Source: a virus. From it: 36,846 nucleotides of DNA. Under the pieces are notes generated by a model. The model was given only the letters and a program-made list of their open reading frames with translations, ran no database searches and was not told the origin of the DNA. Location: positions 1-36,846 of IMG/VR virus record IMGVR_UViG_3300024054_000180; one strand, given 5' to 3'. A program made the position numbers and the translations under genes. This document shows positions 1-36,846 of this stretch, one piece after another; position 1 is the stretch's first letter; each line of letters opens with the position of its first letter.

Positions 1-242
1 CACGAGGAGCGTGCAGGAGGGAACGCGGTGAACCTCCGCGTAGGGGCCATCTGCGCCCGCGGCCAGGGCGAGGCGGGGTTGCCGACCGTTCGGGCGTTGT
101 AGAGGCGGCCTCGAAAAGCCGGGGCCACCCCTGCGTTCCACCTGACATCGGTGAAGGGTGACCCCGAACAGTGCGCCCGGTCTGTAGACGGGGCTACTGC
201 CGGAAGGTGTGATCCAGACGACACGATGTCAGTTCGAAACGC
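1..242 (-). ncRNA. Structured RNA element, copy A (5' part, runs off left edge)
   Basis: This is a non-coding stretch read leftward. It matches the reverse complement of 16735-16983, with 60 of 60 identical bases at 1-60 (versus 16924-16983). The rest is diverged with indels that break every reading frame. On the minus-strand RNA a long stem forms from 224-232 with 142-150 (9 bp) and 236-242 with 133-139 (7 bp, one G-U). Its sequence differs from copy B but pairing is kept. The stem encloses a conserved core containing GGCAGUAGCCCCGU and GUUCGGGGUC. The G-U pair would be an A-C mismatch on the other strand, which supports minus-strand RNA. The stem starts where a transcript from the promoter at 249-277 should start. 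I do not recognise the family. It could be a long mRNA leader or a free RNA. Confidence 0.7.
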
Positions 243-248
243 GCGGCT

Positions 249-277
249 ATCGTATATCGTCCGGCTGGCTCTGTCCA
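249..277 (-). promoter_or_regulatory. Sigma-70-like promoter of RNA copy A
   Basis: On the minus strand there is a -35 box TGGACA (277-272), a 17-nt spacer and a -10 box TACGAT (254-249). Expected transcription start is near 242, which is the first base of the long stem of copy A. The flanking sequence resembles the promoter of copy B, and the TACGAT hexamer is shared. Confidence 0.55.
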
Positions 278-286
278 GCGGCCCAG

Positions 287-367
287 AAAACATCCGGGGC
301 CATCTCTGGCCTGGTCTGGATTATCCGAGCCAGTGCGGAGACGGCCCCAAACGGCAGGCGAGTGCGA
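287..367 (-). ncRNA. Short structured RNA unit C with terminator-like end
   Basis: The minus-strand transcript expected from the -10 at 372-377 would begin near 365. It folds into an 11-bp stem (348-338 with 306-296, one G-U pair), followed by GGAUG and a run of four U at 290-287. This has the form of an intrinsic terminator. Its arms resemble parts of the long RNAs: GCCGUUUGGGGCCGUC matches GCCGUUCGGGGUCGCC of copy B, and the sequence around GGCCCCGGAUGUUUUC matches GGCCCCGAAUGUUUUUC. It may be a shortened relative of copies A and B, or the terminator of unit D. Confidence 0.45.
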
Positions 368-371
368 GCAT

Positions 372-380
372 ATCGTAGCA
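372..380 (-). promoter_or_regulatory. Extended -10 element of unit C
   Basis: The minus strand reads TGCTACGAT (380-372), identical to the extended -10 of RNA copy B at 16720-16728. No convincing -35 box lies at the usual spacing, so this would be an extended -10 promoter. Confidence 0.4.
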
Positions 381-404
381 CGTCGCCAGGTCTGTTCGCC
401 CCCT

Positions 405-538
405 GCGCGCAACGACCCCGGGGGAAGGTGCCGGGGCCGTGCGCAGCCGCTATGGAGTAGTCGATGGTCGCGGACCCACCTACTGCCGGTGGCTCTCCGG
501 GTTATGGGCCCGGCGGATCGCTTGCTTCCCCGCCCGCG
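405..538 (-). ncRNA. Structured RNA unit D (tentative)
   Basis: This is the non-coding stretch just downstream of the isomerase gene, read leftward. The minus strand shows a stem of 531-525 with 427-421 (GGGGAAG/CUUCCCC). A further 6-bp pairing (544-539 with 410-405) would lie partly upstream of the expected start. Inside are a CCGGG/CCCGG hairpin and a CCACC/GGUGG hairpin (476-492) whose loop is GGCAGUA, the same heptamer conserved in copies A and B. It is probably a more distant member of the family, but it is also simply GC-rich, so the call is cautious. Confidence 0.35.
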
Positions 539-544
539 GCGCAC

Positions 545-553
545 ATCATAGCA
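545..553 (-). promoter_or_regulatory. Extended -10 element of unit D
   Basis: The minus strand reads TGCTATGAT immediately after the stop codon of the isomerase gene at 554. It is the same TGCTAYGAT pattern found before units B and C. No clear -35 box is seen at 16-18 nt. Confidence 0.35.
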
Positions 554-1123
554 CTAGCCGCGGTGGAGCACCTCGCTCAACGTCGCGGCGACCGCGTGAA
601 TCGCCGCCGCGTGTGCATCCTCGACCGGCCCGTAAGCGTCCTGTGGCAGGACCAAAGCCGCGTCGCAGAGTCCTGCCGCCGATCCGCCGCCGAAGCCAAG
701 CAAGCCGAGCCGTTTCAATCCTCGAGCGTGCGCCGCCTTCAGCGCCTCAAGTACGTTCTCGCTGTTGCCCGAGCCAGAGATCACGAGCAGCGCATCTTCG
801 GGGCGCACGGCATCCAGGTAAGTCGCGCCAACCGTCCTGTACCCGTAGTCGTTCGCCTGCGCCGACAGCCACGCGCTCTCGGCCATGATGTCGTGAGCGG
901 TCATGCCGAGTCCCCGCAGGTGCAGGACGAGGTGCGCGGCGTTCGCCTGTGATCCCCCGTTGCCGAGAACGTGGACGGCGCCCTGACGCTGCCAGCACGC
1001 CACCAGCGCGCGCGCGACCGCGGCGAGCTGGTCTGCGTCCGCGCGTGAGATCGTGGCCGCTGTCTGATCGAGATACCGGCGGATCGCCTCAGCGGTAGAA
1101 CTCGTGGATGGCGTCGCTGACAT
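554..1123 (-). CDS. SIS-domain phosphosugar isomerase, GmhA-like
   Basis: This 189-residue protein has the size and motifs of the GmhA (sedoheptulose-7-phosphate isomerase) branch of SIS proteins: a GNGGS phosphate loop (residues 54-58) and SGSGNSENV (116-124). GmhA converts sedoheptulose 7-phosphate to D-glycero-manno-heptose 7-phosphate, the first step to nucleotide heptoses. The true substrate here is an inference. The ATG start overlaps the upstream aminotransferase gene by 35 nt. It is the last gene of the sugar cluster, and non-coding structured sequence follows directly. The neighbouring HldE-like nucleotidyltransferase supports a heptose-like pathway. It could instead act on another ketose phosphate. 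Confidence 0.85.
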   Translation of the reverse strand: MSATPSTSSTAEAIRRYLDQTAATISRADADQLAAVARALVACWQRQGAVHVLGNGGSQANAAHLVLHLRGLGMTAHDIMAESAWLSAQANDYGYRTVGATYLDAVRPEDALLVISGSGNSENVLEALKAAHARGLKRLGLLGFGGGSAAGLCDAALVLPQDAYGPVEDAHAAAIHAVAATLSEVLHRG

Positions 1124-2234
1124 GCCGGATGTCCTCCTCGGTCAAGAACTGGTGAATGGGCAGCGACACGATCCGGTCGGCCTGCGCCTCGGCCACCGGG
1201 AAGTCGCCCGGCTGGTGGCCCAGCATGGCGAGCGCGGGTTGGGCGGCGAGCACCTTCGGGTAATGGACTTTTGCCTCGATGCCGCGCTCCGCCAGCACGT
1301 GCACGAGGTTGTCGCGGGAGTCGGCCTGAACGACGTATGTGTGGAACGCCTGCCGCTTGTCCGCCGGGCGCGGCGGGATCGTGATCTGCGGCAGGTCTGA
1401 TAACAGCCGGTCGTACATGGCGGAGTTCTGGTTCCTGCGATCGGTGATCCAGCCGAGTTCGGCCAGGTGCGCGTGCGCCGCCGCAGCCTGGATCGGTTCG
1501 AGGCGCGCGTTGTAGCCTGGCATCAGCCAGTCGTCGCGGGAGATCAGCCCGTGATTGCGCAGCCGCGCGAGCGTCACCATGAAGCGGTCGTCCCGCGACG
1601 TGACCATTCCGCCGTCGCCGGCCGCGTGGATGTTCTTCAGCGGGTGAAGCGAGTAGCACACGGCCTGCCCCAGCGCGCCGATGGGCCTGCCGCCGATCTC
1701 GGCGCCGACCGCCTGCGCCGCGTCGTGGATGATCGGCAGGTCCTCCCAGGCGCCAGCGGGAACGTCGACCGGGTTTCCGGTCCATGCCACGGGCATCACG
1801 GCGTCGATGGCCCCTGCCTTCAGGAGTTTTGTCACCTGCCGCTGGTCGATCAGGTACTCGTCATCAACGTCCACCAGCACCGGCCATGCGCCAGCCTGCA
1901 AGATCGCCCCGACCGACGCGTAGAAGGTGTTGACCGGGACCGCGATCCGCTTGCGTTCGCAGTCGCAGCGCGGCGCGTGAGTGACGTGGCCGAGGCCGAG
2001 ACCGATGATCGCGAGCGCGAGCGCGTCGGTGCCCGACCGCAGGCCTATCGCATGCGGAGCCCCGACCGCTTTGGCCCACGCCGTTTCGAAGTTCTCGACC
2101 GCTCGACCCAGCGTGAAGTCGCCCCGATCCACCAGGTCGGCCCAGCGCTTCTCGATGTCGGTTCGCAGGGGCCGACCGCGGGCGAGTTCCGTGGGAAGGT
2201 AGGCGTAGGGAACGCGGCGCGTGGCGGTGGTCAT
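1089..2234 (-). CDS. DegT/DnrJ/EryC1/StrS-family PLP sugar aminotransferase
   Basis: This 381-residue protein is the usual size for PLP-dependent aminotransferases that put an amino group on keto-sugars, normally nucleotide-linked. Visible motifs are RSGTDAL (66-72), which holds the cofactor phosphate, IHDAAQAVGA (169-178), whose Asp contacts the PLP pyridine, and SLHPLKN (195-201), whose Lys200 should form the Schiff base. GDGGM follows. An insert with a CDC pair (about 83-97) is unusual. The ATG overlaps the stop of the upstream gene as ATGA. Together with the nucleotidyltransferase and isomerase it suggests synthesis of an amino sugar. The substrate is unknown. Confidence 0.9.
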   Translation of the reverse strand: MTTATRRVPYAYLPTELARGRPLRTDIEKRWADLVDRGDFTLGRAVENFETAWAKAVGAPHAIGLRSGTDALALAIIGLGLGHVTHAPRCDCERKRIAVPVNTFYASVGAILQAGAWPVLVDVDDEYLIDQRQVTKLLKAGAIDAVMPVAWTGNPVDVPAGAWEDLPIIHDAAQAVGAEIGGRPIGALGQAVCYSLHPLKNIHAAGDGGMVTSRDDRFMVTLARLRNHGLISRDDWLMPGYNARLEPIQAAAAHAHLAELGWITDRRNQNSAMYDRLLSDLPQITIPPRPADKRQAFHTYVVQADSRDNLVHVLAERGIEAKVHYPKVLAAQPALAMLGHQPGDFPVAEAQADRIVSLPIHQFLTEEDIRHVSDAIHEFYR

Positions 2235-3340
2235 CGTGTGCCTCCATCGTGTCCGGCATCATCAAACACCCACACCCTGCCACACTCAGGGTAAACCGCT
2301 TGATGCTCCGATCCACCAATGCCCCCGATACAGACGAGCTTCTCGTTGTGGAGGCAGTTGTGATGATTCCACGCTTCGGCCGCCACGACGTAGTTCGCCC
2401 GCGCCCATTTGGTGACGGGGTTGAACCCCCAGTTGGCCGAGTTCGACTGGCACGTGATCGCGAGCCACCGCGCGTCGTCCGCGAGGGGATGGCCGGGCCA
2501 GAACAGGCCGTGTCCGAAATCGGCCGCGACCACCACGTCGCAGGCACCCGGTTTCTGGTAGGCGGCCCGCACGGTCTGAGGCTGCACGGTCTGGAACACC
2601 TTGTGCGTGAACGCCCGCTCGACGTACCGGCGCTTGACGACCGGCGCGGTCCCAGCGTCCCGATACCGCACCTTCCCGCAGTACGAGGTCAGGTGCGCGG
2701 CGACGATTGCCGCCCCGCCCTCCCACGAGTCAGTGCCATCGGGCGCGAACGAGATAAGCGTTTCCTTGGCCGACTTGCCCAGCGGTTCGACATAAACGTA
2801 CTCGTCCACGATGGGCTCGCCGTAGACCTCAACGACGAGCTTCGAGACGAGATCGAACCATGCCACCACTTCAGCCAGCGAAAAGCTCGCATGCACCGAC
2901 GCGATCCACTCAGCTGCGTGCTGCGGCCAGTTCGGTGCGTGCTGGTTCAGCCAGCGGGTAGACGACCCCCGCATGGTGTCGGCGAGCACGAAGCTGCCCC
3001 CGTACTCGGCCACCGCGGACCTCTCTGCTTCCAGGTTCCCCGCGAGGTCGAGCGTGCCGTACTCGTTGCCCTTGGCGTAGACCTGCGGCTGCAGCTCGCG
3101 GATCACCGGCACTACCGACGCGGAGCCCACGATGCGGACCTCGTCGACCATGCGAAGGCTCGCGAGCGCGTTCGCGCGCGCTTCCGCGGGGAACATCGGC
3201 CGTCCCGGTCCCCTGCGCACGTACTCGTCCGCGGTCACCGCCACGATCAGGCGGTCCCCGTACTTGCGGCACTCGGTCAGGTAGGCGATGTGGCCCGCGT
3301 GCAGCACCTCGAACACGCCGGACGCAAGAACGGTGGTCAC
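2231..3340 (-). CDS. RfaE/HldE-like nucleotidyltransferase fused to partial PfkB-type sugar kinase
   Basis: The GTG start at 3340 overlaps the radical SAM stop as GTGA and gives 369 residues. Residues 1-135 are a cytidylyltransferase-like domain with GVFEVLHAGH (8-17, HxGH motif) and SSTRW near 126-130, as in HldE, TagD and related enzymes. Residues 165-325 resemble ribokinase-type heptose kinases: IVDEYVYVEPLGKS, an EGGAA stretch (207-211), ADFGHG (273-278) and SNSANWGFNPVTKW. The order nucleotidyltransferase-kinase is the reverse of HldE. The last 45 residues show no GAGD catalytic motif, so the kinase half is probably incomplete or inactive. The role inferred is activation of a phosphorylated sugar with a nucleotide. 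Confidence 0.8.
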   Translation of the reverse strand: MTTVLASGVFEVLHAGHIAYLTECRKYGDRLIVAVTADEYVRRGPGRPMFPAEARANALASLRMVDEVRIVGSASVVPVIRELQPQVYAKGNEYGTLDLAGNLEAERSAVAEYGGSFVLADTMRGSSTRWLNQHAPNWPQHAAEWIASVHASFSLAEVVAWFDLVSKLVVEVYGEPIVDEYVYVEPLGKSAKETLISFAPDGTDSWEGGAAIVAAHLTSYCGKVRYRDAGTAPVVKRRYVERAFTHKVFQTVQPQTVRAAYQKPGACDVVVAADFGHGLFWPGHPLADDARWLAITCQSNSANWGFNPVTKWARANYVVAAEAWNHHNCLHNEKLVCIGGIGGSEHQAVYPECGRVWVFDDAGHDGGTR

Positions 3341-4488
3341 AGGAAGTTCAAATGCAGCGGCTTCGGTTCGTCCGGACCCGCGGGCACGATCCTCTCGATC
3401 CCCTTGACGTGCCGGTCCAGGGCGACGTTGGCGTGCCACGCTATCGGCAGCGCGCCCATGTGCAGCCGCGCGTCGAAGGCTGGCGACACGAGGTACTGCA
3501 TCGCCTGCCAGTAACGATCTGACCGGAAGATGTCCCGGAACGGCTCGTCGCAAATGTTCCCGACGTGGAGTTTCGCGTGCCGGTTCTGGAAGAACATCCC
3601 GTTCGGCGCCACGAGTCCCGACCCGGACACCTGCAGGAGCAGCGGGCAGGCCCACATGCGCGCGGGATCGTCTTCGCGCCGGCTTCTGATCTTCGACCAC
3701 TTCACGATGACCTTGGTGTCCTCGTTGCTCATCGCTTCGGCGTCGCGCAACGCCTGCTCGATCTCGTGGTAGCGCGCGTATTCCACGCCGAACGATCGGT
3801 TCTCGTCGTCCGACGTGTGTTTCAGGACCGCCGCCTGCACCTTCAGGTCGAGGGCGAGCTGCGCGAACGCCCTGACCTCCGCCGCGTCGTCTGGCGTGAG
3901 GAACGTCTGGATGCTCAAGGTCACGGGGAGTTTCCGCTTGCGCTTGATCTCCACCGCGGTCGAGATGTTCCGCATCGCCTTCCAGAACAGGTCGGTGCGC
4001 GTGGCGTCGGGGTACATCATGCGGGCGTAACTGGCAGGCGTCCCCGCCAGCACCGTGAAGCGGACCCACTTCAGGATCGGAAGGATCCGCTCCATGGTCT
4101 CGTCGGTCCACAGGAGGCCGTTGGTGGCGTTGCCGACGTCCATCCCGACTTCGGCGCAGCGTTCGATGAACGGCACGTACGCCTTCGAGAGCGTCGATTC
4201 GCCGTCCGAGATCATCGAGAGGCCCCGCACGCCGATCTCGGCGCAGTCGTCAACGAAGCGGAGCGCGGCATCGACGGTGATGTTCTCCCGCTCCCGGGGC
4301 TCCTGCGCCACCGCGTAGCACGCGCGGCACGCCACAGAGCACCCTCGGCTCAGGGCAAGGTCGATCGTGACGGGGGCCACGCGTTCGCCGGCGAGCAATT
4401 CCTCGACGCGGTCGTGGTGCCAGCGAATCTTACTGGCGTCGAACATGAGGGTGCCTTCCCTGGTCCGGACGCCCTGCGCGGTCGTCAT
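3337..4488 (-). CDS. Radical SAM protein
   Basis: This 383-residue protein carries the radical SAM cluster motif CSVACRAC (Cys50, Cys54, Cys57), followed by a GLSMISDGE stretch typical of the SAM-binding barrel. The C-terminal part (from about residue 280) has one Cys in WACPLL and a NRHAKLHVGNI stretch resembling the ends of SPASM-like proteins, but without a full set of cysteines. The ATG at 4488 forms an ATGA overlap with the upstream gene. Upstream in-frame starts would lie inside that gene and were rejected. Its place among sugar genes suggests a radical step on a sugar or on the modified product. The reaction is not predictable. Confidence 0.85.
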   Translation of the reverse strand: MTTAQGVRTREGTLMFDASKIRWHHDRVEELLAGERVAPVTIDLALSRGCSVACRACYAVAQEPRERENITVDAALRFVDDCAEIGVRGLSMISDGESTLSKAYVPFIERCAEVGMDVGNATNGLLWTDETMERILPILKWVRFTVLAGTPASYARMMYPDATRTDLFWKAMRNISTAVEIKRKRKLPVTLSIQTFLTPDDAAEVRAFAQLALDLKVQAAVLKHTSDDENRSFGVEYARYHEIEQALRDAEAMSNEDTKVIVKWSKIRSRREDDPARMWACPLLLQVSGSGLVAPNGMFFQNRHAKLHVGNICDEPFRDIFRSDRYWQAMQYLVSPAFDARLHMGALPIAWHANVALDRHVKGIERIVPAGPDEPKPLHLNFL

Positions 4489-4724
4489 CGTCGGCTCGCC
4501 TTCGCCTGCTGCTTCAGCGCACGGGCGCCGCGCGGGCACCAGGTCTCGTGCTTGCTGGTGTCCGTGGCCCGATTCCACGGCCCGCCGCAGATGCCGCAGC
4601 CGTGCTCGATCACCGTCGCCCGCGTCTCGCACGAGTGGAACAGGCCCGTCTGAACGGTGTCCGGCGCCAGCGCGATCGCCTGCTCCAGGAACGCGACGCG
4701 CGCCCTCAACTCCGCCTCGTTCAC
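4485..4724 (-). CDS. Small zinc-ribbon-like protein, unknown function
   Basis: This 79-residue protein has a GTG start overlapping the previous stop as GTGA and ends in an ATGA overlap with the radical SAM gene. It begins with a short heptad-like helix (residues 1-15). A Cys/His-rich centre follows (HSCE, HGCGICGGPW, HETWC), consistent with one zinc site, and then a basic tail. No family is recognised. The tight coupling suggests co-expression with the radical SAM protein. Confidence 0.65.
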   Translation of the reverse strand: MNEAELRARVAFLEQAIALAPDTVQTGLFHSCETRATVIEHGCGICGGPWNRATDTSKHETWCPRGARALKQQAKASRR

Positions 4725-5038
4725 TCGACCACCCTCACGCCGCGTAGCCGCCGCAGGGCGTTGCGGTCCTGCACGGCCTCCAGGTAGACGAGCAGCGACG
4801 GCTCCACGTTGGCGCGCAGGAAAGCCTCGACTCGCAGGAGCAGCGGCCCTCGCTCGGCGGCCTTCATCGTCTCCGGCACCCGGCAGGTGACGTGGCCGTT
4901 CGCCTGAGCTCGCAGGAACTCCACTGGCGGGCGCGTCCACGAAGCGCGCACGCGAGAGAGCCGCTCGTCGTCGGATAGGGCGCGCCACGCCTCGGTCGGC
5001 CGCGGCGTCTCGGCCCACGGATCGCTGATCCTCACCAT
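4721..5038 (-). CDS. Hypothetical protein in sugar cluster
   Basis: This 105-residue protein starts with ATG, 3 nt after the E1 beta stop, and ends in a GTGA overlap with the next gene. It is charged, without a signal peptide or membrane segment, and is probably mostly helical. I do not recognise it. The coding frame is supported only by gene packing and the absence of stops. Confidence 0.55.
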   Translation of the reverse strand: MVRISDPWAETPRPTEAWRALSDDERLSRVRASWTRPPVEFLRAQANGHVTCRVPETMKAAERGPLLLRVEAFLRANVEPSLLVYLEAVQDRNALRRLRGVRVVE

Positions 5039-5041
5039 CTC

Positions 5042-5704
5042 TCAGAACGGCCCTCCCTGTGGATGCACGACCGCGTCACGATAGTACGCCGCCTCCAGCG
5101 GGGCCGAGGCGGGCGCAGGGCCGCGTGGGATCGTCCAGTCGACGCGCGGTTCTGACTCGTCCCCCTCCTCGAGAGGCTGCCCGTAGTAGCGGCGACGCTC
5201 CATGATCACCGTGGGGTTCCCGGTCGCGAGAGCATTGCGGTAGGCGCGCCTGATGCCGTGGTAGGAGCGCGGCGTGAACAGGTCGATGCCTGGGACGTTC
5301 CACATTTCGAGCGGGGCCTTCGAGTGCATCGGCCCGCAACCCCAGCCTTCGCCGATGATGGCCCTGACCGTGATCGGGCAGGCGGTCCCGTGGATCATGC
5401 GCCACGTGGCCGCGGTGTTGAGCAGGTGTTCGGCGGACAGGTACGTGAAGTCGGCGCGCTGGTGGATCAGCCAGGGATGCCACCCCTCGGCGGCAAGCCC
5501 GACGCAGGCGCCCGTGAGCATCGTCTCCGACAGCGGCGTGTCGATGACGCGGCGTGGGAACCGCCGCGTGGCCTCGACCATGCTCCCGTAGATGTCCTTG
5601 CCGCCGTAGCGCGAGTCACCCACGCCGACGCCGAGGATGATCATGCGGGGGTCGGCTTCCATGAGCGCGACCGTCTCGGCAGAGAGAGCCTCGGCGTAGT
5701 TCAC
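5042..5704 (-). CDS. ThDP-dependent E1 beta-like subunit (transketolase pyrimidine domain)
   Basis: This 220-residue protein matches the first domain of the beta subunits of pyruvate/acetoin dehydrogenase E1. DTPLSE (55-60) corresponds to the DTPITE motif, whose Glu contacts the thiamin N1'. GEGWGCGPMHSKAPLEMW follows the layout of the domain around residues 118-136. Full E1 beta subunits are about 325 residues, and the C-terminal transketolase domain is absent here. The GTG start overlaps the preceding small gene as GTGA. It should form a heterodimer with the alpha subunit at 5877-6848. No E2 or E3 gene is nearby, which argues for a transketolase- or decarboxylase-like use in sugar chemistry. 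Confidence 0.85.
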   Translation of the reverse strand: MNYAEALSAETVALMEADPRMIILGVGVGDSRYGGKDIYGSMVEATRRFPRRVIDTPLSETMLTGACVGLAAEGWHPWLIHQRADFTYLSAEHLLNTAATWRMIHGTACPITVRAIIGEGWGCGPMHSKAPLEMWNVPGIDLFTPRSYHGIRRAYRNALATGNPTVIMERRRYYGQPLEEGDESEPRVDWTIPRGPAPASAPLEAAYYRDAVVHPQGGPF

Positions 5705-5880
5705 CGTACCGTCTCCACGATCTCGGTGAACCTGTGCTTGCGCAGCGCGTCGGCGATCACCTTCCCCGCCCCGTCGCGAACGTAGAGCGTTGCCGTGACC
5801 GTCGAAGGCTCGCCGGGGTTGATCTCGTTGGCGTCGAGGCCCAGCGCATCGCAGATCGCCAAGCCCTCGTCGCGACTCAT
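5701..5880 (-). CDS. Small protein between the E1 subunits
   Basis: This 59-residue protein has an ATG at 5880 that overlaps the E1 alpha stop as ATGA, and its own stop overlaps the E1 beta GTG as GTGA. An upstream in-frame GTG at 5889 exists, but the ATGA junction fits the local pattern better. The sequence looks like a small alpha/beta fold (STVTATLYVRDGAGK, then a helix). It may be an accessory piece of the E1 enzyme. No family is recognised. Confidence 0.6.
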   Translation of the reverse strand: MSRDEGLAICDALGLDANEINPGEPSTVTATLYVRDGAGKVIADALRKHRFTEIVETVR

Positions 5881-6848
5881 GCGGGCCACGGTGCGTCCTC
5901 TGCCGCCCGGAACGCGGCGTCTACCTGAGCGTCCACGACCCGACTAATGCCATCCGCCTTCTCGCCGGCTGCCCTCCGCAACGTTAGCAGGTGATCGCGG
6001 TTCAGCAGTTGATCGTGATCGATCTCCGGCCCTACGTGGGCACAGGCGCGGGTCGTGTCCACTTCAAGGATGGCGGGGCGCTGGCGGGCGAGCGACTGCA
6101 GGGCACCGAGCGCGCCTCCGTAGACGCTCGCGAAGTCGTCTAGTTCGTGCTCCACCGTGATCGCGTCCATGCCCTCGCCGACGGCGTAGCAGAACTGTTG
6201 CCACAGCTTGCCGCGACGAACATCCTGCGGCGTCGCGGTCGATAGCCCGTTGTCCTCGATCACGTAGAGCAGCCGCAAATTGTGCAGGCTGGCGAAGTTG
6301 AGCGACTCCCAGAACTGCCCGGTTTCTGGCACCGCGTCGCCGCAGAACACGACCGTCAGGCGGTGTGAGCCTTCCAGCTTCGCCGCCCACGCCGACCCAG
6401 TAGCCAACGACACCGCGGAGCCTACGATGGGCGTGCCCCCCATGAGTCCGTGCGCCTCGTCGTGCAGGTGCATTGAACCCGCCCGCCCGCCCGAACACCC
6501 GGTGGCCCGCCCGTATAACTCCGCGATCATCCGCTCCAAATCGCCGCCGAAGGCCAGGTACGGCGCGTGCGATCGGTGGCCGAACCAGACGTGCGGCAGG
6601 CCATTGGGCCAATACGCTCCCTGATAATCGTCGCCGTACATCGTGAGTTCTTGCTGCTCGACCGCCAGTGCCACGCCCACCGCGACGGTCTCCTGCCCCA
6701 CGCTCAGGTGCACGGGCGTCCTCATCGGCGACTTGCCAGGATCGGACGGGTCGGGGTGGTAACGCTCGCTGATCTCCGTCTCGACGCGGCGGATCAGGTA
6801 CGCCCGCCTGTAGGCTTCGATGAGAACGGAACCGCCCGACTCAGGCAT
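5877..6848 (-). CDS. ThDP-dependent E1 alpha-like subunit (dehydrogenase E1 component)
   Basis: This 323-residue protein matches E1 alpha of pyruvate/acetoin dehydrogenases. It has HLSVGQE (47-53), GRAGSMH (121-127) and the thiamin diphosphate motif beginning CGDA (169-172) and ending EDN (198-200), with Asp171 and Asn200 as the expected magnesium ligands. Usual length is about 320-360. It transfers two-carbon or acyl units from a 2-keto acid or ketose when paired with the beta subunit encoded just downstream. Phages rarely carry such pairs. The ATG start overlaps the stop of the preceding gene by 8 nt. Confidence 0.9.
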   Translation of the reverse strand: MPESGGSVLIEAYRRAYLIRRVETEISERYHPDPSDPGKSPMRTPVHLSVGQETVAVGVALAVEQQELTMYGDDYQGAYWPNGLPHVWFGHRSHAPYLAFGGDLERMIAELYGRATGCSGGRAGSMHLHDEAHGLMGGTPIVGSAVSLATGSAWAAKLEGSHRLTVVFCGDAVPETGQFWESLNFASLHNLRLLYVIEDNGLSTATPQDVRRGKLWQQFCYAVGEGMDAITVEHELDDFASVYGGALGALQSLARQRPAILEVDTTRACAHVGPEIDHDQLLNRDHLLTLRRAAGEKADGISRVVDAQVDAAFRAAEDAPWPA

Positions 6849-7083
6849 GCGGTTCCGCCAGCGCCGCGTCGATGTGGGCGCGGATGCCCCGAAGGTCCCT
6901 GCTCGCCGACAGCCAGTTGCAGCAACCGAGACGACACCGCACGGCGCGCGCGACCCACCAAATGTCCATGTAGCCTGGTCGCTGCACGCCGTAAACGGCC
7001 ACCCCGCGATAGTAGTGGTCGGCCTTCATGCGCGTCGCACTCCGAGTCGAGCGCGCCCGCGTCGGTGCCGACGAGCGGTTCAC
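6841..7083 (-). CDS. Hypothetical protein upstream of E1 alpha
   Basis: The 80-residue reading starts at a GTG preceded by GGAGG with a 5-nt spacer, which decides the start. A later ATG at 7029 (62 residues) lacks a ribosome site. The first 18 residues are Ser/Thr/Arg-rich. The rest (KADHYYRGVAVYGV, DIWWVARAVRC, ending in a helix) looks like a compact alpha/beta domain with a CRLGCC stretch. The function is unknown. Confidence 0.55.
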   Translation of the reverse strand: MNRSSAPTRARSTRSATRMKADHYYRGVAVYGVQRPGYMDIWWVARAVRCRLGCCNWLSASRDLRGIRAHIDAALAEPHA

Positions 7084-7103
7084 TTCCGCCTCCGTTGTGC
7101 TGG

Positions 7104-7148
7104 CTACTTGCGCCAGTCGGTGGGCGCAGGACAGGCGCAGAGGTTCAT
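7104..7148 (-). CDS. Possible 14-residue mini-ORF
   Basis: The ATG at 7148 overlaps the stop of the upstream gene as ATGA and encodes MNLCACPAPTDWRK. The junction has the same form as real gene junctions here, and the peptide contains a CxC pair. It may be a translated micro-peptide, the relic of a small zinc protein, or chance. Confidence 0.25.
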   Translation of the reverse strand: MNLCACPAPTDWRK

Positions 7149-7369
7149 GCCGCGCTCCCGTTTCTGCGGACGTAGGTCGTCCCCAGCGGGTCGAACGCGC
7201 GCACGATCTGATCCAGCGTCCTCGCTACGACGTGCGCCGTGCCGTGCCGCCGATCCCGCACCTCGACCGACGAGGAATCGAACACGAGTTTGGCGAGTAC
7301 TTCCTTGCGTCCTGGCGGGCAGCAGTCGCACAGAAGCGATGTCGCATGCCTAACCGACGGGTTGTGCAT
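7145..7369 (-). CDS. Hypothetical protein
   Basis: This 74-residue protein has an ATG preceded by GGAGG with a 6-nt spacer inside the end of the upstream gene (20-nt overlap). It has CDCCPPGRKE near the N-terminus, then a soluble-looking alpha/beta segment (LAKLVFDSSSVEVRD, ARTLDQIVRAF). No family is recognised. Confidence 0.55.
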   Translation of the reverse strand: MHNPSVRHATSLLCDCCPPGRKEVLAKLVFDSSSVEVRDRRHGTAHVVARTLDQIVRAFDPLGTTYVRRNGSAA

Positions 7370-8411
7370 TCTTGACCTCCGCGGCCGGTGCCGCGCTGCC
7401 GTTGCGCTGTTCCAGTTCTAGCACGCGCGCGCGTAGCTGGTTCGTCTCGTCGGTCAGGGACTTCAGGTCCCCGAACTTGACCTGCACGACGCTGTCGGGT
7501 GACGGTGCCGAGCCATTCGCTGCCGCCAGCGACACGTTAGAGGCTATCTGCTGCGGCAGCGGCGCCTCCGGGGCTTTCAGGAACGGGAGATAGATGCCGT
7601 TGGCGTCCACGCGCTTGTCGGCGGGGTCGAGCGGTTTGCGGTCCGTCGTGCCCCACAGCCAGTCGCGCCGCCCCTGCCAGAACGCCTCGCGTTCCTCGGC
7701 GGGCAGCTTGTGGACGGTCAGCGGGTAGGTGGGCGGCGCCGCGACGCTCACGATGCACTCGGTGTCTACCATCGGCTGCAGCCCCGTCCAGGCGTAGAGC
7801 TTCTGGAAGTGAAAACCCTCGTCGGCGCCCGGCGCGTCGGACCAGAAACCGGCCTGGAAGGGCCGCAGGATCGCGGTTTTCAGGAGGAACATCGAGAGCA
7901 CGTGCCACTTGACCGGGTGGATCCCCGTGTAGCGTTCGTGCGTCGGGCCGTGGAGCACCCGGACGGGTTCGCCGGTCGGCTTCGGCGGTTCCTCGACGTA
8001 GGGCGCGACGATGGGCGCCTGCCGCTTGACGAGGCGCACCAGGGCGTCGGGCGGCGGCAGGACGTCGTTGTCCACGTAGAGCAGCCATTCGTAGCCGCCC
8101 ATCTCGGCCTTCAGCCACGCCTCGTTGCGCATGGTGCCCAGCCCGTCGTAGGGGTTGAGGCACCGATCCTGCAGTTCTTCGAGGATGCACAGTATCCCGG
8201 CTTCCTGCGCCGCCTGCATCATGTTCATCACGTGCGCCCAGCACTTCTCGCGCCAGTGATTGCCGATGGCGGCGATGTAGACGGAGTTCGGCGAGCAGTG
8301 GGGCCAGTCGGCCCCGGTCATGCGCCGGTCGTTCTCTTTTTGCTGGGCCGGGTTGGAGTGGAACCGGACGACGACCTGCTCCCGGCCGCGGGCCTGCTCT
8401 GCAGCAGGCAT
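7350..8411 (-). CDS. Glycosyltransferase-like protein (GT-A type) with C-terminal coiled coil
   Basis: The 353-residue reading looks like a GT-A glycosyltransferase. A beta strand with YIAAIG is followed by YEWLLYVDNDVLPP (107-120), where DND fits the metal-binding DxD motif, and by a YTGIHPVKWHVLSMF acceptor-side stretch. The last 50 residues include a heptad coiled coil (LTDETNQLRARVLELEQ). The true start is uncertain. ATG 8411 and ATG 8321 lack strong ribosome sites, while AAGGAG at 8516-8511 sits 9 nt before an in-frame CTG at 8501. It is the first gene of the sugar cluster, directly after the portal, and may use the cluster's product to glycosylate virion proteins or host surface. Confidence 0.65.
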   Translation of the reverse strand: MPAAEQARGREQVVVRFHSNPAQQKENDRRMTGADWPHCSPNSVYIAAIGNHWREKCWAHVMNMMQAAQEAGILCILEELQDRCLNPYDGLGTMRNEAWLKAEMGGYEWLLYVDNDVLPPPDALVRLVKRQAPIVAPYVEEPPKPTGEPVRVLHGPTHERYTGIHPVKWHVLSMFLLKTAILRPFQAGFWSDAPGADEGFHFQKLYAWTGLQPMVDTECIVSVAAPPTYPLTVHKLPAEEREAFWQGRRDWLWGTTDRKPLDPADKRVDANGIYLPFLKAPEAPLPQQIASNVSLAAANGSAPSPDSVVQVKFGDLKSLTDETNQLRARVLELEQRNGSAAPAAEVKNAQPVG

Positions 8412-8514
8412 TCCGGCGGTGCGCGGGGCGTCGTCAGGGCGGGCCGGGGAAGTCGAAGTCGAGACGGTCGCGAGCGAGGGCGGCGGTGCCTCGGCAGTCA
8501 GCGGACTATTCTCC

Positions 8515-10623
8515 TTAGTCTACGTGCGCAGGAATGATACCGCGTCGAGGCGCGGACGCGGGGAAATGGCGTTGCTGGCGCAGCACGGGCGACACCACGC
8601 AGCGGCAGTTGACCGTGTTTGCGGGGCTGCCGCCGATGCCTGGAGCATCGAGCAGCTCGCCCCCGACCTCGAACTTGTCGTTGAGGCCCACGATCTGCCC
8701 GTGGGCCGCCAGATGCGTCTCCCGCACCCTGTCGTCACGGGTCGCGATCCAGCGCTTTGCCTCGACGACGCCCGATTGCCGGTAGAGCTCGACGTGCCCC
8801 TTGGACGAGGCGGCGAGCATTTCGGTCCTCGCGATCCTTTCTGCCCTGAACCCCTCGGAGTAGCTGAACACTTTCGCCACGCGCGCGCGCACCTCGAAGA
8901 TGCCCTCGCCCCCGGCCGCCGCGGCCGTGATCTCCTCCCGGAGCAGCTGCGCGGTCGTCTCGTTGACGCGCGTGGCCCAGAAGTCGGTGCGTTCGTCGAG
9001 CCACTTCTGCGTCAGCGGATCGTCGGGGTTGAACGGCGGGAGCTTGAAGGCGTTGGCCTGCTCGCGCGCCGCCAGCGTCAGGGCTACGGCGATGAGCGGC
9101 CGACCCCGGCGCGTAAACACCCTGATCCATTCGGTCGGGTCGAAGATGCGCTCGACCGGCGGCACCTGCTTCGCCTCGAAGCCGGTCAGCGACCGCGTGT
9201 CCTCCCGGTTGAGGGCGGCGATCACCGAGTCCCGCTGCTCCCCGAACAGGCCGCGCTGGGCGGCCTCGAACCTGCGCTCCCGCTGGACGAGCGCCTTGAC
9301 CGACGCGTCGCCGAACGCCTCGATCCACGATTCGCTCGTCGCGTCCGGCGCGGGCGTCGAACCGTCGTCTCCGATCTGCACCATCGTGAGCGGCATGAAC
9401 GGCCGGTCGCCCCAGGAGACCGGTTCGCGCCCGGTCTCCTCGCGGAACTCGTTGATCGTGAGGATGCCGCGGTCAACCTGGTGCAGCAGCCCTTCCTCGC
9501 GCGCCACCATGGAGTCGTGCAGGGCGCGGACGCCCGTCGTGTCGAAGCGCACGCGGTAGCCTTCCGGGGCGCGCAGGACCGGGAGCAACATCTCGTTGAT
9601 CTCGTTCGCCAGGTACGTCCACTCGCGGGTTATCGTGCCGCGGTAGAAGTGCCGCTCGGCCATTTCCCGGTTCGCGAACGTGATGTCGCCGGATCCAAGC
9701 ATCTCGCGCGGGACGTCGAACACGCGCGACGCGTCGTCCACCGTCCACCGGAGCCCTTCCAGGAACTGCATCTCGGTGTGCGTGAGGCCCAGCCTTTCCG
9801 GTTTCGGGCCGAGGCTCGTGGACCACAGGAGAGCGCCGTAAGCCTTATCGACGCCCTTGTAGCGCTTGGAAAATGCCTTCAGGAACTCCTCGCGCTGCTC
9901 ATCGGTGACCGGATCGGTGACCGTGAACAGGATGTCAGGGTGCGCGCCGTTCGAGAAGAAAAGGCGGTTGAACAGGATCGCGTCCTTGCCGGAATCGAAC
10001 TGCAAGCGCGCGGGCGCGATCGGTGACAACCCCGCGAACTCATCGAGCGGGTTGAACTTGCGGAACCACACGACCTCGTCGCGCAGCAGCGGGACTTCCT
10101 TGCCCGCCGGCCCGCGGTAGGCGAACCCCGCCACGTAGTTCTCGCCGCCGATGCCGACTGCCTTGCCGGGGATGACCCGCACGCGATCCGACCGCAGGGG
10201 CCAGATCGCCACCGGCCGCGTGCCGGACTTCTCCACGAACCAGAACGCCGCGCCCCAGATCATCAGGTAGGCTTCGGTGGCGGTCAGCACGTCGGCCTGC
10301 GTCCACCACGGGTTCATCCGCCGGAACAGCTGCTGCCACGGGTCGGAAATGTCCACGGGCTCCAGATCGCCGTCCGCGCCCTCGCGCGTGACTTGGATCG
10401 GGGCCTCGGCGATGGCCTCGGACCGCATGCGGATGGCGGCGTAGACGGGGACCGACTGCGCGTAGTAGTGCCCGTACGCGGTGGGACTCCACGACGTCGT
10501 GTCCTCGCCGCCGATCCCAAGCCTCGACGCGGCGATCTCGGCAAGCGTGGCCCGGCGGACGGCGGGCAGGTCGCGCGGCGGCAGGCCGGGGGCGCTCCTG
10601 CGGAACGGGTTAGGCAGCCTCAC
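8515..10623 (-). CDS. Portal protein fused to MuF head-morphogenesis domain
   Basis: This 702-residue protein joins two usually separate functions. Residues about 25-420 resemble HK97-type portals, which form the dodecameric DNA gateway of the head (NPWWTQADVLTATEAYLMIWG, MQFLEGLRWTVDDASRVFDVPREML, FANREMAERHF, FREETGREP). Residues about 590-690 match the MuF domain (AERIARTEML, RWIATRDDRVRETH, SPANTVNCRCVVSP). Portal-MuF fusions are known in some phages. The start is GTG at 10623, 57 nt after the terminase stop, with no strong ribosome site. A consensus -10 lies just upstream. Confidence 0.93.
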   Translation of the reverse strand: MRLPNPFRRSAPGLPPRDLPAVRRATLAEIAASRLGIGGEDTTSWSPTAYGHYYAQSVPVYAAIRMRSEAIAEAPIQVTREGADGDLEPVDISDPWQQLFRRMNPWWTQADVLTATEAYLMIWGAAFWFVEKSGTRPVAIWPLRSDRVRVIPGKAVGIGGENYVAGFAYRGPAGKEVPLLRDEVVWFRKFNPLDEFAGLSPIAPARLQFDSGKDAILFNRLFFSNGAHPDILFTVTDPVTDEQREEFLKAFSKRYKGVDKAYGALLWSTSLGPKPERLGLTHTEMQFLEGLRWTVDDASRVFDVPREMLGSGDITFANREMAERHFYRGTITREWTYLANEINEMLLPVLRAPEGYRVRFDTTGVRALHDSMVAREEGLLHQVDRGILTINEFREETGREPVSWGDRPFMPLTMVQIGDDGSTPAPDATSESWIEAFGDASVKALVQRERRFEAAQRGLFGEQRDSVIAALNREDTRSLTGFEAKQVPPVERIFDPTEWIRVFTRRGRPLIAVALTLAAREQANAFKLPPFNPDDPLTQKWLDERTDFWATRVNETTAQLLREEITAAAAGGEGIFEVRARVAKVFSYSEGFRAERIARTEMLAASSKGHVELYRQSGVVEAKRWIATRDDRVRETHLAAHGQIVGLNDKFEVGGELLDAPGIGGSPANTVNCRCVVSPVLRQQRHFPASAPRRGIIPAHVD

Positions 10624-10670
10624 GGGTTCTCGTGCAGGGTCTTCGCGTTGGACCTGTGCGCCTGCCGGGA

Positions 10671-10676
10671 ATTATA
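10671..10676 (-). promoter_or_regulatory. TATAAT -10 box ahead of the portal gene
   Basis: A perfect TATAAT sits on the minus strand in the short gap after the terminase gene. Expected transcription start is near 10664, about 40 nt before the portal GTG. The -35 region is weak, so this may be a minor or activated promoter. Confidence 0.35.
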
Positions 10677-10680
10677 GAGG

Positions 10681-11967
10681 CTAGACGAACACGACCTGCT
10701 TCATCAGGTCCGTCGGAACCGAGACGTTCAGGCTGGCGAGCGCCCAGACCATGCCGTCGAGGCGGTCGGGCGACTTGCTGTTGGGGCCCGGAACCCACTG
10801 GCACATCTGCATTTCGAGTTCAGGGAACGGCCTCACGTGAAGCGCCCGCCCCTGCTCGTAGAGCGCCGACACCGGCTCGGCCCTGACCGCCTTGCCCCGC
10901 GTGGCGTTGACCTCTCGCACGGGCACGTTGGGGTCAACGGTCATGATCGTGTGCTTGACCATCGCGCCGCCGAAGTTCTTTTCGGCCGCGATCCAGCCCG
11001 CCTTGTGGTCGTGGTACGCCGCTATCGCCCGCCGCGCCCAGGTGTCCGGCGACACCGAGCCGTCCACCGACCGGTCGTCGAGGACGTACGCCTTGCCGTC
11101 TCGGGCCTTGGCGCCGACGACGATGCCGATCTCGCTGCCGCCGCCGCCGGCGGGATCGACCCCGACCACGCACGCGACGAGGTCGCGGCCGAGGTCCTGC
11201 CCATCCTTGTCCTTCGCGTGCGGCGGCTCCCGGTACTGGATCATCTGAGGCGTCCAGAGCGCTCCGGGCACGGTCTCCAGGTCCTCGGCCAGAATCTCCT
11301 GCCGGTAGGCCACCGACGTCATGTCCTTCGTGACGTCCGCGAGCCCTGCCCTCGACAGGTGCGGGTTGTCGAGCGACGTCCAGTGGAAGATGGCGGTGCG
11401 CCCGCTCTCGTCGGTGGCCGCCTGCCGCATCTGCTTCACCGCGTGCAGCGGGTCGCGGGCACGGCTCACCGTTTTGGTCCGCAGCGACGGGGGCGTGAAG
11501 GCGAACACGGCGTCCCCGTTGGTGTCCAGCATCATCGGGGCTCCGACGAGTTCCCAGGTGTCCTCGTTCATCAACTGGTATTCGTCGCATATCAGCAGGT
11601 CGGCGTAGTCGCCCCGGAGGGTATCGGCGTTGTAGGCGGTTTTCGCCCGGATGCGCTGCAGCGTTCCGGGGAGCTCGATCACGTGCTCGGTCTCGTTCTT
11701 GTAGAACACCCTGGCCGCTATCGGCTCGGCGAGCGCCGCCTTGACCTCGTACCAGAACCGGTCTATCTGGTCGTCCGTGGGCGTGGCGTAGAGCACGCGT
11801 CCGCCCGCCAGGAACCGCTCGACCGCCTTCATCGCCAGCCCCGTCGTCTTGCCGCCGCGCCTGCCGACGCGGGCGTAGATGCGCTTGGCCTTCGACTCCA
11901 CGAAGGCGCGCTGCTTCGGGTGCGCGTCCATGCTGCGCAGCCTGACCGTGAGGACCGCCTGCGTCAT
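10681..11967 (-). CDS. terL: Terminase large subunit
   Basis: This 428-residue packaging motor has an N-terminal ATPase with Walker A GRRGGKTT (35-42) and Walker B LLICDE (124-129). The C-terminal RNase H-like nuclease has VVGVDPAGG (Asp271) and DRLDGMVWAL (Asp401/Asp404) as likely metal ligands. It pumps DNA through the portal and cuts concatemers. Its length and motif order are typical for the family. The ATG lies 3 nt after the stop of the upstream 81-residue gene. Confidence 0.95.
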   Translation of the reverse strand: MTQAVLTVRLRSMDAHPKQRAFVESKAKRIYARVGRRGGKTTGLAMKAVERFLAGGRVLYATPTDDQIDRFWYEVKAALAEPIAARVFYKNETEHVIELPGTLQRIRAKTAYNADTLRGDYADLLICDEYQLMNEDTWELVGAPMMLDTNGDAVFAFTPPSLRTKTVSRARDPLHAVKQMRQAATDESGRTAIFHWTSLDNPHLSRAGLADVTKDMTSVAYRQEILAEDLETVPGALWTPQMIQYREPPHAKDKDGQDLGRDLVACVVGVDPAGGGGSEIGIVVGAKARDGKAYVLDDRSVDGSVSPDTWARRAIAAYHDHKAGWIAAEKNFGGAMVKHTIMTVDPNVPVREVNATRGKAVRAEPVSALYEQGRALHVRPFPELEMQMCQWVPGPNSKSPDRLDGMVWALASLNVSVPTDLMKQVVFV

Positions 11968-11970
11968 CGG

Positions 11971-12216
11971 TCAAGCATCCTGAAGCTGCGGTTCCGGTTC
12001 TGCGGCCACTTCGGAGTCGGCAAAACCGGAACTGCCTTCCTGTTCAAGCTCCTTCGCCAGGAGGCGCCTGAGCTTCGCGACCTCCGAGGTCGTGAGCTCG
12101 CGCCCGTCGCGCTCGCGCACGTTTTCCCTGATCGCGTCGATCCGGGCCTGAAGTTGCTCGAGCTGGGGCACGTCGAGAGACGGGCCTTTCAGGGCAGGTC
12201 GAAGTGGGTTACGCAT
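11971..12216 (-). CDS. Small hypothetical protein before large terminase
   Basis: This 81-residue protein is predicted to be largely helical, with a heptad-rich centre (VPQLEQLQARIDAIRENV) and an acidic C-terminus. It is encoded directly upstream of the terminase with a 3-nt gap. It could be a terminase partner or just an operon passenger. No family is recognised. Confidence 0.6.
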   Translation of the reverse strand: MRNPLRPALKGPSLDVPQLEQLQARIDAIRENVRERDGRELTTSEVAKLRRLLAKELEQEGSSGFADSEVAAEPEPQLQDA

Positions 12217-12225
12217 CGTAGGAGC

Positions 12226-12759
12226 CTATGCGGTACGGCTGAAACGGGACGGCATCGGGACTCCGAGCCGCTTGAGTGCTCGGTACTCGCGGTGATCGTT
12301 CGCCTGAGTTGACGGAGAGACGGAGTCCACCACGAACAGCGGTGCCATGAGGTCGAGCCGGTAATGATTGAGCATGGCACCACGCCTGACCCCGCCAGGG
12401 GTCACGTTCACGCAGTAGAAGCCGAGCTCTCGCCAGAAAGCATTCGCTTCGATGCTTGACCGGCAGCGTAACCGCACACCGGTCGCCCCGCCAGTTCGCG
12501 CAGCCGCGATCAGGCCCTCGACCATCCCGAGGCCGAGATGCTGGCGGCGGGCGTCGAAGTCCACGCAAGCCTGGTAAACCGTCACGTCGCGCCCGTGATG
12601 GACCGGGCCGTGCCACAGGTATCCGGCTGGCTCGCCGTTGTCCTCGCAGGCGATCACGCGGCCGGCTGCAAGATCACTTTCGAGACGGTCACGCGGATAG
12701 AAGGCAAGGCTTCCGCTGTTTACCTTCTGCAAGTGGTCAAGATATGTGATGGGAATCAT
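12226..12759 (-). CDS. GNAT-family N-acetyltransferase
   Basis: This 177-residue protein follows the GNAT fold. It has a beta stretch VIACEDNGEPAGYLWHGP, a central strand VYQACVDFDARRQHLGLGMVEGLI (62-85) with the acetyl-CoA loop RxxGLG, and a late ANAFWRELGFYCVN motif (about 104-117). The final 40 residues are an extension. Small GNAT genes of this type occur next to phage packaging genes. The substrate is unknown. The ATG joins the preceding stop as TGATG. Confidence 0.75.
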   Translation of the reverse strand: MIPITYLDHLQKVNSGSLAFYPRDRLESDLAAGRVIACEDNGEPAGYLWHGPVHHGRDVTVYQACVDFDARRQHLGLGMVEGLIAAARTGGATGVRLRCRSSIEANAFWRELGFYCVNVTPGGVRRGAMLNHYRLDLMAPLFVVDSVSPSTQANDHREYRALKRLGVPMPSRFSRTA

Positions 12760-13073
12760 CAGTTGCCAGCTTCACCAGGGATGAAAGCGGCATCGCGGGC
12801 CCTCCTCGCGCGGCACTCGCGCTCCAGGAGACGGGCCAGTCGTTCCATCGGGTGGGAACTAGCGGGCCTCCCGATCCGGCAGGCCACGATCACGAGGTAC
12901 GTCACGTACCACGGCAGGACGCCCCAGGAGCTCGCCTCGTCGAAGTGATAGAGCTCGTGACCCCGCAGGCAAGGATCGTCGCGGTCGCGGCGGATCACGA
13001 TGAAGGGCCAGAGCATGATCGCGTGCACGGCGAGGAGGGGCACGCGGTCCACGAGGATGAAGCGGGGCCTCAT
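12759..13073 (-). CDS. Small HExxH protein, putative metalloprotease-like, membrane-associated
   Basis: This 104-residue protein has two hydrophobic stretches (LLAVHAIMLWPFIVI and GVLPWYVTYLVIVACRI) and HELYH between them, a zinc-peptidase HExxH motif. The arrangement resembles short phage proteins with a minimal M48/M56-like core. The ATG at 13073 forms ATGA with the stop of the hidden upstream gene. A longer TTG reading was rejected. The target is unknown. Confidence 0.6.
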   Translation of the reverse strand: MRPRFILVDRVPLLAVHAIMLWPFIVIRRDRDDPCLRGHELYHFDEASSWGVLPWYVTYLVIVACRIGRPASSHPMERLARLLERECRARRARDAAFIPGEAGN

Positions 13074-13243
13074 CGTCCTGCACCCCAACTCCCGCCCGCA
13101 GCCGTCGCGATCCTGTCACACGGCCGGCAGCCTAGCGACCACGGGATGCCATGCATGCAGCACTTGATGTCTGCATGGAACGGGCAAGTAGGACTGATGC
13201 CCCCGGTCGAGCAGGTACACGAGAGCGGAGCCTGAGAGGTCAA
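13070..13243 (-). CDS. Cysteine-rich small zinc protein with TTG start
   Basis: This 57-residue reading starts with TTG at 13243. The TTG is preceded by AGGAGG with a 5-nt spacer and overlaps the upstream stop as TTGA. It ends in an ATGA overlap with the next gene. The protein has seven cysteines (9, 11, 20, 28, 29, 39, 42) and two histidines (SCTCSTG, TCPFHADIKCCMHG, GCRPC), consistent with one or two zinc sites. The gene fills what would otherwise be the only sizeable gap in this operon. The unusual start makes it easy to miss. Confidence 0.65.
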   Translation of the reverse strand: MTSQAPLSCTCSTGGISPTCPFHADIKCCMHGIPWSLGCRPCDRIATAAGGSWGAGR

Positions 13244-13956
13244 TCAAGCCTCCTGCCGCAATTCTTGCAGACCGTGACGGTCACGGGCTCGTGCTCGCAG
13301 GCCATGCCCGTGGCGGGGTCCTTCGTTTGCGACGTGGCGCGCGGCGGAAATGGTGGCGTCTGAGCACCTCGCGCGACCTCGCGCTCTAGCTGTTTTCGTC
13401 CCTCTACAGGGTCTATCGTGGCGACTTTCGTAACCCGTTCGCGGGCGTTTTCAGATAGGGGCCGTATCTGACGCTCGCTCAAAATGGGACCCAGGGTCCC
13501 GTCGTTCACTGGCGCGGGCAACATGGCGAGAAAACGCTGGTGCCGGAGTGCCCTGTCCGCGTGACGCCTGGACAGCTTCATCTCACCCGCGATGAAGCCC
13601 TCCCACGTCTGATAGCCCATGTCCCGCCAGAGGTCCGTGTCGTGGATCGCGAGCAGCTGGCGACCGAGCCGGTCCATGTCGTCATAAATGCGCTCGACCT
13701 CGCGGTTCAGGCCCACGACGATCCGGCGCACGTCCTCGACAGTCCGCGGGACCTCTACCACCTCGGCCTGCTTGGTAGCGATCCTGCCTCCGTCCAGCGC
13801 GATCACCTGCATCGCGATTCGGGAATCCTGCTTCGGCGTCCTGGATTCTTTGCGCTTCGGGGCCTGATCCTCAGCGCCGACCAGGACGTGCCCCTCGTAG
13901 CTGTAATGCGGGTGGTCGCAGACCTTGCAGACGGGCGCGCCGCGGGCCACCGTCAC
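13240..13956 (-). CDS. Hypothetical protein with terminal zinc motifs
   Basis: This 238-residue protein starts at GTG directly after the small terminase stop. A second in-frame GTG 6 nt later has better spacing from AAGGG and may be used. The N-terminus has CKVCDHPHYSYEGH and the C-terminus has CEHE...CKNC, suggesting zinc sites at both ends. The centre is helical (VEDVRRIVVGLNREVERIYDDM, SRRHADRALRHQRFLAML), with an LSERQIRPL stretch like those in ParB/DUF-type DNA-binding regulators. It may bind DNA. It sits between terminase subunits, so a packaging or regulatory role is possible. Confidence 0.65.
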   Translation of the reverse strand: MTVARGAPVCKVCDHPHYSYEGHVLVGAEDQAPKRKESRTPKQDSRIAMQVIALDGGRIATKQAEVVEVPRTVEDVRRIVVGLNREVERIYDDMDRLGRQLLAIHDTDLWRDMGYQTWEGFIAGEMKLSRRHADRALRHQRFLAMLPAPVNDGTLGPILSERQIRPLSENARERVTKVATIDPVEGRKQLEREVARGAQTPPFPPRATSQTKDPATGMACEHEPVTVTVCKNCGRRLD

Positions 13957-14439
13957 CTACCCTTGCCCTTCGCTGTTGCTGCCATCTCCGAGAGCCTCCT
14001 GCTGCTTCACGGCGACGTCGTACACGACGCGTAGCGTGACGGGGCCGCCGCCTTCGCCTGCCAGCCTCACGGGAGCGTCCAGCCCGAGGAGCCGAGCGCG
14101 CCGCTCCAACAACTTGATTACCCGGTCGATTGCGCCCTGGTTGCCCTGTGTGGCCTGGGGCCAGAGGCCGAGCAACATGCGCTCCAGCCTTTCCTGATCC
14201 AGTTTTCGCAACTCCTCCGCCGGTTCCCTGAGCGTCCTGTCGAGGGCAGCCTTGACGGCCTCGTAGGCTCCCTGGGGGCCGGCGTAGCCGAGGCGCTCGG
14301 CGATCACGGGGAAAGAGGCCCCGGCGATCCTGAGTTGGAGCGCTTCGGCCTGCTTCTGCAGCACGGTGATGACGTGGGGAGAGAGCTTGGAGCGACCCCG
14401 TAGGCTTCCCGGCATCCTGCCCGAACCCTTGCCCCCCAT
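13957..14439 (-). CDS. Putative terminase small subunit
   Basis: This 160-residue protein begins with a basic segment and a helix-turn-helix-like region (about 22-60: LQLRIAGASFPVIAERLGYA, then a recognition helix). A long helical segment ends in LLERRARLLGLDAPVR, a stretch common in phage small-terminase-like proteins. Its position two loci ahead of the large subunit supports DNA recognition for packaging. The ATG joins the methylase stop as TGATG. It could also be a general DNA-binding protein. Confidence 0.65.
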   Translation of the reverse strand: MGGKGSGRMPGSLRGRSKLSPHVITVLQKQAEALQLRIAGASFPVIAERLGYAGPQGAYEAVKAALDRTLREPAEELRKLDQERLERMLLGLWPQATQGNQGAIDRVIKLLERRARLLGLDAPVRLAGEGGGPVTLRVVYDVAVKQQEALGDGSNSEGQG

Positions 14440-15695
14440 CAGGCGAGCCTCGGCGTCTTGCCGGTGGCATCAGCCCAACGTTGGAGAGCGACCGCGACGT
14501 AGGCGGGAGAGATTTCCATGCCGTAGCAGACGCGGCCGAGGCGTTCGGCAGCGATGAGCGTGGTCCCGGAGCCGAGGAACGGGTCGTAGACCACATCGCC
14601 GGGGTCGCTGTGCCGCGCGATGGCGTTCAGGGGCAGTTCGAGCGGCTTCATTGTGGGGTGCTCCCGGTTCGCCCTGGGCTTGTCCACGTCCCATACCGAG
14701 GTCGTAAACAGCCCATCGCCAACTCGCTTGTGCGTGGCCTTCCAGGTGAACAGGATCGGCTCATGCTGGTATTCGTAGTCGAGGCGCCCAAGCGAGAACG
14801 TGGGCTGGTTCTTGCGCCAGATCAGCACGTGGCGCACAGGGAGTCCAGCCTCTCTCATCATCATCATCATCAGGCCAAGGCTGCCGCCCTGCGGCGCGCA
14901 GACGAAGATCGAGCAGTCACCGGCCATCACGAGGCGGCACGTCTTGTCGAACACGCTGAGCAGCATGGCGTATAAGTCCCGTTCTGAGGAATCGTCGGAG
15001 GCGAGATCGGCCAGGTTCCTTCCAGCGGGCTGGAAGGAGTTTAGAAACCGGTTCTTGGCTCCTATCGAGACGCCGTAGGGCGGATCGGTGAACACGACGG
15101 TGGCCTGCGCCGTGCGCACGAGCATTTCGATGTGCTCAATGACGCCGCTGTCTCCGCACATCACGCGATGCTCGCCCAGCGTCCAGACCTGCCCGCGCTC
15201 GACGCCCCACTTTTCGCGAAGCTCCTCGGCCTCGTTGAGGCGCGGTTCGACATCGACCGCGACCTCATCGGGCAGCGGCTGCGTCTCGCCGTTCGCGAGG
15301 GCTTCGAGCATGTCCTTGACGGCCTGCGATTCCGTCTCGACAGATGCGAGCAGATCGAGCAGCTTGTCCTGATCGGGCTGCGCCATCGCCGCCAGCGGAT
15401 CGAGGGTCGCCAGCATCAGGTCGGCCTCGGCCTCGTCAACGTCGAGCACCAGGACGGGGACCAGCGCTGCGCCCATCTCCTCGGCCCGCAGGTGCCCGTC
15501 GATGAGCATCAGGCCGTCCGGCGTCTCGCGCGCCAGCACCGCGTCTGCAAAACCGATCTGTTCCAGGATGCCCCGCAGGGCTGCGCGCTGCGCCGGCGGA
15601 TGTCGGCGCCAATTGCGGGGAGATGGTCGCAGCGATGAGGCCGGGACGCGGCGCAGTTCCCTTATGCGGTCGCGGACGCGCGCGCTCCTCGCCAT
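14439..15695 (-). CDS. ParB-like domain fused to DNA methyltransferase
   Basis: This 418-residue protein starts at ATG 15695, 17 nt after the regulator stop. A longer reading overlapping the regulator was rejected. Residues about 15-100 resemble ParB/Srx domains (LRPSPRNWRRHP, LMLIDGHLRAE). Residues 170-418 form a beta-class amino methyltransferase with DPPYG (204-208) ahead of DPFLGSGTT (371-379). Such fusions are common in phages and methylate adenine or cytosine amino groups. Five consecutive Met codons (residues 276-280) reflect a CAT trinucleotide repeat. The likely role is self-protection or marking of DNA before packaging. Confidence 0.88.
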   Translation of the reverse strand: MARSARVRDRIRELRRVPASSLRPSPRNWRRHPPAQRAALRGILEQIGFADAVLARETPDGLMLIDGHLRAEEMGAALVPVLVLDVDEAEADLMLATLDPLAAMAQPDQDKLLDLLASVETESQAVKDMLEALANGETQPLPDEVAVDVEPRLNEAEELREKWGVERGQVWTLGEHRVMCGDSGVIEHIEMLVRTAQATVVFTDPPYGVSIGAKNRFLNSFQPAGRNLADLASDDSSERDLYAMLLSVFDKTCRLVMAGDCSIFVCAPQGGSLGLMMMMMREAGLPVRHVLIWRKNQPTFSLGRLDYEYQHEPILFTWKATHKRVGDGLFTTSVWDVDKPRANREHPTMKPLELPLNAIARHSDPGDVVYDPFLGSGTTLIAAERLGRVCYGMEISPAYVAVALQRWADATGKTPRLA

Positions 15696-15712
15696 GCCGG
15701 ATCGAGGCGTGC

Positions 15713-15898
15713 CTACGGAATAAAGCCGCGCCGACGGGCTCGCTGGATCAGGCGCGAGACGGCCGACTGTGAAATGCCCCAACGTGCGGCTATCTGGGCC
15801 TGCGTCATCCCGGCCTGGCGGTACTCGGCCAACTGGCGCAGCCGCTCTTCGACGAGCTTGGCGATGGTCTCTCGAATCGGGGTCGCAGTGGTGGTCAT
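15713..15898 (-). CDS. Small HTH transcriptional regulator
   Basis: This 61-residue protein is a helix followed by a helix-turn-helix (residues 30-55, MTQAQIAARWGISQSAVSRLIQ) and a basic tail. The ATG lies only 6 nt downstream of a consensus TATAAT, so the mRNA is probably leaderless. The gene faces away from the early plus-strand operon across a shared promoter region, the classic position for a switch regulator. It could repress one or both promoters. Confidence 0.75.
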   Translation of the reverse strand: MTTTATPIRETIAKLVEERLRQLAEYRQAGMTQAQIAARWGISQSAVSRLIQRARRRGFIP

Positions 15899-15904
15899 GC
15901 GGGC

Positions 15905-15913
15905 ATTATAACA
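15905..15913 (-). promoter_or_regulatory. Extended -10 promoter for leaderless regulator/packaging operon
   Basis: The minus strand reads TGTTATAAT, a perfect extended -10 (TGnTATAAT). No -35 box is seen. Expected start is at 15898-15899, the first base of the regulator ATG. This would drive the packaging operon leftward. Confidence 0.65.
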
Positions 15914-15917
15914 CTTG

Positions 15918-15947
15918 TTGACAGCGCCCGGCGACGAGGCGTATGCT
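15918..15947 (+). promoter_or_regulatory. Sigma-70-like promoter for early plus-strand operon
   Basis: A perfect TTGACA (15918-15923) is followed by an 18-nt spacer and TATGCT (15942-15947). It lies 5 nt from the divergent -10, so the two promoters are likely co-regulated. AAGGAG precedes the first plus-strand ATG. Confidence 0.6.
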
Positions 15948-15969
15948 ATGTGTCATACAAGGAGCCCCG

Positions 15970-16257
15970 ATGACCAACTACCCCGCCATGTCGCTCTATG
16001 CCCACGCGCATGCGCCGTGGGCCGCCGACCGCCACGCGCGGACCTGCCCGCTGAACGCTGACGCGCGCGCAGATCGCAAGGTCCCGACCCACCGCTGCGA
16101 CGAGGGGCACTACTTCAACGCGGACGACCTGCCCGCGCTCGAAGAGAGTCCCCGGCTCGCGACCTGCCCGCTGTTCCACAAGGATGACCCCAGCTACGAC
16201 GACGGGCCGTGCGGCGCCGAGCTTCGCGAGCTGGACTGCACCTGCCCGGATGTCTAG
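15970..16257 (+). CDS. Hypothetical Cys/His-rich protein, first early gene
   Basis: This 95-residue protein starts at an ATG preceded by AAGGAG (5-nt spacer). An upstream in-frame TTG lies inside the promoter and was rejected. Cys and His pairs are spread along the sequence (CPLNAD, HRCDEGHYF, CPLFH, DCTCPDV), suggesting a zinc-binding fold. The ending CTCPDV is acidic. First genes after an early phage promoter often take over host functions, but no specific role is visible. Confidence 0.7.
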   Translation: MTNYPAMSLYAHAHAPWAADRHARTCPLNADARADRKVPTHRCDEGHYFNADDLPALEESPRLATCPLFHKDDPSYDDGPCGAELRELDCTCPDV

Positions 16258-16567
16258 CCGTGCGACTCACGCAAGCCCGCGACCGTGGCGCGCAGTTGGC
16301 AATCGCCCGTGGGCAATCTGCCCCAACGGCAGTGACGAGACCGTGTGGGCCAACATCGCCAATGCCGAGTTCATCGTCCGCGCCGTCAACGTCCACGACT
16401 TGATGCGCGAGGCGCTGGAGGGCGCTGCCGAGTTTCTGAAACACTCTGGCAACCAGCGCGCCGTGCTGTCCGGCAAGTTCACAACGCCGAGCGCACGCTA
16501 TGCCTGGTTCCAACGAACGAAAGCCAAGATCGCCGCCGCGCTCGCCGCGGCCGAGGGGCGGGCGTGA
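16250..16567 (+). CDS. Hypothetical protein
   Basis: This 105-residue protein starts at an ATG that overlaps the end of the previous gene by 8 nt. The N-terminal 30 residues are basic and Pro-rich. The remainder is helical (VWANIANAEFIVRAVNVHDLMREALEGAAEFL). The phrase about residues with no data and the spacing of WANIANAEFI resemble small unassigned phage proteins. No function is assigned. Confidence 0.6.
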   Translation: MSSRATHASPRPWRAVGNRPWAICPNGSDETVWANIANAEFIVRAVNVHDLMREALEGAAEFLKHSGNQRAVLSGKFTTPSARYAWFQRTKAKIAAALAAAEGRA

Positions 16568-16701
16568 TGCTCTGCGAACACGGCTACACAGCGTTCTACG
16601 ACTGCCCGATCTGCCTATGTCCGCTATGCGAGAAGCCGATGGCGGAGTGCAACGGTCACGACGAGGACAACGCAGACGCCGAGGATCGAGATGCCACATA
16701 G
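16567..16701 (+). CDS. Small zinc-ribbon protein
   Basis: This 44-residue protein has an ATG that overlaps the previous stop as TGATG. Cysteines are arranged as CEHGYTAFYDCPICLCPLCEK, typical of a single zinc knuckle, followed by an acidic tail. Its stop codon overlaps the -35 box of the promoter for RNA copy B. Confidence 0.6.
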   Translation: MLCEHGYTAFYDCPICLCPLCEKPMAECNGHDEDNADAEDRDAT

Positions 16702-16728
16702 ACAACTCCCGCCGGACGATGCTACGAT
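16699..16728 (+). promoter_or_regulatory. Sigma-70 extended -10 promoter of RNA copy B
   Basis: TAGACA (16699-16704), an 18-nt spacer and TGCTACGAT (16720-16728) form a good promoter reading rightward. Expected start at 16735 is the first base of the long stem of copy B, matching the promoter/stem geometry of copy A. Confidence 0.65.
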
Positions 16729-16734
16729 GCACGC

Positions 16735-16983
16735 GCTCCCAGTCCGATCCAGTGTCGTTTCGGATTACACCTTCGGCAGTAGCCCCGTGCAAACACCGGG
16801 CATGCCGTTCGGGGTCGCCCTTCACCTGGATCGGGTGGGAGCAGGGGTGGCCCCGAATGTTTTTCAGGCGGGCGTCATCCCTACAACGCCCGAACGGCCG
16901 GCAACCCCGCTCTCGCAACGGCTGCGGGCGCAGATGGCCCCTACGCGGAGGTTCACCGCGTTCCCTCCTGCACGCTCCTCGTG
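16735..16983 (+). ncRNA. Structured RNA element, copy B; may be the 5' leader of the recombination operon
   Basis: This non-coding sequence is the inverted counterpart of 1-242. Its long stem pairs 16735-16741 with 16836-16842 (7 bp) and 16744-16752 with 16826-16834 (9 bp), all Watson-Crick. Ten of the 16 pairs differ in sequence from copy A, yet all pair in both. Inside, the CCCCGUG-CAAA-CACCGGG hairpin replaces CCCCGUC-UACA-GACCGGG of copy A. The 3' part includes ACGCGG/CCGCGU and GCACG/CGUGC hairpins and a CCUCCU sequence that could pair with Shine-Dalgarno sites. The next gene starts at 17122, so the transcript may be a 387-nt leader. From 16984 to 17121 I see further GC-rich hairpins, for example 17039-17044 region CGGAAG/CTTCCG, but no U-run terminator. 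Confidence 0.72.
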
Positions 16984-17121
16984 CGAACACTACGCGGTGC
17001 GAGGCAGGCCGGTGGCCGCGGCTGATAATCGGGCCGGTCGGAAGTCTGGTGGCAGGCATAGTGCTTCCGTCTGCTGGGGAGGGGGGTCTGATACCGGTTA
17101 TTGATCCGAAGGAGGTGCGAG

Positions 17122-17421
17122 GTGCCTGAGCACGAGTTCGACCATGTGGACCTGTCCCTGCTGCCGCCCCACATGCACGGCGCGGTGCGGCGGTACCTGA
17201 ACGAGGGAATCGAGCTAGACGACTTTCTGACGGCAGCGCTCTCGAATCAGCTAGTCGAGAGTTTCCGGTATGCCGACACCGACAATCTGGCCGCGATGCC
17301 GCGGTGGGCCGAATGGCTCCTGTGGGAGTGCCCCTCGGCAGCCTACGGCTCGCCCGAGAAGGTCGGCGCCTGGTGCGAAAGCCGCCAGCAGGCGGTCAAG
17401 GCCGCGCGCGAGGCGGTGTGA
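17122..17421 (+). CDS. Hypothetical protein at start of recombination operon
   Basis: This 99-residue protein starts at a GTG with GGAGG 6 nt upstream, which favours this start over the longer in-frame reading. It is acidic and helical, with several tryptophans (PRWAEWLLWECP). It resembles small unassigned proteins often found in phage early operons that use a MHGAVRRYLNEGIEL-like helix. The function is unknown. It follows the structured leader directly. Confidence 0.65.
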   Translation: MPEHEFDHVDLSLLPPHMHGAVRRYLNEGIELDDFLTAALSNQLVESFRYADTDNLAAMPRWAEWLLWECPSAAYGSPEKVGAWCESRQQAVKAAREAV

Positions 17422-17645
17422 TGAAAGACAGACTCGCCAATGAGATCAGGTCCGCGATCCGTCGATGCTGCGGTTGCTGCGGCGTGACCGTGCTCGGCTT
17501 CGACGACGGCTTCGTGATGACGGGCCTGTGCTCGACCTGCCGGGGCTCCCCGCAGAACACGCTCGGAGCCTCGGGCGCGGACATGCTCGACCGGGTCCAC
17601 CTGTCTAGCAAGTGCCCGGTGAACCGGCAGGAGGCGAAGCGATGA
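17421..17645 (+). CDS. Small zinc-finger-like protein
   Basis: This 74-residue protein has an ATG joined to the previous stop as TGATG. CCGCCG (16-21) and CSTC with a further Cys near the end suggest zinc binding. It ends 4 nt into the exonuclease gene. No family is recognised. Confidence 0.6.
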   Translation: MKDRLANEIRSAIRRCCGCCGVTVLGFDDGFVMTGLCSTCRGSPQNTLGASGADMLDRVHLSSKCPVNRQEAKR

Positions 17646-18553
17646 CGGACCTCGCGTTCGAAGGCATCGTGCCTGCCGGGGATCGCGCCGCGTGGCTGGC
17701 CGCCCGCACGAAGGGCGTCGGCGCGTCCGAGTCCGCGGTCCTCACGGGAGCCTCGAAGTGGGGCTCCGCGATGAGCCTGTGGGGAGTCAAGACAGGCAGG
17801 CTCCCCGACGAGGAGAGCGAGAACGAGCGGATGCTGTGGGGCCAGAGGCTCGAACCCCTTGTGGCTGAGGAGTACGAGCGCAGGACCGGCAGGAAGCTCA
17901 CCCCGTGGGGCTGGCTCCTGCGCTCCACGCTGGCCCCGTTCATGCTCGCGACGCCCGACTACCGGCTCGCCGCGACGAACAATTACCCCTTGGTCCCGGT
18001 CGAGATAAAGACGACCGACGCGTCGCGCATCCGCGACTGGCAGGACGGGCCGCCGCCGCACGTCCAGGTCCAGTGCCAGCACCAGATGTTCGTGACCGGG
18101 GCTTCCCGTGCCTCGGTGGGAGTCCTGGTCGGCGGTAATCGCTTCATGTGGACGGACGTGGAGCGCGATGAGGTCCTGATCCGCGAGATCGTGGAGGCGT
18201 GCCGCACGTTCTGGCAGCACGTGACGGACGACTCGCCGCCGCCCGCGGACGCGAGCGAGGCCACGAGCGAGGCGATAGCGAAGCTCTGGCCTGTGACCGC
18301 CGTAGGCGAGTCGGTCGTGCTGCCCGCAGACGCTTACGACTGGGCCCGCGAGCTTGACCAGGCGAAGCAGGAGGCGAGGCTCCTCCAGGACCGCATTGAC
18401 GGGATTGAGAACGTCCTGAAGGCGGCCATCGCGGGCGCCGAGGTCGCCCTGTTCCCGGACGGCTCCCGAGCGTTCACGCTCCGCACGCAGAAGCGGAGCG
18501 GCTACACGGTAGCCCCGGCAGAGTTCAGGGTACTCAGGAGGTCGAAGCCATGA
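17642..18553 (+). CDS. YqaJ-like viral recombinase (5'-3' exonuclease)
   Basis: This 303-residue protein fits the YqaJ/lambda exonuclease group of PD-(D/E)XK nucleases. It has an N-terminal GASE stretch (27-30), WGQRLEPLVAEEYERRTG (66-83), MLATPDYR (101-108, metal-binding Asp), VEIKTTD (120-126, the ExK motif) and QVQCQHQM (142-149). It resects double-stranded ends to give single strands for the RecT protein encoded just downstream. A C-terminal coiled coil (about 235-260) follows the nuclease. The ATG overlaps the preceding stop. Confidence 0.92.
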   Translation: MTDLAFEGIVPAGDRAAWLAARTKGVGASESAVLTGASKWGSAMSLWGVKTGRLPDEESENERMLWGQRLEPLVAEEYERRTGRKLTPWGWLLRSTLAPFMLATPDYRLAATNNYPLVPVEIKTTDASRIRDWQDGPPPHVQVQCQHQMFVTGASRASVGVLVGGNRFMWTDVERDEVLIREIVEACRTFWQHVTDDSPPPADASEATSEAIAKLWPVTAVGESVVLPADAYDWARELDQAKQEARLLQDRIDGIENVLKAAIAGAEVALFPDGSRAFTLRTQKRSGYTVAPAEFRVLRRSKP

Positions 18554-18687
18554 CCTGTGCCCACTGTCATCGCGTAGTCGGCGAGCAGATCGAATGTCGC
18601 GGTTGCCGCCAGATCATCTGCGTCTGGTGCAAGCCCGATCCGTGTCCCGTTTACGAGAACCTGCCGAGCGCAGGGGAGGAGGTTTAG
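18550..18687 (+). CDS. Tiny double zinc-knuckle protein between exonuclease and RecT
   Basis: This 45-residue protein has an ATG overlapping the exonuclease stop as ATGA. Three CxxC pairs (3/6, 17/20, 25/28) with a His at 5 and 7 suggest a compact zinc fold. It ends 4 nt before the RecT ATG. A role in the exonuclease-RecT pair is possible but only implied by position. Confidence 0.6.
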   Translation: MTCAHCHRVVGEQIECRGCRQIICVWCKPDPCPVYENLPSAGEEV

Positions 18688-18691
18688 GGAG

Positions 18692-19771
18692 ATGGTGCAG
18701 ACAACGTCTTCGGGCGAGATCGTCAAGCGATCCGCCGCCGCGTCCGACAAGGTCGCGGCGTGGGTGAACGATCCGACCTTCCGCGAGCGCATCAGGAACA
18801 TGCTGCCCGCGATCATCAAGCCGGAGCGGTTCGCCGCGGTCGCGCTCACGTCCCTCTCCCGCAACCCGAAGCTCCTGGAGTGCACGCCGGTCAGCCTGAT
18901 CCGCTGCCTGCTCCAGGCCGCGACGGTCGGCCTGGAGGTGGACAACGGCCTCGGGCACGCCTACCTCGTGCCGTTCAGGGACCGCAAGGCGGGCACGACC
19001 GAGTGCACGCTGATCCTCGGCTACCGCGGCCTCGTCCAGCTCATGCTCAGGTCCAACGGCGTGTCCGCGGTGTTCGCGTCCGTGGTCAGAGAGGGCGACG
19101 AGTTTGACTTCGAGCTCGGCCTCGCGCCCAAGCTCTCGCACCGCCCAGCGAACGACCCCGAGAAGCTGCTCACGAGCGCCTACGCCATCCTCTACATGAA
19201 GGACGGGACGAGGCTCTTCGACGTGATGAGCAGGGCCGAGATCGAGCGCGTCCGCGGCCGGTCCAGGGCGAGCTCAGAGGGGCCGTGGGTGACTGACTAC
19301 CACGAGATGGCCAAGAAGACGGTGCTACGGCGCCTCGCGAAGCTCGCCCCGATGAGCGTGGAGGACCAGCGCCTCGTGACCGCGGACGAGCTCGCGGACG
19401 CAGGGCAGGCCCAGCTGGACGCGTTCGCTCCTGAGGTGGACGTGCCCGAGACCGAGGACGCCGGCGCCGAGAAGCCTGCTCCTGCCAAGGCTCCCGCGAT
19501 CCCGCGCACGACGGGCAGCGAGCAGTCCGAGCGCGCCCGCCTCGCGCTGGACCGCCTGTTCGGGGACCACGAGCCCGACTCCAAGGTGTTCCAGGAGGCC
19601 CGGAACGTCTGGGTCGGGCAGCGGTTCCCGGCCCTGGCGAAGAAGGGCTGGCCTCAGTGGACCGAGGAGGACTGGAGCCAGATCGCGGACGCGGCGGAGG
19701 CCGAGGCTCAGAAGCAAGTCGAGGAGTCGTGGGGAGCGATGAGCCAGCCCGCTCGCAGGGACCCGGCCTGA
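18692..19771 (+). CDS. recT: RecT-family single-strand annealing protein
   Basis: This 359-residue protein matches RecT. It has the signature run LLECTPVSLIRCLLQAATVGLEVDNGLGHAYLVPF (about 66-100), then CTLILGYRGLVQLMLRS and the DYHEMAKKTVLRRLAKLAP segment near 205-223. RecT anneals complementary strands made by the partner exonuclease. The C-terminal third (from about residue 250) is a Pro/Ala/Glu-rich linker followed by a helical module, longer than classical RecT (about 270 residues). A GGGAG sequence precedes the ATG. Confidence 0.95.
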   Translation: MVQTTSSGEIVKRSAAASDKVAAWVNDPTFRERIRNMLPAIIKPERFAAVALTSLSRNPKLLECTPVSLIRCLLQAATVGLEVDNGLGHAYLVPFRDRKAGTTECTLILGYRGLVQLMLRSNGVSAVFASVVREGDEFDFELGLAPKLSHRPANDPEKLLTSAYAILYMKDGTRLFDVMSRAEIERVRGRSRASSEGPWVTDYHEMAKKTVLRRLAKLAPMSVEDQRLVTADELADAGQAQLDAFAPEVDVPETEDAGAEKPAPAKAPAIPRTTGSEQSERARLALDRLFGDHEPDSKVFQEARNVWVGQRFPALAKKGWPQWTEEDWSQIADAAEAEAQKQVEESWGAMSQPARRDPA

Positions 19772-20138
19772 TGGGCGCGGCCCGCTTTTATCTTGCCTCC
19801 CGATGGGAGGTCCTGGGACGAGGGGCCGGGGGTGTCTGTGACCCATCCTCGGCTCCTCCGCGTTCCGCAATCGCCGCAGCTTTGTTTACGTCGCAGGACT
19901 GCGAGGGACAGTTTCGCCTCATGGGTTGCGGAATGCGCGGAATGAGGCTGCTTGACGCCGTGGCATGGGAGAGGCTACCGTCGCGTTGGATGAGATCAGT
20001 GTCGGGTGTAGAATCTAGCCGTCTAGACGAGCGGCCCAGAGCCGCGCAGAACCCGCCCCGGCACCGGACACTGATCTCATCCATCGGCGTTCGATTCGGG
20101 GCGGTTCTGTTTCTCTGGAATCCCTGCGAGGCAAGGCG
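19772..20138 (+). other. Regulatory/non-coding gap between RecT and the replication gene
   Basis: This is a 367-nt stretch without a convincing gene. An ATG at 19771 coupled to the RecT stop opens ARFYLASRWE, like the start of phage deoxyribosyltransferase-like proteins, but the similarity ends after about 10 residues, so it may be a relic. A CCTCCC/GGGAGG hairpin lies at 19797-19811. A promoter-like TTGGAT (19986), 17-nt spacer and TAGAAT (20009-20014) overlaps a large inverted repeat. Confidence 0.55.
19987..20083. repeat. 22-bp inverted repeat around nested hairpins, upstream of replication gene
   Basis: Arm 19987-20008 pairs with 20062-20083 with one mismatch; 16 bp are perfectly continuous (GGATGAGATCAGTGTC). 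The 53-nt loop contains the palindrome CGTCTAGACG (20020-20029) and a GCGGC/GCCGC hairpin (20031-20045). It could be an operator, an origin component, a structured RNA leader or a resolution/attachment site. Confidence 0.7.
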
Positions 20139-20957
20139 ATGAGCATTCGAGCCATCAACTGGGCATTCTCCCTGAGCATCGCACCAACACCCAAACTCAT
20201 CCTCATAGCAATCGCCGACCACGCCGACGACGATGGCGTCTGCTGGCCCAGCCTTGAGCGCGTTGCGGACAAGGCTTCCGTGAACCGCCGCACAGTAATG
20301 CGGCACGTCGAAGAGTTCGCGGCGGCGGGACTCTTGACCCTTGAGCATCGACGCGACGAGGCGACCGGGCTTCAGCTGCCAAACCGATACCGCCTCAAGA
20401 TGACTGTCCAGCCGGGTGACAATTTGTCACCCGGAGGCGTCCAGCCGGGTGACAAAAACGGTGCCCAACCGGGTGACAATCCGGGTGACAGAGCTGTGTC
20501 ACCCCAATCATCAGTGTTAGAACCGTCAGAAGAAGAACCATCAGAACCCCCTCCCGTAGGACGGGAGTCACTTCAAACCTCTCAGGTCGAACTCATGAGC
20601 CGCGATCACGCCGACGACCCGAAGTGGCTCTCGGCCCTTCACGAAATCCCCTCCTGGCCCTGCTTGAAGGACGCGGCGGTCATGGTGAAAGTGGCGGAAC
20701 ACCAAGTCACCGACTCCGACGCCCTGCTCGCCGCCACCGCGCTTGTGTCCAAGTGGGCGGACTTGAAAGGCAGATACAAGCGTGCCGACCTGACGTTCGT
20801 CCACTGGGCGCTATCGGAACAGAAACGAAACAAGATCGGAGGCAGCAATGGAACAAGCCGAGGGTATCGCGCACCTGTCAACATCGCTCACGAAGGCGTG
20901 GACAACCCCTTCTCAGACTTCCGCCACATGGTCCCCGGAGCAAGCCGCCGAGATTAG
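20139..20957 (+). CDS. Replication initiator (lambda O-like, winged helix) with internal origin
   Basis: This 272-residue protein has an N-terminal winged-helix domain (INWAFSLSIAPTPKLILIAIADHADDDGVC, ERVADKASVNRRTVMRHVEEFAAAGLL), as in phage replication initiators. A linker of repeated PGD tripeptides is encoded by the iterons. The C-terminal region (about 150-270) contains a helical domain, presumably contacting the helicase loader. This matches lambda O, where the origin lies inside the initiator gene. The ATG has a weak AAGG site. The end overlaps the loader gene by 110 nt. Confidence 0.88.
   Translation: MSIRAINWAFSLSIAPTPKLILIAIADHADDDGVCWPSLERVADKASVNRRTVMRHVEEFAAAGLLTLEHRRDEATGLQLPNRYRLKMTVQPGDNLSPGGVQPGDKNGAQPGDNPGDRAVSPQSSVLEPSEEEPSEPPPVGRESLQTSQVELMSRDHADDPKWLSALHEIPSWPCLKDAAVMVKVAEHQVTDSDALLAATALVSKWADLKGRYKRADLTFVHWALSEQKRNKIGGSNGTSRGYRAPVNIAHEGVDNPFSDFRHMVPGASRRD
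20412..20506. repeat. Iterons (probable replication origin) within the initiator gene
   Basis: Six copies of CCGGGTGACA occur: direct at 20412-20421, 20445-20454, 20469-20478 and 20481-20490, and inverted at 20425-20434 and 20497-20506 (last two bases changed). The sequence that follows (20505-20550) is richer in A and T, as in lambda-type origins where initiator binding melts adjacent DNA. Confidence 0.75.
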
Positions 20958-21807
20958 CCGGCTGGCTGACGTGGCAGAGCAGGCACAAGGCACCAAGGCC
21001 CAGCGGGTCGCCACACGGCTGTCCGCGATCATTGCCAACGTCGAGGCGCGCGACGGTCGACCCGTCAGCGACGACCGGCGGGCTGAGATCGTGGGTCTGC
21101 TGGATCGCGACGAACCTGACTGCCTGACCTGCGGTGATCGGCGCTGGATCGTCGACCCGACCGGGCGATCTGCCAAGTGCCCGTCCTGCGTGCTGAATCA
21201 TCCGACCGCGGGCACGCTGCTTGCCGCGGGCTTCGCAGACGGCCAGCGACCCGCGACGCTGGCGAGCTTCGACATCACCCGCCACGCGGCAGGCCGGGAG
21301 CGGGAAAAGGCGCTGGGCGCGGTTCGCGCCATCACGGCATGGCTGGGCCGGCAGGCGCCTCCCCTGCTGGTCATCCGCGGCAAGACCGGCATCGGCAAGT
21401 CGCATCTCGCCGAGGGCGCGGCGATGGCCCTGATCGCCCGCGGCGATGGGGTCTGGTATGTCACAGGCGCCGACTTCGCTGACAGCCTGCGGGACATGAA
21501 TAGCGACTGGCGCCTGTACCGGCAGCGTGTAGCGAAGGTGCCCTGGCTGATCCTGGACGACGTAGGCGCCGGCACCGCCGACCGCAGCGCGTACGTGGCG
21601 TCCGAGGGCTATGAGTACGTGATCCAGAAGCGCCTGCGCACCGAACTGCCGACGCTGCTGACATCGAACCTAGACGACGGCCAGATGCAGGATGCCATCG
21701 GGGATCGGATCGTCGCCCGCTTCGTGGGGCACCAGTGCGGCGTCTATCAGTGGCACCCGGCCACGAACGTCCGGGCGGCGATGGCGGATAAAGGAGGCTC
21801 TCGTTGA
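20848..21807 (+). CDS. DnaC-like helicase loader (AAA+ ATPase)
   Basis: This 319-residue protein starts at an ATG with GGAGG 5 nt upstream. It has a four-Cys zinc site (Cys92/95, Cys111/114), then an AAA+ domain with Walker A GKTGIGKS (178-185), Walker B WLILDDVG (233-240), and LPTLLTSNLD as sensor 1. It is like DnaC/IstB loaders that place the replicative helicase at the origin. It partners with the initiator encoded upstream, whose gene it overlaps by 110 nt. Confidence 0.9.
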   Translation: MEQAEGIAHLSTSLTKAWTTPSQTSATWSPEQAAEISRLADVAEQAQGTKAQRVATRLSAIIANVEARDGRPVSDDRRAEIVGLLDRDEPDCLTCGDRRWIVDPTGRSAKCPSCVLNHPTAGTLLAAGFADGQRPATLASFDITRHAAGREREKALGAVRAITAWLGRQAPPLLVIRGKTGIGKSHLAEGAAMALIARGDGVWYVTGADFADSLRDMNSDWRLYRQRVAKVPWLILDDVGAGTADRSAYVASEGYEYVIQKRLRTELPTLLTSNLDDGQMQDAIGDRIVARFVGHQCGVYQWHPATNVRAAMADKGGSR

Positions 21808-21935
21808 TGGGCAAGTGTTCGGATTGCGGACGGTTCGCGCTCAGGCGCTACCTCTGGAAGCTCTGCCGCGGGTGCTTCCTCGCCGCGAGGGTAGTGCCGC
21901 TACCGCCGAGCACCAGAGCAGTACGACCGGGGTAG
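21807..21935 (+). CDS. 42-residue zinc-knuckle protein
   Basis: The ATG at 21807 joins the loader stop as TGATG, and AAAGGAGG lies 9 nt upstream. The peptide begins MGKCSDCGRF and has a second pair CRGC near residues 20-23, a typical one-zinc knuckle, then a short tail rich in Pro. It is very small but well supported by its ribosome site and junction. Confidence 0.6.
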   Translation: MGKCSDCGRFALRRYLWKLCRGCFLAARVVPLPPSTRAVRPG

Positions 21936-21943
21936 ATTCGGCA

Positions 21944-22321
21944 ATGAGGCGAACGCCACTCAGAAGGCAGGCAGGGCTCCAGGCCCCGCGGGTAGCTCGG
22001 CAGGGCGCAAACGAGCGGCCAGCGGCCTCCAGGACGAGCCTGCGACCGCGTTCTCCCCGCCGCGAGGCAGAAGCCCGCGAGCGTCGGGAGTTCGTGGCCG
22101 CGTTCCTGCGGGAGAGGCCATCGTGCGAGTCGAGACTGGAGGGCTGCTGGGGCAGGGCGACTGATTGCCATGAGTACGTCCCGAGGTCGCACGGAGGTTC
22201 GATCCTGCCCGACGCGAAGGCGCGAGCTCAGGGCCAGCGCTTCATCGCGCTCTGCCGAGCCTGCCACTCGCGTATCTCGGACGACACGGCTCTGGGGCGA
22301 AGGCTGGGGCTGATCGCGTGA
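21944..22321 (+). CDS. HNH-like nuclease, basic N-terminus
   Basis: This 125-residue protein has a strongly basic first half. A ββα-type zinc/HNH core follows in the second half (CESRLEGCWGRATDCHEYVPRSHGGS, then ALCRACHSRIS). Cysteine pairs flank the HEY and CHSR motifs. It may act as a recombination or packaging nuclease, or as a homing-type nuclease. It ends in a GTGA overlap with another HNH gene. Confidence 0.7.
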   Translation: MRRTPLRRQAGLQAPRVARQGANERPAASRTSLRPRSPRREAEARERREFVAAFLRERPSCESRLEGCWGRATDCHEYVPRSHGGSILPDAKARAQGQRFIALCRACHSRISDDTALGRRLGLIA

Positions 22322-22800
22322 TCACCAGGCTAGAACGCTTCTGGCGGCACGTCGAGAAAACGGCGGGATGTTGGCTCTGGCAGGGCTCCTTGAACTACCC
22401 GGACGGCTATGGTCAGTTCTGCGGCAGCACTGCCCATCGGTTCAGCTACGAGATCGCTCGCGGGCCGATCCCTCCCGGCCTCTACGTGCTTCACCACTGC
22501 GATGTGAAGCGGTGCGTCAACCCTGACCATCTCTACGCAGGGACTCAGAAGGACAACGGCCGGGACGCCGTGCAGCGAGGAGGGATTGATGTCGCCCGCC
22601 TCAGGGCCATCCAGCCCCATGCAACAGCAGCAGCCGTGCTCGCGAGGAGGGAAAGAGCGGGCCCTGAGCCGAAGTGCCTCGACTGCGGTAGACCTCTCGC
22701 CCGCCGCGCGGCGAAGCGGTGCCGACCTTGCTGGTACAGGACTGACAAGGCCCGGATCGGCCTCCAGGCTGGCTGGAAACTAGCGGAGGCCCGCCCATGA
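22318..22800 (+). CDS. HNH endonuclease 1 (tandem pair)
   Basis: This 160-residue protein starts with a GTG overlapping the previous stop as GTGA. It has the layout of homing-type HNH endonucleases: FWRHVEKTAGCWLWQG, then HRFSYEIARGPIPPGLYVLHHCDVKRCVNPDHL with the HH/N/H catalytic residues (about 60-85). A C-terminal CxxC...CRPC zinc ribbon follows. It is clearly related to the next gene (GCWLW/TCWRW and the CVNPDHL/CVNPAHM motif). Confidence 0.85.
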   Translation: MITRLERFWRHVEKTAGCWLWQGSLNYPDGYGQFCGSTAHRFSYEIARGPIPPGLYVLHHCDVKRCVNPDHLYAGTQKDNGRDAVQRGGIDVARLRAIQPHATAAAVLARRERAGPEPKCLDCGRPLARRAAKRCRPCWYRTDKARIGLQAGWKLAEARP

Positions 22801-23411
22801 CGCAGGCCGACGTAGCCGAGAAGCGTGCGCGGCTGTGGGAAGCGAAACCGATTCCCGTTACCCCGAAGGCGGTGGCGCGCTTCTGGCTGAATGTTGATAA
22901 AACGACTACCTGTTGGCGATGGCTCGGAACAATCATGCACACGGGCTACGGGCGGTTCTTTCTGGGGCAAGGGCAGTTCATGGCCCATCGTTTCGCCTAC
23001 GTAGCGACATACGGCCCGATCCCGACTGATCGGCAGATCGACCATCTTTGCCGCAATCGTGCATGTGTCAATCCCGCCCACATGGAAGTCGTTGATAACA
23101 GGACGAACACGATGCGCGGGATCAGCGGCAACGTGACTACCTGCGTGAACGGCCACCGACACGATCCAAGGAATCCGGCTGCTACTCGTACACGGAAGCG
23201 GAAGTGCAAACGGTGCAAGGCGGACGAGCAGCGGCAGCATCGAAATCGAGGCCAGGCACTTGTCGCAGCCCGTTCGGTGATATGCCCCGCTTGTAGCGCC
23301 CAGCTAGGGCAAGAGTGTCAGTCATTGACGGCAGGAAAGCGAAACCCGTACAGCCACGCCGTCAGACGGAACGCCGCCGCCACCGACAAGCTGGCAGGAG
23401 AGACGACGTGA
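22797..23411 (+). CDS. HNH endonuclease 2 with C-terminal zinc modules
   Basis: This 204-residue protein has an ATGA overlap with HNH 1. The HNH core (ARFWLNVDKTTTCWRW, MAHRFAYVATYGPIPTDRQIDHLCRNRACVNPAHM) is a paralogue of the preceding protein. A CKRC pair (about 140) and a final CPACSAQLGQEC module with NPYSHAVRRNAA (160-195) follow. That last module resembles a separate small phage zinc domain, so this is probably a fusion. Confidence 0.83.
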   Translation: MTQADVAEKRARLWEAKPIPVTPKAVARFWLNVDKTTTCWRWLGTIMHTGYGRFFLGQGQFMAHRFAYVATYGPIPTDRQIDHLCRNRACVNPAHMEVVDNRTNTMRGISGNVTTCVNGHRHDPRNPAATRTRKRKCKRCKADEQRQHRNRGQALVAARSVICPACSAQLGQECQSLTAGKRNPYSHAVRRNAAATDKLAGETT

Positions 23412-23557
23412 CACCGATGCGCCCGGCCTTTCCTGAGCCAGGGCCTCTACTGATCGCACTCGCCATCTGTGTTGCGGGGCTATGGGCCGCTGCCGCAATG
23501 ATCGTGGGGGCTGTATGGATTCTGCTGTGGGCGTGGAGGTTCTTCGCCAATGCCTGA
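23408..23557 (+). CDS. Small single-pass membrane protein
   Basis: This 49-residue protein starts with a GTG that overlaps the HNH stop as GTGA. A Pro-rich start is followed by a hydrophobic stretch of about 28 residues (LLIALAICVAGLWAAAAMIV and on), which forms one or two membrane segments. It could be a holin-like or signalling peptide. Evidence for lysis is lacking because it sits in the early operon. Confidence 0.6.
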   Translation: MTPMRPAFPEPGPLLIALAICVAGLWAAAAMIVGAVWILLWAWRFFANA

Positions 23558-23855
23558 GCAACCGACCGTGACCGAGGCTGACCGTGAGTTCATCCAGCGG
23601 TTCATGGATCGCCTACGTCAGGAAGTCGACGCAACTACGCCGTCACCGAACCTGCGAGAAGTGTGGACAGTCCAACTCGCCGCCCACGTAGCCAAGGCCG
23701 TAGCCGCCGAGCGGGAGAAGGCTGGCCGAGTGTGGCTGAGTTTGCAACACGCCCTCAACGCCCTCACCGACATCCGCCGCCGCGGGGACTACGACGTGGC
23801 GGAACTGGACATCATCTGCGCGGAGGGGGAAGCCGCCCTCGGAGGTACGCCGTGA
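23550..23855 (+). CDS. Hypothetical helical protein
   Basis: This 101-residue protein has an ATG overlapping the previous gene by 8 nt. It is rich in charged helix (EADREFIQRFMDRLRQEV, VAKAVAAEREKAGRVWLSL). No family is recognised. It ends in a GTGA overlap. Confidence 0.6.
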   Translation: MPEQPTVTEADREFIQRFMDRLRQEVDATTPSPNLREVWTVQLAAHVAKAVAAEREKAGRVWLSLQHALNALTDIRRRGDYDVAELDIICAEGEAALGGTP

Positions 23856-24241
23856 CGCTCACCGAGGCTGAGATCTCAGAGATCGAGACGGATGGCGTAG
23901 CTACAAAGCGACAGTTAGCAGACCTCATCGCCGCCCTCCGCGCCGAGCGTACCGCCCGCCAGGACGCCGAGGGCAAGCTGGTGTACGCCGAACAGATGTT
24001 GAGGTCCGAGCGCGAGACGGCGGGCGATCTCCTGCACGAGAAAGCGGGGCAATTGGAGGCTGAACAGAAGCGGGGTAGAAAATTGGCGAGTCGTACGAGG
24101 GGCACGATGCGTTTCTTGGGCGGCTACCTTCGATGGCATCGCCAGAAGCACAAAGGCTGCGACTGTGACCAAGACGCGGCGGTTCATAGGAAGCGTCTAC
24201 AAGCCGCCCTAGCCGAGTACCGCAAGCAGGGAGCGTCGTGA
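23852..24241 (+). CDS. Coiled-coil protein with CDC motif
   Basis: This 129-residue protein has a GTG start coupled to the previous stop. Residues 18-75 form a strong coiled coil (KRQLADLIAALRAERTARQD and on), followed by a basic segment and HKGCDCDQDAAVHRKRL. No family is recognised. The end overlaps the methylase pseudogene as GTGA. Confidence 0.6.
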   Translation: MTLTEAEISEIETDGVATKRQLADLIAALRAERTARQDAEGKLVYAEQMLRSERETAGDLLHEKAGQLEAEQKRGRKLASRTRGTMRFLGGYLRWHRQKHKGCDCDQDAAVHRKRLQAALAEYRKQGAS

Positions 24242-24682
24242 GCAAGTTCAACGGCGGCCTACGCTCCTCGGCTACCGCGGAATGGTCAACTCCGCAGGCT
24301 ACCTTCGACGTGCTCAACGCCGAGTTCGGCCCGTTCACGCTAGATCCCTGTGCAACAGCCGAGAACGCAAAGTGCGCTTGATACTTCACGCGTGCTGATG
24401 ATGGTCTAGCGCAATCGTGGGCGGGCTGCCGGGTATTTATGAACCCGCCCTATGGTCGCGAGATTGGGCGTTGGATGCGGAAGGCGTGGGAGGAGTCGGT
24501 TCACTGCGATCTCGTTGTCTGCCTGATTCCAGCACGCACCGACACGGCATGGTGGCACGACTACGCGGCCCGCAGCGACAGTCCGTTTCATTCGCGGGCG
24601 CCTGCGCTTCGGCGGCCAGAAGAACTCTGCGCCCTTCCCATCGGCTATCGTCATTTACCGCAAGCAGGGAGGCGGGACGTGA
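24238..24682 (+). pseudogene. Decayed phage Dam-type N6-adenine methyltransferase
   Basis: Translated from GTG 24238, the product matches phage Dam-like methylases: EWSTPQATFDVLNAEFGPFTLDPCATAENAKCA, then YFTRADDGLAQSW, and the catalytic MNPPYGREIGRW. Two lesions break it. An in-frame TGA at 24379-24381 stands where Arg (CGA) would fit. An extra C near 24583-24584 shifts the frame, after which RFIRGRLRFGGQKN... and the natural end GGGT-stop appear in the other frame. The true stop (24680-24682) overlaps the resolvase GTG. Without repair, only 47 residues are made from the normal start. Sequencing errors or recoding are alternatives. Confidence 0.8.
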
Positions 24683-25230
24683 ACGTGATCGGCCTGGACC
24701 CCGGCTCGTCTGAGTCCTCGGTCGTGGAGCTCGCGCCTGACGGTCAGGTGACGAACCGCTACTCCGGCGCGAACGTCCACGTCCGCGAGTGGCTGCGCGC
24801 GGCGCGGCTCTTTGACTCGGGCGGGCTCGTGACCCTCGCGGTCGAATACATGCGCCCGAGAGGGATGCCCACGGCTCAGGAGGAGATAGATACCTGCGTG
24901 GAGCTCGGCAGGATGATCGAGGCATGGGGCGGGTCCTGGAAGCCCGTCTCGCGGATGCAGGCGAAGATGCACGTCTGCGGCAGGGCGAACGCGACCGACG
25001 CGAACATCCGCCAGGGCCTCATCGACTTCTACGGCGGCGAAAAGGCGATCGGCGGCAAGAAGTGCCAGCGGTGCCACGGTCAGGGCTGGCGCGGTCGCGA
25101 CAGGGCTCCCTGCGCCGACTGCTCGGGGACGGCGTGGCGGATCCCGCCCGGTCCTCTCGCGGGCCTGACCGGGGACGAGTGGGCGGCCCTCGCGGTCGCG
25201 GTCACGTTCCAGGGCAGGACGAGCGCGTGA
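24679..25230 (+). CDS. RuvC-like Holliday-junction resolvase with zinc insert
   Basis: This 183-residue protein starts at GTG, which overlaps the methylase stop. It has an RNase H fold with LDPG (Asp7), VEYM (Glu56), ATDANIRQG (Asp108) and a late GDEWAALAVA (Asp166/Glu167), in the order of RuvC-type resolvases. A zinc-binding insert CQRCHGQGW...CADC (129-148), like DnaJ zinc repeats, sits before the last helix. It probably resolves branched replication or packaging intermediates. The extra base in the upstream methylase puts a methylase fragment in frame with it. Confidence 0.78.
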   Translation: MNVIGLDPGSSESSVVELAPDGQVTNRYSGANVHVREWLRAARLFDSGGLVTLAVEYMRPRGMPTAQEEIDTCVELGRMIEAWGGSWKPVSRMQAKMHVCGRANATDANIRQGLIDFYGGEKAIGGKKCQRCHGQGWRGRDRAPCADCSGTAWRIPPGPLAGLTGDEWAALAVAVTFQGRTSA

Positions 25231-25883
25231 CAGACCTCGCTTCTACGTGGCCACCCGCGGGCCTGCCTGCGCCCTACTACCAGGACGACGCGGTGACGAT
25301 CTACCACGGCGACTGTCGGGATCTGCTGCCGCTCATGCCGAAGGTGGATCTGGTGCTCACCGACCCGCCGTATGGGATCGGCGAGGATGGCGGCGCATGT
25401 CGCACCCGCGGAGTACCGGGGTATAGCAAGTATCCGCAGATGGGTTGGGATCGGGACATTCCATCGCCAGACACTTTCCGCCTTGTTCTGGCGGCTGCGC
25501 CCCATGCAGTGATATGGGGAGGCAACTACTTCACAGATCGGTTGCCTGTAAGTCGTGGGTGGCTCTATTGGCAGAAGTTGATGGGCGGCGACTTCTCAGA
25601 TGGCGAACTGGCGTGGACAAGTCGGGATGCCGCGTTGCGGGAGTGGACACAGACCAATAAGAGTGGCGGCCATCAGCATCCGACACAGAAGCCGGTTGAA
25701 CTAATCCGCTGGTGCATAGGGTTCTTTCCTGCAGCGCAAACGATCCTAGACCCCTTCATGGGTTCTGGCACGACGCTGCGGGCCGCTAAGGACTTAGGCC
25801 GCAGGGCCATCGGCATCGAGATCGAGGAACGCTACTGCGAGATCGCCGCGAAGCGTATGGCGCAGTCGGTGATGGCCCTATGA
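25227..25883 (+). CDS. DNA N4/N6 amino-methyltransferase
   Basis: This 218-residue protein starts with a GTG overlapping the resolvase stop as GTGA. Motif order is TDPPYG (45-50) then DPFMGSGTT (175-183), the beta class of site-specific DNA methylases. No target-recognition extension is seen. The protein is short, as usual for stand-alone phage methylases. It may protect phage DNA from host restriction. Confidence 0.9.
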   Translation: MTDLASTWPPAGLPAPYYQDDAVTIYHGDCRDLLPLMPKVDLVLTDPPYGIGEDGGACRTRGVPGYSKYPQMGWDRDIPSPDTFRLVLAAAPHAVIWGGNYFTDRLPVSRGWLYWQKLMGGDFSDGELAWTSRDAALREWTQTNKSGGHQHPTQKPVELIRWCIGFFPAAQTILDPFMGSGTTLRAAKDLGRRAIGIEIEERYCEIAAKRMAQSVMAL

Positions 25884-26203
25884 CCGACGCAGGCTCCCCG
25901 GAATGGCTGGCCGAGGTCCTGGAGTTCGAGGGGCGCTGCGGGCTGGAACGCTGCCCTCGGATAGGCGTCGGCCACTGGACGGAGCCCGTCACCTTCCGGC
26001 TCAGGACGAACAAGGCTCGGACGCGCTTCTGGTACGAGTCATCGTGCGCGCCCGGACTCCCGCAGCCGAGCTCGCGCCTCCACTGGCGCGCTGAGGTCCT
26101 CGACCGGCTCGAGCGGTGGCCCGAGACCCTGACGGTCCTCCAGGGCCTAGGTGCGGCTCCTGCGATGATCCAGGAGGCACGCGAGACGCCGGGCAAGTCC
26201 TAG
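25880..26203 (+). CDS. Hypothetical protein, last early gene
   Basis: This 107-residue protein has an ATGA overlap with the methylase. It contains two Cys early on (RCGLERCPR) and a basic Trp-rich middle (TRFWYESSC, RLHWRAEVLDRLERWPE), ending in a helix. The stop lies in the loop of a hairpin. No family is recognised. Confidence 0.6.
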   Translation: MTDAGSPEWLAEVLEFEGRCGLERCPRIGVGHWTEPVTFRLRTNKARTRFWYESSCAPGLPQPSSRLHWRAEVLDRLERWPETLTVLQGLGAAPAMIQEARETPGKS

Positions 26204-26214
26204 GCAGACTTGCC
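26192..26214. terminator. Hairpin between convergent operons
   Basis: GGCAAGTC (26192-26199) and GACTTGCC (26207-26214) form an 8-bp stem with a 7-nt loop that contains the stop of the last plus-strand gene. There is no U run on either side, so it is only a possible bidirectional terminator. Confidence 0.45.
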
Positions 26215-26232
26215 TCGACGCTGCCTCAGGAC

Positions 26233-26454
26233 TCAGGACCGCTTCGGCACCTTCACGAGGCCTAGGCTGCCCTTGCGGACGGCCTCCGCGATGGCGTCCG
26301 AGGTCGCGAGTTGGTCCTCGACGGAATACTCGCCGTCGAGCGACGACTTCACCGCTGACACGAGGGCCATGACGATCCCCGAGCAGAGCACGAGCGCGGC
26401 AGCGACCACGCGCCGCAGGAAGCCGCGAATCCAGGTGAGCGGGTTGGCGTTCAT
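26233..26454 (-). CDS. Small membrane protein, holin-like
   Basis: This 73-residue protein has an ATG preceded by AAGGAG (9-nt spacer), which decides it over the longer reading. A basic N-terminus (WIRGFLRR) precedes one membrane segment (VVAAALVLCSGIVMALVSAV), and a polar C-terminal domain follows. Size and position at the end of the tail operon suit a holin or spanin-like protein. No endolysin is next to it, so the role is uncertain. Confidence 0.6.
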   Translation of the reverse strand: MNANPLTWIRGFLRRVVAAALVLCSGIVMALVSAVKSSLDGEYSVEDQLATSDAIAEAVRKGSLGLVKVPKRS

Positions 26455-26471
26455 CGTGGCGTTCTCCTTCT

Positions 26472-27374
26472 TTACCTGACGTCTATCGCACGTTCGACCG
26501 TGCTGGTGGCAGACGAAACGTTCGCCGCCACGGTGGAATCGATCACGAAGTCGGCGGATGCGATCCCGTCGCCGTCGCCGATGACCAGGTTCGACAGCGT
26601 GAGCGCGCCGCACTTGAGGTTGGATATGGAGGCCGGGGCACCGAACAGGCGGATCCTCGTGAGGCGAAGCTCCTTGATCGTCGCGCCCTGGCTGCCGCCG
26701 TCGATCACGATCCGGTCGTAGTCGCCGCCCGTCGTCACGTCCGAGCCCGCGCCGCGCAGCGAGCCGACGTTCACCTGCGACACCGTGCTAGACGAGGTCC
26801 AGTCGTGCGAGTTGCCGTCGGCAGCCGTGTTCGAGAGGGTCAGCGTGTAGGCGGTGCTCGTGGAGATCGTGAGGGCTGGCGCCGTGAGCTGGTCGACCAC
26901 GCACGTCTCGGCACGGATGTATTGACCCGCGTCCGCCTTCACTTCGAGCGCGAGAGCAACGCCGGAGCCCTGCCCCGCGTTCACGTCGGTGATCTCAAGT
27001 TTTTCCAGGCGGGCCCCGGACAGCAGCTTGCGGAGCGTCTGCGTCGAAGCTCCGCCGCGCTGCTCGACCAGTCGCGAGAGCGCGAGCTTGATCTCGGCCA
27101 CGTCCGCCTGGATCGTCGCGATCTCATCGTCCTGGCGAGGGGCACCTGCGACCGATTGCGCCACGCTGATCGTGGACGAGACCGGCGTGAAGGTGCCGGT
27201 AGCCTCGCCTGCCGCCGTGCCGCCCCCCACGAACACGAGCAGCGACCCCACGACCGCGACGCCCTTCGGCCCCAGCTTCTCGACGAGCGGCTTGCCGAAG
27301 TGGCCGTAGACGTCGGTGACGACGCGAAGCCGCAGGGCCTTCGCGTCTGGCGGCGGGCTAGGCGCTGTCGTCAT
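26472..27374 (-). CDS. Membrane-anchored protein with coiled coil and beta-rich domain
   Basis: This 300-residue protein starts at ATG 27374, overlapping the upstream gene by 17 nt. A hydrophobic segment (about 38-56, VAVVGSLLVFVGGGTAAGE) is followed by a coiled coil (about 85-105, DEIATIQADVAEIKLALSRL). A long Ser/Thr/Gly-rich beta region ends in ADFVIDSTVAANVSS. This resembles a surface-displayed or tail-tip accessory protein. It lies with two other membrane proteins at the end of the late operon. No enzyme motif is seen. Confidence 0.55.
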   Translation of the reverse strand: MTTAPSPPPDAKALRLRVVTDVYGHFGKPLVEKLGPKGVAVVGSLLVFVGGGTAAGEATGTFTPVSSTISVAQSVAGAPRQDDEIATIQADVAEIKLALSRLVEQRGGASTQTLRKLLSGARLEKLEITDVNAGQGSGVALALEVKADAGQYIRAETCVVDQLTAPALTISTSTAYTLTLSNTAADGNSHDWTSSSTVSQVNVGSLRGAGSDVTTGGDYDRIVIDGGSQGATIKELRLTRIRLFGAPASISNLKCGALTLSNLVIGDGDGIASADFVIDSTVAANVSSATSTVERAIDVR

Positions 27375-27660
27375 GCTCGGCTCCGTTGGCCGCACCGCTG
27401 ATCGTGCGAGCGTCGATCAGGCGCTCGATTCGACCGACTCGTTCGTTCATGGCAGTCCAGCGTTCCGCGGCGCGCGCGCTCTCGACCTCGATCTTGGCGT
27501 CGAGGTGGATCAGCTTCTCATCGACGCCGCGCAGTTGCTTCATCGTGTTCTCAGGAGACGAGCGCGCCACCTTGAGCCACGCGAACAGCACGCCGAAGAT
27601 CACGGACGGCGGACCTCCGAGTTGTATGGCCCATTGGACGAACTGATCTTCAGGCATCAT
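27358..27660 (-). CDS. Membrane/coiled-coil protein, holin-like
   Basis: This 100-residue protein starts at ATG 27660 after GGAG. It has an N-terminal hydrophobic stretch (PPSVIFGVLFAWLKVA) and then a long coiled coil (TMKQLRGVDEKLIHLDAKIEVESARAAERW and on). This is typical of phage holin or holin-associated proteins, though XhlA-type proteins place the coiled coil first. A second ATG 3 nt later is possible. Confidence 0.6.
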   Translation of the reverse strand: MMPEDQFVQWAIQLGGPPSVIFGVLFAWLKVARSSPENTMKQLRGVDEKLIHLDAKIEVESARAAERWTAMNERVGRIERLIDARTISGAANGAEHDDSA

Positions 27661-27700
27661 CTGCTCCCGCGTAATCGAGACGCACACGGATGCTCCCGGC

Positions 27701-28435
27701 CTACGGCACCGAGACTTCGTGCAACGCCACCCGAGCGGCGATCGGCCGGACCGTTGAGCCATCCTCCACGATGCGAACGCGCAGCGCGTAAGTGTACGTT
27801 CCGCTGGCGAGCGTCGTGTCCAGCGACATCGTGCCGAAAAACCCCGTCTTGCTCGCCGCGAGCTCGACACCCTGCCCGTTGAACACGCTGGTCCCGTCGC
27901 GCTCTATCTGGATCGTGCCGCTGCGAAACGACCCGGTGGTGTTCAGGTACACGACGCTGGCGTACCACGCAATCGCTCGCCGGCCCGTGCCGCCAATCGC
28001 CAACGCCGTTGAAACGAGTGTCGTCAACGACGCGCTTGGAATTGCAGTGCCGAACTGGAACTCGGCCGATGTTGAATACGCGCTGTTGTGCGTGCCCGTG
28101 CCGAAACCCGCGGTGCTGACCAGCGTTGCCGCGTGTTCGTGACCGGAGGTTGCGAACAGGACCGCGGTGCCGCCCGACGACAGCATAGCGAGCCGCGATC
28201 CCGTGGTGTAGACCACCGAGATCGTGCCCGTAGGCGTCCCTGGCGCCGCCCCGTCCCGCAGGTAGATGCTCACGAGACCGGTTGCCGAACCGCCAAGGGC
28301 GCGCGTGCCCGACCCCGACCCGCCTGAGTGATCGTGCAGCGCGAGTTCGTTCAGGTTGTCCCGCAGGTGGGTATCGAGGAGAGCCTTTGTCACCACCTCG
28401 TCCGCGACCCATGTCCGGGGGGCTGTCCAGCTAAT
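27701..28435 (-). CDS. Tail-associated protein, probable AUU start
   Basis: This is a tail-associated protein of the phage LRDNLNEL family. From GTG 28396 it has 231 residues. However, the frame continues upstream as (I)SWTAPRTWVADEVVTK, which aligns with MAWTAVPATK at the start of its paralogue at 28916-29227. The residue in the Met position is encoded by ATT (28435-28433), with a GGGGG stretch 6 nt upstream. An AUU start, as in bacterial infC, would give 244 residues. The two proteins share GGSGSGTR, ATGL, RDGTAP and PTGTI motifs. The C-terminal 130 residues are a beta-rich extension. The HNH gene lies just upstream on the other strand. Confidence 0.7.
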   Translation of the reverse strand: MSWTAPRTWVADEVVTKALLDTHLRDNLNELALHDHSGGSGSGTRALGGSATGLVSIYLRDGAAPGTPTGTISVVYTTGSRLAMLSSGGTAVLFATSGHEHAATLVSTAGFGTGTHNSAYSTSAEFQFGTAIPSASLTTLVSTALAIGGTGRRAIAWYASVVYLNTTGSFRSGTIQIERDGTSVFNGQGVELAASKTGFFGTMSLDTTLASGTYTYALRVRIVEDGSTVRPIAARVALHEVSVP

Positions 28436-28472
28436 CGCAGGCCCCCTTCTGGTAGCATGGACTCGTCATGCC

Positions 28473-28919
28473 ATGAAAACTATCAGCGAGTGCCCTGTCT
28501 GCCACCGCTCTTTCAGTCGCGTCCATACAGCGCGCAAGCCACCACGTTACTGTTCCCGCCCTTGTGCAAATCGCGCCCCAGGACGTATGACACCGGAGAT
28601 TCGGGCGAGAATTGGACGCGCTGGCAGCCAGAACCACAACTACCGGGGCGGCTGGAAAGACGACTTTGGCTATATTCACATCGGCGGCGTGCTGCGCTCG
28701 CACGTCGTATGGGACGCATCGCATCCCGATGATCCGATAAAGCACGGCGAGGTAATCCATCACAGGAACGGCGTGAAAAATGACGACCGCCCTGAGAATC
28801 TGGAGAAGCTGTCGAGTCAATCTGTGCACGCCAGCCTGCATCTCCGAGGCAAACCTAAGACGCCTCAACACGTCAGAAATCAAGTGGCGGCTCGTCTACG
28901 CCGGAAGTCATTGCCCTAA
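28473..28919 (+). CDS. HNH homing endonuclease on opposite strand in tail operon
   Basis: This 148-residue protein starts at ATG 28473. It has an N-terminal CPVCHRSF...YCSRPC zinc ribbon, then an HNH core (DDFGYIHIGGVLRSHVVWDASHP, GEVIHHRNGVKNDDRPENLE, HASLHL) typical of phage homing endonucleases with the H-H-N arrangement near 95-110. It lies head-to-head with one tail gene and its stop overlaps the stop of the other. It probably spreads itself between related phages. Confidence 0.85.
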   Translation: MKTISECPVCHRSFSRVHTARKPPRYCSRPCANRAPGRMTPEIRARIGRAGSQNHNYRGGWKDDFGYIHIGGVLRSHVVWDASHPDDPIKHGEVIHHRNGVKNDDRPENLEKLSSQSVHASLHLRGKPKTPQHVRNQVAARLRRKSLP

Positions 28920-29227
28920 TACCCGTGTGTGTGGGCGGTGCTCGTGAGCATCAACGCCGCGCCGCCAGATGCCCGATGGCCGAGCATCGAGCCGCTCGTG
29001 AACAGGACGGTGATCGTCCCGGTCGGCGCGGCTGGCGCCGTCCCGTCCCGGAAGTAGAGCAGGGTCAGCCCGGTCGCGGTGGCTCCGAGCGAGCGCGTGC
29101 CCGAACCTGAACCGCCGTCGTGGGCGTGCTGGTCGAGTTCAAGCATGTTGTCGCGCAGCCGCACGTTCAGCGCGGGTGCGTCGTACATCGTCCCGACCTT
29201 CGTCGCAGGCACCGCGGTCCACGCCAT
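28916..29227 (-). CDS. Small tail-associated protein, paralogue of 27701-28435
   Basis: This 103-residue protein begins MAWTAV and has LRDNMLELDQHAHDGGSGSG, LLYFRDGTAP and PTGTITVLFTSGS, shared with its neighbour at 27701-28435. It ends STAHTHGY just where the HNH gene begins on the other strand. Its partner continues for another 130 residues at this point. It may be naturally short, or shortened by the HNH insertion. It is probably a tail-tip or fibre-associated protein. Confidence 0.65.
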   Translation of the reverse strand: MAWTAVPATKVGTMYDAPALNVRLRDNMLELDQHAHDGGSGSGTRSLGATATGLTLLYFRDGTAPAAPTGTITVLFTSGSMLGHRASGGAALMLTSTAHTHGY

Positions 29228-29614
29228 CTACACGACCCCGTGCGCCGCGTTCTCGCGGATCAGGTCCGCCACCGTCTCGCCGGGATTCCAGAACCGGTTC
29301 GCGGTGCCGATGCGCTTCAGCAGGTGGTACTCGATCTTGTCCCGGTCAGCGGGCAGGGCCACCCTCCGCCAGTTGCCACCGACCTTCGCGTTCCGGCACG
29401 AGCCGCAGAAGAACAGCGGCGTCTGCACGCTGACGATGACCGCCCACCGGCAGCCGTCGGGACACTCGGCAACCCATCGCCCGTGATCGACGCGGGCGAG
29501 CACTTCGCCTGCGACCTTCTCGGCTGTTGGCAATGCCGAACGGGTAATGGCGAACATGTGCGCCAGAAACGGTTCCGGGTTCGCGTGTTCGTGCGTGATG
29601 ATCGCTTCTGCCAC
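29228..29614 (-). CDS. Zinc-binding hypothetical protein in tail operon
   Basis: This 128-residue protein starts at GTG with GGGAGG 8 nt upstream. It has a HEHANPEPFLAH start, then ECPDGCRW and FFCGSCRNAK as a CxxxC...CxxC zinc site (about 51-74), and a basic C-terminal half. Such zinc proteins occur among phage tail genes without a known role. It directly follows a terminator, so it probably has its own or read-through transcript. Confidence 0.65.
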   Translation of the reverse strand: MAEAIITHEHANPEPFLAHMFAITRSALPTAEKVAGEVLARVDHGRWVAECPDGCRWAVIVSVQTPLFFCGSCRNAKVGGNWRRVALPADRDKIEYHLLKRIGTANRFWNPGETVADLIRENAAHGVV

Positions 29615-29635
29615 CTCAAAAACCTCCCGGATGTG

Positions 29636-29663
29636 AAAAGAGCGTCCCTTTCTGGGGACGCTC
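29636..29663 (-). terminator. Intrinsic terminator after the tail hub gene
   Basis: On the minus strand GAGCGTCCC (29663-29655) pairs with GGGACGCTC (29648-29640), a 9-bp perfect stem followed by TTTT (29639-29636). It lies between the hub gene and the zinc-protein gene and would separate their expression. Confidence 0.75.
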
Positions 29664-29697
29664 CCGACGGCGTCTGACAGGCCGATTCTAGCCTAGA

Positions 29698-31281
29698 TCA
29701 GTAAGCTGGGCGCGTGTTTATGCCTAGCTTCGAGACTGAAACTTGCCAAAAATCCGAATACCCCGCCGCCGCGGACAACTCATACGTCACCCTGTGGTAG
29801 CGGTCACGCTGTATCTCATGCCGTATCCCCTCCACGAAGAACGCGGTCGCGATGCCGAGTCGGACCACGGTGCCCGTGGCGAGCACCGTTACCCGTTCCG
29901 AGATGTCCCGGTTGAGCGCTTCCCGCATGTGGAACAGGTCGCGGTTGGCATTGATGCCGACCGTGAGGATCGGGTTGGGGCTCTTGTAGATGCCCAGGTT
30001 CATGTCGGACCAGTTCTGCGCCTCGTCGGTGTCCGGCGTCCAGCGCGCTTCCGCGGGTCGCGGGAACCGCCGCAGACCGTAAGTTCCCGTCGACGACGCG
30101 TCGAGTGCTTCCACTTGCACCGGGTCGTTCTGCACGACGCCCACGCCGCGCGCCTGCAGGAGCGTCAAATACCCCACAACGGTCCCGGTATTCTGGATCG
30201 AGTATTTCGCCGCGGTCGCGAACGTCGTCACCGTCACGGCAAAGTTCGCGTTCAGGTTCGTGCCCGTCGCGGCCGTGTCCGAAAAGAAGTTGTAGTCCTG
30301 TGTCGCCGATGGCGCGGTCCACGAATGGACGCCGACCGCGTTCAGCGTCGCGGTCGGATTCGGATACGCTGCCCAGAACACCTTGGTCTCGCTCGGCTGA
30401 AAATCAGGTGCCGACCCGGTCGAGTTGCCCTCCGGGTGCGTCCACAGCACGGTGCTCGTCGTCGTGCCGAAGATGCGGACCTCGGCGGTGAACTGGTTGT
30501 AGATGAGCGGCCATGAGTCCTGCTGCTCGATCACCGAGTAGTAGATGGTCCCGCCGGTGGAGTCGGTGTAGGTCGCCTGCGAGGTTGAAGCGGTCCCGCT
30601 GATCCGCGCGTGGCGGTTCTCGAACGCGATCTTCCCGTCACGAGTCTCCCGCAGGAATCCCGCTTCGGTGGCTTCGACCTCGCGTGCCGCGGTGAGCGCT
30701 CGCAGGCCGTCCGCCCACCACCTCACCATCGTCGTCTTGCCGGTGTCGAGATCGCGCATGGTCGCGGGCCAGTTGACGGCGTCGAGGATCGACCCCAGCG
30801 CGACGTCCGTGGTGAGCGTCGTCTGCATGGCGATCCGGGCGTCCGTGTCAAGCTTGGACAGCGGGCCCTCGGCCTCCAGGTGGGCGACGCGGTTGCGCTG
30901 CTGGTCCATGCGGGGAACGATCGAGGTCAAGAACCCCTGGAAGATCGGGCGCGCGTAGGGCACGAGCGAGATCAGCCGCACCCGGCGTCCGGGCAGGATC
31001 GAGCCGTAAACAGGCGATGACGAGTTGTAGCTGTTGTAGGTGCCTCCCGTGTTCACCAGGACGGCCGACAGGCGGCCCGCGATTGCCTTGCCGGTCAGCT
31101 GGCTGGCAAAGTCCCGCCCGTAGGTAACGGACACGGACATGACATCGTCAGAGATGTTGTCCGAGGTGCCGCCGAAGGTGCCTGAGTTAGTCCAATCGAC
31201 GCGTAGCTCGTAGCGGGCGAGCAGGTTGTTGGCCTCGCCGTTCGCGGGCAGCAGCCCGTCGAGTTGAAAGACCGAGGCCAC
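29698..31281 (-). CDS. Minor tail/hub protein
   Basis: This 527-residue protein starts at GTG 31281. It is beta-rich, with conserved-looking segments SVSVTYGRDFASQLTGKA, PGRRVRLISL and a C-terminal RHEIQRDRYHRVTYELS. These resemble a family of phage tail-tip (baseplate/hub) proteins containing phage-tail barrel domains. The position after the tape measure and fibre-like genes supports a tail-tip role. The terminator follows directly. Confidence 0.7.
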   Translation of the reverse strand: MASVFQLDGLLPANGEANNLLARYELRVDWTNSGTFGGTSDNISDDVMSVSVTYGRDFASQLTGKAIAGRLSAVLVNTGGTYNSYNSSSPVYGSILPGRRVRLISLVPYARPIFQGFLTSIVPRMDQQRNRVAHLEAEGPLSKLDTDARIAMQTTLTTDVALGSILDAVNWPATMRDLDTGKTTMVRWWADGLRALTAAREVEATEAGFLRETRDGKIAFENRHARISGTASTSQATYTDSTGGTIYYSVIEQQDSWPLIYNQFTAEVRIFGTTTSTVLWTHPEGNSTGSAPDFQPSETKVFWAAYPNPTATLNAVGVHSWTAPSATQDYNFFSDTAATGTNLNANFAVTVTTFATAAKYSIQNTGTVVGYLTLLQARGVGVVQNDPVQVEALDASSTGTYGLRRFPRPAEARWTPDTDEAQNWSDMNLGIYKSPNPILTVGINANRDLFHMREALNRDISERVTVLATGTVVRLGIATAFFVEGIRHEIQRDRYHRVTYELSAAAGYSDFWQVSVSKLGINTRPAY

Positions 31282-31282
31282 G

Positions 31283-31366
31283 TCACTTCGTCGTCCGGCG
31301 CTTGCGAGATGACGCCTTGCGGGGGAACGCGGGCGCCAGTGCGGTCAGTTGGAAGGTGCTCGACAT
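31283..31366 (-). CDS. 27-residue basic peptide, possible duplicated gene start
   Basis: An ATG one nt after the stop of the fibre-like gene opens MSSTFQLTALAPAFPRKASS and ends with a basic tail. Its stop abuts the next GTG. Its start resembles the start of that next protein (MASVFQLDGLLPA), so it may be a duplicated 5' end or a real small protein. Confidence 0.4.
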   Translation of the reverse strand: MSSTFQLTALAPAFPRKASSRKRRTTK

Positions 31367-31367
31367 G

Positions 31368-32861
31368 CTAACTGCCCTTGAAGTTGGTGCTGGCGCCAGG
31401 TGTCAGTGCAATTGTTGTAATAGCGGCGGTATCCTCCCACCGAGTGCTACGTATAAGCACGTATGAAGCAGTAATGGGTGCCCCATCTATGACTAGAGTG
31501 TGCTTGTGCCGATCCGTCTCGGCATACACCGGAATCAACACATAACCCCCGCTAAAAACATTGGCGGGCGCTCCAGCACGGGGCATAGTCGTCAGCTCCC
31601 GGCCCGCCGCCGACTGATCCGCAGTCACCGTAGAGCCACTTCCGTAGAGCCGCTGGTAATCATAATTAGCCGCCGTCACGTCGCTATTGAAGGAGACGTT
31701 TACACCCTCGATTGCGTCGCCACCGGCGTCCCCACGGGTGAAGATCGACTCCACCAGGGCCTCATAGCCGGAGGGGACGGTGTGGGTGATGGAGGCGGTG
31801 TCGGCAGTGAGCTTGTTGAACGCCACCAGCCGTTTCGGGGCGGAGTAGAGCGAGAACAAGGAGCCAGACTTGAAGTTCGTTCCGCCCGCCCCTGGATTGA
31901 ACGCTAGAGACGTATACGCGGCCACGTTAGCCCTGCGGCCTGAAGCGACCGCCACATTCGCGGTCGGCCCAGAACTCTCATGGTAGCCAGATACGACGAC
32001 GATGTGTGGCTGCTTCACCGCGTTCGCGTGCTGGCTGATTGAGACGACGAAGGCGCCGAAGGCGTTCGCGGTGGCCGAGTCACCGGGGACTTGCTCGATG
32101 ACGGCCCGGTCGGACGCGGCAGCCGCGGCAGTCGTCGTGTTGGCGCCAGACAACCGCTGCCTCGCGTAGTTCGCGTCGGTCGTGTCAGCGTTCGCGGACA
32201 AGTCAACATCGTCCGTCACCGCGACCCGGTCCGTCCGGCAGTAGCCGATACAGACCAGGTCCTCCGCGACTGCCTGCGGGATCGTGCTGAACGTGACCGT
32301 CCCATCGGCGGAGAGGTTCTTTTCCTCCACCAAGAACCGCTCATCGACGGCACAAAGGAGGAAGATGGAGTTGGCAACGAAGGTTACCCCGCCAATATCA
32401 GGAAGAACTGTTACTGAGGTAATCGCCGCTGTATTGGCCCACCTTGCAACACAGGTCCTTACGAGGTCTTCGCCCGATCCAGTCTTACTCAGCATAGCTT
32501 TATGATTGGCAGTATTGGCGTAATGAGGTATGAGTACGAATCCGCCGCCAAATATATTGGCGGCTGCCGATGCCCCTGGAAACACTAGGATTAGGGAGTC
32601 GCCAGACCCAGTTCCACGGGCAGCCGAGGCGGTTGTACCGCTTCCCTCTATAAACTGCCTGTTGTAGTTAGGCCCGGCGTCACCATTCAACCGGATGTTT
32701 GCACTCCCGACGACAGCAGCCTGGTTTGTTCGGGCGTTGGCAATTACCACCAGATGCCGGGTGCCGCTGGGGATAGTGTAGTCGCTCAGCGTCCACGTGA
32801 CGCTCGCGGCAGCCGCCGTCAGCTTCTGCTTGTTCAGTACCAGGAGCGGGAGGTTGAACAT
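31368..32861 (-). CDS. Three-repeat beta-sandwich tail protein (probable fibre/receptor binding)
   Basis: This 497-residue protein is built from three tandem repeats of about 165 residues. Each has a start like K/NLTA...VT...TIPSG, a middle NY.RQ/R.. stretch (for example NYNRQFIEGSGTT, NYARQRLSGANTT, NYDYQRLYGSGST), and ANxFGGG/ANVFSGGYVLIPVYA near the end. The first and last repeats are encoded by visibly more AT-rich DNA than the middle one, suggesting mosaic origin. It is probably displayed on the tail and used for attachment. Confidence 0.7.
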   Translation of the reverse strand: MFNLPLLVLNKQKLTAAAASVTWTLSDYTIPSGTRHLVVIANARTNQAAVVGSANIRLNGDAGPNYNRQFIEGSGTTASAARGTGSGDSLILVFPGASAAANIFGGGFVLIPHYANTANHKAMLSKTGSGEDLVRTCVARWANTAAITSVTVLPDIGGVTFVANSIFLLCAVDERFLVEEKNLSADGTVTFSTIPQAVAEDLVCIGYCRTDRVAVTDDVDLSANADTTDANYARQRLSGANTTTAAAAASDRAVIEQVPGDSATANAFGAFVVSISQHANAVKQPHIVVVSGYHESSGPTANVAVASGRRANVAAYTSLAFNPGAGGTNFKSGSLFSLYSAPKRLVAFNKLTADTASITHTVPSGYEALVESIFTRGDAGGDAIEGVNVSFNSDVTAANYDYQRLYGSGSTVTADQSAAGRELTTMPRAGAPANVFSGGYVLIPVYAETDRHKHTLVIDGAPITASYVLIRSTRWEDTAAITTIALTPGASTNFKGS

Positions 32862-32865
32862 CGGC

Positions 32866-33102
32866 CTACAGGTTCACGTCCTTCGTGCCGTTCGGTTCCA
32901 GCCTCATCGGGCCGCCGCCCCAGTTGATCCCCGAACCCGTCACGATCAGGTGCACGCCGACGGGGTTCGAGTACGTGCCGAGATTGGCCGATATGACGCC
33001 GCTCGCGTTCGTGGTCCCAAAGAACCGCTCGCCGACCGCGACGACTTCGAGTCCAGCCGCCGCCGTGCCGTCGCGCAGGAATCTGACCGAGTAGGTCGCC
33101 AC
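32866..33102 (-). CDS. Small beta-rich tail protein
   Basis: The 78-residue protein starts at GTG 33102 after GGAGGGG (6-nt spacer) and joins the tape-measure stop as TAGTG. The sequence (TYSVRFLRDGTAAAGLEVVAVGERFFGTT, then NASGVISANLG) looks like a small carboxypeptidase-regulatory/Ig-like beta domain. It ends 4 nt before the fibre-like gene. Confidence 0.65.
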   Translation of the reverse strand: MATYSVRFLRDGTAAAGLEVVAVGERFFGTTNASGVISANLGTYSNPVGVHLIVTGSGINWGGGPMRLEPNGTKDVNL

Positions 33103-34886
33103 TAGAAACCCCTCCGTTCGATCTCTCTGATTTCGCGTGCAATGATCGCGGTCAGGTCCGGCGTCGTCACCGATCCCTGAATCGTGATGTTGATGATCGG
33201 GATGCCCGGCGGCGCCTCGCCCCAGGCGGGATTCCACCGCAGCGGCGGCACGTCGAGCACCCCCGTCGTGGCCCCGGTCGTCGGATTCCTGACGTTCAGG
33301 AAGCCAGCGAAGGAGCCAGTCACGGTGCCCTGCGCGAGCTTCGTCATGCTGTCGAAGGTCGCGAGCGCCTCGCGCCCCATGCGGGCGATCTCCTCTGCGT
33401 CGGCCTTGAGCGCCGCTTCGAGGTTCGTGAGGGGCGCGATGGCCGCCTGGGTAGCGGCGCCGATGTTCCAGACCGATTCGGCAGCCAGCGACGTGACGCC
33501 CTCGTATATCCGCATCTGCTCGATGCGCTTCTCGTAGAGGTGCATGATGCGCTCTTCGAGGAACGTGGTGTCGCGCGCCGTGTCGGAAAGCTCGCGTATC
33601 TTCTGGTCAAGGTCGCCCGCGTCGCGGGTCTGCCGCTTCGTTTTCTCGGAGACACCGGTGAGCGCCACGCCGTACTTTTCCAATTCGGCGGCTGACTGCG
33701 TGGCGGCCTGTGCCGCAAACTCCATGCGCTCCTGCAACCCGTGAGTGTCCGCGGTGAGGTCCTGGGTGCCCATGATGAGACTCTTGATCTCGTCGGTGAG
33801 CAGTTCGGCCTCGTTCCGCATGATCGTCAGCGGATTGGTGGCGTACTCGGTGCCTCGCGTCCAGTTCAGGAAGGTGTTGATGACGGCCTCGGTGCTTGCA
33901 GCCAGCAGCCAGCCGGTCGCCGCCGCTGCCGCGACCGCGGCCGTGAGAGGCAGCACGACGGTCACGACCGTCGACACCGCCGCCGCGAGTCCCACCAGTC
34001 CCGCGACGACGGGAGGGATGACGACGCCGAGCGCCGCGACCGCGGCCGTGATCCCGCCGACCGCGACGATGCCTGCCTTGACCGACGGCGATAGGTCATC
34101 AAACCACTTCAGCAGGTTGGAGATCACGGTGACGGCCCGCGTCGCGGCCGGTATCAACTGCTCGCCCAGCGATGCTGCCGCGTCCTCAAGCTGGGCCCGC
34201 ATCCTGCGGGTGGAGTTCGCAAGCTGGTCGGACGTGCGCGTGAAGTCACCCTGCGCGGTGCGCGTCTGCTCCAGAATCAAGGCGTAACGCGCCTGGACCT
34301 TCGCCCCCTCGGTCAATTCCTGCCCCTGCCGGACGAGGCCAAGTTCAAGGGCCTTCGATTGCAACGCGGCTTCAGAAAGCAGGACGCCGACCGTCCTGAG
34401 CGGTTCTGCCTGCCCGACCAGGCCCGACCGCAACTTCATCAGCGCCTCGTCGATCGGGATGTTGTTGAACGACGCGAGGTCGGCGGCGAGCTTCGTCAAC
34501 TCCACCGACATTTCGGCGGCAGCCTTCTGCGAGAGTCCCGAGGACTGCAGGATGTTGCCCAGGGTGGCCGTGTACTCGTTGGCCGCACGCCGGGAGATGC
34601 CGAACGCGTCCGCGGACGCAGCCGCGAACTCCTGGATGACGCTCGCGGCCTCTCCGAACGTCACGTTGGCCTTGTTCTGCGCCTCTCCGAGATCGGAGGC
34701 TGCCTTGACCGACACTCCCGCGACGCCGGTGAGCGCGCCTGAGACGGCGAGCAGCTGCACGCGATGGCGTTTGAGCGTGTCGGTGAACGATTCAACGCGT
34801 TCGCCCGCCGACCCCATCGCCGCGCTGAACTTGTCCCGCAGTTCAAGCAGGACCTCCAGCCGCCGCGACCCGCCGCCGAAAACCAC
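33102..34886 (-). CDS. Tail tape-measure protein
   Basis: This 594-residue protein has an N-terminal TP901-type tape-measure core (about 10-210, LEVLLELRDKFSAAMGSAGE, SAALQSKALELGLV) followed by a large helical body. A strongly hydrophobic centre (about 270-340, several membrane-like segments) is probably the part threaded into the host membrane. It sets tail length and helps DNA entry. At about 1.5 Å per residue it would give a tail of roughly 90 nm. The GTG start directly follows the chaperone stop. Confidence 0.9.
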   Translation of the reverse strand: MVFGGGSRRLEVLLELRDKFSAAMGSAGERVESFTDTLKRHRVQLLAVSGALTGVAGVSVKAASDLGEAQNKANVTFGEAASVIQEFAAASADAFGISRRAANEYTATLGNILQSSGLSQKAAAEMSVELTKLAADLASFNNIPIDEALMKLRSGLVGQAEPLRTVGVLLSEAALQSKALELGLVRQGQELTEGAKVQARYALILEQTRTAQGDFTRTSDQLANSTRRMRAQLEDAAASLGEQLIPAATRAVTVISNLLKWFDDLSPSVKAGIVAVGGITAAVAALGVVIPPVVAGLVGLAAAVSTVVTVVLPLTAAVAAAAATGWLLAASTEAVINTFLNWTRGTEYATNPLTIMRNEAELLTDEIKSLIMGTQDLTADTHGLQERMEFAAQAATQSAAELEKYGVALTGVSEKTKRQTRDAGDLDQKIRELSDTARDTTFLEERIMHLYEKRIEQMRIYEGVTSLAAESVWNIGAATQAAIAPLTNLEAALKADAEEIARMGREALATFDSMTKLAQGTVTGSFAGFLNVRNPTTGATTGVLDVPPLRWNPAWGEAPPGIPIINITIQGSVTTPDLTAIIAREIREIERRGF

Positions 34887-35198
34887 CTACCGCCTCATGT
34901 ACTCGTCGCCCGACATCGTGCGCAACGGTCGCCCGTTACGCTGCGCGTCGGCCTGTGCCCGCCTCTGCAGATCGGCCTCGTAAGCCTCGCACGCCAGGCC
35001 GCGGAAGAACCACTCGGCATCCATCTCCTCGATCTCGGAGGGAAACTTGTGCAGCAACTTCGCCATCCGCCAGACCTCGAACGCTCTCTGCGCCTCTACT
35101 GCGCCGTCATCGAGGGCTTCGCGCCGTCCGGTGCGCCGGACGGCGCCGGCGAGCCTGAGCCCCTTGAGCGTCCGTTCATAGATCGCACCGAGTCCGCT
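34887..35198 (-). CDS. Tail chaperone frameshift extension (T of G-T fusion)
   Basis: This reading frame is reached by a -1 shift from the gene at 35096-35476. Shifting at the heptamer 35204-35198 continues as PFSGLGAIYERTLKGLRL and ends at 34887, just before the tape-measure GTG. The G-T product would have 196 residues (93 plus 103). The extension is helical (VEAQRAFEVWRMAKLLHKF, WFFRGLACEAYEADLQRRAQ), like the T parts of siphovirus chaperones. It has no good start codon of its own. Confidence 0.85.
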   Translation of the reverse strand, partial: SGLGAIYERTLKGLRLAGAVRRTGRREALDDGAVEAQRAFEVWRMAKLLHKFPSEIEEMDAEWFFRGLACEAYEADLQRRAQADAQRNGRPLRTMSGDEYMRR

Positions 35199-35476
35199 AA
35201 AGGGGTCTGGATGTGCTCGTTGATCGCCTCCAGCATCTCGACGGGCAGTTCTGCCGTGTTGTCCTCCGAGTAGGGCAACTCGATGCCGTTGGCCTTGATG
35301 GACCAGCCCGCAATGACGAGCGGCAGCAGGTCGTCCAGTCCCAGCTCGGCCCCGCCCACGAACTTGCGGGCGTGCCGCACCGACAGGCGCGTCCTGACGT
35401 AGATCACGCCATCCTCGTCGAGGCCGTAGTCGGCCTTCGGCAATTTCACCGCCACGGTCCCGAACGGCTGTCCCAT
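35096..35476 (-). CDS. Tail assembly chaperone (G-like)
   Basis: This 126-residue protein starts at ATG 35476 after GGAGG (6-nt spacer). Its position, after the major tail protein and before the tape measure, and the frameshift overlap identify it as a G-type tail chaperone. Such proteins coat the tape measure during tail assembly. The fold is alpha/beta with KFVGGAELGLDDLLPLVIAGW in the middle. The last 34 residues are low-complexity and follow the slippery site. Confidence 0.85.
   Translation of the reverse strand: MGQPFGTVAVKLPKADYGLDEDGVIYVRTRLSVRHARKFVGGAELGLDDLLPLVIAGWSIKANGIELPYSEDNTAELPVEMLEAINEHIQTPLADSVRSMNGRSRGSGSPAPSGAPDGAKPSMTAQ
35198..35204 (-). promoter_or_regulatory. -1 programmed ribosomal frameshift site
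   Basis: The mRNA reads C CCU UUA, an X XXY YYZ heptamer exactly in the zero frame of the chaperone gene. A -1 slip gives CCC UUU and enters the T frame. Downstream GC-rich hairpin potential (about 35110-35180) could serve as stimulator. Confidence 0.85.
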
Positions 35477-35496
35477 GCCACACCTCCATGTGGTTC

Positions 35497-35572
35497 GGCT
35501 GGTCGCCCCGCGCACCGCAGCAAGTCGCGGGAGTCGTCTTAGGAGGGTCGGCGACCAGGAGCGCGACCAGCC
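35497..35572. repeat. 10-bp inverted repeat between major tail and chaperone genes
   Basis: GGCTGGTCGC (35497-35506) and GCGACCAGCC (35563-35572) form a stem around a 56-nt loop in the 115-nt gap before the chaperone. A third GCGACCA lies at 35551. It may lower read-through from the highly expressed tail tube gene. No U run is present. Confidence 0.55.
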
Positions 35573-35591
35573 AAGCCTGCTCCTGCAATCG

Positions 35592-36026
35592 CTAGACCGT
35601 CCCGATAGTGTACGTGCCATCGAGGGAGAACTCCGCGTCGAACGTCTCGGCATCGCCGACCGCGCCGTTGATGACCAGGCGCGTGCAGCGCGCCGGGATC
35701 GTCACCTTCGGCTTGGTCGAGGCGGTACCGGCAGGGTAGTGCTCCAAGTTGCGCACCGACCCGTTGTTGTTCTTGAGGCCAGAGCAAATCTCCCACGCCG
35801 ACGTGCCCGCGGTCGCGGGGTTCATCAGGAACGAGAACCGCAGCGAGGCGTTCTGGAGGGCGGGATTCATGCGGTGCCCGCCGTCCTTGATCGCCGCCAC
35901 GTCCACGACATCGTCCGAGACGTCGGGGTGGCCTCCGATCCAGTCGGCGGTAACCGACTTCGTGCCGCCGGTCGAATCGACGATGAGCAGGATCGCCCCG
36001 TCGCCCTTCAATATTGAGACTGCCAT
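35592..36026 (-). CDS. Major tail (tube) protein
   Basis: This 144-residue protein has an ATG after AAGGAG. The fold is beta-rich. DDVVDVAAIKDGGHRMNPALQN (38-59) closely matches the upstream neighbour, so the two are paralogues. Size and place before the chaperone pair fit the siphovirus tail-tube protein. It is likely highly expressed. Confidence 0.75.
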   Translation of the reverse strand: MAVSILKGDGAILLIVDSTGGTKSVTADWIGGHPDVSDDVVDVAAIKDGGHRMNPALQNASLRFSFLMNPATAGTSAWEICSGLKNNNGSVRNLEHYPAGTASTKPKVTIPARCTRLVINGAVGDAETFDAEFSLDGTYTIGTV

Positions 36027-36038
36027 CGCTTGCTCCTT

Positions 36039-36788
36039 CTACCGGCGCGCGAGGCCGGCCTGAACCTTTAGATTGCCCGACGTGGCGTCGCGAACGATCT
36101 TGACCCTGGTGTAGCGGTTCACGGTCGTCCCCGACGCTATGCTCAGGACCGTGCCCGTCGCGGTGCCGCTCGGTACTGTCAACACCGCGCCTGTCAGGGT
36201 AGCGAAGGACGCCGCGGTGGTCGATGTCGAGTGGTGGACCTCCACGATCCACTGCGCGTTGCCGCCCGAGGCCGAGTTGGACATCACGTGGACGTAGAAC
36301 CCGACCCCGGACGTGTTCGAGGCGCCATCATCGAGGATCGAGCCCGTCGCGGTCGCCGCGGTGTAGGTGGCGAGCGCTTCCAGCGACCGCAGCGTGTCCC
36401 ATGTGTTCTGCTGGTACAGCTCGCACGAGACCTCGTACACGTCGCCAACGCTGCCCGCGCCCGCGTAGTTGCGGGCCCGAACAGAGCCCAGGCCGATGCC
36501 GGGGGATGACGAGGCATCCCCATCGACGTACACCGACGCCGCGCGCTCGTTGTCAAGCAGGTCGGTGATCACCGCGTGCGAGGCCGTAGAGGTGTCGTCG
36601 AACAGTGCCCGGAACTGCGCCGTGATGTTCTGCAACCCTGGCCGCGACCGGTGACCGCCGTCGACCCACGCCGCGACATCGACCACGTCGTCGGCCAGAT
36701 CGGGATTGATGAGTCGCCCGTAGGTACCGAGATCGGCGTTGTGGACGTAGAAAACGGGCTTGTTGCCCTTGATGACGGTTACCGGCAC
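36039..36788 (-). CDS. Second major-tail-like protein with C-terminal beta domain
   Basis: This 249-residue protein starts at GTG 36788. The N-terminal 130 residues are related to the tail protein downstream (DDVVDVAAWVDGGHRSRPGLQN). A C-terminal beta-rich domain (about 140-245) resembles the decorative domains on tail tubes. Two tail-tube paralogues may form distinct parts or a mixed tube. Alternatively the longer one may be a decorated variant. Confidence 0.7.
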   Translation of the reverse strand: MPVTVIKGNKPVFYVHNADLGTYGRLINPDLADDVVDVAAWVDGGHRSRPGLQNITAQFRALFDDTSTASHAVITDLLDNERAASVYVDGDASSSPGIGLGSVRARNYAGAGSVGDVYEVSCELYQQNTWDTLRSLEALATYTAATATGSILDDGASNTSGVGFYVHVMSNSASGGNAQWIVEVHHSTSTTAASFATLTGAVLTVPSGTATGTVLSIASGTTVNRYTRVKIVRDATSGNLKVQAGLARR

Positions 36789-36789
36789 G

Positions 36790-36846
36790 TTACCCCGTCC
36801 TCACCACCCGCACGAGAAAATCCCCGCCGTAAAAACGCCCCTGCCC
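36790..36846 (-). CDS. Partial gene, C-terminal 18 residues only
   Basis: An open frame enters from the right edge and ends in TAA, coding GQGRFYGGDFLVRVVRTG. It overlaps no other gene and lies just upstream of the tail gene, so it is probably the end of a head-tail joining or tail-completion protein. The family cannot be named from this fragment. Confidence 0.55.
   Translation of the reverse strand, partial: GQGRFYGGDFLVRVVRTG

Follow-up and report, generated by a model that had tools for sequence, protein, structure and literature searches.

The two homologous, inverted elements described here, found in a viral DNA of 36,846 nucleotides (the whole stretch analysed, hereafter the window), are best read as cis-acting leaders, each of them a two-state transcription attenuator that would choose between its folds while it is being transcribed. 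We assign this reading, which is drawn from sequence and predicted folding, a probability of roughly 60%. Each leader, termed RNA A or RNA B, combines a terminator hairpin and U-tract with a competing conserved stem, S1, and it is because each copy's own terminator hairpin competes with this covarying stem that we favor an attenuator over an RNA of the put type. The two leaders are likely to act as a switch that turns both halves of the infection programme on or off. The initial annotation had suggested a cis-acting leader at the head of two transcripts, similar to put of phage HK022; the positions before operons, the promoters, the strand-specific G-U exchanges and the terminators support the leader, whereas the likeness to put holds in outline only.

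As a virus record the window is linear. An overlapping IMG/VR contig of 25,475 bases, G001, matches window positions 18092-36846 at 99.98%, and its other end reaches window positions 336-13. Because G001 overlaps both ends of the window, the genome can be closed into a circle of about 43.2 kb, of which contig L019 supplies the missing 6.4-kb piece. On this circle RNA A precedes the prohead protease, capsid and tail genes, and RNA B precedes a small gene and then YqaJ exonuclease, RecT and replication genes; gene content thus suggests that the B operon is early and the A operon late. A third block, which runs leftward and stops just short of promoter A, carries an HTH protein, a methylase, terminase, portal and sugar genes. 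Among named phages, a Methanosarcina virus has the best-matching terminase (52%), and matches to RecT and the exonuclease are scattered across many hosts.

Comparison of the window with itself places the two copies where they had been annotated and on the same strands, with 83% identity over 234 nt. Copy A runs from window position 242 to 1 on the minus strand and copy B runs rightward from 16735. The element is longer than first noted, since B extends to about 17074, and in the 3' part the copies share 84% identity across some 143 nt. The A/B alignment was made manually, the 3' part of copy A being taken from G001. Indels of 1, 8 and 2 nt between the copies rule out a common reading frame, and these indels, along with substitutions that by reading carry no third-position bias, led us to reject a shared protein; both copies are non-coding. 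Only three sigma-70-like promoters were returned when the full window was scanned with the consensus; two of them are the promoters of A and B, and the spacers of both contain GCCGGACGAT. As had been proposed, the stem begins at the expected transcription start, with the first base of S1 lying 7 nt past the -10 hexamer TACGAT in both copies (Table 1).

Table 1. Coordinates of the leader elements, their promoters and associated hairpins (window positions unless a contig is named).
Feature	Position	Strand	Remark
Promoter of RNA A, TGGACA-N17-TACGAT	249..277	-	Spacer with GCCGGACGAT; consensus scan
RNA A, A-type part in window	49..242	-	Contig comparison
RNA A, S1 5' strand	224..242	-	Starts 7 nt after -10 hexamer
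RNA A, S1 3' strand	133..150	-	16 bp with 5' strand
RNA A, terminator hairpin, 14 bp, then CTTTTC	119..167	-	Excludes S1, D2 and long-range pairing
RNA A, hairpin D2	101..132	-	5' arm common with terminator
B-type tail on copy A, at contig end	1..48	-	G001/L019 comparison
RNA A, own 3' part	Contigs G001 (L006 about 286-430) and L019		
A0, related 16-bp terminator hairpin + ATGTTTTC	287..353	-	Past the sugar-gene operon, ahead of promoter A
Promoter of RNA B, TAGACA-N18-TACGAT	16699..16728	+	Spacer with GCCGGACGAT; consensus scan
RNA B, whole conserved element	16735..17074	+	Leader of gene starting 17122
RNA B, S1 5' strand	16735..16752	+	
RNA B, S1 3' strand	16826..16842	+	
RNA B, terminator hairpin, 17 bp, then ATGTTTTTC	16806..16859	+	
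RNA B, hairpin D2	16843..16882	+	
RNA B, 10-bp long-range pairing, 5' side	16804..16813	+	
RNA B, 10-bp long-range pairing, 3' side	16889..16898	+	
RNA B, 3' domain	16919..17024	+	Sequence-conserved
RNA B, 3' domain, P9	16919-16927 with 17016-17024	+	
RNA B, 3' domain, P8	16954-16961 with 16992-16999	+	

The two-part, 16-bp stem of the initial annotation, S1, is present as 7 + 9 bp in both copies, and the 10 of its 16 pairs that differ between them all stay paired (nine double changes and one G-U exchange; six pairs are unchanged). When the same number of substitutions was placed at random, all 16 pairs survived in only 7 of 2,000,000 placements (~3.5e-6). S1 closes a conserved core of 72 nt, and conservation differs sharply between the two: 14 of 35 positions are conserved in the S1 strands, compared with 61 of 72 in the enclosed core, which indicates that the sequence of the helix is free whereas that of the core is fixed. 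Ranked by score, the best conserved helices are the inner part of S1 (9 bp, five compensatory changes, score 19), its outer part (7 bp, four compensatory changes and one G-U), a 14-bp helix, a 10-bp long-range pairing (one compensatory change and one G-U), hairpin D2 (four one-sided changes of the G-U type) and P9 (two one-sided changes). The 14-bp helix has two one-sided changes and a score of 16, equal to the best of 200 column shuffles; this counts against the attenuator reading, as a G+C-rich RNA can form many alternative helices. All six helices lie on the predicted strand, as the annotation had it for the stem, and several have G-U pairs in one copy only. The swap reported for a smaller hairpin is also present (GTC/GAC to GTG/CAC). 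In the 3' part, a candidate outer stem, GCCCGA/TCGGGC, was set aside in favor of the long-range pairing, with which it is in competition and which has the better support. The 5' 142-148 nt fold well below shuffled sequences, with z of -5.1 and -6.8 (-3.5 and -4.3 on the reverse strand), and the 3' half folds no better than shuffles.

Beyond what had been annotated, we found a terminator hairpin within each leader, the long-range pairing, a third terminator copy, A0, at 291-353 on the minus strand, and a further terminator past RNA A, ahead of the protease gene. A second conserved helix, of 14 bp in A and 17 bp in B, stands directly before CTTTTC in A and ATGTTTTTC in B, and together with this T-tract it looks like an intrinsic terminator. 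Its GC-rich arms are formed by the 3' part of the core (TCGGGGTCRCCCTT) and the segment just past S1 (AGGGGTGGCCCCGR). When 43.5 kb were searched on both strands for hairpins of at least 12 bp before TTTT, only those of A (14), B (17) and A0 (16) were returned; 60 shuffles gave 0.52 hits of at least 10 bp per genome and none above 14 bp. Between A0 and B, by reading, the terminator arms stay paired through two double changes. Against the model, the U-tract of A is short, at 4 T.

Since the 3' strand of S1 lies inside the terminator helix, the two folds are mutually exclusive; D2 is likewise incompatible with the terminator hairpin. For RNA ending at the U-tract, the energy gap between the S1 and terminator folds is 3.2 kcal/mol in A and 1.6 kcal/mol in B. 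In the growing chain, base-pair probabilities, which like these energies come from equilibrium calculations without pseudoknots or kinetics, show S1 forming first, the terminator being briefly favored, and S1 being restored once D2 is complete.

The sigma-70-like promoter would place the first base of the RNA at S1, and we propose that S1 would serve as an antiterminator. Once formed, it would block the terminator, and polymerase would continue into the early operon (B) or the late operon (A); were S1 prevented or melted, transcription would halt at about +125 to +135. Because S1 can form before the 3' arm of the terminator exists, read-through is the likely default. A factor that binds the 5' strand or the conserved core would decide between the two, the core being the likely sensing or binding part. 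Ribosome-mediated attenuation appears unlikely, since S1 would begin at the first transcribed base. At locus A, an ordinary second terminator before the protease would subject the late operon to a further termination step. The 3' domain, which makes up half of the element, falls outside this attenuator model. More tentatively, at somewhat under even odds, the leaders may constitute a new class of phage attenuator, in which the 72-nt core would sense a factor from phage or host and whose double use would let one signal govern the replication genes as well as those for capsid and tail.

Proteins (N, Q) and one small RNA (put) are the main known means by which phages control termination. If our proposal is correct, phages would have a further means of timing infection in a large bistable leader that heads an early as well as a late operon, either protein-free or ligand-driven. 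The proposal is also directly testable, as both folds, the decision point and the mutually rescuing base pairs can be named.

The second termination step at locus A is suggested by an intrinsic terminator, GAGCGCCCAAATCGGGCGCTC-GTTTGTTTT (L006 611-631), that separates RNA A from the protease gene. No other short-loop intrinsic terminator in the genome passes strict criteria (0 in 20 shuffles), and the homology of the protease to its relatives begins past it, at the ATG at L006 652. Locus A accordingly has a layout of the PR'-tR' type, with the promoter at 277-249 followed by the leader, the terminator and the late genes. Inspection and folding also place a terminator immediately before the protease start in the related contigs L027-L030, L033 and L031 (at the contig end). 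This recurrence, here and in relatives, suggests that late expression in this group probably depends on antitermination. The large RNA is present only in the window's phage among the relatives seen.

The tail of copy A calls for a correction. A run of 60 identical bases had been reported between the copies, and the run exists (window 1-60 equals 16924-16983), but its conservation was overstated, as about 48 nt of it are a B-type tail. Past the common word GCGGGCGCAGAT, locus A continues with AGAAACGCACTGG... in G001 and L019, whereas window positions 1-48 carry the B-type GGCCCCTACG... instead. Given this different tail, the 60-nt identity is mostly B tail on copy A, and we reject the idea that it was kept by selection. 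G001 is itself a mosaic, with an A head, 174 nt identical to B, and an A tail, and one mosaic junction sits within the common GCGGGCGCAGAT. The mosaics of the window and of G001 may be either population recombinants or assembly errors. In the G001 allele S1 is broken and the terminator fold wins throughout in equilibrium folding, which means either that G001 is chimeric or that S1 is dispensable in that strain. Such a head-swapped allele (A head, B body) would be expected to remain fixed in the terminating state.

Searches for homologues agree with the earlier impression that this is no known RNA, as Rfam gave no match at gathering thresholds. At E<=10, copy B and the related contig L001 drew only noise far below thresholds (mir-593, Ms_IGR-4, Twister-P5), and the same searches returned no riboswitch aptamer family at gathering and none that was credible at E<=10. 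Four DNA patterns run against viral contigs retrieved the phage's own contigs and chance matches only, blastn against phages and plasmids returned nothing of weight, and a gapped pattern in genome contigs found two unrelated stretches. A covariance model, R1, recovers both of its own copies and had no match in relatives found through terminase, capsid and exonuclease, or in two arbitrarily chosen groups of bacteria, 773 genomes in all. By blastn, nhmmer and R1, the RNA is absent from terminase relatives (48-55% identity) as well as from capsid relatives (41-57%). With the collections and patterns used, no homologue was found outside this phage, and the element is represented by two copies in one phage lineage.

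Several other explanations compete with attenuation. In a put-like mechanism, the folded leader would bind its own RNA polymerase and allow read-through of distant terminators, such as the one before the protease. Two copies close behind phage promoters, two adjacent stem-loops from the first base, and the intrinsic terminator that follows RNA A, ahead of the protease gene, would all suit such a mechanism, and the put RNAs of HK022 are arranged likewise and act without a protein (PMC9378689). We nevertheless consider it unlikely: the 5' domain alone is about twice the length of put (~70 nt), an internal terminator hairpin competes with the main stem, and no intrinsic terminator was found shortly past RNA B. 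It is also quite doubtful that terminators are overridden by a phage protein like lambda N or Q, loaded either at the conserved spacer of the promoter or on the RNA leader. Diverged relatives that lack the RNA do have the order promoter, leader, terminator, late genes (L027-L030 and L033; L031 by inspection), and the spacer word GCCGGACGAT is common to A and B. Against this, Pfam and PHROGs revealed no N- or Q-like family among the selected proteins, several early proteins matching nothing, and a protein of this kind would leave the covarying S1 and the internal switch unexplained.

Alternatively, the elements could yield stable small RNAs that end at the U-tract (~130 nt) or at the terminator ahead of the protease gene (~535 nt) and act elsewhere, as the promoters of their own, the strong structure and the terminators at both product ends might suggest. 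Both copies, however, precede operons of the same direction, and their S1 strands diverge from one another, which favors cis action; a role in trans is very unlikely. Finally, the contig joins mix parts of A and B (A body and B tail in the window; A head, B body and A tail in G001), as might be seen if these were DNA sites of recombination or inversion whose inverted repeats merely resemble RNA stems. This we regard as extremely improbable, because the G-U exchanges and compensatory changes would be left unexplained, no invertase-type recombinase was recognised among the scanned proteins, and the mosaics may stem from RecT-type recombination or assembly error.

The attenuator reading can be set against several known systems. 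Like lambda PR'-tR'/Q, locus A and its relatives have a promoter, a short leader and an intrinsic terminator before late genes; unlike lambda, no Q-like protein was recognised, and the leader here contains a large conserved RNA. Riboswitches have been called rare in phages (PMC9004378). The glutamine riboswitch of phage Melnitz (PMC9004378) is, like these leaders, a structured regulatory RNA in a phage genome, but riboswitches of that kind belong to known bacterial classes, none of which the leaders match. With putL and putR of HK022 they share the arrangement of two related leaders behind phage promoters, adjacent stem-loops and a suspected part in termination control; they differ in that each copy carries its own terminator and one heads late genes, whereas the put sites serve two early operons of a lambdoid phage. 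Also characteristic of HK022 put are binding to the zinc-binding domain of polymerase and antitermination at a distance. The put RNAs have been described as elements of about 70 nt that act on RNA polymerase at distant terminators (PMC9378689). In place of a ~70-nt, two-stem-loop RNA with the put sequence, the 5' domain here measures 142-148 nt, and the phage collection, lambdoid phages included, showed no similarity to the element. Attenuators and ON-type riboswitches are built on mutually exclusive antiterminator and terminator stems. From the known examples our leaders depart in matching no Rfam family, in occurring as two copies in one phage at an early and a late operon, in their unusually long closing stem of 16 bp, and in their extra conserved 3' domain. 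They resemble them in being promoter-proximal, in having a core closed by a stem that varies in sequence while its pairing is kept, in a terminator and U-tract that overlap this closing stem, and in the near-equal energies of the two folds at the decision point.

In the diverged relatives of the window's phage, L027, L033 and L031, an intrinsic terminator lies immediately 5′ of the prohead protease start, and in L033 and L027 a promoter-like sequence is found upstream of it. These terminators suggest that the head genes are under antitermination throughout the window phage's group. In the window, the SIS, DegT aminotransferase, cytidylyltransferase and two E1-dehydrogenase-like subunit genes form a sugar or cofactor metabolism block, for which the head-gene cluster is an unusual location.

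Copies A and B of the leader RNA occur as mosaic alleles across separate contigs of one phage (the window; L006, the locus-A sequence in contig G001; and L019, the contig that supplies the missing 6.4-kb piece of the circular genome), and one junction falls inside the common GCGGGCGCAGAT. It is as if the two inverted copies, near which a RecT gene is located, had recombined, or else as if the assemblies were chimeric.

Coordinates of features in the window and related contigs
Sequence	Position	Strand	Feature
L027	8752-8926		Pre-protease terminator
L033	8880-8995		Pre-protease terminator
L031	1-49		Pre-protease terminator
Window	1-60		Mosaic allele
L006	97-430		Mosaic allele
L019	1-175		Mosaic allele
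Window	554-7083	minus	Metabolic block, between portal gene and RNA A
Window	13957-14439	minus	PHROG 645 match ('Rnase E'), upstream of terminase gene
Window	15918-15947	plus	Upstream of RNA B: third sigma-70-like promoter, TTGACA-N18-TATGCT
Window	24439-25230	plus	Single ORF, two family matches
Window	28132-28366, 28924-29158		Direct repeat within tail-region genes

Because of its position, the PHROG 645 match is probably mislabeled, and its product may be the small terminase subunit. The third promoter precedes small rightward genes without family matches. The ORF whose first 44 residues match a DNA methyltransferase and whose remainder matches a Holliday junction resolvase is possibly a gene fusion, or its start was called too far upstream. 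The direct repeat (239 nt, 68% identity) looks like a duplication internal to a gene.
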